Source: Streptomyces niveus
GTDB taxonomy: Bacteria; Actinomycetota; Actinomycetes; Streptomycetales; Streptomycetaceae
Assembly: GCF_002009175.1 (NCBI RefSeq)
Contig: NZ_CP018047.1
Coordinates: 1,302,001 to 1,366,000 of the forward strand
Direction of reading: 5' to 3'
DNA length: 64,000 nt
Shown: piece after piece, positions 1 through 64,000 of the stretch
Numbering within the stretch: position 1 is the stretch's first letter
Layout: each line of letters begins with the position of its first letter
Position numbers and translations under genes: made by a program
The notes under the pieces: model-generated
Told to the model about the DNA's origin: nothing
What the model saw: the letters and a program-made list of their open reading frames with translations, nothing else
The model's database searches: none

Positions 1-298
1 CCGTCATACGGGCGAACACCTGGCGTCCTTCCGGGACTTGGACGACACCGGTCGCGACGACACCGGCAGCGCTCAGTCCGTCGAGGGGCCGGCCGTCGAA
101 GTGGACGGTGCCGCCGCCCGCCGTGCCCCGATGGAAGCCGAGGGTGCGCGAAATGGCTCTCAGCAGTGTGGACTTGCCCGCGCCGTTGCCACCGAGCACC
201 GCGGTGATCCCGCCGGACGGTACGTCGAGGGACACCTCGTGCAGGGCGCGTACCGGGCCGTAACCGACGGACAGGGCACGCACTTCGAGCGCGGCCAT
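1..298 (-). CDS. livF: Branched-chain amino-acid-type ABC transporter ATP-binding protein (5' part only)
   Basis: The reverse strand reads from an ATG at 298 off the left edge, about 99 codons. The peptide starts MAALEVRALSVGYGPV and has a Walker A motif GGNGAGKST near residues 37-45, followed by VVQVPEGRQVFARMT near the cut. The PEGRxVF..MT string before the signature motif is characteristic of LivF-type ATPases of branched-chain amino acid or urea importers. It would be the cytoplasmic ATP-hydrolysing subunit; its partners would lie left of the window. A GAGGAG ribosome site sits about 5 nt before the ATG, which supports the start. The signature motif, Walker B and C terminus are outside the window, so the substrate cannot be judged. 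Confidence 0.85.
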   Translation of the reverse strand, partial: MAALEVRALSVGYGPVRALHEVSLDVPSGGITAVLGGNGAGKSTLLRAISRTLGFHRGTAGGGTVHFDGRPLDGLSAAGVVATGVVQVPEGRQVFARMT

Positions 299-536
299 GC
301 ATTCTCCTCTGCGTTTCGCCGGGCGTTCTTCGGATGCCGTGGGACTCGGCCGTCCTGGTTCGGAGGTCCTGATCCGGATGTCCTGACATGCCGTGGAGGG
401 ACACCTCAGCACCGGGGCGGGGCACCGTCCACGGCGCGGGACCGAATCGCTGCCGATGACCAGCGGTGCGGCGGCCGGATTGTGCACGCGCACAAGGGCT
501 GTCGCACCACGCCTCCCGGTGGCATCCTCACCAGCC
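299..536. other. Divergent intergenic region between livF-like and PucR-type genes
   Basis: About 240 bp with no convincing reading frame, between a leftward ABC ATPase gene and a rightward regulator gene. It must hold the promoters of both. I could not identify a clear -35/-10 pair or operator. A divergent arrangement often means that the regulator controls its neighbour, which is only inference here. Confidence 0.5.
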
Positions 537-1736
537 ATGGGTGGCCGCAGAGCGCGCACTGATCGTGAGTGGTCGGTCCTGGTGACCGCGTCCCGGGTAC
601 TGCTGGAGCGCGTACCGGCGCTGACCGACCAGTTGATGGACGAACTCACGCTCCACTCCGAGCAGTTCGACGCGGCGGTGCCGCGCGACGAGCACTGGCG
701 GCAGATCAACGAGGCGATGCGGTACGGGATCGAGGCGATCGCGGCCCCGCGTACGGCGCCGCGCCGCGATCTGGCGTACGCGGAACAGCTGGGCCGGCAG
801 CGGGCGGAGCAGGGTCTGGCGCTCGATCTGCTGCTGCACGCCTACCGGCACGCGGGCTATCTGGTGTGGGACGAACTGCTGCGGATCGTCAGCGAGGAGG
901 ACCCCGACGACTTACCGATGCTCGTGCACACCGCGTCGCAGATGTGGGCGGGCGTCGACCGGCAGGCGACGACGGTCGCGGAGGCGTACCGGAGCACGGA
1001 GCAGTCGATGCGACGGCGCAGCGACGAGCGGGTGCAGGCCCTGCTCGACGCGCTGCTGGAGGGCCGCTCGACGCCGGGCCTGGCGGCACGGGCCGCGGCC
1101 GGTCTCGACCTGCCGGAGCAGGGGCGGTACGCGGTGGTGGTCGTCCGGGTGGAACGGCGGGACGGGCGGGAGCCGTTCCGGCGGGTGGCCGTGGCGCAGG
1201 GGATGCGCTTCTTCTGGCGGATGCGTACGGACTGCGAGATCGCGGTCGTCGCGTTCGAGGGCGAGACGGGTCTCGCGGAGCTGACGGCGGAGCTGGTGCG
1301 GCCCTGCCAGGGGCCGGGCGGTGTCAGCCCGGTCGTGGAGAGCCTGTCGGGCCTGGGCCAGGCGCGCCGGCTGGCCGAGACGGCGCTGCGTACGCTCCCG
1401 CCGGACGCGCAGCGCATCGTCCGCCTGGACGAACGCCTCCCGACGGCGCTGGTGGTCAGCCAGCCGGAGCTGGCGGCCCGTCTGATCACCGAGGTGTTCG
1501 GCCCGCTGCTGGACCTGGACCCGGCGGACCGCGCGGTCCTGCTGGAGACGCTGGACGCGTGGCTGGAGTACGGGGGTTCGGCGGGCCGGGCGGCGACGCG
1601 TCTGTACTGCCACCGCAACACGGTCTTCAACCGCCTGCGGCGCCTGGAACAACTGACGTCACGCTCCCTGTCCCGCCCCCGGGACCTGATCGAAATGACC
1701 CTGGCGCTTGACGCGTTCCGCTTGACGCCGGGGTGA
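537..1736 (+). CDS. PucR/CdaR-family transcriptional regulator
   Basis: A protein of 399 residues if the ATG at 537 is used; in-frame starts exist upstream at 393 and 456 and no ribosome site decides between them. The C terminus carries the PucR-type helix-turn-helix (LYCHRNTVFNRLRRLEQL, about 50 residues from the end) typical of regulators such as PucR and CdaR. The preceding part has the RsbRD/GGDEF-like linker layout common in Streptomyces members (LLDALLEG segment, then a small alpha/beta domain). It lies divergently from the livF-like gene and may regulate it. A TTA leucine codon at 912-914 (codon 126) suggests dependence on the bldA tRNA, so expression may be late in growth. The effector is unknown. 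Confidence 0.85.
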   Translation: MGGRRARTDREWSVLVTASRVLLERVPALTDQLMDELTLHSEQFDAAVPRDEHWRQINEAMRYGIEAIAAPRTAPRRDLAYAEQLGRQRAEQGLALDLLLHAYRHAGYLVWDELLRIVSEEDPDDLPMLVHTASQMWAGVDRQATTVAEAYRSTEQSMRRRSDERVQALLDALLEGRSTPGLAARAAAGLDLPEQGRYAVVVVRVERRDGREPFRRVAVAQGMRFFWRMRTDCEIAVVAFEGETGLAELTAELVRPCQGPGGVSPVVESLSGLGQARRLAETALRTLPPDAQRIVRLDERLPTALVVSQPELAARLITEVFGPLLDLDPADRAVLLETLDAWLEYGGSAGRAATRLYCHRNTVFNRLRRLEQLTSRSLSRPRDLIEMTLALDAFRLTPG

Positions 1737-1761
1737 GGGGTGCTGCCCGGTGGGTGGCCGG

Positions 1762-1994
1762 GTCCTCAATCGCCGGACGGGCTCGATATGCCCCTGCCCG
1801 TCGATCTCACCAAGCCCGCCCGCCGGTTTTCAAGCCCGTCCGGCGATTGAGGACCCCGCCAGGCCGGGCACTCTCAAGCCGTCCGGCGATTGAGGACAAC
1901 CCTGCTGCGGACGGGCGCATTTCAGCCCGTCCGGCGATTGAGGACAACCCGACCGGGGCGGGCCGGATTTCGAGCTCGTCCGGCGATTGAGGAC
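1762..1994. repeat. Cluster of dispersed intergenic repeat, four direct and one inverted copy
   Basis: The core GTCCGGCGATTGAGGAC occurs in direct orientation ending at about 1854, 1897, 1945 and 1994, and once inverted at 1762-1783. Most copies are preceded by AGCCC. The copies are spaced 43-49 bp apart in the gap between the convergent PucR and membrane-protein genes. A further copy with one mismatch stands at 14522-14542. This family of repeats is common between Streptomyces genes. The inverted copy can pair with any direct copy and could act as a terminator for both flanking genes. Confidence 0.8.
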
Positions 1995-2032
1995 ACACAG
2001 CGCATCACGCCCAACCCGCAACGGTCCCACCC

Positions 2033-3022
2033 TCACTCACCCTTCCGCGTGATCCGCGTGATCCGAACCCCCGTCGCCCGTGAGAACTCCGCCTCGTCCG
2101 ACAGCCCGAGCGCCCTCGCCAGGTCCCGTCCGTACACGTCCATGGAGGACTCGACAAGCGCGGCGAACGCGTCCACCGACTGGCGTCCGCTCCGCCGACC
2201 CGAGCCAATCGCCACCAGGGCCACCGCAGCCGCCGGCCACCACCACACGGCGAGGGCCAGGCAGAGCACGCCCCAGGCGGCACGGCGGGCCGACGTCGTG
2301 AGTTCGGTGCGGGCCGAGCGGAGATCGTCGCGAGCCGCGTCCGGCAGCAGCAGCCACAGCCGGGGCCAGGCCGTGGGGAGGTCCACGGCGTAGGCCGCGC
2401 GGAGGCGGAACTCCGCCGCGGACATGCGGTCCGCCATCCAGGTGGGGTGCGCGGGGCGGGTGAGCGCGATGCGGTTGCGGGCCTCGTACAGCCTGGTCAG
2501 CGGCAGAACATCCGCGGAGGCCGACTCGGCGGCCCGGCCCGGAACATCGGAAACAGCCCCGGGCCCCGGCCCCAACGCCGCCGCCGCGTCCCGCGTCCGC
2601 GCCTCGGCCACCTCGGCCGCCTCCACGAGGCGCTGCCGCTCCTGTGCGCACAGACGGTCGGCCCGCTCCCACTGCGCGCGGCGCCGCCTGCTCAGCCGCT
2701 CCCCCAGGCGGGTCGCGAACGGCCAGTCCCCCAGCCACCATCGTTCCACCCACGCCGCCAGCGCCGCGGCGAGCAGCCCCGCGCCGGCGGACGCCGCGAG
2801 TACCAGCGCCAGTACGAGGGCGACCGTGCCCGGCGTACGCGCGGCGGGCTCGGCCGCCAGCGTGTCCAGCCGGCGCACCAGACGCCCGGTGTCCAGGGCA
2901 TGGGTGTGGCCGAGTTGGTGGGCGACCACGACCAGCGTCGTGAAGAGGAACCCGGGCAGCACCAGCAGCGACACCCACTTGTCGGCGAGCTTCCCGCCGA
3001 GTGCCGCCAGAAACGCCGTCAC
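2033..3022 (-). CDS. Membrane protein of unknown function, coupled to upstream gene
   Basis: Starts at a GTG (3022) whose last two bases are shared with the TGA of the preceding gene, so translation is probably coupled. The product is 329 residues. Hydrophobic segments are visible near residues 17-37 (LLVLPGFLFTTLVVVAHQ), near 65-98 in a long Ala/Leu-rich stretch, and near the C terminus (GVLCLALAVWWWPAAAVALVAI). Between them is a charged, probably cytoplasmic helical section rich in Arg and Glu. I do not recognise the family. With the gene before it, it runs divergently from the CHAT-domain gene, which suggests a shared promoter region and possibly a shared function as a membrane component of that cassette. 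Confidence 0.7.
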   Translation of the reverse strand: MTAFLAALGGKLADKWVSLLVLPGFLFTTLVVVAHQLGHTHALDTGRLVRRLDTLAAEPAARTPGTVALVLALVLAASAGAGLLAAALAAWVERWWLGDWPFATRLGERLSRRRRAQWERADRLCAQERQRLVEAAEVAEARTRDAAAALGPGPGAVSDVPGRAAESASADVLPLTRLYEARNRIALTRPAHPTWMADRMSAAEFRLRAAYAVDLPTAWPRLWLLLPDAARDDLRSARTELTTSARRAAWGVLCLALAVWWWPAAAVALVAIGSGRRSGRQSVDAFAALVESSMDVYGRDLARALGLSDEAEFSRATGVRITRITRKGE

Positions 3023-3456
3023 GGTGATCCGGCCCCGTGCCCGTGCCCGTCCCCGTATCCCCCGTACCGCTTCAGCGTCAGCGCCCGTGCCGTGAAGGAG
3101 CACAACGGCGGCCGTGGGGCGAACACGGCGCGAGTGCAGCGCGCCGTGGGGCACACGTACGCCTCCACCAGCGGCTCACCCGGGCTCGCCCCCATGGAGG
3201 GCACCCCACCGGGTTCCCCGCGCAGGCTGCCGCCCCAGCCGCAGTGGCGCAGCAGTTCTTCGACGCGGTCGAGCAGGACCGGCAGGTCCCCGTCCGACCG
3301 GGCCAGTGCCCCGAGCGCGGCGTCCAGCGTGTCACCCACCTCGCCCTCCCTACCCAACTGCCGTATCTGCTCGTAGCGTTGACATATCCAGGCGAGGGCC
3401 GCCCGGTCCGGTGCACTGGCCACTTCGCGTGTCACCCTCGTCGCCGTCGGAAGCAA
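3019..3456 (-). CDS. Small uncharacterised protein next to CHAT gene
   Basis: Up to 145 residues. The longest frame begins with TTG at 3456; GTG at 3423, with GAGGGTGA about 8 nt upstream, is an attractive alternative. The N-terminal half is helical and acidic (ICQRYEQIRQL, LLDRVEELLRHCGW). The C-terminal half has CPTARCTR followed by PPLCS, a possible metal- or disulfide-forming cysteine cluster. Its stop overlaps the start of the membrane-protein gene by a GTGA sequence. I do not recognise the family. Its position head-to-head with a CHAT protease-like gene suggests a partner or target in the same system. Confidence 0.65.
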   Translation of the reverse strand: MLPTATRVTREVASAPDRAALAWICQRYEQIRQLGREGEVGDTLDAALGALARSDGDLPVLLDRVEELLRHCGWGGSLRGEPGGVPSMGASPGEPLVEAYVCPTARCTRAVFAPRPPLCSFTARALTLKRYGGYGDGHGHGAGSP

Positions 3457-3527
3457 TCACCCCACGATAACGACGAGTTGACGCGCATCAGGCGGTATCC
3501 GCGCTGTTGGCGGGACGAGGGGGCGGT

Positions 3528-6386
3528 GTGGCGATACCCGGGGAGCCCGCGCACGCACGCGACACGCTCGTCCGCGCTCTGCACGCGCGGCTGCGACGCT
3601 TCACGATGAGCCAGGACGTGGAGGCCGTGCTGGACGCGGACGCGACACGGCAAGCCACGCGGCTTCACCGGGCGTTGCCGCGACCGGACCGCGACCCTGA
3701 GGCGGTCCGGCTGCTCCACCACCTGTACCGGGCGCGCGCTCTCGCCTGCCTTCTCCAGGACGACGAAGCCGCCTCGGAACGCGAGCAGTTGATCGTGGAC
3801 GCACTGGTCCGGTTCATGGAACGGGCGGGCTGGCCCGATGAGCCCGTCGCCGATACGGGCCTGGACGTCGAGCAGTTGACCGCCGCGGCGCACCGGGTGG
3901 AGGCGCTGACCGAAGACGCCGCGCGAGCGGTCACGGCGGCCGTGGAGGACGCTGGAGCCACCGCCCGTGCGTGCGCCGCGTGCGAGGAGGCCCGCGACGC
4001 GGCCCCCCGGGCGATGCCCCATCTGCGGGCAGGTCCACTGCAGTTGTGGGGCCTCGTACTGCGGCTGCGCTTCGAACGCACCGGGGATGTCACCGACCTG
4101 CACTCCTGCGTCGCCAAGCTCCGCGAGGCGCTGGCGCTGGCGGGTCCCGGCCATCCGTACCGCAGAGCGGTCCTCAGCACGCTCGGTGTCGCGCTGCGCG
4201 TGCGGTACGAGCACTCCGGCGAACTCGCCGACCTGGAGGCGGCGGTGCGCCACTGCCGGTCGGCCGCGGACTGGAGCGACACGAAGGCGGGCGAGGCGCG
4301 GTCGAGCGACGGGGCGGAGACGACCGCCGGGCACCACCACAACCTGGGGCTCGCGCTGCGGCTGCGGTACAAGCGTCTGGGAGAGCACGACGACCTGACC
4401 CAGGCACTGCACAGGCACCGCACGGCGGTGGCGCGCAGCAACGCCGCGACGGACGGCTTCGCCATTTTCCAGCTGGGGTTGGCGAACGCGCTCGGGGAGG
4501 CGCTGGACGACGCGCGGACAATCCTCCCGTCCGCCCAGGAGGTTTCGCGCGCGCGGTCCGAACGAGTCGCCGCGCTCGCCGCCGCCACCGCCCACGCCGG
4601 CAATCCCGAGACAGCGGCCCTCACGCAGGCCGCCCGTGCGAGCGCCCTCGTGAGCGCGAACGCGGCCTCCCCCACGGAGTACGTCACGGCCGCACGCGAG
4701 CTGCGCCACGCCCTCGACGCCCTGCCCGAGGGAAACCCGCTTCTCGCCAAGTGCCGCCTCCAGTTGGGCAGGGTGTTGATCAAGCGCTCCGTCGAGGAGC
4801 GCGACCACCGGCACATGCCCGAAGCGCTCGTCCTGCTCCGCGCCGCCGCCCGGCAGAGCACCGCCGACACCTGGGTACGGCTCGCCGCCGCCGTGTTCCG
4901 GGGCAACGCGGCCATGGCCCTCGGCTCCCCGCACGAGGCGGCCGACGCGTACGCGCTCGCCGTGGAGCTGCTGCCCCGGCTCGCCCGTCCCCAACTGGCG
5001 CTGTCCGATTCCGAGTTCGGTCTCGCGAGCGCGACCTCCATCGCGAGCGACGCGGCTGCCTGCGCGTTGCACGCCGGGGACCCGGGGAAGGCTCTCCGTC
5101 TGCTGGAGATGGGGCGTGGGGTACTGCTCGCCCAGGGCGTGCACAACCGCGGCAACCTTGCCGAACTCCGCTCCCTGGACGGCGTGCTGGCCGACCGCCT
5201 GACCGCGTTGCGAGCCTTCTTCGACCGCGGCGAGCCGGCCCCGCACGGGGATCTGCGGCACGTCCGCGCCCGCGAGTGGGAGGAACTGCTCGCCGAGATC
5301 CGCGTCCTGCTCCCCGGCTTCTGGCGGCCACCGCAGCTCGACGCGCTCCTCGAACAGGGCAGCCGCGGGCCCGTCGTCGTGGTCAATGTCAGCCACTACG
5401 GCTCCGCGGCCTTCCTGCTCACCCCCGCCCGTACGGGCGGCGGCCTCCGCGTACTCCCGCTGCCTCTGCTCACCCCGGAAACGGCCTCGTCCCACTCCGC
5501 CGTCCTGCGGTCCGCGCTCTCCCTCCTCGCGGACCCCGACACCGACCTGCTGGAGCACCCCGCCCAGCAGAGGCGCATCCGCGACGTGCTCGCCTGGTTG
5601 TGGGACGCGGTCGTCTCGCCCGTGCTCGACGCGGTGGGGCCGGTCGAACGCGTGTGGTGGGTACCGACCGGGCCCCTGGCCGTGCTCCCGCTCCACGCGG
5701 CGCAGCCCCCGGGCCGGCCCGGCGTACTGGACGCCGTCATCAGTTCGTACGCGCCCACCGTCGCCGTCCTGGCCCACGCCCGCCGGCCGCGCCGGCACGC
5801 GGCGGCACCCTCGTCGGCGCTGATCGCCGCCGTACCGACGGCACCCGGCTACCGCCATCTGCACCGCGCCGCGGAAGAGGCCCGGCATGTCGCGCGGCTC
5901 TTCCCCGACGGCCGCCTCCTCCTGGACGGGGCCGCGCACCGCGACGCTCTGGAGGAAGGGCTCCGCGCGCACCCGGCCACGTTCCACTTCAGCGGGCACG
6001 GTGTCGCCGATCCGGTCGCGCCCTCCGCCGGGCGTCTGCTCGCCGCCGACGGACCACTGACGGTCGCCGACATCGCCGCGCTCGATCTCCCGGACGCCCA
6101 CCTGGCGTATCTGTCGGCCTGTGCGACCGCACACGCCGGGCTGCGCCTGCCCGACGAGGCCCTTCACCTGACGAGCGCCGTGCAGATGGCGGGCTACCGT
6201 CATGTGGTCGGCACTCTCTGGCCGGTCGACGACACCGAATCGCTGAAGCGGGTCCGCGCCTTCTACGGACACTCGCGGTGGTCCACCGACCCCGCCCTGG
6301 CCCTGCACGAAACGATCGTCACCGCCCGCGACACACATCCGCTCGCTCCCTCCCACTGGGCGGGCCATGTCCACAGTGGCGGGTGA
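3528..6386 (+). CDS. CHAT-domain protein (caspase-like fold) with long helical-repeat N terminus
   Basis: A protein of 952 residues. I prefer the GTG at 3528 because GAGGGGG lies 4 nt before it; a TTG at 3507 would add seven residues. Residues about 80-640 are alpha-helical and TPR-like (for example HHNLGLALRLRYKRLGEHDDL and similar units). The last 300 residues form a CHAT domain, a caspase/separase-related fold, with the expected catalytic pair: His824 in FHFSGHG and Cys865 in LSACAT. CHAT proteins are cysteine peptidases or inactive scaffolds, often in bacterial conflict or signalling systems. It is followed 45 bp downstream by a SEL1-repeat gene and lies divergent from two uncharacterised genes. 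Both catalytic residues are present, so proteolysis is plausible. The substrate is unknown. Confidence 0.88.
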   Translation: MAIPGEPAHARDTLVRALHARLRRFTMSQDVEAVLDADATRQATRLHRALPRPDRDPEAVRLLHHLYRARALACLLQDDEAASEREQLIVDALVRFMERAGWPDEPVADTGLDVEQLTAAAHRVEALTEDAARAVTAAVEDAGATARACAACEEARDAAPRAMPHLRAGPLQLWGLVLRLRFERTGDVTDLHSCVAKLREALALAGPGHPYRRAVLSTLGVALRVRYEHSGELADLEAAVRHCRSAADWSDTKAGEARSSDGAETTAGHHHNLGLALRLRYKRLGEHDDLTQALHRHRTAVARSNAATDGFAIFQLGLANALGEALDDARTILPSAQEVSRARSERVAALAAATAHAGNPETAALTQAARASALVSANAASPTEYVTAARELRHALDALPEGNPLLAKCRLQLGRVLIKRSVEERDHRHMPEALVLLRAAARQSTADTWVRLAAAVFRGNAAMALGSPHEAADAYALAVELLPRLARPQLALSDSEFGLASATSIASDAAACALHAGDPGKALRLLEMGRGVLLAQGVHNRGNLAELRSLDGVLADRLTALRAFFDRGEPAPHGDLRHVRAREWEELLAEIRVLLPGFWRPPQLDALLEQGSRGPVVVVNVSHYGSAAFLLTPARTGGGLRVLPLPLLTPETASSHSAVLRSALSLLADPDTDLLEHPAQQRRIRDVLAWLWDAVVSPVLDAVGPVERVWWVPTGPLAVLPLHAAQPPGRPGVLDAVISSYAPTVAVLAHARRPRRHAAAPSSALIAAVPTAPGYRHLHRAAEEARHVARLFPDGRLLLDGAAHRDALEEGLRAHPATFHFSGHGVADPVAPSAGRLLAADGPLTVADIAALDLPDAHLAYLSACATAHAGLRLPDEALHLTSAVQMAGYRHVVGTLWPVDDTESLKRVRAFYGHSRWSTDPALALHETIVTARDTHPLAPSHWAGHVHSGG

Positions 6387-6431
6387 CACCTACCATGGGG
6401 CTCAACCGGCAGACGGACGACGGGGGTTCAC

Positions 6432-8123
6432 ATGCCCGGCCGCACATCCCGCATCGGTTTACTACTCCGGACGGCCATCGAGTCGGCTTACGCGGGCGAC
6501 AGGCCGGTCAGTGAGCGCCGCGCCCGCAAGGCGGCCGAGGCGGGCCACGCCAAGGGCATGACCGTGTACGGGCTCGGGATCGCACTGCTGGGCAGGCACG
6601 AGGAGGCCCGCCGCTGGCTGGCGGAGGCCGCGGCGGCGGGCGATCCCGTCGGCCTCGCGGCGCTGGTGACGCTCGATGTGGAACGTGGCGACGAGCACGG
6701 GGCCATGTCCCGACTGCGGGCGGGTCAGACGGAGTTCGGGGCGATCAGCATGCGCATCGCCCTGCTCCAGGTGTGGACACGGCGTACGGTCCCCTTCGAC
6801 GCGAAGGCGCTCCCGGCGGACTTACCCGATCCGGCGCTGCCCCCGTCGCCGACCGCCCACGTACGCCGGGTGGCGCGGGCGGGGCACTCGCCCTCGGCCT
6901 GGGCACGTCTGCGCGACGAGCTCAAGCCGCACCCGGTGACCGATTCCCCGGAGATCATCCCGATGCTGCTGATCACGCGGGTGGCCGAGGGGGATGTCGA
7001 ACTCGCGGACGCGTGGTGCGTGGCGGCGGCGCGGGGCCACCGAGAGGCCCCGTCCGAGACCGGCCGGCCCGGCTCGCGGAACCCCGCCGACGTACCGACC
7101 CGGAATTCCCCGGCCGCTCCTGCTGGTTCCGCGGCTCCGTCCGACGCGGCGGAAGCGGCGAACGCGGCGAACGGAGCCCCCTCCGAGGAGCTGGCACGCG
7201 CGGCGCGGATCTGGAACGAGCTGCGCGAACTCTGCGGCGGCCCCGTCACCGAGGAGGCCCAGGACAGACTCCGGCCCGGAACCCCACGACCGGTAAGCGC
7301 CGAGACGGCGAAGTACCTCGGTTCCCGGGCCGCCGCCCACAAGGGCGACCTCGCCACCGCCCAGGCGTGGTTCGAGCGCCCCGCCGGCGAGGGCGATCCG
7401 GAGGCGATGATGTACGTCGCCGAGGTGGTCAGGAATCGCTTCGGCACGGCACGGGCCGAAGCGCTCTTCCGGAAGGCCGCCGACGCGGGCAGCGCCCCCG
7501 CGATGCACTCGTACGCGGAGTATCTGCGCGGCAGGGGCCAACTGGTGGACGCGGAAAGCTACTTCCGCCGTGCGGTGGCCGGTGGCCTCCAGGAGTCGCT
7601 GCTGAACCTGGGTGTCCTCCTGCGTCAGAAGGGCGACGCCTCCGGCGCCGAGGCGTGCTACCGCGAGGCACTGAAGGACCCGGACGCCGCCACCCGGGCC
7701 CACGCCCACAACAACCTGGCGAACCTGCTGCACGACCGGGGTGACGACTCGGCGGCCGAACCCCACTGGCGCAGCGCCGCCGAAGCGGGCGAGCCGATGG
7801 CGATGGCGAGTCTGGGCGCGCTGTGGGCGGAGCGGGGTGACCTGACGGGGGCGGAACGCTGGTTCCGGCCGTCGGCGGAAGCGGGCAACCTCACCGGCAT
7901 GATCAACCTCGCGCACGTCCTGGAAATGCGCGGCGCGGTGGAGGAGGCCACGCTGTGGCTGGGGCGAGCGTCCGGCAGCGTCGATACGGGGTCGGGGTCG
8001 GGGCCGGCATCGGGGACAGGCTCCAGTTCAGGATCCGGCTCCGGCTCCGGCTCGGGATCGGGTGAGTCTCTGGACGCGCGGGACATCGACAGCTGGACGA
8101 TCGGCCCCGACGGCCCCGATTGA
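6432..8123 (+). CDS. SEL1/TPR-repeat protein with Gly-Ser tail
   Basis: A protein of 563 residues made of short helical repeats of the SEL1 type (AMHSYAEYLRGRGQLVDAES, SLLNLGVLLRQKGDASGAEA, MASLGALWAERGDLTGAERW), strongest in residues 300-520. Such repeats bind other proteins. A low-complexity linker (about 190-245) splits the repeats. Residues 510-545 are a run of Gly-Ser dipeptides before a short acidic end. It follows the CHAT gene by 45 bp in the same direction and is probably co-transcribed. A TTA codon at 6822-6824 (codon 131) suggests bldA dependence. It could deliver substrates to the CHAT protein or act as its sensor; this is inference from position only. Confidence 0.82.
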   Translation: MPGRTSRIGLLLRTAIESAYAGDRPVSERRARKAAEAGHAKGMTVYGLGIALLGRHEEARRWLAEAAAAGDPVGLAALVTLDVERGDEHGAMSRLRAGQTEFGAISMRIALLQVWTRRTVPFDAKALPADLPDPALPPSPTAHVRRVARAGHSPSAWARLRDELKPHPVTDSPEIIPMLLITRVAEGDVELADAWCVAAARGHREAPSETGRPGSRNPADVPTRNSPAAPAGSAAPSDAAEAANAANGAPSEELARAARIWNELRELCGGPVTEEAQDRLRPGTPRPVSAETAKYLGSRAAAHKGDLATAQAWFERPAGEGDPEAMMYVAEVVRNRFGTARAEALFRKAADAGSAPAMHSYAEYLRGRGQLVDAESYFRRAVAGGLQESLLNLGVLLRQKGDASGAEACYREALKDPDAATRAHAHNNLANLLHDRGDDSAAEPHWRSAAEAGEPMAMASLGALWAERGDLTGAERWFRPSAEAGNLTGMINLAHVLEMRGAVEEATLWLGRASGSVDTGSGSGPASGTGSSSGSGSGSGSGSGESLDARDIDSWTIGPDGPD

Positions 8124-8205
8124 CACGGGTCGACTCGGGACGCTCCGCCGGTGTTTCCACCAGTGGGCCTCCCGAGCCGCCCTCCCGAACGGGGCCTGCC
8201 CCGCG

Positions 8206-9360
8206 TCACACCAAGAAGTCGCCTGCGATTCCCGTCGACATGCGCTCCAGCAGCGGTCCCGCCTCCGCCATGCAGCGGGCCGGGTCCGGTTCCAGGTCCG
8301 TCAGGGCGTACGCACGGCGGATACCGGCGCGGCCAAGAGCCTCGGCGGGCAGCGCCAGCCGGCCGCAGACCGCGATCACCTCGATGCCCCGCGCACGGGC
8401 CGCCGCCGCGACGCCCGCCGGGGCCTTGCCGTGCAGCGTCTGTTCATCCAGGGAGCCCTCGCCGGTGATGACGAGCGTGGCGCGGGAAAGCGCGGGGCCG
8501 AAGCCGAGCACGTCGAGCATGACCTCGATGCCGGGCCGGAAGCTCGCGGCGAGGCCGACGAGCGCGCCGTAACCGATACCGCCGGCGGCGCCCGCGCCGG
8601 GTGAGAGCGCGGACTCGGCCGCCCCGGCCCCGACGGTCTTCTCGAGGACGCGCGCGTAGTGCGCGAGAGCCGCGTCGAGCGTGTCGACGTCCTCCGGGGA
8701 CGCGCCCTTCTGCGGGCCGTAGATCGCCGCGGCGCCCTTCGGCCCGGTGAGCGGGTTGTCGACGTCGCTGGCGAGGACGATGTCCGTCCCGGCGATACGG
8801 GGGTCGAGCCCGGACAGGTCCACCGTCGCGAGATCGCGCAGCCCGCCGCCGCCCGGTCCCACCGGCTGCCCGTCGGCGTCCAGAAAGCGCCCGCCGAGCG
8901 CGGCCAGCATGCCCGCGCCGCCGTCCGTCGTGGCGCTGCCGCCGACGCCGAACACGATGGTGCGCGCGCCCGCGTCGAGCGCGGCGCGCAGCAGTTCGCC
9001 GGAGCCGTACGTACCAGCCGTCAGCGGTGCGAAGACGCCCTTCGGGAGGTGCTGAAGGCCCGATGCCTCGGCCATCTCCACGACGGCCGTGCCCTCGCGC
9101 AGCGCGTACGCCGCGGTCAGTTCGTCGCCAAGGGGCCCGGTGACCCGTACCTCACGCCGTTCGAACCCGGCCGCCACGGCCGCGGCGACGGTGCCGTCTC
9201 CGCCGTCCGCGACGGGCAGTGCCTCGACCGTCACGCCGGGGGCGGCCAGGCGCAGCCCGGCCGTCACCCGCTCGGCGACCTCCACGGCCGTGAGAGAGCC
9301 CTTGAACTTGTCCGCCGCGACGAGCACGTGCGCGGCCTCGGTTACTGCTCCGTCCGTCAC
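8206..9360 (-). CDS. Glycerate kinase
   Basis: A protein of 384 residues of the GarK/GlxK glycerate kinase family, which phosphorylates D-glycerate with ATP to feed glycolysis. Recognisable family segments are VLVAADKFKGSLTAVEVA at the N terminus, PVADGGDGT near residue 46, VFGVGGSATTDGGAGML in the middle and ITGEGSLDEQTLHGK near residue 300. Length is as usual for the family. The start is a GTG at 9360 with AAGGA 8 nt upstream. It stands alone, convergent with the SEL1 gene and divergent from the NUDIX gene. Confidence 0.93.
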   Translation of the reverse strand: MTDGAVTEAAHVLVAADKFKGSLTAVEVAERVTAGLRLAAPGVTVEALPVADGGDGTVAAAVAAGFERREVRVTGPLGDELTAAYALREGTAVVEMAEASGLQHLPKGVFAPLTAGTYGSGELLRAALDAGARTIVFGVGGSATTDGGAGMLAALGGRFLDADGQPVGPGGGGLRDLATVDLSGLDPRIAGTDIVLASDVDNPLTGPKGAAAIYGPQKGASPEDVDTLDAALAHYARVLEKTVGAGAAESALSPGAGAAGGIGYGALVGLAASFRPGIEVMLDVLGFGPALSRATLVITGEGSLDEQTLHGKAPAGVAAAARARGIEVIAVCGRLALPAEALGRAGIRRAYALTDLEPDPARCMAEAGPLLERMSTGIAGDFLV

Positions 9361-9534
9361 CTTGTCATCCTTTGCTTTCGAACAGGCAGTCGCGCCGCAC
9401 CGACCTTATCCGGCCCCCGGCCTCCTGCCCATGGGCGGCGCTCACCACCGGAGTCACGAAAAGACCGACAAACCTCCGATAGACATGGGGGCGATCACAG
9501 CGCCCGGAACGGGCCTCTGATCTAGGCTTTCCGC

Positions 9535-10035
9535 GTGACGACCTCTCGCGATGCCGACTACCTCACCTACATCGCCGGGCTGCCCCGTGTGCTCGCCGGC
9601 GCCGCCGTGCTCTTCCGGGACCGGGAGGGGCGGGTGCTGATCGTCGAGCCCGGCTACCGGCCCGGCTGGGCGCTGCCCGGCGGGACGATCGAGTCGGACG
9701 AGGGCGAGACGCCGCGGCAGGCCGCGCGGCGCGAGACTCTCGAAGAGATCGGGCTGGACGTCGAGTTGGGGCGGCTGTTGGTGGTGGACTGGAGTCAGGC
9801 ACCGGACCGCCCGCCCATCGCCGCCTATCTGTACGACGGCGGCGTGCTGGACGACGAACGGCTCGGCGAGATCCGGCTCCAGCACGAGGAGTTGCTGTCC
9901 TGGCGCCTCGTGGACCGTTCCAGAATCCCCGAGTTGATGATCGGCTCACTCGGCGGCCGCGTCCTGGCGGGGCTCGACGTGCTCGAAGACGGCACGGGGG
10001 CCGTGGAGTTGGAGAACGGTATCCGGGTCGGGTGA
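9535..10035 (+). CDS. NUDIX hydrolase
   Basis: A small protein of 166 residues that would hydrolyse a nucleoside diphosphate linked to another group. The Nudix box is visible around residues 57-80: [10 protein letters not shown], then [10 protein letters not shown]. The spacing between the GG and the first catalytic glutamate is two residues longer than in the textbook motif, as in many Streptomyces relatives. The GTG start at 9535 has no ribosome site. A -10-like TAGGCT at 9523-9528 places the expected transcript start on the start codon, so the mRNA is probably leaderless. Confidence 0.88.
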
Positions 10036-10201
10036 CCGCCTCGCGTGCGGTGGTGACGGGTGCGGCGGGAACTGCTCTCATATGTCATGTACGCGCCGCA
10101 CTGCCCTCCGACCGCGGTTGACGTCGCATATCGCGTTGGCTCGCCGTGCACGCGCGCCCTGCATGATCCAGAATCCCAAGGCCCAGGACACCGGAGGGAA
10201 C

Positions 10202-11545
10202 ATGCGACGGCAGATTCGCGGCTGGCTGACAGCCGTGCTCACCACGGCGGTTGTGGCGGCGGGCTCGGCGACCGCGTCGGCGGAGACGGCGGACGCGGCG
10301 GACCCGACAGTCACTCCGGCGACGGCGACAGGGACAGGGACGGCGACAGCGACCGGCTCCGGGCGGGGCGCACCCAAGCCTCCCGAGCTGCCCAAGCTGC
10401 CCGCGACCGTGGACGGCGGCGCCTGGAAGTCGGGCCATGTCCAGGGCATGGCCGTCGACCGCCGTAAGGGCTTCGTGTACTTCTCGTTCACCAACCTCCT
10501 CGTCAAGACCGACCTCGCGGGCAAGCCGGTCGGCTCGGTCACCGGCTTCACCGGGCACCTCGGGGACCTGGACTTCAACACCAAGGACGGCAGGGTCTAC
10601 GGCTCCCTGGAGTACAAGGCGGCGGAGGCCTTCTACATCGCGATCTTCGACGGGGACCGCATCACCGAGATGAACATGGACGCCCAGACGACCGATGTCG
10701 TCTCGACCGTGCATCTCCAGGAGGTCGTGGACGACTACACGGCCGACATGGACGGCAACGGCGTCTTCGACGGCAACACCGCCAAAACCGCCGACCACCG
10801 CTACGGATGCAGCGGCATCGACGGCGTAGCGTTCGGCCCCGCCTTCGACGACAAGCGCCGCGACGACGGGCCGGGCCCGGCGCGTACGCAGCTGCTCACC
10901 GTCGCGTACGGCGTCTACGCCAACACCACCCGGCAGGACAACGACAACCAGGTGCTGCTCCAGTACGACATCCGGCGGTGGAAGAAGTTCGAGCGCCCGC
11001 TCACCGAGGCCGACCCGCACACCAGCGGCCCCGGATCGCCCGACGGCAAGTACTTCAGCTACACCGGCAACACCACCTACGGCGTCCAGAACCTCGACTA
11101 CGACGCGCACTCCGGCAACTGGCTGCTCGCCGCGTACAAGGGCACCAAGACTCAGTTCCCCAACTACTCGCTCTTCGTGCTCGACGGCTCCTTGCGCCCG
11201 GTCACGGGCCCCGTCAGCGGCCAGCCGGCACCGGAGCGCGGACGGCACCTGCCGCTCCTGGCACAGGGGCTCCACCACCCGCCGACCGGCATCCACGGCT
11301 GGGAGTCGACCGGTCAGTACGGGCTCGTGTCGCTCGACGACGGGCGCTACTACCTCGCCGAGGCCGGCACGGTCGTGGAGGACGGCGTCACCAAGCAGAC
11401 GGGCAGGGCCGTCATGAACCACTGGACCGGCAGCACACCCACCCCGTTCGCCCCGGTCGCCGCCGTCGCCCACGACAGCGTGACCGACCCGTCCGACTAC
11501 GCGGGCCACGCGCCCCACCCGGGTCACCTCGGCCACATCCGTTAG
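10202..11545 (+). CDS. Secreted protein, beta-propeller-like, function unknown
   Basis: A protein of 447 residues. It starts with a classical signal peptide (MRRQIRGWLTAVLTTAVVAA, then an AxA-type site near residue 28). A threonine/alanine/glycine-rich linker follows, probably at the cell surface. The mature part has repeated strand-turn patterns (GMAVDRRKGFVYFSF, GDLDFNTKDGRVYGSLEY, GVQNLDYDAHSGNWLLAAY) like a propeller, and a calcium-loop-like DMDGNGVFDG. A GGAGGG ribosome site stands just before the ATG at 10202; longer frames upstream are unlikely. I do not recognise the family and see no catalytic motif. Confidence 0.8.
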   Translation: MRRQIRGWLTAVLTTAVVAAGSATASAETADAADPTVTPATATGTGTATATGSGRGAPKPPELPKLPATVDGGAWKSGHVQGMAVDRRKGFVYFSFTNLLVKTDLAGKPVGSVTGFTGHLGDLDFNTKDGRVYGSLEYKAAEAFYIAIFDGDRITEMNMDAQTTDVVSTVHLQEVVDDYTADMDGNGVFDGNTAKTADHRYGCSGIDGVAFGPAFDDKRRDDGPGPARTQLLTVAYGVYANTTRQDNDNQVLLQYDIRRWKKFERPLTEADPHTSGPGSPDGKYFSYTGNTTYGVQNLDYDAHSGNWLLAAYKGTKTQFPNYSLFVLDGSLRPVTGPVSGQPAPERGRHLPLLAQGLHHPPTGIHGWESTGQYGLVSLDDGRYYLAEAGTVVEDGVTKQTGRAVMNHWTGSTPTPFAPVAAVAHDSVTDPSDYAGHAPHPGHLGHIR

Positions 11546-11661
11546 AAGGCACGAACAGAAGGCACGAACAGAAGCCACCGAGGAAGGCAACGAACAAGGC
11601 GCCGCCCGTCGCACGGCTAATCGGTTCGCCCGTCCCCGGCTCCGCCGCATACCCTCGCGGC

Positions 11662-12387
11662 ATGACTCTCGTCGCGATTTTCAGCGGCGCCGGGATCTCC
11701 ACGGACTCCGGCATTCCCGACTACCGCGGGCCCAACGGCGTGTGGCGGCGTGACCCCGCGGCCGAGAAGCTGGTGACGTACGACTCGTACATGAACGACC
11801 CGGAGATCCGCCGCCGATCCTGGCGGATGCGCCGGGACAGCCCGACCTTCCGGGCCGATCCGAACGTCGCGCACCGTGCCGTCGCCGAGCTGGACCAGGT
11901 GGTTGACGGCGCGGTCCGGGTGATCACGCAGAACGTCGACGGTCTCCACCAGCTCGCCGGCACCCCCGCCCGCAAGGTGCTCGAACTGCACGGCACGGCG
12001 CGGGCGGTGGTCTGCACGGGGTGCCGGGCACGGTCCTCCATGGAGGAGGCGCTGGCCCGCGTCGAGGCGGGTGAGGACGATCCGCCGTGCACCGTGTGCG
12101 GCGCCGTCCTGAAGTCGGCGACGGTCATGTTCGGCCAACGGCTCGACCCGCAGGTCCTCGGGCAGGCCATGTCGATCGCCAAGGCGTGCGACGTGTTCAT
12201 CGCCGTGGGGTCGACCCTCCAGGTGCAGCCCGCCGCCTCACTGGCGGGGATCGCGGCCGAGCACGGCGCGCGGCTCATCGTGATGAACGCCGAGCCGACG
12301 CCGTACGACGGACAGGCCGACGAGATCATCCGCGAACCGATCGGCACGGCGCTGCCCACGCTGCTGAAGCGGTTCCACGCGAGCTGA
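11662..12387 (+). CDS. Sir2-type NAD-dependent protein deacylase
   Basis: A sirtuin of 241 residues. It removes acyl groups from protein lysines and uses NAD. Visible are the NAD motif GAGIS (residues 9-13), QNVDGLH (90-96), the catalytic His110 in ELHGT, and four zinc cysteines C118, C121, C143 and C146. The Met-rich loop after GIPDYRGPNGVWRR is typical of actinobacterial members. TACCCT at 11650-11655 is a fitting -10 only 6 nt before the ATG, so a leaderless transcript is likely. It converges with the ogt gene. Confidence 0.93.
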   Translation: MTLVAIFSGAGISTDSGIPDYRGPNGVWRRDPAAEKLVTYDSYMNDPEIRRRSWRMRRDSPTFRADPNVAHRAVAELDQVVDGAVRVITQNVDGLHQLAGTPARKVLELHGTARAVVCTGCRARSSMEEALARVEAGEDDPPCTVCGAVLKSATVMFGQRLDPQVLGQAMSIAKACDVFIAVGSTLQVQPAASLAGIAAEHGARLIVMNAEPTPYDGQADEIIREPIGTALPTLLKRFHAS

Positions 12388-12429
12388 GGGGAACGGCGGG
12401 GCCGAGCGGGGCGGAGGCGGGGCCTTCGG

Positions 12430-12951
12430 TCAGAAGAGTGTGCCCGCCCCGCCAGCCCCCGGCCCCGTACCCACGCGCGCCGCGCCCTCGAAGGCCAGCA
12501 GACGCTGTTTGCGGTCCAGTCCGCCGCCATATCCGGTGAGGCTGCCCGTCGAGCCGATCACCCGGTGGCACGGCACGATGATGCTGACCGGGTTCTTGCC
12601 GTTGGCCAGTCCGACCGCGCGAGACGCCCCCGACTTGCCCAGCGCGTCGGCCAGTTGACCGTACGAACGGGTCTCGCCGTACGGGATCGCCAGCAGTTGC
12701 TCCCAGACGCCGCGCTGGAACGGCGTGCCGTTCAGCCGCAGCGGCACGTCGAACTCGGTGCGCTCGCCGGCGAAGTACTCGTCTAGCTGGTCGATCACGG
12801 CGCCGAACGGGCGTGCGTCGACCTCGCCGAACGTCTCCTGCGGCGGGCGGTGGCGCTGCTCGGTCATGTAGAGGGCGCTCAGTACCCCCTCGGTCGCCAC
12901 GAGGGTCAGCGGTCCGTACGGGCTGTCGATCACCGTGTGTGATCTGGTCAT
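12430..12951 (-). CDS. ogt: Methylated-DNA--protein-cysteine methyltransferase
   Basis: A suicide repair enzyme of 173 residues that takes alkyl groups from O6-alkylguanine in DNA. The acceptor cysteine is C128 in IIVPCHRVI, preceded by the helix-turn-helix segment SYGQLADALG and followed by TGYGGGLDRKQRLL. It lies 13 bp downstream of the Ada-AlkA fusion gene in the same direction, so the two alkylation-repair genes form an operon. Confidence 0.95.
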   Translation of the reverse strand: MTRSHTVIDSPYGPLTLVATEGVLSALYMTEQRHRPPQETFGEVDARPFGAVIDQLDEYFAGERTEFDVPLRLNGTPFQRGVWEQLLAIPYGETRSYGQLADALGKSGASRAVGLANGKNPVSIIVPCHRVIGSTGSLTGYGGGLDRKQRLLAFEGAARVGTGPGAGGAGTLF

Positions 12952-12964
12952 GCGGTGAACTCCT

Positions 12965-14449
12965 TTATGCGGGAAGGATGTTGATGGCGTGGTCCTCGGT
13001 GGCCCAGAGGTACTGCACGGCGTACGCGCGCCAGGGCCGCCAGGCGGCGGCACGCGCCGTGAGCGCGGCGGGCGTGGACGGCAGACCCAGTGCCTGCGCG
13101 GACCGCCGGACTCCGAGATCGCCCGGCAGGAAGGCGTCCGGGTCGCCGAGCGCGCGCATGGCGATCACCTCGACGGTCCAGGGGCCGAATCCGGGGAGCG
13201 CGTGGAGCCGCGCCCTGGCCTCGTCCCAGTCGCTGTCCGTGCCGAGCGGGAGCGTGCCGTCGGCCAGCGCGGCGACCAGGGTCGTGAGCGTGGCGCGGCG
13301 GCTGCGCGGCAGCGCGAGGGATTCGGGGTCCAGCGCGGCCAGCGCGTCGGTCGTGGGGAAGAGATGGGTGAGACCGCCCTCGGGATCGTCCACGGGTGTG
13401 CCGTACGCCGTGACGAGACGGGCGGCGTGCGTGCGCGCGGCGGCGGTCGAGACCTGCTGGCCGAGCACCGCGCGTACGGCGAACTCGGCGGCGTCGACGG
13501 TGCCCGGCACCCGGCGGCCGGGCGCCTTGTCGACCAGCGGGGCCAGCAGCGGATCGGTGCGCAACTGCTCGTCGACGGCGACCGGGTCGGCGTCCAGGTC
13601 AAGCATGCGGCGGCAGCGGCTGATGGCGACCGTGAGGTCGCGCGGGTCGGTGAGTGCGAGCCGGCAGGCGATGTGGTCGGGGCGCGGTGTCAGGGCCACG
13701 ATGCCGTGTCCGTACGGAAGGCGGAGCGTGCGCCGGTACGCGCCGTCCCGCCACTCCTCGACGCCCGGGACCGCCGTCGCCGCCAGGTGACCGAAGAGGT
13801 TGTCGGGGGTGAGCGGCGCGCGGAAGGGCAGCCGCAGGCTGATCACGCCGGGTGTCCGGGGTCCGGGGGCGGCGGCGTCAGACCGCCGGGCGCCGCGTGC
13901 CCGCAGCTCGGTCGGGGCGAGCGCGAACACCTCACGGACGGTGTCGTTGAAGGTACGGATCGAGGAGAAGCCGGCGGCGAAGGCGACCTCCGCCATCGGC
14001 AGGGTGGTGGTCTCGATGAGTAGCCGCGCGGTCTGGGCGCGCTGGGCGCGCGCCAGGGCGAGCGGCCCGGCGCCGAGTTCGGCGAGCAACTGCCGTTCGA
14101 TCTGCCGCTGCGAGTAGCCGAGCCGCCCGGCGAGTCCGGTGACGCCTTCACGGTCGACGATCCCGTCATGGATGAGCCGCATGGCGCGGGCGACGGAGTC
14201 GGCGCGGGCGTTCCACTCGGGTGAGCCGGGGCTGGTGTCGGGCCGGCAGCGCTTGCAGGCGCGGAACCCGGCCTGCTGGCAGGAGGCCGCGCTCGGGTGG
14301 AAGACCATGTTCTCGGCCTTGGGGGGCACGACCGGGCAGCTGGGACGGCAGTAGATACCGGTGGTCAGGACGGCGGTGAAGAACCACCCGTCGAATCGCG
14401 CGTCCTTGGACCGCACGGCACGCAGGCAGCGCTCGGTGTCGGTGTGCAT
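12965..14449 (-). CDS. Ada-like regulator fused to AlkA DNA-3-methyladenine glycosylase
   Basis: A protein of 494 residues with three parts. The N-terminal Ada domain has zinc cysteines C34, C38, C65 and C68 (YCRPSCP, CKRC); C34 corresponds to the methyl-phosphotriester acceptor. An AraC-type helix-turn-helix covers about residues 80-170. The C-terminal AlkA part (195-490) has the HhH-GPD segment LPGFGPWTVEVIAMRALG and the catalytic-aspartate segment FLPGDLGVRR. The protein both senses alkylation damage and removes methylated bases. The downstream ogt gene completes an adaptive-response operon. I see no LexA box upstream, so self-activation by the Ada part is the likely control. Confidence 0.94.
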   Translation of the reverse strand: MHTDTERCLRAVRSKDARFDGWFFTAVLTTGIYCRPSCPVVPPKAENMVFHPSAASCQQAGFRACKRCRPDTSPGSPEWNARADSVARAMRLIHDGIVDREGVTGLAGRLGYSQRQIERQLLAELGAGPLALARAQRAQTARLLIETTTLPMAEVAFAAGFSSIRTFNDTVREVFALAPTELRARGARRSDAAAPGPRTPGVISLRLPFRAPLTPDNLFGHLAATAVPGVEEWRDGAYRRTLRLPYGHGIVALTPRPDHIACRLALTDPRDLTVAISRCRRMLDLDADPVAVDEQLRTDPLLAPLVDKAPGRRVPGTVDAAEFAVRAVLGQQVSTAAARTHAARLVTAYGTPVDDPEGGLTHLFPTTDALAALDPESLALPRSRRATLTTLVAALADGTLPLGTDSDWDEARARLHALPGFGPWTVEVIAMRALGDPDAFLPGDLGVRRSAQALGLPSTPAALTARAAAWRPWRAYAVQYLWATEDHAINILPA

Positions 14450-14521
14450 GCGTCAAGCATCGGTCACACGGGGTGGGCGGGGCTGGCGAGAATCCGACAT
14501 CAACGTCACGCTGCGTTTGCA

Positions 14522-14542
14522 GCCCGTCCGGCGAATGAGGAC
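14522..14542 (+). repeat. Single copy of the dispersed intergenic repeat
   Basis: GTCCGGCGAATGAGGAC with preceding GCCC, one mismatch to the copies at 1762-1994. It lies in the short gap between the Ada-AlkA start and the end of the FAD oxidoreductase gene. Confidence 0.75.
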
Positions 14543-14562
14543 AGACGGCGCCCCCCGGAGCC

Positions 14563-15978
14563 TCACTCTGCCCGCAGCTTGCGCCAGACCGCCTTCGCCG
14601 CGTTCTGGCCAGACATGCCGTGCACGCCCGGTCCCGGCGGGGTCGAGGACGAGCAGATGAAGACCGCCGGGTGCGGGGTGCTGTACGGCGACAGGGAGAG
14701 CTTGGGACGCACCAGCAGCCGCAGACCCGCGACGGAGCCGCTGGCGATGTCACCGCCCACGTAGTTGGCGTTACGGGCGGCCAGCTCCGGCGGGCCGGCG
14801 GTCGCGCGGGCCAGGACACGGTCCCGGAAGCCGGGCGCGAACCGCTCGATCTGCCGCTCTATCGCCTCGGTCAGATCGCCCTCCCAGGCGTGCGGCACAT
14901 GGCCGTACGCCCAGAAGACATGCTTGCCCTCGGGGGCGCGGGAGGGGTCCACCAAGCTGGGCTGGGCGGTGATCAGGAACGGCGTGGCGGGGGCGCTGCC
15001 GCCGTACGCCAGGTTCAGCGCGGTGCTGATCTCCCCCCTCGTGGGCCCCACCTGAACGGTGCCGGCCCGGCGCGCGGCCTCCGCCGTCCAGGGCACGGGC
15101 CCGTCCAGCGCGTAGTCGATCTTGAACACGCTGGGGCCGTACTTGTACGAGTCGTACACCCTGCCGAGGCCCGCGATACGGGCGAGCGCGGTCGGCGTGG
15201 TGTCGAAGACGTACGCGCGGGCCGGGGGCAGGTCGTCGAGCCTCTTGACCTCGAATCCGGTGTGGACCGTGCCGCCGAGATCGCGCAAATACGCGGCGAG
15301 CGCGTCCGAGATGGACTGGGAGCCGCCGCGCGGCAGCGGCCAGCCGTTCTCGTGCGCGGCGAGCGCGAACATCAGCCCGACCCCGCCGGTCGCGATCCCG
15401 CTCAGCGGAGCGATGACATGGGCGACGAGACCGGCGAACAGCCCCTTGGCCTTCTCGTCGTGGAAGCGCCTCATCAGCAGGTTCGCCGACGGGATCCCGG
15501 CGAGCCCGAAGCGGGCGAGCGTGAGGGTGTCGTGCGGCAGGCCTCTGGGGGGCAGGGCCATGAAGTCCCGTGCGAAGCTGTCCCACTTGCCGAGGAAGGG
15601 TGCGAGGAGCCTGCGATACGCTCCCGCGTCGCGCGGCCCCAGGGAGGCGGCCGTCTCGGCGACGGAGCGGGACAGCACGGCGGCCGTGCCGTCGTCCCAG
15701 GGGTGGGCCATCGGCAGCTCGGGGTGCAGCCACTCCAGGCCGAACCGGCCGAGGGGCATGTCGTTGAACGCGGGCGATCCGACGCCCAGCGGGTGCACGG
15801 CGGAACACGGGTCGTGACGGAAGCCGGGCAGCGTCAGCTCCTCGGTCCTCGCTCCCCCGCCCACGGTGTCACGGGCCTCGAACACGGCGACGGAGAATCC
15901 ACGACGGGCCAGCTCGACCGCGGCGGTCAGCCCGTTGGGTCCCGCCCCCACGACGACGGCATCGAGCATCGACGGCAC
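14563..15978 (-). CDS. Phytoene-desaturase-like FAD-dependent oxidoreductase
   Basis: A protein of 471 residues in the CrtI/phytoene dehydrogenase-like family. The FAD motif [18 protein letters not shown] starts at residue 6, followed by [15 protein letters not shown]. The C terminus has the second FAD contact ([20 protein letters not shown]), in which the serine run replaces the usual SGxxxxPGGG. The substrate cannot be told; these proteins oxidise or isomerise hydrophobic molecules. The GTG at 15978 is preferred over the ATG at 15969 because AAGGAG is 7 nt before the GTG. No carotenoid genes are nearby. Confidence 0.85.
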
Positions 15979-16141
15979 CTTCGGACTCCTTCGTCAGCCG
16001 ATGGCAGAGGAACCAGGATATTCCTGGCCTCTGACACTCCGTCGGCGGGGCGACGGATGCGGCCCGATCCACGGGCCACCGGGCCCGTCGGGCTCCCGGA
16101 CCCGCTCCGGCGCCGCCTCCCGGCCCGCCGCCTACGCCCGC

Positions 16142-16990
16142 CTACGCCTCGGCCTCCGCAGGTGCGCCCGCCAGCAGGCGCTCCCGCACCCGCCGGGCGG
16201 TCACCGCGTCACGCGCGGCGGTGAACGGCAGCGCGTTGCCTCCCGTGATCCGGAAGGGCTCGCCGGTGAGCGTCGTCTGCGCGCCGCCCGCCTCCGTCAC
16301 CAGCAGCAGGCCGGCCGCGTGGTCCCAGGCGAGCTCCCAGCTGAAGGCGACGGCGTCGAGCGCGCCGCGCGCGATGTCCAGATACTCCAGCCCCGCCGAC
16401 CCGCACGGCCGCGCGGCGATGTCCTCGGCGCTCCGGACGCCCAGCAGCGCCCGCTTCTCCTCCGGCGTCGTGTAGTCCGGGTGCGATGTCGCGACGTCGA
16501 GCACCGCGTCGGGCGCGGGCGCTCCGGAGCGCAGCGGGACACCGTCCAGGCGGGCGCCCCGGCCCCGTACGGCGGTCGCCATCTCGTCCGTCGCGGGCGC
16601 GTACGTCCAGGAGGCCAGCACCTCGCCGCCCTGGGCGAGCGCGACGAGCATGCAGAAGCCGGGCTCGCCCCGGACGAACTGGCGGGTGCCGTCGACGGGG
16701 TCGACTATCCACACGGGTGCGTCGCCGCTCAGCGCCCCGTACACGGCCGGGTCGGCGTGCACCGCCTCCTCGCCCACCACCACCGAGCCGGGCAGCAGCG
16801 CCGTGAGGGCGGCGGTCAGGCGCTCCTCGGCGCCCCGGTCGGCGCTGGTCACCAGGTCGTGCGGGCCGGACTTCTCGACGATCTCGTGGGCGGCGAGCTG
16901 CCGGTAGCGCGGCATGACCTCGGCGGCTGCCGCATCGCGCATCGCCGCCTCGACAGCGGAAAGGTCACCGTTCAGAAAGTCATCGATCAT
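16142..16990 (-). CDS. Inositol monophosphatase-family phosphatase
   Basis: A metal-dependent sugar or histidinol phosphatase of 282 residues. The family motifs are present: GEEAVHAD (metal ligand), DPVDGTRQF (the DPxDGT metal site) and WDHAAG near the C terminus. Streptomyces members often act as histidinol-phosphatase, but substrates in this family cannot be read from motifs alone. It stands between two unrelated leftward genes, with no his genes nearby. Confidence 0.9.
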   Translation of the reverse strand: MIDDFLNGDLSAVEAAMRDAAAAEVMPRYRQLAAHEIVEKSGPHDLVTSADRGAEERLTAALTALLPGSVVVGEEAVHADPAVYGALSGDAPVWIVDPVDGTRQFVRGEPGFCMLVALAQGGEVLASWTYAPATDEMATAVRGRGARLDGVPLRSGAPAPDAVLDVATSHPDYTTPEEKRALLGVRSAEDIAARPCGSAGLEYLDIARGALDAVAFSWELAWDHAAGLLLVTEAGGAQTTLTGEPFRITGGNALPFTAARDAVTARRVRERLLAGAPAEAEA

Positions 16991-17080
16991 GCCTCAAGAG
17001 AACCACAGAGGTGCGACAACGCAGGTGGGAGCGGAGATGACGGCTCGATGGCGGCTGGGCGTCCGGCCACCTCACCGCAC

Positions 17081-18892
17081 TCACCGGCCGACCGCGTACC
17101 CCTGCATACCGCGCGGGTTGGCCGCCGCGAGGAGCACTCCCGTACGCGGGTCCCTGGCGACCGCGCAGAGCCGCCCCTCGGACCAGGGTTCGCCGACGGT
17201 GACGTCGTGGCCCCGGCCGCGCAGTCCTTCCACGACGGCCGCGTCCATTGCGGGCTCCACGGTGACGCTTCCCGGCCGCATCCCGCGCGGATAGAAGGAG
17301 CTGGGGAAGCTGTCGTTGTGCCAGTTGGGCGCGTCGATCGCGCCCTGGAGGTCGAGTCCGCCGCGTACGTGGGGGCGCAGCGCGACGGCCAGGAAGAAGT
17401 GGAGCTGCCACTGGTCCTGCTGGTCGCCGCCGGGGGTGCCGAAGGCGAGGACGGGTACGCCGTCGCGCAGGGCGACGGACGGTGTGAGCGTGGTGCGCGG
17501 CCTGCGGCCCGGCGTGAGGGAGTTGGGCAGTCCGTGCTCCAGCCAGGCCATCTGGAGGCGGGTTCCGAGGGGGAAGCCGAGTTCGGGCACGACAGGGTTG
17601 GACTGGAGCCAGCCGCCGCTCGGTGTCGCGGCGATCATGTTGCCCCAGCGGTCCACGACGTCGAGGTGGCAGGTGTCGCCGCGGGTCGCGCCGTTCCGGG
17701 CGACGGTCGGCTCGCCCGCGCCCGCCGCCGGTACGCCGAGGGCGTCGAAGCCGGCCTCTCCTGCGGCGACGGCGGTGGCGTGGGCGCTGAGGACGGGCGT
17801 GCGTCCGTCGGGGCTGCCGGGGCGCAGTTCGTAGGAGGCTTTGTCGCCGATCAGGGCGCGACGTGCCGCGTTGTACGGCTCCGAGAGCAGCGTGCCGAGC
17901 GGTACGTCGGCGGCGTCGCCGTACCAGGCCTCGCGGTCGGCCATGGCCAGCTTGCAGCCCTCCGTAAGGAGGTGGACGTACTCCGCGGAGCCGTACTCCG
18001 GAAGCTCGGGCACGGGCGGCAGGAGGGCGAGCTGCTGGAGGAAGGCGGGGCCCTGGCTCCAGCCGGCGGCCTTGCAGAGGGTCCAGCCGTTCCAGTCGTA
18101 CGTCGCGGGCCTCTCGTACGTCGCGGACCAGCCGGCCAGGTCGGCGGATGTGAGGGTGCCGGTGTGGTGGGAGCCGCTGGTGTCGAGGGTGGGACGGCCG
18201 GACTGGCGTATCAGCGCTTCGGCGATGAATCCCGTACGCCAGATGGAGCGCGCGGCGTCGATCTGCGCGACGCGGTCGTCGCCGCCCGCCTCCTCGGCCT
18301 CGGCCGTCAGCCGTCGCCAGGTGGCGGCCAGGGCGGGGTTGCGGAACAGCTCTCCGGGGGCGGGGGCCCGGCCGCCGGGCAGGTAGACGTCGGCGGACGA
18401 GGTCCACTCGGTCTCGAACAGTTCACGGACGCTCTCCACGGTCTGGCCGACCCGCTCGACGGGCGCGTGGCCGTCCTCGGCGTAGCCGACGGCGTAACGC
18501 AGCACCTGGGCGAGGGATTTGGTGCCGTGGTCGCGCAGCAGCACCATCCACGCGTCGAACGCGCCGGGTACGGCGGCGGCGAGCGGTCCGGTGCCGGGGA
18601 CGAGTTCGAGGCCGAGTGAGCGGTAGTGCCCGACCGTCGCCCCGGCGGGCGCGGGTCCCTGGCCGCAGAGCACCCGGACCTCACCGTCGGCGGGGGCGAG
18701 GATGATCGGCACCTCGCCGCCCGGCCCGTTGAGGTGCGGCTCCACGACGTGCAGCACGAACCCGGCGGCCACGGCGGCGTCGTAGGCGTTGCCGCCGTCC
18801 TCCAGGACGGCCATCGCCGACTGCGAGGCGAGCCAGTGGGTGGAGGACACCATGCCGAAGGTGCCCTGGAGGGTGGGGCGGGTGGTGAACAT
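17081..18892 (-). CDS. Gamma-glutamyltransferase family protein
   Basis: A protein of 603 residues of the Ntn-hydrolase gamma-glutamyltranspeptidase family, which hydrolyses or transfers gamma-glutamyl groups and cleaves itself before a catalytic threonine. The nucleophile segment is RGDTCHLDVVD, with the Thr that begins the small subunit. No signal peptide is visible, unlike the second copy at 30351-32180, so this one is probably cytoplasmic. The ATG at 18892 is chosen because GAGGTGAG stands 7-8 nt before it; a GTG at 18904 is possible. Confidence 0.9.
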   Translation of the reverse strand: MFTTRPTLQGTFGMVSSTHWLASQSAMAVLEDGGNAYDAAVAAGFVLHVVEPHLNGPGGEVPIILAPADGEVRVLCGQGPAPAGATVGHYRSLGLELVPGTGPLAAAVPGAFDAWMVLLRDHGTKSLAQVLRYAVGYAEDGHAPVERVGQTVESVRELFETEWTSSADVYLPGGRAPAPGELFRNPALAATWRRLTAEAEEAGGDDRVAQIDAARSIWRTGFIAEALIRQSGRPTLDTSGSHHTGTLTSADLAGWSATYERPATYDWNGWTLCKAAGWSQGPAFLQQLALLPPVPELPEYGSAEYVHLLTEGCKLAMADREAWYGDAADVPLGTLLSEPYNAARRALIGDKASYELRPGSPDGRTPVLSAHATAVAAGEAGFDALGVPAAGAGEPTVARNGATRGDTCHLDVVDRWGNMIAATPSGGWLQSNPVVPELGFPLGTRLQMAWLEHGLPNSLTPGRRPRTTLTPSVALRDGVPVLAFGTPGGDQQDQWQLHFFLAVALRPHVRGGLDLQGAIDAPNWHNDSFPSSFYPRGMRPGSVTVEPAMDAAVVEGLRGRGHDVTVGEPWSEGRLCAVARDPRTGVLLAAANPRGMQGYAVGR

Positions 18893-19099
18893 ACGGCTTC
18901 TCACCTCGTTGTTTCCTCGCGCCTGCCGGACCGGTCGGCGCGCGGGACGGTTCCTGGGGAGAATCCGGCGAGGGGGTCCGAGCCCGGACCCTCCCCTCCG
19001 TCAGCTCCTCCGGCAGGCTACTTGGCGAGAGTTCTCGGACCCCACGGCGGATCCGACGGCGGATCGGACACGGGATCGAGTGCCGGATCAGGCGCCGGA
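18893..19099. repeat. Intergenic region with short GGATC-containing direct repeats
   Basis: About 200 bp between two leftward genes. Positions 19045-19105 contain several near-copies of CGGATC, including two adjacent units of GCCGGATCAG. The repeats reach the end of the downstream membrane-protein gene. No gene is seen. Confidence 0.5.
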
Positions 19100-19582
19100 T
19101 CAGGCGCTTGTCGTGGATCCGGGGCGCACGATCATCAGGACCACGACGACCGCCCAGAGCAGATTGAAGGCGCCGGTGAGCCCGGACAGCCGGGCGGCGG
19201 CGCGTGCCAGGTCACCGCCCTCCCCCTTCTCCGATGCCTCGATCATGCTCTCCTGGCCGGGCAGGATCGCCAGCGCGAGGATCGCGGCGGCGATCGCCGT
19301 CAGCACGATCGACACGATGAGCCAGGCGTCGGTGAGAACGCCGAGCTGCGCGCCGGTGGCAATGCCGAAGACCGGCACGGCGACCCCGACGATCGCGTAG
19401 CCGGCGCAGATCCGGTGGAGCAGCGCCGCGCCGGCCGAGGAGCGTCCGTCCTCCCCCGCCTGGCGCGCGTAGCGCGGGAACATCGACGCCGCGACGGCTA
19501 TCGGCCCGACCACCAGGATCGAGGCGAGGACATGGATGGACAGCAGCAGCTTGGTCACCGCGGGGCCCTTCGGAGAGCGCAT
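19100..19582 (-). CDS. DUF2269-like integral membrane protein
   Basis: A hydrophobic protein of 160 residues with about four membrane spans (LLLSIHVLASILVVGPIAVA, a Gly/Ala/Val-rich span near 65-85, LIVSIVLTAIAAAILALAIL, and FNLLWAVVVVLMIV). The motif IHVLASILVVGP followed by FPRYAR resembles DUF2269 membrane proteins; function unknown. The start at 19582 is one of two options; a GTG 27 bp inside is the other. It is divergent from a PadR gene 60 bp away and is a likely target of that repressor. Confidence 0.75.
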   Translation of the reverse strand: MRSPKGPAVTKLLLSIHVLASILVVGPIAVAASMFPRYARQAGEDGRSSAGAALLHRICAGYAIVGVAVPVFGIATGAQLGVLTDAWLIVSIVLTAIAAAILALAILPGQESMIEASEKGEGGDLARAAARLSGLTGAFNLLWAVVVVLMIVRPGSTTSA

Positions 19583-19598
19583 GAATAAGTTGGCTGCC

Positions 19599-19634
19599 AA
19601 TAGGTACCATGCCAATGCGTTCCATAGGTAGGCT
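19599..19634. promoter_or_regulatory. Divergent promoter with ATAGGTA direct repeats (candidate PadR site)
   Basis: The 60 bp between the membrane-protein gene and padR contain two copies of ATAGGTA, at about 19600 and 19624. The second overlaps TAGGCT (19629-19634), a -10-like hexamer 8 nt before the padR ATG. PadR repressors usually bind operators that overlap their own promoters, so these repeats are the best candidates. Confidence 0.4.
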
Positions 19635-19642
19635 GGCTACCC

Positions 19643-19993
19643 ATGAAGACAGACGCGGTGCGTGGGCACCTGGACGGACTGTTGCTGGCCGTGCTCGAAC
19701 CCGGGCCGCTGCACGGCTACGCGATCATCGCGGCGGTCCAGGAGCGGAGCGAGGGCGCGCTCCAGCTCCGTACGGGCACGATCTATCCGGCCCTGAACAG
19801 ACTTGAACGGCTCGGACTGCTCGGCAGCAGTTGGGAGTCGGTCGGCGAACGGCGGCGGCGCTGCTACCGGCTGACCGACGCCGGGCGCGGCAGCCTGGAG
19901 AGCGAACGGACGGCGTGGCACGAGTTCACGACGGCGATCGGCTCGGTCCTGAACCCGGCCGCCACCGCCCCGGCGCCGAGGCCCGCGACATGA
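19643..19993 (+). CDS. PadR-family transcriptional repressor
   Basis: A protein of 116 residues with the PadR winged helix: LLLAVLEPGPLHGYAI, then LRTGTIYPALNRLERLGLL, and the wing RRRCYRLTDAGR. PadR proteins are usually repressors released by small toxic compounds. Its TGA overlaps the ATG of the next gene (ATGA), so the two are translationally coupled, a common pairing of PadR with a membrane protein having a permease prefix domain. Confidence 0.92.
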   Translation: MKTDAVRGHLDGLLLAVLEPGPLHGYAIIAAVQERSEGALQLRTGTIYPALNRLERLGLLGSSWESVGERRRRCYRLTDAGRGSLESERTAWHEFTTAIGSVLNPAATAPAPRPAT

Positions 19994-20688
19994 ACGACGC
20001 GAAGGGCTTCAACGGCATGACGACCGCGCCCGACGACACCGTCGCCGACCCGGTCGCCGACCACGTCGCGACCCTGTCCGCCGCGCTGCACGGCCCCGTC
20101 CGGGCCAAGTCCCGGATGATCCAGGAGATACGGGACGGGCTCACCGACACGGTGGAGGCACACACCCGCGACGGCATGCCCCACGACGAGGCCGCCCGCC
20201 TGGCGGTGCGGGAGTTCGGCACTCCCGAGGAGCTGGTGCCCAGCTGTCAGCGGGAGTTGACCATCGCGCAGACCCGGCGGACCGCCCTGTCGGTCACCCT
20301 CACCGTCCCGTTCCTGATCGCCTGCTGGCATCTGATCTGGAGCGCGGGGCAGGGCTGGCAGCTCCACCACACGGCGCAGCTCCTCGCCGTTCAACTGGCT
20401 GCCGTCGCCGCCGTCGCCACACTGCTCGCAGCGGCGGCGCTCGCCGCCACGGGCGCGCTGGCCCGTGGGCTGCGGACACCTGAGCGGCTGCCGCTGGCGG
20501 TCGCCTGGGCCGGCACGACGGCGGGTGTGGCGATGGTGGTCGCCACCCTCGCGCTGGCCGTGCTGTCACCGCTGGCCACCAACTGGCCGCTGGTCACCCT
20601 CGCGGCCATGGTCACCGCTCTCTCGCACGGCATGGTGGCCTCCTCGGCCCGTGCCTGCCGCCGCTGCGCGCGCCTGCCGGTGACGTAG
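19990..20688 (+). CDS. Membrane protein with permease prefix domain, PadR partner
   Basis: A protein of 232 residues. The N-terminal 95 residues form a soluble helical permease-prefix domain (RMIQEIRDGLTDTVEAH, DEAARLAVREFGTPEELV). About four membrane helices follow (LSVTLTVPFLIACWHLIW, then Ala/Val-rich spans). Its start overlaps the padR stop by ATGA. Such proteins are thought to work with the PadR regulator in an envelope-stress response, but no biochemical role is established. Confidence 0.82.
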   Translation: MNDAKGFNGMTTAPDDTVADPVADHVATLSAALHGPVRAKSRMIQEIRDGLTDTVEAHTRDGMPHDEAARLAVREFGTPEELVPSCQRELTIAQTRRTALSVTLTVPFLIACWHLIWSAGQGWQLHHTAQLLAVQLAAVAAVATLLAAAALAATGALARGLRTPERLPLAVAWAGTTAGVAMVVATLALAVLSPLATNWPLVTLAAMVTALSHGMVASSARACRRCARLPVT

Positions 20689-20704
20689 GGCGACAGGTGG
20701 AAGC

Positions 20705-20752
20705 GGGGCGGGCGGATCATCCGGGGCCGGTACGGGATGATCCGCCCGCCCC
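20705..20752 (+). terminator. Perfect 18-bp hairpin after padR operon
   Basis: GGGGCGGGCGGATCATCC at 20705-20722 pairs exactly with 20735-20752, with a 12-nt loop, 16 bp after the stop of the preceding gene. There is no T run, as is usual in Streptomyces terminators. Confidence 0.8.
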
Positions 20753-20795
20753 TCCGCGTTGCAGCGCACAGACAACAAGAGGTGGAGGCGGAGCG

Positions 20796-21848
20796 GTGCA
20801 CGGTGAGTACAAGGTGCCCGGCGGCAAGCTCGTCGTGGTGGATCTGGACGCGCGCGACGGCGTCCTGCGTGATGTACGGGTCTCCGGGGACTTCTTCCTG
20901 GAGCCGGACGAGGCGATCCACGCCATCGACCGGGCGCTCGAAGGCGCGCCCGCCGACCTCGACGCGGTCGCGCTGGCCGCCCGTATCCAGGCGGCGCTGC
21001 CGCCCGGCACCCAGATGTACGGGCTGACGAGTGACGGCATCGGCATCGCCGTGCGGCGCGCGCTGGCCCACGCCACCGACTGGACGGACTACGACTGGCA
21101 GCTCGTCCACATGGAACCGCAGCCGCCCGCCCTCCACATGGCCCTGGACGAGGTCCTGACGCACGAGGTCGCGGCGGGCCGCCGCGCGCCGACCCTGCGG
21201 GTCTGGGAGTGGGCCTCCCCCGCCGTGGTGATCGGCAGCTTCCAGTCGCTGCGCAACGAGGTCGACCCGGCGGCCGCCGAGCGGCACGGTGTGACGGTCG
21301 TACGGCGGATCTCCGGCGGCGGCGCCATGTTCATCGAGCCCGGCAACACCATCACGTACTCACTGTCCGTCCCCGACGCCCTCGTGCAGGGGCTGACGTT
21401 CGCCGACAGTTACGCGTATCTGGACGACTGGGTGCTCGGCGCGCTGGGCGACATGGGGGTCAAGGCCTGGTACCAGCCGCTCAACGACATCGCCACCGAG
21501 GCGGGCAAGATCGCGGGCGCGGCGCAGAAGCGGGTGGTGGGCGGCGGCGCCGTACTGCACCACGTGACGATGGCGTACGACATCGACGCCGCCAAGATGC
21601 TCGAAGTCCTGCGCATCGGCAAGGAGAAGCTCTCCGACAAGGGCACGCGCAGCGCGGCGAAGCGGGTGGACCCGCTGCGCCGCCAGACGGGGCTGCCGCG
21701 CGAGGCGGTCATCGAGCGGATGATCGGGTCCTTCCGCGGGCGGTACGGCCTGACGGAGGGCAAGGTCACCGACGAGGAGATGGCACAGGCAAGGGAGTTG
21801 GCCGGGACGAAGTTCGGCACGGCCCAGTGGACGGCCAGGGTTCCGTAG
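20796..21848 (+). CDS. lplA: Lipoate--protein ligase with N-terminal accessory domain
   Basis: A protein of 350 residues that activates lipoate with ATP and attaches it to carrier lysines of 2-oxoacid dehydrogenases and the glycine cleavage system. The catalytic core (about 110-350) has RRISGGGAMFIEPGNTITY and the lipoyl-AMP lysine segment EAGKIAGAAQKR. The first 95 residues resemble the accessory domain that lies at the C terminus in E. coli LplA, so the domain order is permuted. The GTG at 20796 has GGAGG upstream; longer frames start in the hairpin region and are rejected. Confidence 0.9.
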   Translation: MHGEYKVPGGKLVVVDLDARDGVLRDVRVSGDFFLEPDEAIHAIDRALEGAPADLDAVALAARIQAALPPGTQMYGLTSDGIGIAVRRALAHATDWTDYDWQLVHMEPQPPALHMALDEVLTHEVAAGRRAPTLRVWEWASPAVVIGSFQSLRNEVDPAAAERHGVTVVRRISGGGAMFIEPGNTITYSLSVPDALVQGLTFADSYAYLDDWVLGALGDMGVKAWYQPLNDIATEAGKIAGAAQKRVVGGGAVLHHVTMAYDIDAAKMLEVLRIGKEKLSDKGTRSAAKRVDPLRRQTGLPREAVIERMIGSFRGRYGLTEGKVTDEEMAQARELAGTKFGTAQWTARVP

Positions 21849-21902
21849 CCGGGGTTCCGTAGCCGGGGCGCCGCCTGCCGGGCCCGCCGGCGCCGGGGCG
21901 TG

Positions 21903-21930
21903 GCCGCGCGGTGGACCGTCACCGCGCGGC
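21903..21930. terminator. Hairpin between convergent lplA and LLM genes
   Basis: GCCGCGCGGTG (21903-21913) pairs exactly with 21920-21930, loop 6 nt. It lies between the stops of two convergent genes and can serve both. Confidence 0.7.
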
Positions 21931-21957
21931 GCCCGTCGGACGCGCCCCTGCAGCGGC

Positions 21958-22959
21958 TCAGGAGGCCAGCGCGGGGATGATCTCGGAGCCGTACGTGTCG
22001 ATCGTCGCCTCCTTCGCGTCGTGCATGTTGTAGACGGCGAACTGGTCGACGCCCAGGGCCCGCAGCGTCTTCAGCTTCTCGATGTGCGCCTCGGCCGGGC
22101 CCAGCAGGCAGAAGCGGTCCACGATGTCGTCGGGTACGAAGTCCGTGGACGGGTTCCCGGCGCGGCCGTGGTGGCTGTAGTCGTATCCCTCGCGCTGTTT
22201 GATGTACGTGGTGAGGGCGTCGGGCACCAGGTCGGAGTGCTCGCCGTAGCGGCTCACCAGATCCGCTACGTGGTTGCCGACCATTCCGCCGAACCAGCGG
22301 CACTGGTCGCGGGCGTGCGCCAGGTCGTCGCCGACATAGGCGGGGGCGGCGACGCAGATGGTGACGGAGTCCGGGTCGCGCCCGGCGTCCGACGCGGCCG
22401 TACGGACGGCGTTGACCATGGTCTCGGTGAGATACGGGTCGGCGAGCTGGAGGATGAAGCCGTCGGCCTTCGCGCCGGCCATGGCCAGGGCCTTCGGCCC
22501 GTACGCGGCCATCCACACCGGCAGCTTCCCGTCCCGTACCCAGGGCAGCCGGATCGGGTTGCCGTCCACCAACGCCTCGCGGCCCTCGGCGAGTTCACGG
22601 ATGACGTCGATCGCCTCGCCGAGCCGCGCGAGCGTGTTGGGCGGGCGGCCGGCGACCCGCATCGCCGAGTCGCCGCGGCCGATGCCGCACACGGTGCGGT
22701 TGCCGTACATCTCGTTGAGCGTCGCGAAGGTGGAAGCGGTCACCTCCCAGGTGCGGGTGCCCGGGTTGGTGACCATCGGCCCGACGATCAGTTTGGTGGT
22801 GTGTTCGAGGATGCGGCTGTAGACGACGAACGGCTCCTGCCACAGCACGGCGGAGTCGAAGGTCCAGCCGTACCGGAAGCCGTTGCGCTCGGCGCGCCGC
22901 ATGAGACCGACGACCGCCGACGCCGGCGGGTCGGTCTGGAGCACGAGTCCGAAGTCCAT
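21958..22959 (-). CDS. F420-dependent LLM-class oxidoreductase in pyrimidine-type operon
   Basis: A TIM-barrel luciferase-like protein of 333 residues that would use F420 or FMN. Family segments include ERNGFRYGWTFDSAVLW, a GPMVTNPGTRTWEVTAS strand and GIGRGDSAMR (cofactor phosphate loop). It is the last gene of a four-gene leftward operon with beta-ureidopropionase-like, aminotransferase and dihydropyrimidinase genes; the gap to the dihydropyrimidinase gene is 20 bp. This placement implies a step in cyclic amide or pyrimidine catabolism, perhaps reducing or oxidising the ring before hydrolysis. The exact reaction is unknown. Confidence 0.85.
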   Translation of the reverse strand: MDFGLVLQTDPPASAVVGLMRRAERNGFRYGWTFDSAVLWQEPFVVYSRILEHTTKLIVGPMVTNPGTRTWEVTASTFATLNEMYGNRTVCGIGRGDSAMRVAGRPPNTLARLGEAIDVIRELAEGREALVDGNPIRLPWVRDGKLPVWMAAYGPKALAMAGAKADGFILQLADPYLTETMVNAVRTAASDAGRDPDSVTICVAAPAYVGDDLAHARDQCRWFGGMVGNHVADLVSRYGEHSDLVPDALTTYIKQREGYDYSHHGRAGNPSTDFVPDDIVDRFCLLGPAEAHIEKLKTLRALGVDQFAVYNMHDAKEATIDTYGSEIIPALAS

Positions 22960-22979
22960 GGCGGGGCCACTCCCAACTT

Positions 22980-24383
22980 TCAGGTGAGGTACTGACAGGT
23001 GGAGCGGGGGGTGTAACTGCCGTGCCCCGGACGCCCGGTGTACTTGCGGCCGTCGATGACGACCTCGCCGCGCGACAGCACGGTCTCGACCTGTCCGGTG
23101 ATCCGCTTGCCCTCGTACACCGAGTAGTCGACGTCCATGTGGTGCGTCCGGGCGGACAGGGTCTGTTCCGCGTGCGGGTCGTAGATGACGATGTCGGCGT
23201 CGGCGCCCGGCGCGATGGTGCCCTTCTTGGGATACAGGCCGAACATCCTGGCCGGGCTCGCGCAGGCGATCTCGATCCAGCGGCGCCGGGTGATGTGCCC
23301 GTCGACGACGGCCTGATGGAGGAGATCCATCCGGTGCTCGACGCCCGGCAGTCCGTTGGGGATCTTGGAGAAGTCGCCTCGGCCCATCTCCTTCTGCCCG
23401 TTGAAGCAGAACGGGCAGTGGTCGGTGGAGACGACCTGGAGGTCGTTGGTGCGCAGCCCGCGCCAGAGGGCGGACTGGTGTTCGCGGGGCCGAAGCGGGG
23501 TCGAGCAGACGTACTTGGCGCCCTCGAAGTCCGGCTCGGCGAGATTGTCCGTGGACAGGAAGAGGTACTGCGGGCAGGTCTCGCCGAAGACCGGAAGTCC
23601 CATGTCGCGGGCGGCGGCCAGCTCGGCGACGGCCTCCTCGGCGGACACGTGCACGACGTACAGGGGCGCGTCGGCGACGCGGGCGAGCTGGATCGCGCGG
23701 TGTGTCGCCTCGGCCTCCAGCAGCACCTTGCGCACCTCGCCGTGGTGGCGGGGGTCGGTGCGTCCGGCGGCGAGGGCCTGCTCGACGAGGACGTCGATCG
23801 CGATGCCGTTCTCGGCGTGCATCATGATCAACCCCCCGTTGTGGGAGGCCCGTTGCATGGCGCGCAGGATCTTGCCGTCGTCGCTGTAGAACACACCGGG
23901 GTAGGCCATGAACAGCTTGAAGGAGGTGATGCCCTCCTGGACGAGGAGGTCCATCTCCTTGAGGGAGTCCTCGTTGACGTCGGCGAGGATCATATGGAAG
24001 CCGTAGTCGATGGCGCAGTTGCCGTCCGCCTTGGCGTACCAGGCGTCGAGCCCTTCACGCAGCGCCTGGCCGGGTGACTGGATGGCGAAGTCCACGATGG
24101 TGGTGGTGCCGCCCCAGGCGGCGGCGCGGGTGCCGGTCTCGAAGGTGTCGGCGGCGAAGGTCCCGCCGAACGGCATCTCCATGTGCGTATGGCCGTCGAC
24201 GCCGCCGGGGATGACGTACTTGTCGGTGGCGTCGATGACCCGGTCCGCGGTCCAACTCGCGGCGACGTCGGAGCCGTTGGCGGCGAGCGCGACGATACGG
24301 CCGTCCTCGGTCAGCACATCGGCGTGGACCTCGTCGGCGGCGGTGATGACCAGACCGCCGCGGACGAGCGTGCGTTTACTCAT
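22980..24383 (-). CDS. hydA: Dihydropyrimidinase (hydantoinase)
   Basis: An amidohydrolase of 467 residues that opens dihydropyrimidine or hydantoin rings. All metal-site segments are visible: HTHMEMPF, the carboxylated-lysine segment ITSFKLFMAYPG, MMHAENG, YVVHVSAEEA and STDHCPFC. Length fits the family. It lies between the aminotransferase gene (90 bp upstream) and the LLM gene in one operon, so its product, an N-carbamoyl beta-amino acid, would go to the beta-ureidopropionase-like enzyme encoded first. Confidence 0.94.
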   Translation of the reverse strand: MSKRTLVRGGLVITAADEVHADVLTEDGRIVALAANGSDVAASWTADRVIDATDKYVIPGGVDGHTHMEMPFGGTFAADTFETGTRAAAWGGTTTIVDFAIQSPGQALREGLDAWYAKADGNCAIDYGFHMILADVNEDSLKEMDLLVQEGITSFKLFMAYPGVFYSDDGKILRAMQRASHNGGLIMMHAENGIAIDVLVEQALAAGRTDPRHHGEVRKVLLEAEATHRAIQLARVADAPLYVVHVSAEEAVAELAAARDMGLPVFGETCPQYLFLSTDNLAEPDFEGAKYVCSTPLRPREHQSALWRGLRTNDLQVVSTDHCPFCFNGQKEMGRGDFSKIPNGLPGVEHRMDLLHQAVVDGHITRRRWIEIACASPARMFGLYPKKGTIAPGADADIVIYDPHAEQTLSARTHHMDVDYSVYEGKRITGQVETVLSRGEVVIDGRKYTGRPGHGSYTPRSTCQYLT

Positions 24384-24472
24384 GACTTGGCCTCCGTGAC
24401 AGGACGGAACGTGAACGTGAGGTGGCTGGGGCGAAGGGCGAACGACCAGCGGCGTACGGAGAGCGGCGCCGA

Positions 24473-25837
24473 CTAGACGCTGTCCAGGGCGCGTTCGAGG
24501 ATCGCCGCGCCCTCCTCGGCCTCCGCGACCGTGAGGGACAGCGGCGGGGCGATGCGCAGCACGCTGGTGTCGTGCCCGCCGCCCTTGCCGATCAGCAGGC
24601 CGCCCTCGCGTGCCGCCTCGGTGACCGCCGCGGCGGCCTCCGGGTTCGCCTCGTCGGTGCCCGGCTTCACGAGTTCGATGCCGATCATCAGGCCCCGGCC
24701 GCGCACCTCCCGTACGGCGGGGACTCCGGCGCCCGCGGCGCGCAGCCGCTCGATCAGCAGGCCGCCGACGCGGCGGGCGTTGCCGGGGAGGTCGTGGTCC
24801 AGGAGGTACGCGAGATTGGCCACGCCGGCCGCCATCGTGACCGGGCTGCCGCCGAAGGTCGAAATGGAGTTGGCGTCAAGGCAGTTCATGATCTCGGCGC
24901 GGGCGACGACACCGCCGATGGACATGCCGTTGCCGATGCCCTTGGCGAAGGTGAGGATGTCCGGCGGGCCGTTCTCGGCGTGCGCCTGCCAGCCCCAGAA
25001 GTGCTCACCGGTGCGGCCCCAGCCGGTCTGCACCTCGTCGCTGATCCACAGGATGCCGTGCCGGTCGAGGACTTCACGGAACGCGGCGTACAGACCGTCC
25101 GGCGGTGAGGTGAATCCGCCGACGCCCTGGATCGGCTCGGCGATCAGCGCGGCGGGCACGCGGACGTGTCCGAGCAGGTCCTCCAGGTCGGCGACGCACG
25201 CGGCGATGAAGTCCGTGTCGGACAGATGCGCGTACGGGCCCCGGGTGCGGACGCCGCCATGCACGTACAGCGTCTGGAGCGGCGAGAGGCTCGTCGGGGA
25301 CCAGCCGCTGTTGCCGGTGATGGACACGGCGGAGAAGGACCGGCCGTGGTAGCTGTTGCGCATCGCGAGGATCTGGTTGGAGCGGCGGTAGGCGGTCGCG
25401 AGCAGCAGGGCCGTGTCGTTGGCCTCGGTACCGGAGGTGGTGACGAAGACCCGCGCGTCCGGGATGCCGGAGAGGGCGGCGACGCGCTCGGCGAACTCCA
25501 CCATCGGGCGGTTGAGATAGAGCGTGGACGAGTGGATGATCCGTCCGGCCTGCTCGGCGACCGCCTTGGTGACCTCGGGGAGGGCGTGGGCGGTCATGGT
25601 GGTGAGGATGCCGCCGAAGAAGTCGAGGTAGCGGTTGCCCTCGGCGTCCCAGACGTGACGGCCCTCGCCGTGGGTGAGTTCGATGGGACGCCGGTAGTAG
25701 AGGGCCAGCCAGTCGGGCAGGACGGCGCGGTGCCGGCCGTGCAGGTCGGTGGCGGGCAGGCTCACGGCCGCGTCGTGGGACGACGGTCCGGGGCCGGCCT
25801 GGTTCGCGGCGGCCGGGTTCGCGGGTGCCTCGGTCAC
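24473..25837 (-). CDS. PLP-dependent class III aminotransferase (beta-alanine-type)
   Basis: A protein of 454 residues of the omega-aminotransferase family (AGXT2-like). Visible are the PLP-phosphate segment TTSGTEANDTALLLA, DEVQTGWGRTGEHFW, and the Schiff-base lysine in ILTFAKGIGNGMS. The GTG start (25837) overlaps the TGA of the preceding nitrilase gene (GTGA), so the two are translationally coupled. In this operon it most likely converts beta-alanine, the product of pyrimidine breakdown, to malonate semialdehyde. Confidence 0.92.
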   Translation of the reverse strand: MTEAPANPAAANQAGPGPSSHDAAVSLPATDLHGRHRAVLPDWLALYYRRPIELTHGEGRHVWDAEGNRYLDFFGGILTTMTAHALPEVTKAVAEQAGRIIHSSTLYLNRPMVEFAERVAALSGIPDARVFVTTSGTEANDTALLLATAYRRSNQILAMRNSYHGRSFSAVSITGNSGWSPTSLSPLQTLYVHGGVRTRGPYAHLSDTDFIAACVADLEDLLGHVRVPAALIAEPIQGVGGFTSPPDGLYAAFREVLDRHGILWISDEVQTGWGRTGEHFWGWQAHAENGPPDILTFAKGIGNGMSIGGVVARAEIMNCLDANSISTFGGSPVTMAAGVANLAYLLDHDLPGNARRVGGLLIERLRAAGAGVPAVREVRGRGLMIGIELVKPGTDEANPEAAAAVTEAAREGGLLIGKGGGHDTSVLRIAPPLSLTVAEAEEGAAILERALDSV

Positions 25838-26676
25838 GGCTGCACCAGCCCCTCGTACGCGTCCGGGCGGCGGTCCCGGTAGAAGGCCCACTGCTGGCGG
25901 ACCTCGTCGATGACCCCGAAGTCCAGGTCCCTGACGACCAGTTCCTCGGCCTTGTCGCTCGCGGTCTCGCCGACGAACTGGCCGCGCGGGTCGACGAAGT
26001 ACGACGTCCCGTAGAAGTCGTTGTCGCCGTACTCCTCCTGGCCGACGCGGTTGATCGCGGCGATGAAGTACTCGTTGGCGACGGCGGCGGCGGGCTGTTC
26101 GAGCTGCCACAGATAGCTGGAGAGACCGCGCGAGGTGGCCGACGGGTTGTAGACCAGTTCGGCGCCGTTCAGGCCGAGTTGGCGCCAGCCCTCCGGGAAG
26201 TGCCGGTCGTAGCAGATGTATACGCCGACCTTGCCGACCGCGGTGTCGAAGACGGGCCAGCCCGCGTTGCCGGGCTTGAAGTAGTACTTCTCCCAGAAGC
26301 CCTTGACCTGCGGGATGTGGTGCTTGCGGTACTTGCCGAGGTACGAGCCGTCGGCGTCGATGACGGCCGCGGTGTTGTAGTAGAACCCGGACTGCTCGAC
26401 CTCGAACACCGGGACGACGACGACCATTCCGGTCTCCTGCGCCAGGGCCCGCATCCGGGTCACGGTCGGTCCGTCGGGGACGGCCTCGGCCCACCGGTAG
26501 TGCTCGGGCTCCTGCACCTGGCAGAAGTAGGGGGCGTTGAACACCTCCTGGAAACCGATGACCTTGGCGCCTTGCCGGGCCGCCTCGCGGGCGTGCTCCT
26601 CATGCTTGGCGATCATGGATTCGGTGTCCCCGGTCCAGGTCGCCTGGACGAGTGCGGCGCGTACGACTCTGGCCAC
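25834..26676 (-). CDS. Nitrilase-superfamily amidohydrolase, beta-ureidopropionase-like
   Basis: A carbon-nitrogen hydrolase of 280 residues. The Glu-Lys-Cys triad is present: E in GFQEVFNAPYF, K in KYRKHHIPQVKG, C in YICYDRHFPEGW. The strings match N-carbamoyl-beta-alanine amidohydrolases. I start it at the GTG 26676, which has AAGGAG 6 nt upstream; the frame extends 93 bp further but without a ribosome site. It is the first gene of the operon, so the promoter lies in 26677-26930. Confidence 0.92.
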   Translation of the reverse strand: MARVVRAALVQATWTGDTESMIAKHEEHAREAARQGAKVIGFQEVFNAPYFCQVQEPEHYRWAEAVPDGPTVTRMRALAQETGMVVVVPVFEVEQSGFYYNTAAVIDADGSYLGKYRKHHIPQVKGFWEKYYFKPGNAGWPVFDTAVGKVGVYICYDRHFPEGWRQLGLNGAELVYNPSATSRGLSSYLWQLEQPAAAVANEYFIAAINRVGQEEYGDNDFYGTSYFVDPRGQFVGETASDKAEELVVRDLDFGVIDEVRQQWAFYRDRRPDAYEGLVQP

Positions 26677-26932
26677 GAGCTGCTCCTTCGGCGGAAGGTC
26701 GAGCGTTTGCTGGGCGTTTCCTGAGCGCGTTCCAAGCGCGTTCCGAGCGCTTTCTACGCCCGTAGACACGGTGCGTAGGAGGAGAACCTAAGCCCGCCGT
26801 CCCACGGGGGCAAGACCATCGCTGTTAAGCCGCAGAGTCGATCATGATTCGCACCCACCCGGTCCACAGAGCGTCCGGGCGCCGCCGTCGGAGCGGTTCG
26901 GGCCGGGCCGGAGCCCGGCGTACCCGTCCGCG

Positions 26933-28537
26933 TCAGGCGCCGCCCCTGCCCGCGCTCCGCAGCGCACGGGCCAGATCGCGTTCGTGGCCGGTGGAGACGC
27001 CTCGCGCCGCTTCGAGCAGCCAAGGGACCAGGCGCGTCGGGTCCACCGCCGCGACACGTGCCGTGTCGTCCGGCGTACGGGCGCGGACGAACGCGCCGAG
27101 CAGCGCCTGGACCTCCTGGGCGCGGCCCGCGTCGCCGAGGGCGACGGCCGCGTGGCCGATGTCCTCGGCGGGCCGTGAGACGCCCTGTCGCAGCAGCACA
27201 CCGCAGTCCGCGTCGCGGCCGGCCATGGCGAGCGCGCTCGCCGCCGCCGCGAGCCGGTCGGGCGGCAGGGACGACGCCTCCCACAGCACCGACGCCCAGT
27301 CGGCGCCGAGTTCGGCGCGGTGCAGTTCGGCGGCGAGGAAGGGCAGTTGTTCGGCGGGTCTGGCCGCCGCCTCGCAGAGCGCCACATGTGCCTCGCCGCT
27401 GCGGCCGGCGGCTCGCAGCCGTACGAGCACGGCCACCGTGTCGAGGGCCGCGCGGCGCGCCTCGGCCTGCTCCCGCGTCAGGCCGCTGTCGGGCCCGTCC
27501 GTACGGGTCCGCTCGGAGCCCGGCGAGCCGCCGAAGCGGGCGCCGCGCGGCGGTGCGGTGTTGGAGGGTGGTACGAGGGGGGCGGCCGCCGGATCGCCGC
27601 CCTCGGTGAAGGCGAAGCGGGCGCCTCGCTGCTTGCGCTGCTTACGGCGCTGGCCGGGCACCTGCGCCATCTCCTGTGAATCCTCGGGCCCGACGGCGGG
27701 GTTGGAGCCCGTGTCGCTCGCGTCATCGGCACCCCGGCGGCCGTCCGGACCGCCCCAGCCCGTGGAGTCGCGTCCCCCGCCGGTACGGCCCGGCTCGGGG
27801 CGGAACCACTCGTCGGGCGCGGTGGGCCGGCCGCCGTCGGGACGGCCGAAAACCGACTGGTCGTCGACCATGGGTTCCTCGGCCCGGTACCACCCGTCGG
27901 CGGCCGTGGGTCTCGCCTCCGGGGAGCCGTACTCCGGGCCGGCGGGCGCGGCGTGCGCGGGCGAGGAGGAACGCGGGGCGGGAGTGCCCTGCGTGCCCCG
28001 TGCGGAGTGCGCGGGCTGCGCGTTCGACGGCCCGGCGACGGCCGCGAGGCGCTCACGCAGTTCGGTGCAGCGGGCGGTCGCGCGCGCGTAGTCGTCCCGG
28101 ACCCACGCCAGGTCGTATTCGAGCTGGTCGGCCTCCGGTGAACCCTCGCCCACCTGCCGGAGGCGGCGCATCACCTCGTCGGCGCGGCTCGCCGCCGTGG
28201 CCTGTTCGTGCTGCATCAGCCGCAGCCGCTCCCCCAGCGCGTCGGGGCCGCCGGGGAGCCGGTCGTGCGCCGCCGCGGACGCGGCGTGCAGCCTGCCCGC
28301 CCGTGCCGTCTCGCGGTCGACCGGCCGGTTCTCGTGGCTCGCGGCGAGGTCGTGGAGCAGCGACTCCACGACGTCCCAGGGCGGTACTTCGTCACCGTCG
28401 AGGCAGGCCCTGAGCCCTTCGGGGTCCCGCTGCCTGAACACGGCGTACCAGCCGCCGTCCGGGTCGAGGAGCGCCGTCATCCCGCGGAAGTACCGCGCGA
28501 AAGCCCCTATTTCCGCCGGAAGTTCGTGCCTAGTCAT
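26933..28537 (-). CDS. Large partly disordered protein of unknown function
   Basis: A protein of 534 residues. The N terminus (MTRHELPAEIGAFARYFRGM, then WYAVFRQRDPEGLRACLDG) looks folded. Residues about 90-180 are helical and coiled-coil-like (LRLMQHEQATAASRADEVM). Residues 185-360 are low-complexity, rich in Pro, Gly, Ser and charged residues. The C-terminal 170 residues are Ala-rich helices that resemble tandem helical repeats. I do not recognise the family; similar Streptomyces proteins are annotated only as large tegument-like or hypothetical. It stands alone. Confidence 0.75.
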   Translation of the reverse strand: MTRHELPAEIGAFARYFRGMTALLDPDGGWYAVFRQRDPEGLRACLDGDEVPPWDVVESLLHDLAASHENRPVDRETARAGRLHAASAAAHDRLPGGPDALGERLRLMQHEQATAASRADEVMRRLRQVGEGSPEADQLEYDLAWVRDDYARATARCTELRERLAAVAGPSNAQPAHSARGTQGTPAPRSSSPAHAAPAGPEYGSPEARPTAADGWYRAEEPMVDDQSVFGRPDGGRPTAPDEWFRPEPGRTGGGRDSTGWGGPDGRRGADDASDTGSNPAVGPEDSQEMAQVPGQRRKQRKQRGARFAFTEGGDPAAAPLVPPSNTAPPRGARFGGSPGSERTRTDGPDSGLTREQAEARRAALDTVAVLVRLRAAGRSGEAHVALCEAAARPAEQLPFLAAELHRAELGADWASVLWEASSLPPDRLAAAASALAMAGRDADCGVLLRQGVSRPAEDIGHAAVALGDAGRAQEVQALLGAFVRARTPDDTARVAAVDPTRLVPWLLEAARGVSTGHERDLARALRSAGRGGA

Positions 28538-28763
28538 CGCTGTCTTTCCCGCCCCTGCCCTGCCGCGCACTGCCTTGAGCCAACCGTCCGGCCCGCCGGC
28601 ATGAAACCGCAGCCGTGTTACGTGACGGCTACGCGGGATTTTCGCGCACGGTGCGGTGCGATCACTCAAGTATGTGCTCACCGAGTGGTCGACGTCACGT
28701 TTCCGAGGAAAAAATGTGGTTAAGACTCAAGGTTCTTTCACAAGTCGGCGCGCCGACGAGGCG

Positions 28764-29144
28764 TCAGAAACTCACGACGATTCCGGTGTGCACGCGCTTA
28801 CCGCGGCGTACGAGCGCGGCCGGCTTCGCGACGAGCCAGAACTGCCAGGTGTATTTGCGGGCGAGGAACTTGTTGACCTGGGCGGCGTCCTCGCCTTCGA
28901 GCAGCCGGGCCGTGCCCTCGGCGGTCGCGGCGCCCGGCGCGATGCGCCCGCGCGCGTCGCACGCCGTGACGACGACGCGGCTGTTGCCGCGGAGCCGCTT
29001 GACCTTCCAGGAGTCACTGCGGGTCCAGATGTACAGCACACCGCCGTCCACGGCGTGCCAGACCGGGGTGTCCACCCCGGTGCCGTCCTTCCGGTACGTG
29101 GTGAGGCTGACGTAGCGGCTACGGCGGAGCGCGTCGAGATTCAT
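28764..29144 (-). CDS. PPOX-class F420-dependent oxidoreductase-like protein
   Basis: A split-barrel flavin/F420-binding protein of 126 residues (ATG at 29144; a GTG two codons earlier is possible). The segments YVSLTTYRKDGTGVDTPVWH and LYIWTRSDSWKVKRLRGN are typical of the F420-binding PPOX family common in actinobacteria. It may reduce an unsaturated substrate or only store the cofactor; the substrate is unknown. No operon partner is evident. Confidence 0.85.
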   Translation of the reverse strand: MNLDALRRSRYVSLTTYRKDGTGVDTPVWHAVDGGVLYIWTRSDSWKVKRLRGNSRVVVTACDARGRIAPGAATAEGTARLLEGEDAAQVNKFLARKYTWQFWLVAKPAALVRRGKRVHTGIVVSF

Positions 29145-29234
29145 GTCCACGAGACTATGCCGCCCGCCGGACGGGCGGATTCCGGGACCGGGGGACGGAC
29201 GAGACCGGGACCGGGGAACGGACGGATTCCGGGA

Positions 29235-29486
29235 TCAGGCCGGCATCGGCGAGCAGGCCGTCGCGATCTCGTCCATCGACAGCCCCAGCGCCCCGGCCAG
29301 CGCCGCGACCGTGAAGAAGGCGGGTGTCGGGGCGCGGCCGGTCTCGATCTTGCGCAGCGTCTCGGGCGAGAGCCCGGAGACGGCGGCGATCTCGACCATG
29401 CTGCGCGGACCGCGCGCCTCGCGGAGCAGGGCGCCGAGCCGCTCGCCGCGCTCGCGCTCTTCCGGGGTCAGTGGGGTGCGTACCAT
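29235..29486 (-). CDS. Small XRE-family helix-turn-helix regulator
   Basis: A protein of 83 residues that is almost entirely an XRE domain (LREARGPRSMVEIAAVSGLSPETLRKIETGR). It lies divergently from a methionine aminopeptidase gene with only 42 bp between the start codons. The promoters of both genes must overlap the palindrome at 29499-29518, its probable operator. It probably represses itself and the aminopeptidase gene. Confidence 0.85.
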   Translation of the reverse strand: MVRTPLTPEERERGERLGALLREARGPRSMVEIAAVSGLSPETLRKIETGRAPTPAFFTVAALAGALGLSMDEIATACSPMPA

Positions 29487-29492
29487 GGCGTC

Positions 29493-29521
29493 ATTGTAAT
29501 ACCGCTACCGACCGGTATAGT
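29493..29521. promoter_or_regulatory. Overlapping divergent promoters with palindrome ATACCG-N8-CGGTAT
   Basis: Rightward promoter: TTGTAA (29494-29499), 16 bp, TATAGT (29516-29521), then 7 nt to the aminopeptidase ATG. Leftward: TACAAT (complement of 29493-29498), 6 nt before the regulator ATG. ATACCG (29499-29504) and CGGTAT (29513-29518) form an inverted repeat exactly between them. A bound repressor would block both promoters, and both transcripts appear leaderless. Confidence 0.6.
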
Positions 29522-29528
29522 TATTGGA

Positions 29529-30296
29529 ATGGTAGAGATCAAAACGGACGCGTCCCTGGACGCCATGCGCGCCGCGGGCCGGATCGTCGCACAGGCGCTC
29601 AGCGCGGTACGGGAGTCGGCCGCCGTCGGCGTGACCCTGCGCGAGCTGGACATCACCGCCCGCGCGGTGCTGAGTGAGGCGGGCGCCGGCTCGCCCTTCC
29701 TCGGCTACCGCCCGGACTGGGCGCCGGTCCCCTTCCCCGCCGTCATCTGCGCGTCGGTCAACGACACGATCGTGCACGGCATCCCCGACGACTACGCGCT
29801 GCGGGACGGCGACCTCGTCAGCATCGACTGCGGGGCCTCCTCGGGCGGCTGGGTCGGCGACTCGGCGATCAGCTTCACCGTGGGCCGGGCCCGCCCCGCC
29901 GACACCCGGCTCGTCGACACCGCCTTCGAGGCGCTGGACGCGGGCATCGCGGCCGCCGTCGTCGGCAACCGCGTCGGTGACATCGCCCACGCGATCGGCC
30001 GCGTCTGCCGTACGGCCGGCTACGGCATCCCGGACGGCTTCGGCGGTCACGGCGTGGGCCGCACGATGCACGAGGACCCGGGAGTCCCCAACGAGGGCAG
30101 GCCCGGCAGGGGCGTGCCGCTGCGCCACGGCATGGTGATCGCGATCGAGCCGATGCTGATCGCCGGGGGCACCGACGACCACTACACGGCGCGCGACGGC
30201 TGGTCGATCCGTACGACGGACGGCAGCCGCGCGGCGCACGCCGAGCACACGGTGGCGATCACCGACGAGGGCCCGCGGATTCTGACCCTGCTGTAG
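29529..30296 (+). CDS. map: Type I methionine aminopeptidase
   Basis: A protein of 255 residues that removes the initiator methionine from new proteins with a two-metal centre. Metal-ligand segments are present: SIDCGASSGGWVGDSA (two Asp), GGHGVGRTMHEDP (His), IAIEPML (Glu) and AEHTVAIT (Glu). It lacks an N-terminal extension. The ATG at 29529 has no ribosome site and sits 7 nt after a -10 box. Placement beside an XRE repressor suggests a conditionally used extra copy rather than the main housekeeping enzyme next to secY. Confidence 0.92.
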   Translation: MVEIKTDASLDAMRAAGRIVAQALSAVRESAAVGVTLRELDITARAVLSEAGAGSPFLGYRPDWAPVPFPAVICASVNDTIVHGIPDDYALRDGDLVSIDCGASSGGWVGDSAISFTVGRARPADTRLVDTAFEALDAGIAAAVVGNRVGDIAHAIGRVCRTAGYGIPDGFGGHGVGRTMHEDPGVPNEGRPGRGVPLRHGMVIAIEPMLIAGGTDDHYTARDGWSIRTTDGSRAAHAEHTVAITDEGPRILTLL

Positions 30297-30350
30297 GCCT
30301 GCGGCCGAGGACAGGAGACCGGGCCCGTCCGGCGGCCGAGGACCGGCCTG

Positions 30351-32180
30351 TCAGGGCCGGTTCGCCGGGTGGACCACCATCGCGGAGCCGCCGCCCCTGC
30401 GGTCCTTCTCCGCCGCCGCCACCCAGCGGCCGTCGGGCAGCCGCTGGACGCCCGTCGCCGCGCCGATCTCCGGGTTCTTGGTGAACGCGTGCCCCAGTGC
30501 CTCGAGTTGGCCGCGCAGCGGGCTGTCGTAGAGAGCCGGCTCCAGCTCCGTCGTCGCGGAGTTGCGCTGGCTGGCGCGGGGCGCGGCGATCGCGTCGACC
30601 AGCGGCAGACCCCGGTCCAGATGGCCGGTGAGCGTCTGGATGACGGTCGTGATGATGGTCGCGCCGCCGGGTGAGCCGAGCGCCACGAGCGGCCGGTCGC
30701 GTTCGTCGAGCACGATCGTCGGGGACATGGACGACCTCGGCCGCTTGCCGGGGCCGGGCAGGTTCGGGTCGTGGACGGCCGGGTTCGCGGCGGCGAACGA
30801 GAAGTCCGTCAGCTCGTTGTTGAGGAGGAAGCCCCGGCCGGGCACGGTGATGCCGCTGCCGCCCGTCGACTCGATGGTCAGCGTGTAGGCGACGACGTTG
30901 CCCCACTTGTCGGCGGCCGTCAGATGGGTGGTGTTCTCCCCCTCGTACGTCGTCGGCGCCGCCGTACCGCCCGGCGCGCACGCCACGGGGTTCGCCGGGT
31001 CACCGGGCGCGAGCGGGCTCTTGAGCGCCACGTCGTCCTTGATGAGGCATTCGCGCGAGTCCGCGAAGCGCTGCGACAACAGCCCCTTCGTGGGGACGTC
31101 CTCGAAGGCCGGGTCGCCGAGCCAGCGCCCCCGGTCGGCGAAGGCGATGCGGCTCGCCTCGATGAAGCGGTGCAGATACTGCTGCTGCGAGGCCCGCTTC
31201 AGATCGGTGTTCTCAAGGATGTTGAGCGCCTCACCGACGCTCGTACCGCCGGAGGACGACGGCGCCATGCCGTAGACGTCGAGCCCTCGGTAGGAGATCT
31301 TCGTCGGCGCCTGCCGCTTGGTCCGGTACGCGGCCAGGTCGCCGGTCGTCAGATCGCCCGCCCGGACCTTGCGGGTGGCGTCCGGGTCGACGGGCGGGGT
31401 GCGGACGGTGCGGACGATGTCGCGGGCGAGGTCGCCCCGGTAGAGCGCGTCGGTGCCCCGCTTGCCCAGTTCCGCGTACGTACGGGCAAGGTCGGGGTTC
31501 TTGAACACCGAACCGGTCACCGGCAGTTCGCCGCCGGGCAGGAACAGCTCGGCGGAGGCCGGGAAGTCGGCGAACCGGGCCTGGTTCGACGCGGTCTGGG
31601 AGCGGAATGTCTCGTCGACGGTGAAGCCGTCCTTCGCCAGCCGCTCGGCGGGCGCCAGCATCTGCCGCAGCGACCTGCTGCCCCAGGAGTCGAGCGCCCG
31701 CTCCCAGGTGGCCGGGGTGCCGGGCGTACCGACGCCGAGTCCGCTCGTCATGCCCTCGGCGAAGGGGATCGGCTTGCCGTCCTCCTGGAAGAGGGTGGCG
31801 TCGGCGGACTTGGGCGCGGTCTCGCGGCCGTCGATGGTGTGGACGGAGCGGGACGCGGCGTCGTAGTAGACGAAGTAGCCGCCTCCGCCGATACCGGCCG
31901 AGTAGGGCTCGGTGACACCGAGCGCGGCGGCGGTGGCCACCGCCGCGTCCACGGCGTTGCCGCCGCGCCTCAGCACCTCGATGCCCGCGGCGGACGCGTC
32001 CTTGTCGACGCTCGACACGGCTCCGCCGTAGCCGACGGCGAAGGGGGTCTTGGCGGGCGTCTTCGTGGGTGCCTTCGCGGGTGCCTCCGTCGGAGGCGCC
32101 GCGGCACCCACCGAGAGCATGGCGGCGGCGAGAGCCACGATCGAGACGTTGCGTGTGGTGCGAGCGGCGGGGCGGCGCAT
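30351..32180 (-). CDS. ggt: Secreted gamma-glutamyltransferase
   Basis: A protein of 609 residues. Residues 1-32 form a signal peptide (RTTRNVSIVALAAAMLSVGA), followed by a short repetitive linker of PAKAPTKTP type. The mature enzyme has the family start GGAVSSVDKDASAAGIEVL and the nucleophile Thr in ENTTHLTAADKWGNVV. It would hydrolyse glutathione or gamma-glutamyl peptides outside the cell. GGAGG stands 5 nt before the ATG at 32180; longer frames are rejected. It is the second member of this family here, distinct from 17081-18892 in length and in having a signal peptide. Confidence 0.93.
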   Translation of the reverse strand: MRRPAARTTRNVSIVALAAAMLSVGAAAPPTEAPAKAPTKTPAKTPFAVGYGGAVSSVDKDASAAGIEVLRRGGNAVDAAVATAAALGVTEPYSAGIGGGGYFVYYDAASRSVHTIDGRETAPKSADATLFQEDGKPIPFAEGMTSGLGVGTPGTPATWERALDSWGSRSLRQMLAPAERLAKDGFTVDETFRSQTASNQARFADFPASAELFLPGGELPVTGSVFKNPDLARTYAELGKRGTDALYRGDLARDIVRTVRTPPVDPDATRKVRAGDLTTGDLAAYRTKRQAPTKISYRGLDVYGMAPSSSGGTSVGEALNILENTDLKRASQQQYLHRFIEASRIAFADRGRWLGDPAFEDVPTKGLLSQRFADSRECLIKDDVALKSPLAPGDPANPVACAPGGTAAPTTYEGENTTHLTAADKWGNVVAYTLTIESTGGSGITVPGRGFLLNNELTDFSFAAANPAVHDPNLPGPGKRPRSSMSPTIVLDERDRPLVALGSPGGATIITTVIQTLTGHLDRGLPLVDAIAAPRASQRNSATTELEPALYDSPLRGQLEALGHAFTKNPEIGAATGVQRLPDGRWVAAAEKDRRGGGSAMVVHPANRP

Positions 32181-32385
32181 CTGTACCTCCGGTGGACGTC
32201 CGTCCGCGGAGCGTAACTTCACTGCTCGCGCCCCGCCAGAACCATTGGTGCTATGACATGAATGGTTCACCGGGGAGGTCGGTCCGCCGGCCCGTTCGTC
32301 CCCGATCGCGGAGGGACCGCGTCCGCGGCCCGTGAACTCCGTGCGCCATGTCCGGGACGGCGTCGTCCGGCTAACATGCGCGCCC

Positions 32386-33129
32386 ATGACAGACGACGTA
32401 CGCAATATCGTTCTCGGGGTGCTCGCCACCGGCATCAGCGCCGCCCTCGGCTGGATGGCCCGGACCTATCTCTGGCGCCGCAAGCTGCGCAGGAAGCAGG
32501 CGTTCTTCGGGCTGCCGGGCAACTCCGAGTGTCTGCTGGTCGTCAACCGGGAGGCGGGCGGCGACGGCGCCGTCCACCGTCATGACGTCTTCGCGCTGCT
32601 GGAGATGTCCGCGCTGATCAAGGACTGCGGCGCGCACGCGCAGATAGTCCAGCACGACTCCGCGCAGCAGGGGTTCGGGGAGCGTACGGAGTTCTGTCTG
32701 GGCGGTCCGGCGTCGAACCGCCGCATGGCCGCCCATCTGTCCTCGCTGCTGCCCGGCGTCAAGATCAACACGGATCCGGATCCGGGCCCGGACCGCGGGG
32801 CCTTCCAGATAGGCAGCGAGCGCTACCGCGCGGAGCCGGGCGTCGCGGAGTACGTCATCCTGGCGCGCCTGACCGCCGGCCAGGACTCCCGGCCGGTCTT
32901 CCTCTTCTGCGGGCAGCGGGCCATCACCAACCAGGCGGCCTCGCGCTATCTGGCGAAGCACCACGAGAAGCTGTCGCGAAAGCACGGCCGCGACTCGTTC
33001 TGTCTGCTCCTGAAGGTGGTCAACTCGCAGGCGTACGGCCCCGATGTGGTCGAGCTGGTGTCGGACGTCACCAGGGCGGCGCAGGAGCCCGCCCCTGTTG
33101 TACGCACCTCGCACCGGGCGGCCGGCTGA
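32386..33129 (+). CDS. Conserved hypothetical protein with N-terminal membrane anchor
   Basis: A protein of 247 residues. Residues 6-24 (RNIVLGVLATGISAALGWM) form a probable membrane anchor, followed by a basic stretch. The remainder is a soluble alpha/beta domain with VVNREAGGDGAVHRHDVFAL and FLFCGQRAITNQAASRYLA. I do not recognise its function. TAACAT at 32372-32377 lies 8 nt before the ATG at 32386, and there is no ribosome site, so the transcript may be leaderless. Confidence 0.75.
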   Translation: MTDDVRNIVLGVLATGISAALGWMARTYLWRRKLRRKQAFFGLPGNSECLLVVNREAGGDGAVHRHDVFALLEMSALIKDCGAHAQIVQHDSAQQGFGERTEFCLGGPASNRRMAAHLSSLLPGVKINTDPDPGPDRGAFQIGSERYRAEPGVAEYVILARLTAGQDSRPVFLFCGQRAITNQAASRYLAKHHEKLSRKHGRDSFCLLLKVVNSQAYGPDVVELVSDVTRAAQEPAPVVRTSHRAAG

Positions 33130-33825
33130 GGGACGGTGCGGGATCGGTACGGGATCGGTACCGGGCCGGCGCGGGATCGGCGCAAGATCGGCGCGGGAAT
33201 CAACGAGGGGAGAGCGGCACCCTCGTCGTACGTGGCGACGACGCGGGCCCGCTCCATGTCGAGCACGGCCCTCCCGGCGCGCAGCTGACCTTCTCCCCGT
33301 CCACGTCCGACCCGAGGTGCAGGTCGGTCCCGCGGCGCGAGAAGTGATCTCCGGCTGCTGCCAGAGGGTCCCCCCGCGAGAAGCGGGAGGCGGGCCGTGT
33401 CCCTTGAGCTACCGCGCCTCGGGCGGCGGCGGGACCATCCCCGCGAGCGCGGGGCACGGCGGACGCGTACGGACTCCCGGGTGGCACCCGAGGCCGGCGC
33501 GGCATCCGTGGTCTCTTCCGTCGAGACCACCGTCACCATGGGGATGAACGATGAATCGTAGTCCAGATTCGGCGCGATGAGCTCGTCCGCGCATCCGAAC
33601 TCCCGGACCGGGGCATCCGGTCGGCGGTGTGCGGGTCGGTGGTGGAATCGACTGCGGCTCCCGCCGCGGACCGCCCGCGGGACCGTGGTCGACGGTCATG
33701 CGCTGCCCTCCCCGTTCTCGGCAATGTCGAGGTCAGCGCAAACTATCCAGCCCGACAAGGGACTTCACACCCGACACGCATAAATCGGGCATAAGCCGTA
33801 TTAACGTCCAGGGGTGGGGTCGCGA
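33130..33825. other. Long gap without a supported gene
   Basis: About 700 bp. Positions 33135-33195 are near-tandem repeats containing GGATCGG or AGATCGG. From 33190 to 33540 short frames exist on both strands, but none has convincing codon use, a ribosome site or a recognisable product, so this may be a decayed gene. A single CRISPR-repeat-like sequence lies at 33432-33456. The last 100 bp are less GC-rich and may contain promoter elements. Confidence 0.5.
33432..33456. repeat. Isolated sequence resembling a type I-E CRISPR repeat
   Basis: GGACCATCCCCGCGAGCGCG followed by GGGCAC. It agrees over most of its length with the hairpin repeats of actinobacterial type I-E arrays (GGACCATCCCCGC, then GCGCGGGG, then CAC). 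There is no second good copy at 61 bp; a degraded look-alike (CCCCGCGAG) starts 67 bp upstream. No cas gene is present in the window. Confidence 0.3.
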
Positions 33826-34266
33826 TCACGCCTCGGCCGCCTCCGCGTACACCTGGGACAGTTCGGGCGCACCGCTGACGGCCCAGTCCAGACCGGCTTC
33901 CACGACCTGGATCTCCCGGCCGGAGACGAGCCGTACGACGGGGTGACCGCCGGGCCAGATGTGCCAGGCCGCCCCTTCGACCGTACGCACGATGACCGTA
34001 CCGAGATACAGCCCCGCGTCGTTGCCGAGCCAGGGCAGCTCCTCCGGGTCGTCGCGCCAGTGCGGCGGCAGCTGGTCCAGAGCCTCCAACGAGGCCGGGG
34101 AATCGTCCAGTTCGAGACCGGACTGCCCCGCCCGGACACGCAGCAGCTCGCACTCGGAGAGCAGTTCGGCCACGCCTTCCGCGTCACTGCCGACGACGGA
34201 CGCCAACGACTCCCCCTCATCAGCACCGTTGCGTTTGCGCCAGTTGTCCAAGAAAGGGATGTTCAT
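33826..34266 (-). CDS. Uncharacterised conserved protein (possibly DUF6278)
   Basis: A protein of 146 residues starting MNIPFLDNWRKRNGADEGES. It has an acidic centre (GLELDDSPASLEALDQLPPH) and a Trp-rich strand region (GAAWHIWPGGHPVVRLVSGR). It resembles a Streptomyces family of unknown function; the DUF number is from memory and uncertain. No membrane span or enzyme motif is visible. Coding bias supports the frame. Confidence 0.7.
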   Translation of the reverse strand: MNIPFLDNWRKRNGADEGESLASVVGSDAEGVAELLSECELLRVRAGQSGLELDDSPASLEALDQLPPHWRDDPEELPWLGNDAGLYLGTVIVRTVEGAAWHIWPGGHPVVRLVSGREIQVVEAGLDWAVSGAPELSQVYAEAAEA

Positions 34267-34377
34267 ACCACTCAGCCTGCCATTTCCCCGTACCCGCGCA
34301 CCTCAGGGCACGCGGGCGGTATCAGAGGCAGAATGCCCGGGGCCAGACCCGACGATGCCGGCCCGGCCTCCGGAACA

Positions 34378-35157
34378 TCAGAGGTCGAGATCGACGACGA
34401 CCGGAGCATGGTCCGAAGCACCCTTGCCCTTGCGCTCTTCACGGTCGACATAACTGTCCTTGACGGCGGCGGTGAAGGGCCCGTTGCCGTAGACGAGGTC
34501 GATCCGCATTCCCCGGTTCTTCGGGAACCGGAGTTCGCGGTAGTCCCAGAAAGTGTACGGCTGGTCGTACTTGAGCGGTCGCGGCATCACATCCGTCAGA
34601 CCGCCGTCACGGAGAGCGGCGAGAGCGGCACGCTCGTCGGGGGTGACATGGGTGGCGCCCTCGAAGAGCGCCGGGTCCCACACGTCCTGATCGGTCGGCG
34701 CGACGTTGAAGTCACCGAGGACGGCGAACGGCCTGTCCCCCGCGCTGTCCTCGGCCACCGCCGCGCGCAGCGCCTCGAGCCAGCGCAGCTTGTACGCGTA
34801 GTGATCATGCGCGACCTCGCGGCCGTTGGGCACGTAGACCGACCAGACCCGGACGCCGCCGCAGGTCGCGGAGATCGCGCGGGGCTCCTCGACGCCCTCG
34901 TACTCCGGGCCGCCGGGCAGTCCCTTGACGGTGTCGTCGAGACCGACGCGCGAGATCAGCGCCACTCCGTTCCACCTGCCGGTGGCGTTGACCGCGGACT
35001 CGTAACCCAGCTCGCGCAGGGCGTCGGCGGGGAACTGCTCCAGGGTGCTCTTGGTCTCCTGGACGCACAGCACGTCCGTGCCCGTGCTCTCCAGCCAGGC
35101 CAGCAGACGCGGCAGCCGGGCAGTGATCGAATTGACGTTCCAGGTGGCGATGCGCAT
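34378..35157 (-). CDS. xth: Exodeoxyribonuclease III
   Basis: A protein of 259 residues of the exonuclease III/AP endonuclease family for base-excision repair. Motifs: MRIATWNVNSI at the start, LCVQETKS (metal-binding Glu), VLGDFNVAPTDQDVWD, RIDLVYG, and the catalytic end GKGASDHAPVVVDLDL. Length and order are normal. It stands alone between unrelated leftward genes. Confidence 0.96.
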   Translation of the reverse strand: MRIATWNVNSITARLPRLLAWLESTGTDVLCVQETKSTLEQFPADALRELGYESAVNATGRWNGVALISRVGLDDTVKGLPGGPEYEGVEEPRAISATCGGVRVWSVYVPNGREVAHDHYAYKLRWLEALRAAVAEDSAGDRPFAVLGDFNVAPTDQDVWDPALFEGATHVTPDERAALAALRDGGLTDVMPRPLKYDQPYTFWDYRELRFPKNRGMRIDLVYGNGPFTAAVKDSYVDREERKGKGASDHAPVVVDLDL

Positions 35158-35232
35158 GGACGACAGCCTATCCGCGAGGTCCGACAGTGACCGTTCCGGC
35201 GACCACCGGGACGGCGTCGCAGGCCGCCGGCC

Positions 35233-35865
35233 TCACAGTTCGGTGGCCTCACCGGGCGCCAGGTGGGCGTGGCCGGAGCCACCGAGGCGGCCGACATGGC
35301 CGTCGTACAGAGGCAGCGCCAGATCGGTGAGCAGCGCGTCGTGGATGTCGAAGGTGCGCCGCGGCTTCACCTCACGTACGTAGTCGATCACTTCGGAGAT
35401 CTTGTTCCACGGAGCGTGCACCGGGAGCATCAGCGTCTCGACGGGGCGGTCGGGAACGGTGAACGCGTCGCCGGGGTGGAAGAGCGAACCGTCCACCAGA
35501 TAACCGACGTTGGTGACCCGCGGCAGATCGGGGTGGATCACCGCGTGGAGTTCGCCGTGCACCTGTACGTCGAAGCCCGCCGCGGCGAACGTGTCGCCGT
35601 GCCCCACGGTGTGCACACGCCCAGGAAAGGCCGCCGAGAGCTGCTCGGCGACGCTGCGCAGGGTCCAGATCTCGGTGGCCGGGTCCGCTTCGAGGGCGGC
35701 CCGCAGCCTGCCTTCGTCGAAGTGGTCGGGGTGCTCGTGCGTGACGAGGACGGCGTCGGCGCCGAGCGCCGCGTCCTCCTCACTGAAGACGCCCGGGTCG
35801 ACGACGAGCGTGCGCCCCTCCTTCTCCAGCCGGACGCAGGCGTGGGACTTCTTGGTGAGCTTCAC
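35233..35865 (-). CDS. Metallo-beta-lactamase-fold hydrolase
   Basis: A protein of 210 residues in the UlaG/YtnP-like branch. The metal motif is VLVTHEHPDHFD (HxHxDH). Further ligand segments are VHGELHAVIH and FHPGDAF, and the end has TFDIHDALL. The substrate is unknown. I favour the GTG at 35865 (GAGGTGG just upstream) over the GTG at 35874. Confidence 0.88.
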   Translation of the reverse strand: MKLTKKSHACVRLEKEGRTLVVDPGVFSEEDAALGADAVLVTHEHPDHFDEGRLRAALEADPATEIWTLRSVAEQLSAAFPGRVHTVGHGDTFAAAGFDVQVHGELHAVIHPDLPRVTNVGYLVDGSLFHPGDAFTVPDRPVETLMLPVHAPWNKISEVIDYVREVKPRRTFDIHDALLTDLALPLYDGHVGRLGGSGHAHLAPGEATEL

Positions 35866-35974
35866 CGTGACCACCTCGTGTTGCGGATTCCTGGACGCGT
35901 TCCGTTACGACCACCGGTATCGCACCTCCATGGTCGACACGCGCCACCACGACGGCAAACGGGGGTGACACGAG

Positions 35975-37294
35975 CTAGCCCTCGGGGGTGGTCTCCTCCT
36001 GGACGACCGCGCCGACGACGCGGAACGCCGCGGTCGCCGCCGGGAAGCCGCAGTAGACGGCCGCCTGGATCAGTACTTCCTTGATCTCGGCCGGGGTCAG
36101 CCCGTTGCGCAGGGCCGCCCTGGTCTCGACTGCGAGTTCGTCGAGGTGACCGCCGGCGACCAGTGCCGTCAGCGAGACACAGCTGCGGCTGCGACGGTCC
36201 AGTCCTTCCCTGTTCCACACCTCGCCCCAGGCGTAACGGGTGAGGAGTTCCTGGAAGTCGGAGGCGAAGTCGTCCGTGTCGGCCATGACCCGGTCGACGT
36301 GGGCGTCACCGACGACCTCCCTGCGGACCCGCATGCCCGTCTCGTACTGATCCGGGCGTACGGCGGCCACGGCCTGCGGCTGTTCGGCGGAGGCGATCTC
36401 GGCGACGGGGGCGCTCATCGGCGACAGGGTCGGGGGGCCGGCCGGCGTGCCCGGGCCCGGATAGGTGGCCCAGTCGGGCAGCACCGTAAGGCCGGTCGAG
36501 GTGTCGGAGGGGTTCTGCCAGGCGGTGGAGAAATGGCGGACGAGCAGGTCCGTGACGGCGGCGGGCTGCTCCACGGGCGCCAGGTGCGAGGCTCCCGGCA
36601 CCAGCGCGAGCCGGGCGTCCGGTATCCCGGCGACCAGCGTGCGGGCCTCGGCAGGACCGGTGACCTTGTCCTCGGCGCCGACCAGGACGAGCGTCGGCAC
36701 ACCGATCCGGCCCAGCTCCGCCCGTACGTCGAAGGCCGCCAGCGCCTCGCAGGCGGCTATGTAGCAGCCCGGATCGGTCGTGCGGACCATCTGGACCGCC
36801 CACTCCACGATCGCGGGCTGCGCGGCCGCGAAACCGGCCGTGAACCAGCGCTCGGGCGCCGAGCGGGCCATCGGGTCGAGTCCGTTCGTACGGACGATGA
36901 CGCCCCGCTGGCGGAACTCGTCCGCCGTACCGAACCGCGGGGACGAGGCCACCAGGGCGAGTGACGCGACCCGGTCGGGGCGGCGCAGCGCCAGCTCCGC
37001 GCCGATCGCGCCGCCGATGGAGCAGCCGGCGTAGCCGAAGCGCTGCACGCCGAGCCCGTCGAGCGTGGCGAGCAGCCGGTCCGCCAGCTCGGGCACCCCG
37101 GTCGCGGGGTGCGCGGGCGCGCCGCCGTGACCTGGCAGGTCGAAACGGAGTACGCGCCAGTGTTTCGCCAGCTCGGGCGTCTGCCTGTCCCACATGTGCC
37201 AGGTCGTTCCGAGAGAGGGACCCAAGATCAGGGTCGGTGCGTCTTCTGGCCCGTCGACGCGGTATTGCAAGGTCCTAGTGGTCGTCTCGCTCAC
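35975..37294 (-). CDS. pcaL: Fused 3-oxoadipate enol-lactonase and 4-carboxymuconolactone decarboxylase
   Basis: A protein of 439 residues. Residues 1-255 are an alpha/beta hydrolase with the nucleophile serine in GYAGCSIGGAIG, the enol-lactonase. Residues about 300-439 are a carboxymuconolactone decarboxylase domain (FQELLTRYAWGEVW, SLTALVAGGHLDEL). The fusion is called PcaL in actinobacteria and catalyses two consecutive steps of the beta-ketoadipate pathway. The GTG start at 37294 follows GGGAG at 9 nt. No other pca gene is in the window, so this is an isolated copy at the edge of the biosynthetic cluster. Confidence 0.9.
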   Translation of the reverse strand: MSETTTRTLQYRVDGPEDAPTLILGPSLGTTWHMWDRQTPELAKHWRVLRFDLPGHGGAPAHPATGVPELADRLLATLDGLGVQRFGYAGCSIGGAIGAELALRRPDRVASLALVASSPRFGTADEFRQRGVIVRTNGLDPMARSAPERWFTAGFAAAQPAIVEWAVQMVRTTDPGCYIAACEALAAFDVRAELGRIGVPTLVLVGAEDKVTGPAEARTLVAGIPDARLALVPGASHLAPVEQPAAVTDLLVRHFSTAWQNPSDTSTGLTVLPDWATYPGPGTPAGPPTLSPMSAPVAEIASAEQPQAVAAVRPDQYETGMRVRREVVGDAHVDRVMADTDDFASDFQELLTRYAWGEVWNREGLDRRSRSCVSLTALVAGGHLDELAVETRAALRNGLTPAEIKEVLIQAAVYCGFPAATAAFRVVGAVVQEETTPEG

Positions 37295-37668
37295 CCGCTC
37301 ACGCTCCCACATCCCACGATCGCGCACGGGAGGGGGTCGGGGAGACTCGCGGGACCTCCCCAAGTACCGGCCGCCGGACGAAGGTTCTCCACACCGCCCG
37401 CCGCGGCTGTCGCCGCCGCGACCCGTTGGCAAGTCGGCGCCAAGTCGCGGAACAGTGCCGGCCAAGCTCCCTGGCCGAACCTTCCCTGTATGGAGCGCCA
37501 CCGTCGGGGGACGCCGCCCCATGGATTCCTGCGGCGCATCCGTACCGCCGTCGCCTCGATGAGCGATCCGTTCGCGATTCGGCGTGCCGTTCCCGGGGCT
37601 TCTCGCCGACCGGGCGGTCATGGCACGCGACTCGTCACCGACCCCAGGCATCCAGACAGGAGCATGGC
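37295..37668. other. Long leader region before the terpene-cyclase gene
   Basis: About 370 bp between divergent genes. It contains the SARP-type box at 37430-37469. Further right, 37487-37494 (TGTATGGA) could be a -10 region, which would leave a leader of about 170 nt. I see no gene in it. Confidence 0.6.
37430..37469 (+). promoter_or_regulatory. SARP-type box A before terpene-cyclase gene
   Basis: Heptamers spaced exactly 11 bp: CAAGTCG (37430), CAAGTCG (37441), ACAGTGC (37452), CAAGCTC (37463). A fifth, weaker unit GCCGAAC follows at 37474, and 8 bp later TATGGA (37489-37494) may be the -10 box. This matches the known SARP geometry of 11-bp direct repeats ending 8 bp before the -10. Confidence 0.7.
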
Positions 37669-39318
37669 ATGAGATCACCGAAATTACCGCGTTCCGCCCC
37701 GATTCCGTGGCCCGCGGAAGTTGACCCGGATCACGTCCGCCAGGCCACGTCCGGACTGATCGCGCATGTCAGCGGCAGGGTCGATCCCGGCGGCGCGATA
37801 CGCGAGGAGTGCCGGAGCCGGGTGCTGGAGACGGCGCTCGCGCTGACGCTGATGACACGTACCGGTGTGAACTCGCCAGCTCGGGACAAAGCGCTCGCCT
37901 TCCTCAAGGCGCACCTCGACACGTCGCAGGAGTTCGACCGCGTCCTCGCCACGCTCGCCGTCGCGCGGGCCGCCGACCGGGCGTCCGCCGGTGACGCCGA
38001 CCTGATCGACAAGCTGACCGACGCACTGCTTGGCGCCGCGCCGGAGTTCATCTCCGCCCGCCGTCGCCGGATGCTGTACGCCGTGCTGTCGGTGCTCGGG
38101 TGCCCGCTGCCGCCCGGCGTCGTACCGGGGGCCGACGAGAGGGCTCCCACCGATCCCATCCACTCCTGGGCGGCCGTCCAGCAGGCCTCCGTGACGCTGA
38201 TCCTCGCCTCCGCCACGGGAGTCAGCAACGGGGCCGGCGACGCCGCGCTGCGCACGCTGACCTCCATCCGTCCGGCGGCGACGGTGTGGGAGGGGTACGT
38301 ACTGCTGGACCTGCTGTCGCTGCACGCGCTCGCCGGTGTTCCCGGACAGGAGGCGACGGTGCGCGGTGGCCTGGAGACGCTGCTGCGGCACCAGCGCGCC
38401 GACGGCGGCTTCCCGTTCGTGCTGGAGATGCGGAACTGGTGCACCTCGACGGCCGCGATAGCGCTCACCGCGGCCGGCGCCGGACCGGACGTGCCCATGG
38501 CCATGGCGAAGATGCTGGCCGCCCATCAGGTCGACGACTCGCGGCGCTCGCTGTGCCGTTCCCTCTCCCGTGGCGCCACGCTCGGCGGCGGCTGGTCCAT
38601 CGGCCCCGATGTGGCGCAGAACGATGTCGACTGCACCTCGTGCGTCCTGGAACTCCTGCACGAGATCGATCCGGTCGCCTTCGGCGGCACCGTGCGGCGC
38701 GGTGTGGACGCGCTGCTGGCCGTCCAGGGCGCCGACGGCGGGTTCCCGACGTACGTCGCGGGCGCCTCCTCCGAACCGTGCATGACCGCCGCGGCCGTCA
38801 ACGCGCTCGCGCCGCACGCCGCCACCGCCCCCGCGCGGGAGCGCGCCCTGGCGTTCCTCGCCGACAGCCAGCTGCCCGACGGCGGTTTCGAGCCGGGGTG
38901 GAGCCGCAGCCGTCTGCACACGATGTTCCGCGCGCGTCTCGCCGCGTGCACCGCGGACCCGCGCGACCGCCGTACGGCCGGGGTGGCCGAGCGGATCGAG
39001 CGCTCGGTGTACGACACGCAGAACGCCGACGGGGGCTGGGGCATGCAGCCCGGCGATCCCAGCGACGACATCAGCACCGCCTACGGGCTGATCACGCTGT
39101 GCTACGGGGCCGACGCCCGGCCCGTCGGGCGCGCCCTGTCCTGGCTGCTGGCACGGCAGCGGGCGGACGGCGGATACGGCGGCCCGCCCGACATGGTCGG
39201 CCCCCGCCCGTTCTCCTACCATCTGCCGGTCCTCACCGACATTCCCGTGCTCCTGGCGTTCGGCCATGTGCGTTCCCGGGTCCAGGGCGCGGCGACCCGG
39301 CTCCAGGGGGTGGCTTGA
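37669..39318 (+). CDS. Class II terpene-cyclase-like protein (squalene-hopene cyclase relative)
   Basis: A protein of 549 residues, with AGGAG 6 nt before the ATG. It contains at least five QW-type repeats (QRADGGFPF, QGADGGFPT, QLPDGGFEPGW, QNADGGWGM, QRADGGYGG), the mark of alpha-barrel terpene cyclases. The acid motif is D319-V-D321-C322-T-S. Bacterial hopene cyclases have DxDDTA, and oxidosqualene cyclases have DCTA. Here the first and third Asp of the bacterial motif are kept and the fourth position is Cys, as in the eukaryotic type. No DDxxD motif is seen, so it should cyclise by protonation. A TTA codon is at codon 6. Next to an ABBA prenyltransferase and phenazine genes, it may cyclise a prenyl chain before or after attachment. 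Product unknown. Confidence 0.8.
   Translation: MRSPKLPRSAPIPWPAEVDPDHVRQATSGLIAHVSGRVDPGGAIREECRSRVLETALALTLMTRTGVNSPARDKALAFLKAHLDTSQEFDRVLATLAVARAADRASAGDADLIDKLTDALLGAAPEFISARRRRMLYAVLSVLGCPLPPGVVPGADERAPTDPIHSWAAVQQASVTLILASATGVSNGAGDAALRTLTSIRPAATVWEGYVLLDLLSLHALAGVPGQEATVRGGLETLLRHQRADGGFPFVLEMRNWCTSTAAIALTAAGAGPDVPMAMAKMLAAHQVDDSRRSLCRSLSRGATLGGGWSIGPDVAQNDVDCTSCVLELLHEIDPVAFGGTVRRGVDALLAVQGADGGFPTYVAGASSEPCMTAAAVNALAPHAATAPARERALAFLADSQLPDGGFEPGWSRSRLHTMFRARLAACTADPRDRRTAGVAERIERSVYDTQNADGGWGMQPGDPSDDISTAYGLITLCYGADARPVGRALSWLLARQRADGGYGGPPDMVGPRPFSYHLPVLTDIPVLLAFGHVRSRVQGAATRLQGVA
37684..37686 (+). promoter_or_regulatory. TTA codon at codon 6 of the terpene-cyclase gene
   Basis: In-frame TTA five codons after the start, so translation would pause early if the bldA leucine tRNA is scarce. 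Confidence 0.75.
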
Positions 39319-39327
39319 GCGCACCGC

Positions 39328-39367
39328 CAAGCCGGCGCCAACTCGCGGCACAGTGGGGGCCAAGGTA
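39328..39367 (+). promoter_or_regulatory. SARP-type box B before ABBA prenyltransferase
   Basis: CAAGCCG (39328), CAACTCG (39339), ACAGTGG (39350) and CAAGGTA (39361), each 11 bp apart. A weaker unit GCCAGAC follows at 39372. Layout and sequence match box A, including the third unit ACAGTG. It starts 10 bp after the terpene-cyclase stop and ends 117 bp before the prenyltransferase ATG. Confidence 0.72.
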
Positions 39368-39484
39368 CGGAGCCAGACTTGGGAGCGTCGAGCGCCGGGA
39401 GCGACCACGGTGACGTGCCCCGTGCAAGGGCGGTCGACCGGCCCGATCCAAGCAGACATCCAAGATCGACACGTGGGGGATTCA

Positions 39485-40402
39485 ATGTCCGGAGCCGCTG
39501 ACGTCGAACGCGTTTACTCGGCCATGGAGAGAGCCGCTGGGCTGCTAGACCTGACCTGCGCACGAGAGAAGATCCTGCCGATCCTGACCGCGTACAAGGA
39601 GGCGCTCGCCGATTCGGTGATCGTCTTCTCGATGTCCGGCGGCGACCACTCCGCGGAGCTGGACTTCAGCTTCACGATCCCTTCGGGGGACGTCGATCCG
39701 TACGCCTTCGGTCCGTCGACCGGCATCCCGACGGAGACGGACCATCCCATCGCCTCCCTGCTCTCGGACACCGGGGAGCGGTGCCCCGTCGCCATGTACG
39801 GCGTCGACGGCGAGGTCTCCGGCGGCTTCAAGAAGACCTACGCGGCCTTCCCCATCAATGACTTGCTGGATCTGTCGAAGCTCGTCGCCGTACCGTCCAT
39901 GCCGCCGGCCGTCGCGGAGAACGCCGAACTCTTCGCCCGGTACGGCCTGGACAAGGTGCAGGGAATCTCGATCGACTACCAGCGCAAGCAGGTGAATCTG
40001 TACTGCGGTGACATTCCCGCGGAATCCCTCGAACCGGAGACGGTCCGGTCGATGCTCCGCGAGATGGGGCTGCGGGAGCCGAGCGAGGAAGGGCTGGAAT
40101 TCGTGAGGAAGTCGTTCGCGGTCTATCCGACCCTCAGCTGGGATTCGTCGAGGATCGAGCGGATCTGCTTCGCGGTGATCAGCACGGATCCGACCCTGGC
40201 CCCCACTCGGGTGGAATCGGATGTCGCGCTGTTCTCGAAGTACGCGAACAACGCGCCGTACGCGTACGCCGGGGAGCGCCGCACGCTCATCTACGGTCTC
40301 GCTGTTTCACCCACCAAGGAGTACATCAAGCTCGGTTCGTACTACCAGATCAGCGATCACCAGCGGAAGTTGGTCAAGGCGTTCGACGCCCTTGAGGACT
40401 AG
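39485..40402 (+). CDS. ABBA-family aromatic prenyltransferase, NphB-like
   Basis: A soluble aromatic prenyltransferase of 305 residues. From the start (ADVERVYSAMERAAGLLDLT) through PSMPPAVAENAELFARYGLD to SYYQISDHQRKLVKAFDALE it follows NphB of the naphterpin cluster closely in order and length. Asp60 (ELDF), the Mg-binding Asp of NphB, and the diphosphate-binding lysine region GGFKKTY (113-119) are kept. It should attach a geranyl or other prenyl group to an aromatic ring, most simply a naphthoquinone derived from the type III polyketide synthase. The start codon of the longer upstream frame is rejected because homology begins at 39485. It converges with phzE. Confidence 0.93.
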   Translation: MSGAADVERVYSAMERAAGLLDLTCAREKILPILTAYKEALADSVIVFSMSGGDHSAELDFSFTIPSGDVDPYAFGPSTGIPTETDHPIASLLSDTGERCPVAMYGVDGEVSGGFKKTYAAFPINDLLDLSKLVAVPSMPPAVAENAELFARYGLDKVQGISIDYQRKQVNLYCGDIPAESLEPETVRSMLREMGLREPSEEGLEFVRKSFAVYPTLSWDSSRIERICFAVISTDPTLAPTRVESDVALFSKYANNAPYAYAGERRTLIYGLAVSPTKEYIKLGSYYQISDHQRKLVKAFDALED

Positions 40403-40420
40403 AGCTCCTGGCACGGGACA

Positions 40421-40461
40421 GGGGACGCGCACCACTCGCGGGAGCGAGGGTGCGCGTCCCC
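40421..40461. terminator. Long hairpin between convergent prenyltransferase and phzE genes
   Basis: GGGGACGCGCACC (40421-40433) pairs exactly with 40449-40461. Inside it CTCGC pairs with GCGAG, leaving a 4-nt loop and one bulged A. A T/C-rich stretch follows. It can serve both directions. Confidence 0.8.
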
Positions 40462-40475
40462 CTTCGTCCTTTGCC

Positions 40476-42449
40476 TCAGCTGTCGAGCACGCCGCGCAGG
40501 GCGTCGGCGAACAGCCGGGGCCCGTCGACGGTCAGCACCGACTCGGCGTGGAACTGGAAAGAGGCGAAGTGCGGACCGCGCAGCATGTCCACCTCTCCGG
40601 TGGCCGGGTCGCCGCTGACCCGTACCCGTCCCACCCCCGGCACATCACGGTGGCCGGTGCGGCTGACGGCGGCGAAGGTGTTGTAGTAGCCGACCCGTTC
40701 GGGCCGGCCGAAGAGGTCGATGGAGCGCTGCACGCCCTGGTTGGGCTCGGCCCGCCGCGACAGGTCGAGGCCGAGCCTGCGGCTGAGCACCTGGTGACTC
40801 AGGCAGACCGCCAGGAAGGGGATACGGTCGGCCAGCAGCCTCTCCACGGCCGCGTCCAGTGCCGCGATCTTCGGATCGTGGAGGGCGAGGGGGTTGCCGG
40901 GACCGGGCCCCATGATGACGAGGTCGTACCCGTCGAGCGCGTACGGCGCGTCGTAGCGCAGCACCTCTGCGGTGGGCCCGAGTGCCTCCAGCTGCTGCAC
41001 CATCATGGCGGTGAACGCGTCCTCGGCGTCGACCACCAGGATCTTCAGCCCCTCCAGCTCGGGCACGGTCAGTGGCCGGGTGGCGGTGGACGCGAGCCAG
41101 AAGTCGGCGATGCCGGTGTTACGGGCGCGCAGGGCCTCCCGCACCACGGGATGGTCCGCGAAGCGGCGGGCGACGACAGGATCCGTACCAGGAGTCACTG
41201 ATGGCTCCGCGCCCAGGGCGTCGAGCAGACCGGCCGCCTTGGCGCGGGTCTCCGCCGCCTCCGCCTCCGGGGACGAATGGCGCACCAGGGTCGCCCCGAC
41301 GGCGAGTGACATGCCTCCGTCCGGCGCGATGTCGGCGGTGCGGATGAGTATGGCCGAGTCCATCGAACGCCCGCCCGACGGCTCGTCGCTGATCAGCGCG
41401 GCGACCCCGCTGTAGTAGCCGCGCCCCCGGGGCTCGTGGCGGGCGATGACCCGGGCCGCGCTCTCCACCGGACCGCCCATGACGGTCGGCGCGAACAGGG
41501 TCTCGCGCAGGATCTCCCGTACGTCCCGGCGGGTACGTCCCTCGATGAAGTACTCGGTGTGGGCGAGGCGCGCCATCTCCTTGAGGGCGGGGCCGGTGAG
41601 CCGGCCGCCGTCCTCGCAGATCCGGGACATCGTCTTCAGCTCCTCGTCGAGCACCATGTACAGCTCGTCGGTCTCCTTGCGGTCACCGAGGAACGCGGTG
41701 AGGCCGTCCAGGGTCGCGCCGCCCGGCGGGTAGCGGTAGGTGCCGCTGATGGGGTTCATCACGGCGTGGCCCTCGCGCACCGAGATATGGCGCTCGGGGG
41801 TGGCTCCGACGAACGTCCGGCCGTTCACATGGATGACGAAGGTCCAGTAGGCGCTCTGTTCCAGCGCGACGAGCCGCCGGAAGACGGCCAGCGCGGTGTG
41901 CGCCGGCTCTCCGCCGAGGTCCGCCAGCAGTGTGCGCTTGATGACGAAGTTGGCGCCCTCGCCGGTGCCGATCTCCTCGGCCACGACGCGCCCGACCACT
42001 TCGGCGTACTCGTCGTCGGACAGGTCGAAGCGCTGCCCGGACAGGGCGACCGGGGGGCCGGGCAGCCGGAGCAGAGTTTGCTCCAACGGCAGCACGGCCT
42101 GTTCGGTGACGGTGAGGGTGATGAGGGGCGCCCCGTCGTCCGGGGCGGCGAAACCCCGCTCGGCGAGTTGCCGGTAGGGCACCAGAACCAGCGCGCGATG
42201 TGTGGTGGCGGCCGGCCGGCGTACGGGATCCGGCAGCGGCAGCCTGTCCAGCGAGACGGGGTGCGAGACGTCACCGAGCAGGAGGTCGACCGTGTCCGGG
42301 GTGCCCGTCTCCGGCCGGTGCAGCAGCGCGAAGTCGGGCGGTACGGGTCCGGCCAGCACCCGGTCGAGCAGATCGGGTTCGCCCGGCCCGCCCGGTACGC
42401 CGGTGGCGCCGGGGTCCGGGGTCCGCCGCCCGGTGTGCCGGGCGTTCAC
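40476..42449 (-). CDS. phzE: Phenazine biosynthesis 2-amino-2-desoxyisochorismate synthase
   Basis: A protein of 657 residues, slightly longer than usual. Residues about 100-430 are the chorismate-binding domain ([46 protein letters not shown]). The C-terminal 200 residues are a glutamine amidotransferase domain with the Cys in [16 protein letters not shown] and the oxyanion segment IMGPGPGNP. Ammonia from glutamine converts chorismate to 2-amino-2-deoxyisochorismate, the first committed step to phenazines. Its GTG overlaps the phzD TGA (GTGA), so translation is coupled. Last gene of the operon phzB-phzC-phzD-phzE. Confidence 0.96.
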
Positions 42450-43069
42450 CCGAACACCTCCGTGCTCGGGACGACCATCCCGCACCGCTGGGCCACGAAC
42501 TCCAGGGCGATACGGTGCCGTTCGGCGGAGAAGTCGGCGACGGCGTCGGCGGCCAGGAACACCTGGATGTCGTGGCTGTAGGCGTCGATCGCCGTGGCCA
42601 GTACGCCGATGTGGGCGTAGACCCCGCACAGCACGAGTTGGTCGCGGCCCGCGGCCCGCAGCCTCTCCAGCAGGTCGGAGCGGAAGAAGGCGCTGTAGCG
42701 CCGCTTGATCAGCAGCCAGTCGCCGTCGGCCGGGGCGAGTTCCGGCACGACTTCCCGGTCCTCGGGGGTGGTGAGCATGCCCGGTCCCCAGAAGTCCCGG
42801 AGCAGCCCGCGCTCCTGCTGTGTCATCCCGCCGGGCTGCGCCGAGTAGGCGACCGGGACGCCGAGTTGGGCGGCCCGCTTGCGTAACAGCGCCGCGTTGT
42901 CGATGAGTTGGGAGCGCAGTGGCTCGGGCACCGGGCGCAGGAAGAAGCGCTGCATGTCGTGGACCACCAGCGCCGCGCGCTCGGGGTCCGGTGTCCAGCC
43001 GGCCACGTTGGCCGGCAGGGTGTCCGCCGTCGGCAGGACGTACGGGGCGATGACGGGTATGCCAACCAC
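42446..43069 (-). CDS. phzD: Phenazine biosynthesis isochorismatase
   Basis: A protein of 207 residues, the same length as Pseudomonas PhzD. It hydrolyses the vinyl ether of 2-amino-2-deoxyisochorismate to trans-2,3-dihydro-3-hydroxyanthranilate. The catalytic residues stand at the canonical positions: Asp38 (VVHDMQRFF) and Lys122 ([11 protein letters not shown]); [12 protein letters not shown] carries the usual Cys. The start is a GTG with AAAGGAG upstream. The gap of 145 bp to phzC is unusually long within the operon and very GC-rich. Confidence 0.97.
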
Positions 43070-43214
43070 CGGTCGGCTCCTTTCGGGCAGGGGGCATCAA
43101 GGGCGGTGGGGGACGGGATCCGGGGAACGAACGGCGCCGTGCGGGCACCCGGAACGCCCGGGGGTGTCCGGGGTGCCCGCGGTGTCCGGGTGTCCGGCAC
43201 CCCGGGCGCGTGGC

Positions 43215-44387
43215 TCAGAGCGTCCGGGCCCACGCCGATACGAGGCGCAGGGCCTGGCCGGGATTGAGCCGGGGGTCGCAGAAGCTGGTGTGCCTCTCGC
43301 CCACCGTGCCGAGCCCGGAGACATCGGCGGCGCACTCGGTGACGTCGTCCGGGGTGACTTCCAGATGCAGGCCGCCGTTGACGCCGCCCGACGACGCCAT
43401 GGCGTCGCCGAAGCCGTGGACCTCGGCGGTCATCGCGTCCAGCAGCCGGGTCTTGTACCCGCCGGGACTGGTGATGGTGTTGCCGTGCATGGGGTCACAG
43501 AGCCAGACCGCCGGGTGTCCGCCCGCCCGTACGGCCTCCACCAGTGGGGGCAGCCGGCTCGACACGAATCCGGTGCCCATGCGGGCGATGAGGACGAGCC
43601 GGCCGGGCTGCCGCAGCGGATCGAGCCGGGCGGCGAGCGCCGTGATGTCCTCGGTCGTCGTGCCCGGACCGACCTTGCAGGCGACCGGGTTGACGATGCC
43701 GGCGAGCATCCGAACATGGGCGCCGTCCGGCTGGCGCGTACGCTCACCGATCCACGGCAGGTGCGCCGAGCCGAGGTACAGCCGGTCTCCGTCGGCGGGC
43801 CTGAGCATCGGTGCCTCGAAGTCGAAGAGCAGCGCCTCGTGGCTCGTCCACACGTGTTCGGCCTCCGGGCGGCCCGCGTTGACGGCGGCCAGCTCCCGCA
43901 CGACGTCCTGGGCGGCCCGGTAGCAGCGGAGCATGCCCTGCGGGTCCGGTCGCCGGAGCTCGGGGTCCGGCTCCGGCCGGTTGACCATGTGCCCGCGGAA
44001 CACGGGCAGGGTGACGCCGCCCACCTCCTCCACCGGTTTGGAGCGGGGTTTGGCGTACTGGCCGGCCAGCCGTCCGACCCGGACGACCGGTGCCCCGGTC
44101 ACCGCGGCCACGGTGTCCGCGAGCCCGTCCAGCAGCGCGGTCTTGCGCCGGACGTGGTACGGCGTCGACTCCGCCGGGTCCTCGGCGCAGTCGCCGGCCT
44201 GGAGGAGATGGGCTCCGCCCGTGGCCACGTCGGCGAGCAGGCGCCGCAGCCGTGCCGCGCCGTCGGCGGTGACCAGGGGCGGAGAGGCGGCGAGGGTCTC
44301 CCGCACCCGTCGTACCGGGCCGGCGTCCTCCCACCGGGGCTGCTGGAGAGCTGGTGAATCGAGGATGTCCTGGACTTCGGTACGCAA
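43215..44387 (-). CDS. phzC: Class II DAHP synthase of the phenazine cluster
   Basis: A class II 3-deoxy-D-arabino-heptulosonate-7-phosphate synthase of 390 residues. Segments LLQAGDCAEDPAEST, RVGRLAGQYAKPRSKP, AHLPWIGERTRQPDGAHV and VWLCDPMHGNT are diagnostic. Phenazine clusters carry such an extra, less feedback-sensitive copy to raise shikimate flux. Start is TTG with GGGGGAG just before. It follows the first phzB by 45 bp. Confidence 0.95.
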   Translation of the reverse strand: MRTEVQDILDSPALQQPRWEDAGPVRRVRETLAASPPLVTADGAARLRRLLADVATGGAHLLQAGDCAEDPAESTPYHVRRKTALLDGLADTVAAVTGAPVVRVGRLAGQYAKPRSKPVEEVGGVTLPVFRGHMVNRPEPDPELRRPDPQGMLRCYRAAQDVVRELAAVNAGRPEAEHVWTSHEALLFDFEAPMLRPADGDRLYLGSAHLPWIGERTRQPDGAHVRMLAGIVNPVACKVGPGTTTEDITALAARLDPLRQPGRLVLIARMGTGFVSSRLPPLVEAVRAGGHPAVWLCDPMHGNTITSPGGYKTRLLDAMTAEVHGFGDAMASSGGVNGGLHLEVTPDDVTECAADVSGLGTVGERHTSFCDPRLNPGQALRLVSAWARTL

Positions 44388-44432
44388 CTTCTCCCCCTGC
44401 GTGGTCGAGAATCTACGGTCGGACGGCGGGCA

Positions 44433-44894
44433 TCAGGTCGGGATGCCCTCCCGGCGTACCGCGGGAACGTCGATGCCCAGCGCCCGGAACTGCTGGCAGG
44501 GGTTCATGAATTCGCGCTGCTGCTTGATCTTGCCGTCCTCGAACAGGAACGAGTGCAGGAAGTGGTTGCGGTAGAGGCCGTCCGGATAGCCCGGGAACCG
44601 GATCTGGCCCTCGCCGTCGCACTCCACCCAGAACCGGTCGGGGTCCTGGGTGTCGAAGATGTCGACGTTGAACCACTTCCAGTCCGGGAAGCACTTCAGC
44701 GACCAGACGGCGTGCTCACCGAGTGTGTCCCGGCCGCTGATGACGATGGGTTCGCCGGTCTCGGTGGTCCACAGACCGCCGGTGCCGTCCTCCGTGAACA
44801 GCAGGTGACGCTCCAGGCGATCCTGGCCACGGGTGTTCATGTACCGCGCGACGACCGCGCGGTTGTGCTCGCGTACCTGTGTGTCGTCGGACAT
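44433..44894 (-). CDS. phzB: PhzA/PhzB-family phenazine ring-condensation protein, copy 1
   Basis: A protein of 153 residues of the SnoaL-like PhzA/B fold, which aids condensation of two six-carbon amino-ketones into the tricyclic phenazine precursor. Conserved strings: RYMNTRGQDRLERHLLFTED, WVECDGEGQIRFPGYPDG, YRNHFLHSFLFEDGKI, REFMNPCQQFRALGI. First gene of the phzB-C-D-E operon; ATG at 44894 follows a GAGGCGG site. A SARP-type box lies 100 bp upstream. A second copy is at 48408-48914. Confidence 0.94.
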   Translation of the reverse strand: MSDDTQVREHNRAVVARYMNTRGQDRLERHLLFTEDGTGGLWTTETGEPIVISGRDTLGEHAVWSLKCFPDWKWFNVDIFDTQDPDRFWVECDGEGQIRFPGYPDGLYRNHFLHSFLFEDGKIKQQREFMNPCQQFRALGIDVPAVRREGIPT

Positions 44895-44993
44895 GAGCCG
44901 CCTCACTTTCCACTGCTGAGGGGTGGGACCGGTGCCGTGCCGGACCGCTCGTCGGGGAACGGTGCGGGTGGCCGGTCCATGAGGCCGGCCCGG

Positions 44994-45033
44994 CTGCGTA
45001 CCACCCTGTGTCAGCGGACTTGCGAAGCTCTTG
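44994..45033 (-). promoter_or_regulatory. SARP-type box G before phzB-C-D-E operon
   Basis: Read leftward: CAAGAGC (45033-45027), CAAGTCC (45022-45016), ACACAGG (45011-45005), then TACGCAG (45000-44994). Spacing is 11 bp. The first two units and the ACA-type third unit agree with the other boxes; the fourth does not begin CAAG. It ends 99 bp before the phzB ATG. Confidence 0.5.
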
Positions 45034-45086
45034 GCGGTCCGTCGGACCCGTACGGTCCGGTACGGGTCCGACTCGGCCGCAGACGG

Positions 45087-45134
45087 ACGGTGGCCCTCCG
45101 CGTACGCCTGATCGCGTACGCGGAGGGCCACCGT
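45087..45134. terminator. Perfect 21-bp hairpin after the MMPL gene
   Basis: ACGGTGGCCCTCCGCGTACG plus C (45087-45107) pairs exactly with 45114-45134, loop 6 nt. It lies just downstream of the leftward MMPL transporter gene and shields the phz operon from read-through. Confidence 0.85.
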
Positions 45135-45168
45135 CATGGAGCCTGGTTCGTCACGTACCCCAGGTCCG

Positions 45169-47283
45169 TCACGTACCCCTGAGGGCGGGTTCGAGGTCGC
45201 GCTTGTCCTCGTCCACCGGCGGGGGGACGTCCTGACGCCTGAACAGCGCGCTGGGCCACCACATCCACCGATCGGCGTCCAGCGTCAGCGCGGTGACCAG
45301 CACCGAGCGGACGATCATGGTGTCCAGCAGTACGCCGAACGCCACCGCGAAGCCGAGTTCGGCCGCGAACACCAGCGGCAGCGAGGCCATCGCCGCGAAG
45401 GTGCCGGCCAGCACCAGACCCGCCGAGGTGATCACGCCTCCGGTGGTGGACAGACCGATCAGCGCGCCGCGCCGGGTGCCCTGTTCCAGTGCCACTTCGC
45501 GCACCCGGGTGACCAGGAAGATGTTGTAGTCGATGCCGAGCGCGACCAGGAACACGAAGGTCAGGAGCGGGAAGTTGGCGTCCGTCCCGGCGAAGTTGAA
45601 CACATGCTCGAACACCAGGTTGCTCACCCCGATGGCGGCCGCGAACGACAGCACCACCGTCGCCATGAGCAGCAGCGGTGCGACGATCGCCCGCAGCAGC
45701 AGCGCGAGGATCAGGAACACCACGACCAGCACGATCGGGATGATCAGCTTGGAGTCGTGGGCGGCCGCTTCCCGGGTGTCGAGCATGATCGCCGTGTTGC
45801 CGCCGACCTGGGCGTCCGCGCCGTCGACCGCGTGGACCACGGTTCTGGCCCGCTCGACAGTGTTCATGGCGCTGGTGCCGGTGGGAGAGTCCTCCAACTC
45901 CCCGAGGATCATGGCCTCATCGCCCTTGACCACCGGCTCCGAGACGCCGGCGACTCCGGGGACGTCCGCCAGGGCGGCGCTCACCTGCTCGGCCGAAGAC
46001 GCCTTCGCCACGACATAGACGGGGTCGCCCGCTCCGGCGGGGAAGTGCTCGTTCTTGATCTCCTCGCCGACCACCATCTGCGGCTTGTTCGTGAACTGGT
46101 CCTTGTTGGAGAGCCCGTCGGACTTGAGCCCGAACGCCCCGATCGCCATGACGCCGAGGGCGAGGGCGGTGCCGATCCACACGACGCGGGGCCGGGCGGA
46201 GACGGCGTTGCCGACCCGGGTCCAGATGCCCTCCTTGGTCGCCGCGGCGGATCCGTACACCGGCTTCACCGGCCAGAAGACCCACCGGTCGCAGATGACC
46301 AGCAGCGCCGGCATCAGGGTGACCATGGCGAGCAGTCCGACGAGGATGCCGACGGCGCTGGCCGGGCCGAGCCCCTGGGTGGAGTTGAGAGTGGCCAGCA
46401 TCAGCAGCATCAGGCTGACCGCGACGGTGGCGGCGCTGGCGACGATCGCGGGACCGGAGCGGTGCAGGGCCACCGCCATCGCCTCGTGCCGGTCCTCGTG
46501 CCTGCGCAGCTCCTCCCGGTACCGCGAGGTGAGCAGCAGCGCGTAGTCGGTGGCGGCGCCGAACACCAGCACGGTCAGGATGAAGCTGGTCTGCGTATTG
46601 ACGACGAGTCCGGCGTGCTTGGCCAGTAGATAGATCACCGCCTCCGAGGTCATCAGGGCGCCGCCGGCGGTCATCAGGGGAAGCAGGGGCAGGATCGGGC
46701 TGCGGTAGGTGAGCAGCAGGATCACGACCACGACCGCCGCGGTGATCGCTGTCAGACCACCTCCGCCGCCGAAGGCGTCGATCGAGTCGGAGGCGTAGCC
46801 GGCGGGTCCGGTGACATGGAACCCGAGCCCGTCCGCGTCCGCCTTGCCGACGTCGGTCATCTCCTTGACGACCTTGTTGATCCCGTCCCAGCCGCTCTTG
46901 TCCTTCTGCACCTGGACCACGGTCTGGATGGCCTTGCCGTCCTCGGACTTCAAGGGGCCCTGCGGCTGGCCGACGACCTTCTCGACGTCCTGGAAGGCTC
47001 CGGCGTCGGCCTGGGCCTTGGCCATGTCGGCGGCGGTGACGCCGTCCTGCCGGTCGTAGATGACGAGCGCGAGCACGGTGTCGGTGGGCTGGAACTTCTC
47101 GGCACGCTCGACGACGGCGGTCGACTCCGCGTCACCGGGCAGCCAGGCCGAGTTGTCGTTCTCCTGCACGTCGCCGAGCTTCCCGGCCAGCAGGACGGCG
47201 GGGATCAGCAGGACGACCCAGAGGGCGAGGACAACCCATTTCGCCCTCCTGCCACTGGGTAGGGACGCCAGTTTTCGCAACAT
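45169..47283 (-). CDS. MMPL-family (RND-type) membrane transporter
   Basis: A transporter of 704 residues with the MMPL layout: one span at the N terminus (KWVVLALWVVLLIPAVLLAG), a large extracytoplasmic domain (about 40-180), five spans (near 185-370), a second external loop (about 390-520) and a last bundle of spans (LIIPIVLVVVFLILALLL onward). It should use the proton gradient to export a lipophilic compound. It lies 13 bp downstream of the ECF41 sigma-factor gene and between the two phenazine segments, so self-resistance to the pathway product is the likely role. Confidence 0.93.
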   Translation of the reverse strand: MLRKLASLPSGRRAKWVVLALWVVLLIPAVLLAGKLGDVQENDNSAWLPGDAESTAVVERAEKFQPTDTVLALVIYDRQDGVTAADMAKAQADAGAFQDVEKVVGQPQGPLKSEDGKAIQTVVQVQKDKSGWDGINKVVKEMTDVGKADADGLGFHVTGPAGYASDSIDAFGGGGGLTAITAAVVVVILLLTYRSPILPLLPLMTAGGALMTSEAVIYLLAKHAGLVVNTQTSFILTVLVFGAATDYALLLTSRYREELRRHEDRHEAMAVALHRSGPAIVASAATVAVSLMLLMLATLNSTQGLGPASAVGILVGLLAMVTLMPALLVICDRWVFWPVKPVYGSAAATKEGIWTRVGNAVSARPRVVWIGTALALGVMAIGAFGLKSDGLSNKDQFTNKPQMVVGEEIKNEHFPAGAGDPVYVVAKASSAEQVSAALADVPGVAGVSEPVVKGDEAMILGELEDSPTGTSAMNTVERARTVVHAVDGADAQVGGNTAIMLDTREAAAHDSKLIIPIVLVVVFLILALLLRAIVAPLLLMATVVLSFAAAIGVSNLVFEHVFNFAGTDANFPLLTFVFLVALGIDYNIFLVTRVREVALEQGTRRGALIGLSTTGGVITSAGLVLAGTFAAMASLPLVFAAELGFAVAFGVLLDTMIVRSVLVTALTLDADRWMWWPSALFRRQDVPPPVDEDKRDLEPALRGT

Positions 47284-47296
47284 GTGAATTCCTCGG

Positions 47297-48277
47297 TTAG
47301 TCGACGTGAGAGAGCTTGTCGGGATTGGCGATGGCGTAGATACCGCACACCTGGTCGCCCTCCGGTGTGAGGTCCACGACGACGACGGCGTAGGGGGCGT
47401 CGCCGGCGAGCAGCAGAACGGCCGGCTCGCCGTTGACGCTGCGGAAGGCGATGTTGAGGGTCTTGCCGGAGCTGGGGGCGACGGCGGAGAGCAGGCGGGC
47501 GACGGAGTCGCGGCCGCGGATCGGGCGCAGGCCGACCGCGCCCTGGGCCTTGCCCCCGCCGTCGCTCCACATGACGACCTCCGGCGCGAGGATCTCCAGG
47601 AGGGCGTCCAGGTCACCGCCGAGCGCGGCGGCCAGGAACCGTTCGGTCACCTGCTGCCGGACGTGCGGGGCGGGCTTGTAGCGGGGGCGTCGGGCGTGGA
47701 CGTGCTCGCGGGCCCGGTGGGCGAGCTGGCGGACCGCGGCGGGGTTACGGCCGAGCATCTCCGCGATCTCGGTGTGGGCGTAGCCGAACACCTCGTGCAG
47801 GACGAACACCCCGCGCTCCAGCGGGGTGAGGGTCTGGAGGATCACCATCAGCGCCATCGACACCGACTCGGTGCGCAGCGCGACATCGGCCGCGTCGTCG
47901 GCGACGGGGGTGCCGGGGAGGGAGGTGACCAGCGGTTCGGGCAGCCACGGGCCGGTGTAGGTCTCACGGCGGCGGCTGATGGCGGCCTGGTGGGCGAGGG
48001 CCCGGTTCACCGCGATCCGCACCAGATAGGCGCGCGGGCTGTCGATCGGCTCCGCGTCCGGTGCCCGGTTCCTGTTCGTCCAGGACAGCCAGGTCTCCTG
48101 CAGGACGTCCTCGGTGTCGGCGATGCCGCCGAGCATGTTGTAGACGAGGGAGAACAGCAGCTCGCGGTGCTCGTTGAACACCTGTGTCGCGGCGTTCGCC
48201 ACCGGATCCGAAGCCGCCGGCCCCGGGCCGCCCTCGGAGACGGCCGGCTGTGAGCCTGGCGGGGGGTGATGCGTCAT
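47297..48277 (-). CDS. ECF41-type sigma factor with SnoaL-like C-terminal domain
   Basis: A protein of 326 residues. Sigma region 2 (LLFSLVYNMLGGIADTEDVL, TWLSW) and region 4 (LTPLERGVFVLHEVFGYAHT, IAEMLGRNPAAVRQLAHRAR) are complete. The linker WLPEPLV and the C-terminal motifs DGGGK and NPDKL are the hallmarks of the ECF41 group, where the fused SnoaL-like domain modulates activity instead of an anti-sigma factor. It precedes the MMPL gene by 13 bp and probably controls it. The start ATG (48277) is followed by a proline-rich leader of 20 residues. Confidence 0.93.
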   Translation of the reverse strand: MTHHPPPGSQPAVSEGGPGPAASDPVANAATQVFNEHRELLFSLVYNMLGGIADTEDVLQETWLSWTNRNRAPDAEPIDSPRAYLVRIAVNRALAHQAAISRRRETYTGPWLPEPLVTSLPGTPVADDAADVALRTESVSMALMVILQTLTPLERGVFVLHEVFGYAHTEIAEMLGRNPAAVRQLAHRAREHVHARRPRYKPAPHVRQQVTERFLAAALGGDLDALLEILAPEVVMWSDGGGKAQGAVGLRPIRGRDSVARLLSAVAPSSGKTLNIAFRSVNGEPAVLLLAGDAPYAVVVVDLTPEGDQVCGIYAIANPDKLSHVD

Positions 48278-48331
48278 GATGCCTCCCGTCGCGGTTGCGT
48301 TCAGACCTGAGAGCTGTCCGGGCGGCCGGAG

Positions 48332-48338
48332 TGTGACA
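48332..48338 (-). promoter_or_regulatory. TGTCACA, ECF41-type -35 motif before sigma-factor gene
   Basis: On the reverse strand TGTCACA is the -35 element described for ECF41 promoters. The expected CGTC -10 about 16 bp downstream is not evident, so this is only a half-match to an autoregulated promoter. Confidence 0.35.
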
Positions 48339-48351
48339 TCCATTCCAGAAA

Positions 48352-48367
48352 TGTGATCCACATCACA
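48352..48367. promoter_or_regulatory. Perfect CRP-type palindrome TGTGA-N6-TCACA
   Basis: TGTGATCCACATCACA agrees exactly with the CRP consensus and lies 75 bp before the ECF41 start, between it and the second phzB. It suggests control of the sigma-factor/MMPL unit by the Streptomyces Crp protein or a relative. Confidence 0.5.
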
Positions 48368-48407
48368 TGCACGACCGCCCTGGCCGGACGGTGGGCCGAA
48401 GGGCAGG

Positions 48408-48914
48408 TCAGGAGGGGATCCAGTCCCGCTTGATGTGCGGTGTCTCGATGCTGAGGGCACGCATGTGCTCGATGGGATTGGTGTACTCGCGGCTGGCGAG
48501 GATCATTCCGTCACTCAGCGTGAACCCGTGGATGAAGTGGTTGCGGTAGCGCCCCTCGGGATAGCCGGGGAAGCGGATCGTTCCCTCGCCGTCGCACTCG
48601 ACCCAGATGACGGCCGGATCCTGCGTCTCGTAGATACGCACGTCGGTCCACCGCCAGTCGGGCAGTACCTCCAAGGAGAGGACACCGTGCCGCTCCAGCC
48701 GCTCCCTGCCCCGGACGACGATGGGCCGGCCGATGTCGGTGTTGAAGAGGGACGCGGTGCCGTCCTCCGTATAGAGGGTGTGCCTGCGCGACCGGGCCTC
48801 CGCGCCGGTCTCCATGTACCGCTCCACCGCCCGCCGGTTGCGGGCCCGTAAGTCGTGCTGGTCGGTGAACACCGGTGCGGCGGTGCCGGGCCGGGGGGAC
48901 CGTGCCGAGGTCAT
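48408..48914 (-). CDS. phzB: PhzA/PhzB-family protein, copy 2
   Basis: A protein of 168 residues, clearly related to the copy at 44433-44894 (YRNHFIHGFTLSDGM, REYTNPIEHMRALSIETP, WVECDGEGTIRFPGYPEG). It has a longer N terminus and different loop residues, much as PhzA and PhzB form a pair in Pseudomonas. It lies 19 bp after phzG in the same direction, so it belongs to a different transcript from copy 1. The two may form a heterodimer or act on different substrates. Confidence 0.93.
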   Translation of the reverse strand: MTSARSPRPGTAAPVFTDQHDLRARNRRAVERYMETGAEARSRRHTLYTEDGTASLFNTDIGRPIVVRGRERLERHGVLSLEVLPDWRWTDVRIYETQDPAVIWVECDGEGTIRFPGYPEGRYRNHFIHGFTLSDGMILASREYTNPIEHMRALSIETPHIKRDWIPS

Positions 48915-48933
48915 GGCGTCTCCTGGTGAGGGC

Positions 48934-49629
48934 TCAGGGCTGCAGCCGGGTCGCCGACCAGCCGTTCTCGGTTCGCTCGTAACTCAGCCGCTGGTGCAGC
49001 CGGTCGTGCCGCGCGTACCAGAACTCGATCCGGGCCGCGGTCACTTGGTAACCGCGGTACCGCTCCGGGCGCGGCAGCGGTCCCGGCTCGCCGTGCAGCC
49101 TTTCGGCCTCGGCCAGCATGGCCGCCGCGTCCCCGAGCGGCTCGCTCTGGCGCGACAGGGTGGTCATCGGGTGGGCGGCCGGGGGACGCGCCCGCCAGAG
49201 CGCGTCGGACTCGGTGTCGGACAGCTGCCGGGCGGGCCCGCTGACGGTGATCTGCTGTCCGGTCTCCCGCCAGTAGAGGACCGCGGACACCCATCCCGTC
49301 TCCGCGATGTCGCGCCCTTTACGGCTGGTGGAGTGCGTCTCGAAGACGAAGCCGTCGTCCGTCACGCGGTTCAGCACGACGATCCGGGTCGATGCCTGGC
49401 CCGCCGCGTTCGCGGTGGCGAGTGCCATCGCCTTCGGCTCCCTGACGTCGTGCTCGTGCGCGTACGCAAGCCAGTCGCGCAGCACCGGGATCGGGTCCGC
49501 CGGCGCGTCGTCGTACTCCTTGAAGACGAAGTCCAGCGACCCGGTGAGGGATTCGCTCCGGCTCGCACTCCTGATCAGGCTCACCCTTGGTACCTCCGAT
49601 ACGACGTGGCGCGGTTGGTGGACGGACAT
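48934..49629 (-). CDS. phzG: Phenazine biosynthesis FMN-dependent oxidase
   Basis: A protein of 231 residues of the pyridoxamine-phosphate-oxidase fold. PhzG proteins oxidise the reduced phenazine carboxylic acid precursor. Typical segments: DPIPVLRDWLAYAHEHDVRE, PKAMALATANAAGQASTRIV, HSTSRKGRDIAETG, GYQVTAARIEFWYARHDRLH and the C-terminal WSATRLQP. The sequence is closer to PhzG than to PdxH by gene context. It is followed at 19 bp by phzB copy 2. The region before it is a MITE-like element. Confidence 0.93.
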   Translation of the reverse strand: MSVHQPRHVVSEVPRVSLIRSASRSESLTGSLDFVFKEYDDAPADPIPVLRDWLAYAHEHDVREPKAMALATANAAGQASTRIVVLNRVTDDGFVFETHSTSRKGRDIAETGWVSAVLYWRETGQQITVSGPARQLSDTESDALWRARPPAAHPMTTLSRQSEPLGDAAAMLAEAERLHGEPGPLPRPERYRGYQVTAARIEFWYARHDRLHQRLSYERTENGWSATRLQP

Positions 49630-49672
49630 GGGTCGCGGGCGCGCCCCCGCGACCCACGGCGTCGTACGGCGC

Positions 49673-49887
49673 TAGGGCGTGTCCGCAAAGTAGCGCCGTC
49701 CGCCCGCAGGGCGGGGCCCGCGGCGTCTGGTGCGGTGCATCGCAAGGCGGAGGATCGGTCTCGTACTGGACGTACTTGGCCGACTCCGACAACGCAGGGG
49801 GCACCTCCCGTGCCCCCTCCGGGGCTACGGGGGAGAGGTGCCGTGCCAGGCGTCGCGGGCCAGGCGGGACTTTGCGGACACGCCCTA
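49673..49887. mobile_element. MITE-like element with 19-bp perfect terminal inverted repeats
   Basis: TAGGGCGTGTCCGCAAAGT at 49673-49691 is repeated inverted at 49869-49887. The 215 bp between and including the repeats hold no gene, only further GC-rich partial hairpins. The ends begin and finish with TA, as in elements that duplicate a TA target. The right end supplies the TAG stop codon of the phzS-like gene. The element separates the phzS-like gene from phzG within what would otherwise be one transcript. Similar short repeats are common in Streptomyces genomes. Confidence 0.75.
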
Positions 49888-51111
49888 CGAGCGGCCGGGC
49901 GGTGTCAGCGAGGGACGGCCGTTGAGTGCGGCGATGTCGTCGGCGGCCATCTGCCGGTACATCTCGGCCATGCGGGCGAGGCTGCCGCGGTTCCACGGAA
50001 TGGCCGTGCCGGCGCGCTCCATGGCACGGCCCGCCTGGACGACGGCCGCGGTCGCCTCCAGGCGGGCGCCCTCGTACGCGGCGAGCCCCGCCGGGGTGTC
50101 GCCGTCCGCCCGCGCCAGCTCGAAGGCGAGAACGCGCGCGTCGACGATGGCCTGTGACGCGCCGTTGGCCCCGGCGGGATACATCGGGTGGGCGGCGTCG
50201 CCGAGCAGTGTCACGCGGCCGCGCCCCCAGGCGGGGAGCGGGTCACGGTCGACCATGGGGTACTCCAGGATGTGGTCGCTGCGCTCCAGCAGGTCGGGCA
50301 CGTCGAGCCAGCCCATCGACCAGCTCTCGTAGTGCGGCAGCACATCCTTCAGCAGGGCCGTGCGGTGGTCGTCGACCGCATTCACGGCGTCGCCCTCGGG
50401 AAGGGGGCCGGGCTCGGCGACACGTACCAGACAGACCCAGTTGATCCGGTCCCGGCCGATCGGGTACGCCACCAGCGACGCGTCGCCGTCCCGCACGATC
50501 GCCATGGAAGTGCCGGTCAGGAACGGCCTGTTCACCTTCGTCACACCACGCCACATCCGGTGGCCGGACCAGGCCAGTGGCCCCTCGTCCGGGTGGAGTT
50601 GGGCGCGGACGGCCGAACGCAGCCCGTCCGCGCCGATCAGCGCGCCGGCGTCGAGCGTCTCGACGGCACCGCTCTCGCGGTCCTCCACGCGGACGTGGAC
50701 GGCGTCGGGCCCCTCGGTGAAGTCCAGCAGCCGTGTGCCGGTGCGCACCGCGTCGGGGCCGAGCCGTTCCCGGACCCGGTCGAGGAGCAGCAGGTGCAAC
50801 TCGCCGCGGTGGATGGAGTACTGGGGCCAGAGATAGCCCTGGTCGAGGCCGCGGGGCTCGGCGAAGAGCTGGTCGCCGGAACTGTCGCAGTACACGTGCT
50901 CGGCCGTGGCCACACCGAGGGCGGCGAGGTCGTCGCCGAGGCCGAGCTCGGTCAGTTCGCGGACCCCGTGGCTGAGGAGGTTCATCCCGACACCGAGCGG
51001 CTCGATGCGGCGGGCGCTCTCCACGACGACGGCTTCGATGCCCGCGGTGTGCAGGCTCAGCGCGGCCGTGAGCCCGCCGATCCCGCCGCCGGCTATGAGG
51101 ACGGGTGTCAT
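49885..51111 (-). CDS. phzS: PhzS-like FAD-dependent phenazine hydroxylase
   Basis: A protein of 408 residues. It follows Pseudomonas PhzS along its length: FAD motif AGGGIGGLTAALSLHTAGI at residues 7-25, PLGVGMNLL, YPQYSIHRGELHLLLL-type string (here WPQYSIHRGELH), ADGLRSAVRAQLHPDEGPL, MWRGVTK and GRGRVTLLGDAAHPMYPAGA. PhzS decarboxylates and hydroxylates a phenazine-1-carboxylate to a 1-hydroxyphenazine. It would thus make a phenazinone-type core here. The stop lies in the end of the MITE-like element. It follows the second ABBA prenyltransferase by 145 bp. Confidence 0.93.
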   Translation of the reverse strand: MTPVLIAGGGIGGLTAALSLHTAGIEAVVVESARRIEPLGVGMNLLSHGVRELTELGLGDDLAALGVATAEHVYCDSSGDQLFAEPRGLDQGYLWPQYSIHRGELHLLLLDRVRERLGPDAVRTGTRLLDFTEGPDAVHVRVEDRESGAVETLDAGALIGADGLRSAVRAQLHPDEGPLAWSGHRMWRGVTKVNRPFLTGTSMAIVRDGDASLVAYPIGRDRINWVCLVRVAEPGPLPEGDAVNAVDDHRTALLKDVLPHYESWSMGWLDVPDLLERSDHILEYPMVDRDPLPAWGRGRVTLLGDAAHPMYPAGANGASQAIVDARVLAFELARADGDTPAGLAAYEGARLEATAAVVQAGRAMERAGTAIPWNRGSLARMAEMYRQMAADDIAALNGRPSLTPPGRS

Positions 51112-51256
51112 CGCGTCTCCCCCTCGGTTCCCTCGGTCCCGGGCAATTCCGCCCGGCGGCACGCGAGTTCATGGGTTTCGGTCATGCTGCTCTGCCCCTT
51201 TTCCGCATTCGGTCCGTCTCGGTGTCGTAGGTGCTCATCGAGGTGCCGCCGCGCGT

Positions 51257-52162
51257 CTACTTCGAGGTCGGGGGGCGAACCCGATCAGACAGCTGAGGCG
51301 TTTTCTGGTGGTAGGCCGCGATCTTGTAGCACTCCTCGCCCGCCGACAGAGCGCCTGCGTAGACGAGTACGCGCTCGCCCGCGTACGTGTACGGCACGTT
51401 GCCCGCGAATTCGCCGATCCGCGGTTCGTACCGGGCGGGAAGCGCCGCCGGGTCCGTACTTCTCGCGGAGAACGAGATCCGCTCGGCCTTCGAGGAGTCC
51501 CAGCCGAAGGTGGGATACACGGCGAAGGTGGTCCGGATGAAATCCGTCATCCGCGCACTCGGTTCCGGCAGTCCGTTCGTACGGAGCAGCGACAGGACGG
51601 CCTTCTCTTCGAGCTGTTCGGCGGAGAGTCCGCTGAAGTACACGTTCCACGTTCTGTGGGCGTAGTCGATCGCGATGGCCGACACCTTGCCGTCCAGGCC
51701 GTGGGCGGCGAAGGAGTCGGCGTGTTCCGCCAGAGCACGCGGCATGGACGGGATGCCGGTGAGCGTCGACAGTCGCTGCGGCTCGGCGAGGGGGAAGGAC
51801 ACATAGGCCTTCTTGAAGCCGCCGACGATTCCGTAGTCGACACCGAAGCTGTCGACGGGGCACCGCTCCCGGATCTCCGGGAACAGGGCTGCGACCGGAT
51901 GCTCCGTCTTCTCGGCGAGTCCGTTCGACACGGCGACGGCATACGGATCACCGGCATCCGGGGGCACGGTGAAGTCGAACGCGAGCTCTCCCGCGTAGCG
52001 TTCGCCCGTAGCCAGGCTGAATACGATATGGGCGTCCGCGAGCCCGTCCCCGAAAGCGTTCAGGGCCGGCCAGACCTTCTCCCGTGAGCAGGCCACGTGC
52101 GCCAGCCGGGCCGTTTCCTCTATCGCCGCGTATATGTCTTCCAGTTGAGTGGCTTCGGGCAT
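51257..52162 (-). CDS. ABBA-family prenyltransferase, phenazine-type
   Basis: A protein of 301 residues with the ABBA order of blocks. The segments CPVDSFGVDYGIVGGFKKAY, AIDYAHRTWNVYFSGLS and FAVYPTFGWDSSKAERISFS resemble, as far as I remember, the dihydrophenazine-carboxylate dimethylallyltransferases PpzP/EpzP more than NphB. The Asp that binds Mg in NphB is Ala61 here (GELAFDF). It should prenylate a phenazine ring. The ATG at 52162 has GGAGG about 6 nt upstream; an N-terminal extension in the longer frame shows no similarity. SARP-type and LexA-type boxes lie upstream. Confidence 0.9.
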   Translation of the reverse strand: MPEATQLEDIYAAIEETARLAHVACSREKVWPALNAFGDGLADAHIVFSLATGERYAGELAFDFTVPPDAGDPYAVAVSNGLAEKTEHPVAALFPEIRERCPVDSFGVDYGIVGGFKKAYVSFPLAEPQRLSTLTGIPSMPRALAEHADSFAAHGLDGKVSAIAIDYAHRTWNVYFSGLSAEQLEEKAVLSLLRTNGLPEPSARMTDFIRTTFAVYPTFGWDSSKAERISFSARSTDPAALPARYEPRIGEFAGNVPYTYAGERVLVYAGALSAGEECYKIAAYHQKTPQLSDRVRPPTSK

Positions 52163-52219
52163 TTCACCCTCCAAGGGAATGCGGACCACCGGCTTGTGTC
52201 CCCAGGGCCGGATCGGGCA

Positions 52220-52259
52220 TACGGCGAGATCGTCGTGTCCCGCGCTTGGTGTCGGCTTG
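52220..52259 (-). promoter_or_regulatory. SARP-type box C-left before phenazine prenyltransferase
   Basis: Read leftward: CAAGCCG (52259-52253), CAAGCGC (52248-52242), CACGACG (52237-52231), CGCCGTA (52226-52220), all 11 bp apart. The first two are strong, the last two weak. It ends 57 bp before the ATG, a distance nearly the same as for boxes D, E and F. Confidence 0.55.
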
Positions 52260-52291
52260 GCGCCGTGCGCGGGCCGGTTCCGGCTCGGCGC

Positions 52292-52331
52292 CAAGCCGGA
52301 ACCAAGCCGCCCGACGGTCCACGCCAAGTGC
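52292..52331 (+). promoter_or_regulatory. SARP-type box C-right, facing the small HTH gene
   Basis: CAAGCCG (52292), CAAGCCG (52303), ACGGTCC (52314), CAAGTGC (52325), 11 bp apart, the same four-unit layout as boxes A and B. It points right, away from the prenyltransferase, and ends 325 bp before the HTH gene. Confidence 0.65.
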
Positions 52332-52453
52332 CTCCGATTGCCCCCCGCGGCTCACACCGGACCCGTCCTTCCCTCCGGACCCGCCCTCCCCGTTGAACTC
52401 GTCGTTGCCGTGAAACCCGCGACATCGGCAGGTGTGAGGGACCTTGATCCATG

Positions 52454-52467
52454 CGAACGTGCGTTCG
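52454..52467. promoter_or_regulatory. Perfect LexA (SOS) box CGAACGTGCGTTCG
   Basis: The palindrome fits the Gram-positive LexA consensus CGAAC-RNRY-GTTCG at every position. It lies between the divergent prenyltransferase and HTH genes, 189 bp before the HTH start. Confidence 0.6.
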
Positions 52468-52656
52468 TTCCGGTTACGGGGAAGGCGGCCGGGCAGGCCG
52501 GTTCGACCCCTCGCGGGGGCCCTTGACGAGGGCCGCCCGTCTCGGTGAACCTCTCCCTCAAGCGGGTCCGCCGACGTTTCACATCCGGGGGGTTGTGGGT
52601 GGATCCACGCGCGAAGGGGGAAATTTGAGCACGCCGCAATACCCGGGCGAAGGCAT

Positions 52657-52863
52657 ATGAATCGGGAGCCCGCGACCGCGGGCCTGACAGCGGATGACAT
52701 CGTCGGCCTGCTGCGGGTCTCCAAAGGCTCCGTATACCGCTACGCCCACCAGTACCGATGGCGCCGCTACACCGACGCCGGCCGTTCCTACTACCATCCC
52801 GACGACGTCACGGCCACCCTCGATCATCTGGATCAGGGCAAGGGCGACTCCGTGTCACCCTGA
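52657..52863 (+). CDS. Small helix-turn-helix DNA-binding protein
   Basis: A protein of 68 residues: LTADDIVGLLRVSKGSVYRY is a MerR/excisionase-type winged helix start, followed by RWRRYTDAGRSYYHPDDVTA, the usual wing. Nothing else is present, so it binds DNA without an effector domain. A perfect hairpin follows at once, so it is a single-gene transcript. A LexA-type box and a right-facing SARP box lie upstream. It could be a local modulator of the cluster. Confidence 0.75.
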   Translation: MNREPATAGLTADDIVGLLRVSKGSVYRYAHQYRWRRYTDAGRSYYHPDDVTATLDHLDQGKGDSVSP

Positions 52864-52875
52864 CGAACCTCTCTC

Positions 52876-52923
52876 CCGGATCGCTCGATGGGATCCGCCG
52901 CCGGATCCCATCGAGCGATCCGG
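52876..52923 (+). terminator. Perfect 22-bp hairpin after the small HTH gene
   Basis: The arm 52876-52897 (begins CCGGATCGCTCGATGGGATC) pairs exactly with 52902-52923, loop 4 nt. It starts 12 bp after the stop codon. Confidence 0.85.
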
Positions 52924-52984
52924 CGGCGGATCCCGTGCTTTCGTGCCCCCCGCACGGGCGGGCGGCGGTCGCGGCGCCGGGCCC

Positions 52985-53283
52985 TTGACGGTCCGCCACG
53001 AAGGACCTATAACTATTCTTGTTGCCCCGGGTCCGCCCATATCCGGTTCAACTGAACCCCTCACAGGGCGACTTCGTGCTGTGACGGCCCGGAACCACCG
53101 CTGACATCCCGGCCCAGCCCCTCTCCGCGGGCGGGTCTTTTTTCTTGACACTCCTTCAGCAGCGTCGGTAGCCCCGCTGCCCACCCACGCCTCCCGGACA
53201 CCGCCGATCTCCGTCGCGGTGACCTCGCGCGTGCCATCGACACCCGATGTTCCCCATCGCCAGACGACGAGGAAGGCAGTCAC
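52985..53283 (+). promoter_or_regulatory. Promoter region of the cupin-aminotransferase operon
   Basis: An AT-rich patch at 53008-53022 (CCTATAACTATTCTTG) is unusual for this DNA and looks like a -10 region. A palindrome GGTTCA-AC-TGAACC lies at 53045-53058. A T run at 53138-53143 after GC-rich sequence could be an attenuator. TTGACA at 53145-53150 with TAGCCC 18 bp later is a second possible promoter. No SARP-type box was found here. Confidence 0.4.
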
Positions 53284-53841
53284 ATGAGCGGCCTGATAGT
53301 TCCCCCCGGTCAGGGGCGAAAGCTGATCACCAAGGCACAGGAGGTCACCTTCAAGGTCACCGCCGAGGACGGGTCATCCATATCGTGCTTCGAGGTGGTC
53401 GTGCCGCCCGGGTTCGATGTCGGGGCGCACACGCACACCCGGTCCCAGGAGTTCTTCTACGTCCTGGAAGGGGAGTTGGAGCTGCTGGCCTTCGAGCCTG
53501 CCGAACGCACCGGGAACGACTGGCACGACTGGAAGTCCGCCGACGGTGACCAGGTCGTCAGCGCGGGCGCCGGCGCCTGCATGTTCGTTCCCCCCGGCTG
53601 CCCGCACGCGTTCAGGAACGCCACCGACGAGCCGGCCCGGATGCTGTTCCAGAGCTACCCCTCGCCCGACCACGAACGGTACTTCGAGGAGATCGTGGAG
53701 ATCTTCTCGGCCGGCGCCTCCGTGGACGCCGGCGCCGTGGAGGCGATGCGCGAGCGCTACGACGTACGCCAGATCACACCGCTGCGCTACGAGCCGCCCA
53801 CACTCGCGGACGCCCGGCCGGCGACGGCACAGGGGAGGTGA
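53284..53841 (+). CDS. Cupin-family quinone-forming monooxygenase (MomA-type)
   Basis: A cupin of 185 residues with metal-binding motif 1 AHTHTRSQEFFYVLEGELEL and motif 2 around FVPPGCPHAFRNATDEPARM. Cupins of this size beside tetrahydroxynaphthalene synthases (MomA type) oxidise tetrahydroxynaphthalene to flaviolin and further to mompain. That is the expected role, given the type III polyketide synthase 3 kb away. It is the first gene of a unit with the aminotransferase, whose GTG/ATG start overlaps or directly follows its stop. Confidence 0.8.
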   Translation: MSGLIVPPGQGRKLITKAQEVTFKVTAEDGSSISCFEVVVPPGFDVGAHTHTRSQEFFYVLEGELELLAFEPAERTGNDWHDWKSADGDQVVSAGAGACMFVPPGCPHAFRNATDEPARMLFQSYPSPDHERYFEEIVEIFSAGASVDAGAVEAMRERYDVRQITPLRYEPPTLADARPATAQGR

Positions 53842-53846
53842 CCACG

Positions 53847-54989
53847 ATGGACCGTATCCCCCTCGTCCACTCCAGTCTGGGAGAGAAGGAACTGGCGGCC
53901 GTCGCCGAGGTGTTCTCCTCGGGCTGGCCCGCCGGCCAGGGACCGAGAGGAAAGGCGCTGGAGACCCAACTCGCCGAGCGCTACGGGGTCGGTGACGCGG
54001 TCGCGCTGAGCAACTGCGGCGCCGCGCTCCACCTGGCCATGCTCGCGCTCGGGGTGAAGCCGGGCGACGAGGTGATCGTCGCCGACTACACCTTCCCCGC
54101 TCCCGCCCACGCCGTGAGGTACGTCGACGCGGTCCCGGTCTTCGCGGACGTACGCGCCGACACCGGCACCGTGGACCCGCAGGCGGTGGCCGACCTGATC
54201 GGTCCCCGGACCGTGGGCGTGATCGCGGTGGACACGGTCGGCCTGCCCGCCGACTACGCGGAACTGAACTCGATCGCGGACCGCCACGGACTGTTCGTCG
54301 TCGAGGACGCCGCGTGCGCGGTGGGCGCGACGTACCAGGGGCGGCAGGCGGGGGCGCTGGCGCCGGTCGCCTGTCTCTCCTTCCACGGACGCAAGGGAGC
54401 CACCAGCGGTGAGGGCGGGGCCCTGATCACCGCCGACCCCGCGCTCGCCGCGGACGCGAGGCTCCGCTCGTCGTTCGGTATCGGGAGCATCTTCGACCAG
54501 GCGCAGACCGTCGGTCTGCCGATCCCGGTGTTCACCGACATCGGCTACAACTACAAGCTCTCCGACATAGCCGCGGCGATCCTCCAGGTGCAGCTGGAGC
54601 GGGTGGAGGAACTGCTGGAGCGCCGGAGCGCGGTCGCGGCGCGCTACGCGGAACTGCTCGCGGACGAGGAGCTGCTGACGGTGCCTCATGTTCCGCAGGA
54701 CCGTACCCACGCCTGGCAGTCCTATGTGGTGACGCTGGACCGGGCGGTGGACCGGGGCGAGGTCGCCACCGCGCTGCGCGCCCAGGGCATCGGCTCCGGG
54801 CACGGCACGTGGGCGACCCATCTGCAGCCGGTGTACCGGAGCAAGCAGCGGTGCCCGGTCTCGGCGGACCTCTTCCGGCGCAATCTCGCCGTCCCGATGC
54901 ACGCCGAACTCACCATGAGCCAGGTCGAACGGGTCGTGGAGGTGCTGCGGACCGCGCTGCGGACCAGCGCGAGCGGTCGCGCCGCCTGA
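53847..54989 (+). CDS. DegT/DnrJ/EryC1-type PLP aminotransferase
   Basis: A protein of 380 residues of the sugar/AHBA-type aminotransferase family. Features: SNCGAALHLAML (PLP phosphate), VVEDAACAVGATYQG (Asp to pyridine N) and Lys183 in SFHGRKGATSGEGG (Schiff base). In furaquinocin- and naphterpin-type pathways such an enzyme aminates an oxidised naphthoquinone to 8-amino-flaviolin; this is the likely reaction here. The ATG at 53847 has GGGGAGGTG before it; a GTG at 53838 overlaps the cupin stop. A strong hairpin follows. Confidence 0.87.
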   Translation: MDRIPLVHSSLGEKELAAVAEVFSSGWPAGQGPRGKALETQLAERYGVGDAVALSNCGAALHLAMLALGVKPGDEVIVADYTFPAPAHAVRYVDAVPVFADVRADTGTVDPQAVADLIGPRTVGVIAVDTVGLPADYAELNSIADRHGLFVVEDAACAVGATYQGRQAGALAPVACLSFHGRKGATSGEGGALITADPALAADARLRSSFGIGSIFDQAQTVGLPIPVFTDIGYNYKLSDIAAAILQVQLERVEELLERRSAVAARYAELLADEELLTVPHVPQDRTHAWQSYVVTLDRAVDRGEVATALRAQGIGSGHGTWATHLQPVYRSKQRCPVSADLFRRNLAVPMHAELTMSQVERVVEVLRTALRTSASGRAA

Positions 54990-55011
54990 GAGGCCTTGCG
55001 GGCCACCGTCC

Positions 55012-55049
55012 GATGCCGGACGGGCCGCGTGTGCGGCCCGTCCGGCATC
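55012..55049 (+). terminator. Perfect 17-bp hairpin after the aminotransferase gene
   Basis: GATGCCGGACGGGCCGC (55012-55028) pairs exactly with 55033-55049, loop GTGT. It lies 22 bp after the stop, so the quinone reductase gene that follows gets reduced read-through or has its own promoter in the remaining 50 bp. Confidence 0.8.
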
Positions 55050-55100
55050 AAGGGCGCCGTCGCCCGCCCCACCCGACCCACACACAGAAGGAAACTCCTC

Positions 55101-55712
55101 ATGGAAGCCGTCAACGCCGCGATCATCTACTACAGCGCGACCGGCGCCGTCCACAGCATGGCGCGCGCCGCCGCCGAGGGCGCGGAGAAGGCCGGCGCGC
55201 GGGTACGGCTGCGCAAGGTCCCCGAACTGGCGCCGCCGGCGGCGATCGACGCCAAGCCGGCCTGGGCCAGGCACATACAGGACACGGCCGATGTCGCCGA
55301 GGCGGCCCTGGAGGACCTGGAGTGGGCCGACGCGGTGCTGTTCGGCACCCCCACCCGCTTCGGGAATCCGTCCATGCAGCTCAAGGCGTTCATCGACACC
55401 ACCGGCGGCCTGTGGCGGCAGAACAAGCTCGCAGACAAGGTGTACTCGGTCTTCACCTCCACCGGCTCCGCGCACGGCGGGCACGAGTCCACCATCCTGG
55501 CGCTGGGGAACGTTTTCTACCACTGGGGCGGCGTCATCGTGCCCCCCGGTTACACCGACCCCGGCCGGAACGGGGTCGGCAATCCGTACGGCACCTCGCA
55601 CTGGGCCGCCGACGGCCCGCCCGGTGAAGCGGTTCTGGACTGCGCCAACTACCAGGCCCGGCGCGCCGTCGTCGTGGCGGCGGCCCTCAAGGCCGGCCGC
55701 CGCACCCTCTGA
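55101..55712 (+). CDS. WrbA-type NAD(P)H:quinone oxidoreductase
   Basis: A flavodoxin-fold protein of 203 residues. The FMN phosphate loop is YYSATGAVHSMARAAAEGAE; FGTPTRFGNPSMQLKAFIDT and FTSTGSAHGGHESTILALG contact the isoalloxazine ring. WrbA-type enzymes reduce quinones by two electrons. Here it could keep the naphthoquinone as hydroquinone for methylation or prenylation, or protect the cell. The ATG at 55101 follows AAGGAAA. Confidence 0.9.
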   Translation: MEAVNAAIIYYSATGAVHSMARAAAEGAEKAGARVRLRKVPELAPPAAIDAKPAWARHIQDTADVAEAALEDLEWADAVLFGTPTRFGNPSMQLKAFIDTTGGLWRQNKLADKVYSVFTSTGSAHGGHESTILALGNVFYHWGGVIVPPGYTDPGRNGVGNPYGTSHWAADGPPGEAVLDCANYQARRAVVVAAALKAGRRTL

Positions 55713-55738
55713 CCCGCCGGGCCACCGCGAGACACCGG

Positions 55739-56737
55739 CTAGCGGGCGAAGACCAACGTGGTCGGTGACGGTGTGCGCTGGAACGAGACCTCGTCGAAGC
55801 CGGCCTTCGCCAGCCAGGTCCGGTAGTCCTCCTGCCGCCAGGTGCCCCCGTGCCTGCTCTTGAGCAGCATCTCCCCCGCGAAGGTCAGCGCGAAGGCGGG
55901 GCCGGAACGGTCGTCGTCGACGACGTAGTCGGAGATGACCAGAGTGCCGCCGGGCCGCAGAGCGCTCCGCACCCTGGCGAAGATCTCCACGTTGCCCTCC
56001 GGTCCTTCCTGGTGGGCGATGTTGGAGTACGTCACGACGTCGTGGGCCGAGGTGCCGAAGTCGGTGGTGTGGAAGTCGCCGTCGAGGTAGCTGACACGAT
56101 CGGCGACGCCCCGCTCGGCGAGCAGCCGGCGGGCGATCGTGTTGATCGGCGCCCAGTCGAGCTGGGTCGAGCGGGCGGCGGGGTTGAGCGCGAGCCAGAC
56201 GGCGGAGTAGATGCCCGATCCGCCGCCTATGTCGAGGATGGAGATCTCACCGGCCTCCGCCAGCCGCAGCGTGTCGGCGGCGATCTCCGCCACGGGGGCC
56301 GACTGCGCGGCGAGGGCCTGGACCAGATTCTCCCAGTGCGGGTTGTCGGCCACCTCCACCACCGCGTCCGTCAGCGGTCCCCCGGCGCGCACGACATCGG
56401 GCAGGTCCGCCAGTGAGGCCATGTGCCCCATCTTGACCTTGGCGAAGCCGGTCAGGGAGGCGGGCAGGCCGTCCACGAGGAAGGCGGACGCCTCGGCGGT
56501 GTTGCGGTACCGGCCGGCGTCCAGTTCGACGAGGCCGAGGGCGACCAGTCCGTCGAGGAGGGTCTGCGCGCCTCGGTGCGATATCCCGGCGAGGTCGGCC
56601 AGTTGGCCCGCGGAGGTCGCGCCGTTCTCCAGGTGGGTGAACACCGAATGGTTCGCCGCCGTCCCCAGGACACCGGTGGCCCAGTAACCGGTGATGAGCC
56701 GCATGATCCGATCCGATGTCGGCTGACCGCTGTTCAT
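55739..56737 (-). CDS. SAM-dependent O-methyltransferase, acetylserotonin-type
   Basis: A protein of 332 residues. An N-terminal winged-helix dimerisation domain (FTHLENGATSAGQLADLAGI) precedes the Rossmann domain with the SAM loop ISILDIGGGSGIYSAVWLAL and the acidic DGDFHTTDFG. Its ATG overlaps the TGA of the type III polyketide synthase gene (ATGA), so the two are translationally coupled. It should methylate a naphthoquinone on carbon or oxygen, as related enzymes do in furaquinocin-type pathways. The usual catalytic His for O-methylation (near YSNIAHQEGPEGN) needs checking. Confidence 0.88.
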   Translation of the reverse strand: MNSGQPTSDRIMRLITGYWATGVLGTAANHSVFTHLENGATSAGQLADLAGISHRGAQTLLDGLVALGLVELDAGRYRNTAEASAFLVDGLPASLTGFAKVKMGHMASLADLPDVVRAGGPLTDAVVEVADNPHWENLVQALAAQSAPVAEIAADTLRLAEAGEISILDIGGGSGIYSAVWLALNPAARSTQLDWAPINTIARRLLAERGVADRVSYLDGDFHTTDFGTSAHDVVTYSNIAHQEGPEGNVEIFARVRSALRPGGTLVISDYVVDDDRSGPAFALTFAGEMLLKSRHGGTWRQEDYRTWLAKAGFDEVSFQRTPSPTTLVFAR

Positions 56738-57843
56738 ATTGTCCCTCCCGAATACAGGTACGACGCCGGCGCGGTGGCCGGGTTTCCTTGTGTGTCCACG
56801 GTCCAACTGCCCAGCGCCATCTCGGCGGTAATGCCGGGACCGAAACCTGCGATCATTCCCGTGGCGGCCGACGGCAGTATCGTCTCCTCCTCGAATTGCC
56901 TCCGCAGCGCCTCCAGGACGACAGCGCTGGCGATGTTTCCGTAATCGGCCAGGGTGGACCAGCTGTGCCGGAACACCTTGCGGTCGACATTGAGGAACTT
57001 CGCCAGGTCGTCCAGAATCCGCGGACCGCCGGCGTGAATGATGTAGAAGTCGAGGTTGCCGACGTCCCAGCCGTGGCTCCTGGTGAAATCGCGCAGTACC
57101 GGGGCGAGCGGTTCCATCGTTCCGGGCACTCGGCGGTCGAGCTGGAAATGGAAGCCGGTGTCGCGCACGGCGTACGAGATCCAGTCCTCGGTGTTCGGAA
57201 TCAGATAGGCGGCGTTGCGCTCCAGGCTGACACCGGTACCACCGTTTCCCCGCACGACGGCGGCGCCGACCGCGTCACCGAACAGGCCGTCGGACAGCAG
57301 CGCGCTGATGTCGTCGTCGGTGGGCTGGTAGCAGAGCGAGCACAGCTCGCAGGAGACGATCAGGACGTTGCTGTCGGGGTGGGCGGCGCAGAAGTCGTGG
57401 GCCCGGTTGATCGCCGCTCCTCCGGCGGCGCAGCCCAGCTGCGCGATCGGCAACTGGCGCGTGTCGTACCGGAACCCCATGGTGTTGATCAGCCAGGCGG
57501 TGAGGGAGGGCATCAGGAACCCGGTGCACGACACGTAGATGATCGCGTCGATGTCCTCGGCCCGGAGGTCCGCGTTCGCCAGGGCCTCCTCGATGACCGG
57601 CGGGCAGCGCTTCTTCGACTCCAGCTCATAGATGCGGTTGCGCTCCTCGAAGCCCGGATGCCTGAGCGTCTTCTCGATGGGCTGCACGATATGACGCTTC
57701 CGCACTCCGGTGTTCTGAATCAATCGAAGCGCAAGCGGCAGCTGCGGCTTTCCCGCATGTACCTTCGCGGCGAATTCCATCGTCTCTTCCGCCGTGATCG
57801 TGTATTCCGGAACATGCACCGACGGCTTGCATAGCGTTGGCAT
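56734..57843 (-). CDS. rppA: Type III polyketide synthase, 1,3,6,8-tetrahydroxynaphthalene synthase
   Basis: A protein of 369 residues that would condense five malonyl-CoA to tetrahydroxynaphthalene. The catalytic triad is at the positions known for this enzyme: Cys138 (AQLGCAAGG), His270 (IIHAGG), Asn303 (YGNIAS). Cys106 (VSCTGF), the residue linked to malonyl priming, is also kept, and the CYQPTDDD segment is typical. It is transcribed leftward from box D, with the methyltransferase gene coupled behind it, and divergently from the SARP gene. Confidence 0.96.
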   Translation of the reverse strand: MPTLCKPSVHVPEYTITAEETMEFAAKVHAGKPQLPLALRLIQNTGVRKRHIVQPIEKTLRHPGFEERNRIYELESKKRCPPVIEEALANADLRAEDIDAIIYVSCTGFLMPSLTAWLINTMGFRYDTRQLPIAQLGCAAGGAAINRAHDFCAAHPDSNVLIVSCELCSLCYQPTDDDISALLSDGLFGDAVGAAVVRGNGGTGVSLERNAAYLIPNTEDWISYAVRDTGFHFQLDRRVPGTMEPLAPVLRDFTRSHGWDVGNLDFYIIHAGGPRILDDLAKFLNVDRKVFRHSWSTLADYGNIASAVVLEALRRQFEEETILPSAATGMIAGFGPGITAEMALGSWTVDTQGNPATAPASYLYSGGTI

Positions 57844-57904
57844 GCCGACTTCCGCCTCTCTGAGGTAAAGAAAGTTCCGCTGTCCCACAGCGTGTACATC
57901 CCAA

Positions 57905-57944
57905 TGTCGCGCAGCTCGCTTGCCACCGACTTGGTGTCGACTTG
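57905..57944 (-). promoter_or_regulatory. SARP-type box D before type III polyketide synthase gene
   Basis: Read leftward: CAAGTCG (57944-57938), CAAGTCG (57933-57927), CAAGCGA (57922-57916), CGCGACA (57911-57905), each 11 bp apart. Exactly 8 nt later TACACG (57896-57891) can serve as -10. It ends 61 bp before the synthase ATG and starts 32 bp before the SARP gene, so self-regulation is possible. Confidence 0.7.
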
Positions 57945-57976
57945 GCCCCTCGCCCTCCCCTGAATAAAGGAGCGAA

Positions 57977-59209
57977 ATGCAGAGGAGTTCAGAGATGATG
58001 AACGAGCAGACCAACACCGATACGGCTGTCGCCGGCCTCAGGATCGCCGACGGTCGCCGGTCGCAGGTCCTTCTCAGGCACCGGCCGGGAGGCGGAATCG
58101 GCGAGGCCCGGTGCATCGCCGAGCTGGAGCGCGAAGTACGGGATCTCCAGAGAGCGAATGCGACACTCAAGCGGTATGTGGCGAAGGTTCTCGAACTGGG
58201 CCTCGAATTCCCGCTGCCCGACGCCGGCTTCGAGGCCACGGGGACCGCCGGGGTCAACGGGGTCACCGGGACCGCCGGGACCGCCGGGACCGCCGGGGTC
58301 ACCGGGGTCAACGGGGTCACCGGGCACAGGAACGGCACGAACGCCGTCGCGTTCTCACGCCGTACGGCTCCGGCCTCTTTCCGGGGGACCGAGGCACCGT
58401 CCCTCAGGTCCCTGGACAGGTCAGCGGACCAGCCCGCGGCCGAGGTCGAGTTCCGGGTGCTCGGTCCGGTGGAGGCCGTTGTCGCGGGCCGCCGGATCGA
58501 CCTGGGAGCGCCGAAGCAGCGTGCGGTACTCGCGCTGCTGGTGAGCCAGGTGGGTCGGCCGGTGTCGGTCGACGTGCTGCTGGAGGAGTTGTGGGAGGGG
58601 CGGCCACCACCTTCGGCGATCACCTCGCTGCACGCGTATGTGGCCAATTTAAGAAGGGTGTTGGAGCCGGATCGGGCACCGCGGAAGCCCGCGACGGTGC
58701 TGCGCACACGCGGTCGCGCGTATCTGCTCGACAACCGCGCCGTCGAGGTGGACGTCCAGCGCTTCGGTGAGCGCGCGAAGGCCGGGTGGCAGGCGCTCGA
58801 CCAGCGCGATCCGCAGCGGGCTCTACGCGAATTCGAGGCGGGCCTGGCACTGTGGCGTGGGCAGGCGTACGCGGAGGTGGCCGACGCGCCTCATGTGGCG
58901 CCGGAGGTCGTACGGCTGGAGGAGTTGCGGCTGTGGGTGGTCGAGGGACGCTGCGCGACGCTGATAGCGGTGGGGGCACACGAGATAGCGGTGTCCGAGC
59001 TGGCCGCCTTCACCCAGGCCCATCCGCTGCGCGAGTACGGCTGTGAGCTGTTGAGCGTGGCGCTGTACCGGGCCGGACGACAGGCCGACGCACTGGCGGT
59101 GCTGCGGTCCCATCAGAAGCGGATGGCCGAGGAGTTGGGGATCGATCCCAGCCCGGCGCTTCAGCATCTCGAAAGGGAGATTCTGCACCAGGCCCCGAGC
59201 CTGGACTGA
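57977..59209 (+). CDS. SARP-family pathway activator with N-terminal coiled coil
   Basis: A protein of 410 residues; AAGGAG stands 4 nt before the ATG. Residues 158-250 are the SARP winged helix (VEFRVLGPVEAVVAGRRIDL, APKQRAVLALLV, SLHAYVANLRRVLEP). Residues 255-405 are the bacterial transcriptional activation domain (FGERAKAGWQALDQRDPQRA). The first 150 residues are unusual for a small SARP: a predicted coiled coil (CIAELEREVRDLQRANATLK) and then repeats of GTAGVTG type. TTA at 58649-58651 (codon 225) makes it a likely bldA target. It probably binds the 11-bp repeat boxes of this cluster. Confidence 0.93.
   Translation: MQRSSEMMNEQTNTDTAVAGLRIADGRRSQVLLRHRPGGGIGEARCIAELEREVRDLQRANATLKRYVAKVLELGLEFPLPDAGFEATGTAGVNGVTGTAGTAGTAGVTGVNGVTGHRNGTNAVAFSRRTAPASFRGTEAPSLRSLDRSADQPAAEVEFRVLGPVEAVVAGRRIDLGAPKQRAVLALLVSQVGRPVSVDVLLEELWEGRPPPSAITSLHAYVANLRRVLEPDRAPRKPATVLRTRGRAYLLDNRAVEVDVQRFGERAKAGWQALDQRDPQRALREFEAGLALWRGQAYAEVADAPHVAPEVVRLEELRLWVVEGRCATLIAVGAHEIAVSELAAFTQAHPLREYGCELLSVALYRAGRQADALAVLRSHQKRMAEELGIDPSPALQHLEREILHQAPSLD
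58240..58324 (+). repeat. Tandem 9-bp-type repeats inside the SARP gene
   Basis: Near-tandem units of GGGACCGCC and GGGGTCAAC/GGGGTCACC encode the GTAG/GVTG stretch (residues about 88-116) that links coiled coil and DNA-binding domain. Such a tract can change length by slippage in multiples of three residues. Confidence 0.7.
58649..58651 (+). promoter_or_regulatory. TTA codon in the SARP gene
   Basis: In-frame TTA (codon 225, in YVANLRRV). In Streptomyces this codon needs the bldA tRNA and is typical of pathway activators. Confidence 0.85.
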
Positions 59210-59283
59210 GGCGTCGGCCCGGCCGTCGGCGCCCCTCATGAGAACCCCACGAAAGTCCACGGACACGGATCAGGAGACCAGGC

Positions 59284-59586
59284 ATGAGCGTTCACAGCTT
59301 CCGCGCCAAGATCAAGCCCGCGAAGATCGCGGAGATGGAGGAGGCGGGCGACAAGATGTTCGCGGCCATCGCCGCAGCCCGGCCGGAGGGCGTCCGTTAC
59401 GCCTGGACCAAGCTGGAGGACGGCGAGACCTATGTGTTCCTCGTCGAGTTCGAGAACGACGACAACACCCCCCTGCTCGCCGTGCCCGCCTTCAAGGAGG
59501 TCATGGCCACGCTGAAGAGCGAGTGGATCGCGGAGCCCCTGGTCGTGGAACGGCTGACGCCCATCGGCTCGTACAAGCTGTTCTGA
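59284..59586 (+). CDS. Small dimeric alpha/beta-barrel protein (antibiotic-monooxygenase-like)
   Basis: A protein of 100 residues: SFRAKIKPAKIAEMEEAGDK, then strand-rich YAWTKLEDGETYVFLVEFEN, and PAFKEVMATLKSEWIAEPLV. The pattern fits the ferredoxin-like ABM/EthD dimer fold used by cofactor-free monooxygenases and cyclases. No catalytic residue can be assigned. It lies 74 bp behind the SARP gene in the same direction and may share its transcript. Confidence 0.75.
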   Translation: MSVHSFRAKIKPAKIAEMEEAGDKMFAAIAAARPEGVRYAWTKLEDGETYVFLVEFENDDNTPLLAVPAFKEVMATLKSEWIAEPLVVERLTPIGSYKLF

Positions 59587-59611
59587 CCGTCCCGGCCCCC
59601 GTTGGCGCCGC

Positions 59612-59651
59612 CAAGCCGGCGCCAACGGGGGGACCAGCCTCCACCAAGTCC
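59612..59651 (+). promoter_or_regulatory. SARP-type box E before the FAD oxidase gene
   Basis: CAAGCCG (59612), CAACGGG (59623), CCAGCCT (59634), CAAGTCC (59645), 11 bp apart, ending 59 bp before the oxidase ATG. Units 1, 2 and 4 keep the CAA core at the same phase as boxes A, B, C-right and F. Confidence 0.62.
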
Positions 59652-59710
59652 TCTCGCGGAGCCTGAGGTTCAGTCGTCCCGCGACGTCACCTCGACGAAA
59701 GAGGCAGCGC

Positions 59711-61228
59711 ATGACCAGTAGAAGATCCTTCCTCGTCGGCGCGGGTGCGACCGCGCTGGCGGTCACGGCGTTCCAGGGCTCCTCCGCCGCCCGGACCGCG
59801 TCGGGCGGCAAGTGGCACCAGTTGCGCCGCCACCTGCGCGGACGGCTGGTACTGCCGTCGGACCCGGACTACCGGAGGGCGAAGCAGCTCTATCTGATCC
59901 AGTTCGACGACAGCCGTCCCCGGGCGATCGCCTACTGCGCCTCCGCCGCCGACGTGGCGCTGTGCCTGCGCTTCGCCCAGGACCACGCCCTGCCCATCGC
60001 CGTGCGCAGCGGCGGCCACAGCGCGGGCGGATACTCCACGACGGAGGGTCTCGTCATCGACGTGTCCCGGATCGACTCCACCGTCCTCGGCCGCGACACG
60101 GCGACGATCGGCCCCGGGGCGCAGCTCGTCGACATCACGAACACGCTCGCGCCGGCCGGGCTGACGATTTCCGGCGGCTACTGTCCGACGGTCGCGGCCG
60201 GCGGCTACTTCGCGGGCGGCGGCATGGGCCTGTTCACCCGGAGTATCGGCATGGCGTCGGACAAGGTGACGTCGGCGGAGGTCGTCCTCGCCGACGGGAG
60301 CGTCGTGACCGCTTCACCGCGCCGCAACAGCGACCTCTACTGGGCCGTCCGCGGCGGCGGGGGCGGCAACTTCGGCGTCGTGACGTCCTACGAGGTCACC
60401 CCGACGCCCCTCACCGATCTCGCCGCCTGCAACCTCTCCTGGAGATTCGACCAGGCGCTGGACATGCTCGACGGCTGGGCGCGCTGGCTGGTCGACGCGC
60501 CCCGCGCGATCGGCAGCGGGCTCCTGGTGACGCTTGAGGACGCCGCGCCCGGCAAGGTCCCGATGGCGACCATCTTCCTGGGCTCCGTGGACACGGGCGG
60601 CGGGTTCGACGGCGAGATCGACCGGCTCGTCTCCCTGATCGGCCACGCCCCGTCGTTCCGGCAGACGCACACGGCGCCCTACCAGGACATCCTGATGGAC
60701 CTCTATCAGTGCGGCGGTCTCACGGTGCAGCAGTGCCACCGCGCCGACACCTCCCCCGGTGGTCAACTCACCCGGCCGGCCTTCGGGTTGTGGCGCAGCC
60801 GCCTGTTCGGTGAGGATGCCATGCCGCGGGAGGGCTGGGCGAAGGCGCTCTCGGTCCTCGACTCGGAGCGGCAGGCCGGGCAGATGCGCCAGTTGCAGGT
60901 CGTCGCCATCGGCGGGGCGGTCAACTCGGTGTCGCGCGGCGCCACCGCGTACGTCCATCGCGACAGCCTCTTCTCGGCGAGTTTCCTCACCTCGAACTCC
61001 GTCGCACCGGTCCCGGACGAGGCCAAGGAGTCGGCCGGACGGTTCGTCGACGCCGGGTTCGCCGTACTCGATCCCTATTCGAACGGCGAGACGTACCAGA
61101 ACTTCTACGACTCCCGCCTGCCGGACTGGCAGAGCTCCTACTACGCCGAGAACTATCCGCGGCTCAAGCGCGTCAAGAGGAGCTACGACCCGCACAACAT
61201 CTTCCGGTTCGCGCAGAGCATCCGCTGA
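59711..61228 (+). CDS. Tat-exported FAD-linked oxidase, berberine-bridge type
   Basis: A protein of 505 residues. It starts with a twin-arginine signal (TSRRSFLVGAGATALAVTAF). The FAD domain has SGGHSAGGYST with His103 and ISGGYCPTVAAGG with Cys158, the two residues that bind FAD covalently in berberine-bridge-type enzymes, and GGGGGNFGVVT. The C terminus has YDPHNIFRFAQSI. Such oxidases close rings or oxidise alcohols on finished scaffolds, often outside the cell. The Tat signal suggests a last oxidation after export. It is preceded by SARP box E. Confidence 0.92.
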   Translation: MTSRRSFLVGAGATALAVTAFQGSSAARTASGGKWHQLRRHLRGRLVLPSDPDYRRAKQLYLIQFDDSRPRAIAYCASAADVALCLRFAQDHALPIAVRSGGHSAGGYSTTEGLVIDVSRIDSTVLGRDTATIGPGAQLVDITNTLAPAGLTISGGYCPTVAAGGYFAGGGMGLFTRSIGMASDKVTSAEVVLADGSVVTASPRRNSDLYWAVRGGGGGNFGVVTSYEVTPTPLTDLAACNLSWRFDQALDMLDGWARWLVDAPRAIGSGLLVTLEDAAPGKVPMATIFLGSVDTGGGFDGEIDRLVSLIGHAPSFRQTHTAPYQDILMDLYQCGGLTVQQCHRADTSPGGQLTRPAFGLWRSRLFGEDAMPREGWAKALSVLDSERQAGQMRQLQVVAIGGAVNSVSRGATAYVHRDSLFSASFLTSNSVAPVPDEAKESAGRFVDAGFAVLDPYSNGETYQNFYDSRLPDWQSSYYAENYPRLKRVKRSYDPHNIFRFAQSIR

Positions 61229-61232
61229 TCCG

Positions 61233-61287
61233 CACACGGAAGGGCCCGGTCCCGGCATCGGATGCCGGGACCGGGCCCTTCCGTGTG
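61233..61287. terminator. Perfect 27-bp hairpin between convergent oxidase and ligase genes
   Basis: 61233-61259 pairs exactly with 61261-61287 around one central base (arm begins CACACGGAAGGGCCCGG). It starts 5 bp after the oxidase stop and ends 13 bp before the ligase stop, so it serves both. Confidence 0.9.
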
Positions 61288-61300
61288 TGGCGCGTCTCCG

Positions 61301-62863
61301 TCACCGGATCTGTTCGTGAAGGCGGCGGGACAGCTCGACCCGGCGTGTCTTCAGCGTTGCGGTGCGCGGCAGTTCGGCGAGCGGGATCTGGACCGGTTCG
61401 GCCAGCTGCGGGTACTCGGCGACGGCCGCGCGCCAGCGGTCCAGGTCGAGCGGCCTGTCCCGGTCGGTGCAGACGACCGGGATCGCCTCGGACCTCGGGC
61501 CCGGCACCACGACGAGCTCGATCAGCTCTTCCAGCCTGTCCAGCACGAGGTCCTCTATCTCAAGGCTGCTGCCTACACCGGGAATCGCGTCCACCTCCCG
61601 GTCGAGCATGTGCAGGCAGCCGAACCTGGTGCGGTAGCCGACGTCTCCGGTGCGCCACCATCCGTCGTGCACGTTGGCGTCGTAGCGCTCCTGCTCGCCG
61701 AAGTACGACTTCGCTATCCCGTCCCAACGGGCCTCGATGAAGCCCGGGTTCGCCGCCGACGGCCGCTTCCCGTTCTGGCTCACCAGCCGCACCCGCGCGC
61801 TGCCGGGCAGCGGATAGCCCACGCAGCGCCCGTCCATCCGGCGCATGGACCGGCGGAAGTACGGCCGGCCGACCGCCGGGCCGACCTCGCTCTGTCCGTA
61901 GATCTGGAAGAACTGCGGTGTCCGGCGCTCGGAGGACTTGAGCAGCCGGCGAACGGTTCGGGGGTGGAGCGCGTCGAACGTGCTGCTGAAGTACTTGACC
62001 GAAGCGAACGGCTTGCGCGGATCGTCGGCCAGGCTCTCCCATGCCAGGAACGAGTTGGGCAGCGCCTCGATCAGCCCCGGCCGGTGCTCGGCGAAGAAAT
62101 CGGCGACGTCGTCGGGGGCACCCTCGTTCACCAGGAGCACGGGCATCGAGCGGAACAGGCACAGGGACATCGCCGCGAACATCCGCGAGTGCCCGAAGGC
62201 GATATGGATGGCGACGGTCTCGCGCCTGCGCATCAGCGCCAGCAGGAACAGCTGCGGCCGGAGCCGGGAGCGCATCGTACGCGGCGTGTGCACCACCAGC
62301 TTGGGGAGCCCGGTGGTGCCGGAGGTGTGTGTGATCAGCGCCGGCTCGTCCAGCCCCTGGAGCACCGGCCGCACTGACGGTGATCCGGCGAGATCGGCGA
62401 GGGAGGCGACTCCCGGCCCGGAGCCGTCCACACTGATCAGGCCCTTGGTGAGCTCGGCCAGCGGCACCCCGGCGAGCGACTTGAGCTTGGTCGCGTCGGT
62501 GAGCAGGTGCGGCTGGTCGAGTCGCCCCAGCAGCGCCGCGATGGTCGCGCTGTCCAGCGCGTGCGACAGCATCACCGGCACCGCACCGGCACGCGCCACC
62601 GCCGTGGCCAGCAGCCAGATGTCGAAGTTGGCCCTCTTGTGGATGACGACGCGCTCGCCGGGCAGCACCCCGGCCGCCCGGATCCGGCCCGCCAGGTCCG
62701 CCACATGACCGGCGAGTTCGGCCACCGTCAGACGCCGTCCCGCCTCCGGCAGGGCGTCGAGGTCGTGATCGAGGGTGAGCGGCGTCGTACCACCCCCGGC
62801 CGCCGCCCTCTCCGGTACGACTCCCAGGTACAGGCCGCGCTTGTGGATCGAATCACTGCTCAT
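61301..62863 (-). CDS. AMP-forming acyl-CoA synthetase/ligase family protein
   Basis: A protein of 520 residues of the ANL adenylating superfamily. Core motifs: ITHTSGTTGLPKLVVHT (A3), IYGQSEVG (A5), DGWWRTGDVGY (A7) and a C-terminal lysine in PRTATLKTRR (A10). It could activate a carboxylic acid for CoA or amide formation. Another possibility is an ATP-dependent diazotase of the CreM type, which would remove the amino group added by the aminotransferase. Diazotases need nitrite-forming creD/creE-type genes, absent in this window. Transcribed leftward from box F. Confidence 0.85.
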   Translation of the reverse strand: MSSDSIHKRGLYLGVVPERAAAGGGTTPLTLDHDLDALPEAGRRLTVAELAGHVADLAGRIRAAGVLPGERVVIHKRANFDIWLLATAVARAGAVPVMLSHALDSATIAALLGRLDQPHLLTDATKLKSLAGVPLAELTKGLISVDGSGPGVASLADLAGSPSVRPVLQGLDEPALITHTSGTTGLPKLVVHTPRTMRSRLRPQLFLLALMRRRETVAIHIAFGHSRMFAAMSLCLFRSMPVLLVNEGAPDDVADFFAEHRPGLIEALPNSFLAWESLADDPRKPFASVKYFSSTFDALHPRTVRRLLKSSERRTPQFFQIYGQSEVGPAVGRPYFRRSMRRMDGRCVGYPLPGSARVRLVSQNGKRPSAANPGFIEARWDGIAKSYFGEQERYDANVHDGWWRTGDVGYRTRFGCLHMLDREVDAIPGVGSSLEIEDLVLDRLEELIELVVVPGPRSEAIPVVCTDRDRPLDLDRWRAAVAEYPQLAEPVQIPLAELPRTATLKTRRVELSRRLHEQIR

Positions 62864-62929
62864 GAGGCCCCCATCCAGACCAGCTTCAGTTCCCGGCAAC
62901 CAGTGCGCCTGTCGACAGCTTCCTGGACC

Positions 62930-62969
62930 GGGCTTGGGCCCCGATGTCCCACGAGTTGGCACCGGCTTG
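62930..62969 (-). promoter_or_regulatory. SARP-type box F before the AMP-ligase gene
   Basis: Read leftward: CAAGCCG (62969-62963), CAACTCG (62958-62952), ACATCGG (62947-62941), CAAGCCC (62936-62930), each 11 bp apart. The first two units are identical to box B. It ends 66 bp before the ligase ATG. Confidence 0.7.
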
Positions 62970-62991
62970 GCGGCCCGCCGTCGTGACGGAG

Positions 62992-63050
62992 ACCGGCGCC
63001 GCACGGGTGCACGCCGTCGATTCGACGGCGTGCACCCGTGCGGCGCCGGT
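62992..63050 (-). terminator. Perfect 29-bp hairpin after the MFS gene
   Basis: 62992-63020 pairs exactly with 63022-63050 (arm begins ACCGGCGCCGCACGGG). It lies 16 bp past the MFS stop and insulates box F from the transporter transcript. Confidence 0.9.
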
Positions 63051-63066
63051 GGGACGCGCCTCAGGA

Positions 63067-64000
63067 TCAGGCTGTCTCGGGCAGCTTGGCCGGCACCGGG
63101 CCGGGAGCGCCGACGGGTGACGGCAGCGGGCCGCTGCGCAGCAGGGTGCCGCAGATGACGGCGCCCGCCGCGAAGATGGCACTGCACCACCAGAACACCG
63201 TGGTGTAGCCGTCGATCGCCGCGAGGTGGAACTGCGCCGGTGTCGGCCGCCCCTGCACATGGCTGTCCAGGTACGCGGTGGTGGCGCCGGCCGCGATCGA
63301 GTTCAGCAGCGCGGTGCCGATGGCGCCGCCGAGCTGCTGCCCGGTGCTGATGCTCGCCGAGGCGATGCCCGCGTCCTGCGGCGCCACTCCGGAGGTACCG
63401 GTGCGCAGCACCGAGGCGAAGATGAAGCCCATGCCGAGACCGGAGACCATGGTCGGGCCGAGCAGGGCGGACGCGTAGGCCGAATCCACGTCGATCCCGG
63501 TCAGCAGGGCCATACCGGTCGCGTTGAGCAGCAGGCCGGCGATGACCAGCGGCTTGGGGCCGAACCGCGGCATCACGACGATGTTGCCGACGTTGGCCCC
63601 GACGGCGGTGAGCACGACCATGGGCAGCAGGGCGACGCCCGAGGTGATCGCCGAGTAGTCCAGGGTCGTCTGCATGTAGTAGACGAGGAACAGGAAGATG
63701 CCGAACATGCAGGCGCCGACGATCAGCATCGTCAGATAGGCGCCGCCGCGGTTGCGGTCGAGGACGAGCCAGGGCGGCAGCAGGGGCTGCGCGGCGCGCG
63801 CCTGCCAGAGGACGAATACGAGCAGCAGCACACCGCCCGCGGCCAGGAAGCCCCAGGTCGAGGGCGTGCCCCAGCTGTGCGACGCGGCGTTGGAGAAGCC
63901 GTAGACCAGGCAGAACATGCTGCCCGACACCGCGACCACGCCCGGGATGTCCAGGCGGGCGCCCGGCTTCCTGACCCCCTTGGCCATCGGCAGCGAGGCT
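63067..64000 (-). CDS. MFS drug exporter (DHA2/EmrB-type), N-terminal part outside window
   Basis: The frame stays open to the right edge, so only the C-terminal 310 or so residues are seen; an internal ATG at 63987 is probably not the start. Eight or so membrane spans are visible (for example GVVAVSGSMFCLVYGFS, MLIVGACMFGIFLFLVYYMQ, LGGAIGTALLNSI, WCSAIFAAGAVICGTLL). SGLGMGFIFA and ISTGQQLGGAIG are typical of the 14-span DHA2 exporters of antibiotic clusters. It is a second likely exporter or self-resistance pump beside the MMPL protein. Confidence 0.9.
   Translation of the reverse strand, partial: ASLPMAKGVRKPGARLDIPGVVAVSGSMFCLVYGFSNAASHSWGTPSTWGFLAAGGVLLLVFVLWQARAAQPLLPPWLVLDRNRGGAYLTMLIVGACMFGIFLFLVYYMQTTLDYSAITSGVALLPMVVLTAVGANVGNIVVMPRFGPKPLVIAGLLLNATGMALLTGIDVDSAYASALLGPTMVSGLGMGFIFASVLRTGTSGVAPQDAGIASASISTGQQLGGAIGTALLNSIAAGATTAYLDSHVQGRPTPAQFHLAAIDGYTTVFWWCSAIFAAGAVICGTLLRSGPLPSPVGAPGPVPAKLPETA

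Follow-up and report, generated by a model that had tools for sequence, protein, structure and literature searches.

A predicted SARP operator of 11-bp-phased CAAG units shared by meroterpenoid and phenazine genes of a Streptomyces niveus cluster

How does one protein turn on two chemically unrelated pathways? The question arises in the 64,000-nucleotide stretch of DNA analysed here (the window), which holds the marfuraquinocin/phenaziterpene cluster of Streptomyces niveus SCSIO 3406. The mfq cluster of Streptomyces sp. S4.7, described as virtually identical to it and having the same regulator set, has been studied in S. coelicolor, where MfqF overexpression is reported to be required for marfuraquinocins, and phenazine-1,6-dicarboxylate to need MfqF overexpression with phzF (PMC12814520). 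That study found the co-activation but gave no explanation in its text; the words direct repeat, heptamer, motif, consensus, leucine zipper and operator are absent from its main text (PMC12814520). A shared operator would explain it.

A preliminary description of the window had claimed a CAAG array common to the promoter regions of the terpene cyclase, both prenyltransferases, the phenazine genes, the type III PKS, the FAD oxidase and the ligase. All eight boxes exist, and all but box E stand before these genes. They are listed here with matrix (PWM) scores where the four-turn form is present, followed by the other genes of interest.

Box A, 37430..37466, plus strand: four-turn array before the terpene cyclase (presumed ATG 37669); -10-like GAACCT at 37477-37482; PWM 52.7.
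Box B, 39328..39364, plus strand: four-turn array before an ABBA prenyltransferase (mfqW counterpart by gene order); PWM 49.4.
Box C, 45003..45033, minus strand: two proximal CAAG units, -10-like CAGGGT, before the PhzB/DAHP synthase/PhzE genes.
Box D, 52229..52259, minus strand: two proximal CAAG units, -10-like GACGAT; precedes the second ABBA prenyltransferase (by gene order the counterpart of mfqM) and following genes.
Box E, 52292..52328, plus strand: four-turn array facing a small HTH gene; PWM 26.9.
Box F, 57903..57944, minus strand: three proximal CAAG units, -10-like GACATT, before the type III PKS (THN synthase) and an O-methyltransferase.
Box G, 59612..59648, plus strand: four-turn array, -10-like GAGCCT, before a BBE-type FAD oxidase; PWM 43.4.
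Box H, 62933..62969, minus strand: four-turn array, -10-like GAAGCT, before an AMP-dependent ligase; PWM 47.8.
ECF sigma factor with SnoaL-like domain (mfqQ counterpart), 47297..48460, minus strand.
Helix-turn-helix protein of 68 aa (mfqL counterpart by gene order), 52657..52863, plus strand; HTH matches below the Pfam cut-off.
Type III polyketide synthase, predicted target of box F, 56734..57843, minus strand.
SARP gene (MfqF counterpart), 57977..59209, plus strand, 410 aa.

A pattern scan for CAAG-N7-CAA-N19-CAAG gives five matches in the window (37430+, 39328+, 52292+, 59612+ and 62969-), the exact fit in five of eight boxes that had been described, and none in 100 dinucleotide shuffles of it. 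The whole 7.99-Mb genome contains only these five, all inside the window, with four matches to the reversed pattern; this count, named beforehand as the refuting test, came out in favour of the array. The looser half pattern CCAAG-N6-CCAA is not rare (15 matches genome-wide, 32 for its reversed control). A ninth box lies just beyond the window end (L090:4556, minus strand). With a 15-position pattern and up to three mismatches, the genome gives 10 matches against 17 for the reversed control, so no distal site in S. niveus is believable.

The repeats have the 11-bp pitch typical of SARP operators; a 12-bp-pitch control, which with 15 fixed bases rather than 13 is rarer by itself, has four matches in 392 genomes and none in S. 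niveus. The core CAAG(C/T)CG does not extend to every unit, as the third turn of the four-turn array is a degraded one (ncAGtcc), kept in relatives. The CAAG units of boxes C, D and F had been taken for units 1 and 2. They are instead the promoter-proximal ones, as indicated by their distance to the -10-like hexamer and by the specificity of CAAG-N7-CAAG-N11-A-N3-T, which picks out exactly these three boxes genome-wide (five matches for the reversed control). A spacing of 57-66 bp to the start codon holds for the arrays at 52220, 57905, 59612 and 62930.

Judged by predicted -10s, the boxes have the classical SARP geometry, with repeats overlapping the -35 and a fixed short distance to the -10. 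Of 40 boxes from genomes other than that of S. niveus, 33 have a -10-like A48/T52 at the same fixed distance (32 of 39 without L115, suspected to be another SARP's site, L063), and the next-best offset accounts for four of 40. The A...T is at the same register in six of the eight window boxes (p ~2e-9). The exceptions are box B, whose element (cAgacT) is one base off, and box E, which has none at register. The first gene downstream of box E is that of the 68-aa HTH protein, starting 332 bp past the last CAAG; the box, a putative site only, is kept in two relatives (L036 and L093). In summary of the letters, CAAG units phased at 11 bp lie, by their spacing, on one face of the helix and end a fixed distance before a predicted weak -10.

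A matrix trained on the four-turn boxes did not detect C and D at a score of at least 4, and gave F only 14.3; its scores in the window are no independent test at the CAAG positions, since the training boxes were selected by them. In three plasmid clusters outside that training, the three best matches each sit 95-176 bp before genes. The two-unit-plus--10 pattern is unclean outside S. niveus (58 matches against 42 for the control in 17 genomes with the SARP, 21 against 54 in 17 with distant SARPs, 17 against 38 in 17 without), and therefore only recurrent sites of this kind were considered. Box C recurs in G353, as does the promoter of box F; sites similar to F lie 3-4 kb from the SARP in G278, G074 and G321. 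The S. iakyrus counterpart of box D (L037) has three units. In G278 a mere few bases separate the end of the F-like site from the aligned PKS start, a puzzling spacing.

The array is also found in other genera. It occurs exactly in 13 of 19 relative loci (19 matches) of Streptomyces, Actinomadura and Actinacidiphila, with 0/19 for the reversed control; six of the 19 have no exact array within the flank examined. Of 34 boxes in 25 loci, 23 are oriented towards an ortholog of an S. niveus cluster gene and lie no more than 450 bp upstream of it (PhzE orthologs are left out of the tblastn maps), so that orthologous genes follow boxes in other genera; the AMP-dependent ligase alone has eight such orthologs. 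These loci were collected by searching with the SARP itself, a bias from which only the genome comparison is free. There, 14 of the 17 genomes that encode a SARP of this type contain the array, against 0 of 34 others sampled (Fisher p 5e-10), namely 0/17 with only distant SARPs and 0/17 with none at E<=1e-40, the groups having been picked by SARP score from a match list and not randomly. The exact array was not found in three genomes carrying the SARP (G267, G166 and G224). The reversed pattern gave four matches in the SARP genomes and six and five in the control groups.

Some matches are far from the SARP. Among 36 array matches, 10 are distal and five on other contigs; of these 15, four seem to be chance matches or to belong to other SARPs. 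In two close relatives a box pair lies at an unlinked isoprenoid/prenyltransferase locus, whose genes, 1.2 Mb away, are a fused IspH-prenyl synthase and a lone ABBA prenyltransferase. In G105 both boxes of the distal pair are kept; this pair may be a relic, since the two flanking genes give no tblastn match in the 11 kb examined. Distal sites in four genomes, which we take to be MAR4-like, stand before a multicopper oxidase, an MMPL protein and a FAD oxidase/P450 locus, and are leads only.

The SARP of the cluster has a winged helix (Trans_reg_C, PF00486, residues 178-251) followed by a BTAD domain (PF03704, 258-403), and residues 151-409 align to AfsR (E 4e-39). No Pfam domain follows BTAD in the 410 aa, and the C-terminal ATPase/LAL half of the PimR class is lacking. 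Residues 27-65 resemble the linker and zipper of IS3 OrfA, with E values from 1.4e-9 to PF01527 proteins in a search of 5.8 billion sequences; we take these proteins to be IS3-family OrfA transposases. Over the linker and zipper, G.RSG..GDARRIAELEREVRELRRANE.LK..YFA..LD, an OrfA and an Actinomadura SARP are identical at 36 of 57 aligned positions (63%). HTH_Tnp_1 (PF01527) itself has no match in four SARP N-termini, and the OrfA alignment begins after that domain. On these alignments the N-terminus is homologous to the OrfA zipper. The AlphaFold2 model is poor (mean pLDDT 44.5); one helix, 41-71, spans the zipper, and no conclusion is drawn from it. The idea that the four-turn array needs the zipper was rejected, as the array also stands next to SARPs that lack a zipper, in L046, L048, L050 and L021; two of these species also carry a zippered one (L042, L043).

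Could another protein own the boxes? BldC binds head-to-tail repeats, and the cluster encodes a small HTH protein (mfqL counterpart) that might do the same; box E faces its gene, and its HTH_23/HTH_17 matches are below cut-off. However, it is found in only two of 24 mapped loci (L036, L093; tblastn E 1e-8, a limited test for 68 aa), with boxes in many others, and overexpression of mfqL alone is reported to have activated nothing in the S4.7 cluster (PMC12814520). We consider this very unlikely. It is also very unlikely that the element is a promoter of the ECF sigma factor, with the CAAG turns as -35 region, even though an ECF gene is present in the cluster and in several relatives. We know of no ECF promoter laid out as exact 11-bp repeats over four turns, and count this against the proposal. 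In the S4.7 work mfqQ is needed for the phenazine dicarboxylate, but marfuraquinocin production under MfqF is intact in the mfqQ deletion (PMC12814520), so the meroterpenoid promoters do not need mfqQ.

At E<=1e-40 the S. niveus genome (G000) has three SARP matches, of which the one in the cluster is counted, and PimR, SanG and PolR use CAAG-ended heptamers (PMC3367932, PMC5930380). The boxes could then be operators of another SARP, which is very unlikely given that genomes with only distant SARPs lack the array (0/17) and that MfqF is the reported activator in the near-identical S4.7 cluster (PMC12814520). Very probably the SARP encoded in the cluster, the MfqF counterpart, has the boxes as its operator. 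The single operator first proposed for meroterpenoid and phenazine genes is thus supported, as a prediction, by its tracking of the SARP clade, the ortholog promoters, the -10 geometry and the S4.7 genetics.

On this operator MfqF protomers would bind adjacent turns side by side, and bound MfqF would replace -35 recognition and recruit RNA polymerase, both as seen in the solved AfsR structures. In boxes C and D a contiguous pair of proximal units would be enough; A, B, G and H have a degraded third turn and two further units upstream of it. One protein would turn on both branches together, since a box precedes the THN synthase, the terpene cyclase and each of the two prenyltransferases, as well as the phenazine and tailoring genes. 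No box found in this analysis points at the SARP gene, and its own expression is therefore probably set by another signal. A broader proposal is doubtful: that the SARP clade arose by capturing the IS3 OrfA oligomerisation zipper, that the zipper lets two SARP dimers occupy a single four-turn array by spanning its degraded third turn, and that in several actinomycete genera the clade became the master regulator of clusters for naphthoquinone meroterpenoids, its regulon reaching unlinked precursor genes (the IspH fusion and the lone ABBA prenyltransferase).

New here are the operator, its clade-wide conservation, the unlinked locus and the OrfA-zipper-like SARP N-terminus. The operator can be searched for in naphthoquinone meroterpenoid clusters, a help in locating partner genes that are unlinked and in activating silent clusters. 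The zipper suggests that an antibiotic regulator has reused part of a mobile element.

The likeness to OrfA is confined to linker and zipper sequence; OrfA has its own helix-turn-helix, absent from the SARP, whose zipper leads into the SARP part. AfsR of Streptomyces coelicolor shares the winged helix and BTAD with MfqF (PMC10936776; PDB 8hvr, 8jke, 8k60), and in its afs box, likewise, direct repeats of 11 bp overlap the -35 together with the spacer that separates it from a weak -10 (PMC10936776). The afs repeats, however, are of another type (CGTTYATCG) and number two, and AfsR has NOD and TPR domains where MfqF has an N-terminal zipper. The operators described for PimR, SanG and PolR resemble the boxes in having two or three CAAG-ended units (heptamer CGGCAAG) and, in the main PimR operator, 4-bp spacers between heptamers (PMC3367932, PMC5930380). 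Unlike MfqF, these three are SARP-LAL proteins, and the PimR operator does not overlap the -35 as the boxes here are predicted to do. The S. niveus boxes, in contrast, run to as many as four turns, the third of them degraded, and stand at many promoters.

The window lies on one 7,990,492-bp contig (bases 1,302,001-1,366,000). Marfuraquinocins and phenaziterpenes are made by Streptomyces niveus SCSIO 3406, whose genome has been published (PMC7987185). The portion of Table 3 of that paper considered here has the gene order of the window: squalene-hopene-type cyclase, ABBA prenyltransferase and PhzE, then further on, with genes and order again as in the window, methyltransferase, type III PKS, 'putative transcriptional regulator', FAD dehydrogenase and acyl-CoA synthetase. 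The mfq cluster of Streptomyces sp. S4.7 is called virtually identical to it in the relevant section of PMC12814520.

The preliminary description proposed that CAAG arrays in the promoter regions of this cluster are operators of its single SARP, here identified as the counterpart of the S4.7 activator MfqF. This candidate is right in substance. The boxes are as follows.

Box A, from 37430, plus strand, exact four-turn array
Box B, from 39328, plus strand, exact four-turn array
Box C, 45003-45033, minus strand, partial array
Box D, 52229-52259, minus strand, partial array
Box E, from 52292, plus strand, exact four-turn array
Box F, 57903-57944, minus strand, partial array
Box G, from 59612, plus strand, exact four-turn array
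Box H, 62933-62969, minus strand, exact four-turn array
Ninth box, L090:4504-4556, just past the window end, half-pattern match with CAAT as last unit, preceding an aromatic-ring hydroxylase and an MFS transporter

The four-turn pattern CAAG-N7-CAA-N19-CAAG matches five times in the window and never in 100 shuffles. It had been said that equal frequency elsewhere in the genome would refute the proposal; the whole-genome search returned the same five matches and none outside the window (reversed pattern, 4), so the proposal survived its own test. The half pattern CCAAG-N6-CCAA is less selective, with 15 matches genome-wide versus 32 for its reversed control, and 7 of the 15, the ninth box among them, fall inside 27 kb at this cluster. 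A matrix trained on other genomes detects boxes A, B, E, G and H, the ninth box (score 48.1) and, weakly, F (14.3); boxes C and D were not found in its scan of the window. Six shuffled versions of the window contained none or one match each.

The array is conserved in relatives. Twenty loci were gathered from named genomes by SARP similarity; L055, at 32% identity and lacking an array, was excluded. Among the remaining 19, 13 carry the exact array (19 arrays altogether; reversed pattern in 0/19), and these belong to Streptomyces, Actinomadura and Actinacidiphila. Orthologs were mapped in 25 loci, that is, 18 of the 19 (the 5-kb L041 was left out) and seven further stretches, which hold 34 four-turn boxes. 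Twenty-three lie within 450 bp upstream of orthologs of window genes and are directed at them: AMP ligase (8), ABBA prenyltransferase (8), terpene cyclase (2), HTH protein (2), orf100 (2) and cupin (1). Eleven have no such ortholog, nine of them followed within 600 bp by a called open frame. One of the 34 begins within an ortholog frame.

The array also follows the MfqF-like SARP. A SARP search covered 392 genomes of the genus, and the pattern CCAAG-N6-CCAA-N19-CAAG was then looked for in three groups of them. The 17 genomes whose SARP matches ranked highest (62-93% identity; S. niveus itself left out) have the array in 14 cases. It was found in none of 17 genomes without a SARP match at E<=1e-40 (17 of the 20 listed among 115 such genomes), and in none of 17 drawn from the next-best, distant matches; the reversed control gave 4, 6 and 5 matches in these three groups, respectively. 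Of these 36 array matches, 21 are within 60 kb of the SARP, 10 are far off and 5 are on other contigs. The 34 MfqF-like SARPs form one clade in a 51-row tree (support 100/100). Four stretches (L063, L071, L081 and L082) show CAAG, at 11-bp pitch, in every or almost every one of the four turns; they lie at a distance from the MfqF-like SARP or on a separate contig, and L063 reads TAGGGT in the -10 register. These are possibly sites of other SARPs.

Genetic results for the S4.7 cluster are given in PMC12814520, in its Table 2 and in the text. The cluster is silent in S. coelicolor M1154, and overexpressed MfqF switches on marfuraquinocins there. MfqF with phzF yields phenazine-1,6-dicarboxylate, and phzF by itself gives neither product. 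Such dependence of both products on MfqF would be expected if the two branches shared one operator. Overexpression of mfqL (by gene order, the counterpart of the window's 68-aa HTH gene) or mfqQ (the counterpart of its ECF sigma factor gene) alone had no effect, and mfqQ deletion abolished the phenazine product alone. The main text of that paper does not contain 'direct repeat', 'heptamer', 'motif', 'consensus' or 'leucine zipper'. No published description of the operator was found in titles and abstract openings among the matches listed for SARPs, MfqF and marfuraquinocin.

The matrix was also applied to three annotated plasmid clusters (NBC_00663, NBC_00028 and NBC_00019). In each, the top three matches are all intergenic: one stands 154 bp ahead of an FAD monooxygenase, another 95 to 161 bp ahead of an aromatic prenyltransferase, and the third precedes ScyD, a gene that adjoins ebo-type genes, by 175 or 176 bp; four shuffles per cluster gave 0 to 2 matches. 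The clusters are closely related, so these are not three independent tests, and the training set includes L060, a box resembling the ScyD one, which lessens independence further. A fourth plasmid, NBC_00564, has weaker matches only (best 14.1); a prenyltransferase gene begins 114 bp after one of them. In L132, L133 and L135, two-unit sites that carry a -10-like element recur ahead of an FAD oxidase/P450 locus, a multicopper oxidase and an MMPL gene. Plasmid clusters L148, L149 and L151 encode, close to the SARP, a multicopper oxidase 53-54% identical to that one; the matrix scan found no box before it.

Boxes also occur away from the SARP. In genome G184 (L091:5388-5687), two back-to-back boxes, one four-turn and the other detected as a half pattern, lie 1.2 Mb away from the SARP, where they separate a fused IspH-prenyl diphosphate synthase from a lone ABBA prenyltransferase. 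Besides L091, the pair is recorded under L152 and L153. G047 has the same pair with both genes, 96-97% identical and thus from close kin. G105 keeps the pair, and its flanks give no match to the IspH-prenyl synthase or ABBA genes. The sections consulted of the CNQ-509 paper describe a locus that fits this one, with CnqP2 next to a polyprenyl synthetase and an HMBPP reductase, and do not mention a SARP.

The S. niveus SARP has about 150 residues (57977-58426) ahead of the part that aligns with AfsR, and a good ribosome site precedes its ATG. A conserved segment reads R[IV]AELEREVxELRRANExLKxYFA. A 90-aa query, the N-terminus of the Actinomadura pelletieri SARP, gave 1,525 matches at E<=0.01. 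Of the best 120, the first two look like SARP fragments and nearly all others carry PF01527, many named transposase, from E 1.4e-9. One such protein (P0014) aligns over 57 positions at 63%, glycine-containing linker included, with a 3-residue deletion; the S. niveus SARP match covers 39 residues at 59%. Judged from these alignments, the zipper and linker read as homologous to IS3 OrfA-type proteins, since conservation of the linker would not be expected of a simple coiled coil. The zipper occurs in 27 of the 34 clade members (26 by regular expression, L012 by eye) and, by regular expression, in none of the 17 other tree rows. A link between SARPs and a transposase zipper was not found among the literature matches listed. 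We speculate that the zipper could bridge two SARP pairs.

The register of the arrays was obtained from 65 distinct exact boxes, including the five of S. niveus and also L063, L071, L081 and L082, which are probably other SARPs' sites or chance. Downstream an A and, four bases further on, a T are conserved; they occur together, at offsets 48 and 52, in 33 of 40 boxes from other genomes (next-best offset, 4/40); as far as base conservation can tell, this is the place of the -10 hexamer. The rule was derived from four-turn boxes first and only then applied to C, D and F. By distance back from the -10-like hexamer, C and D consist of units 3 and 4, and F of units 2, 3 and 4; their earlier assignment to units 1 and 2 was mistaken. 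Genome-wide, CAAG-N7-CAAG-N11-A-N3-T matches precisely C, D and F (reversed control, 5). Box D of S. iakyrus (L037) has three CAA(G) units and the same end position. The A and T are present in six of the eight window boxes; B is one base off and E fails. Box E (52292-52328) is kept in two relatives though it lacks the -10-like element, and lies back to back with D, 32 bp apart; it possibly acts for D instead of the HTH gene. A 13-bp inverted repeat, perfect in both arms around a 6-bp loop (45041-45072), lies immediately upstream of box C, perhaps as an additional operator or as a terminator.

In 38 training boxes the consensus of the third turn is ncAGTcc (A in 31, G in 34, T in 33), and since these bases are conserved it is a degraded unit, not a free spacer. 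For AfsR, the relevant part of PMC10936776 places two 11-bp repeats over -40 to -30 and then on to -19. Turns 3 and 4 here would take the AfsR repeat positions if the 11-mers begin three bases before CAAG and the hexamer starts, as we infer, at -12. The probable operator is of a known kind; its conservation across the clade, the corrected register, the unlinked locus and the zipper make it worth testing.
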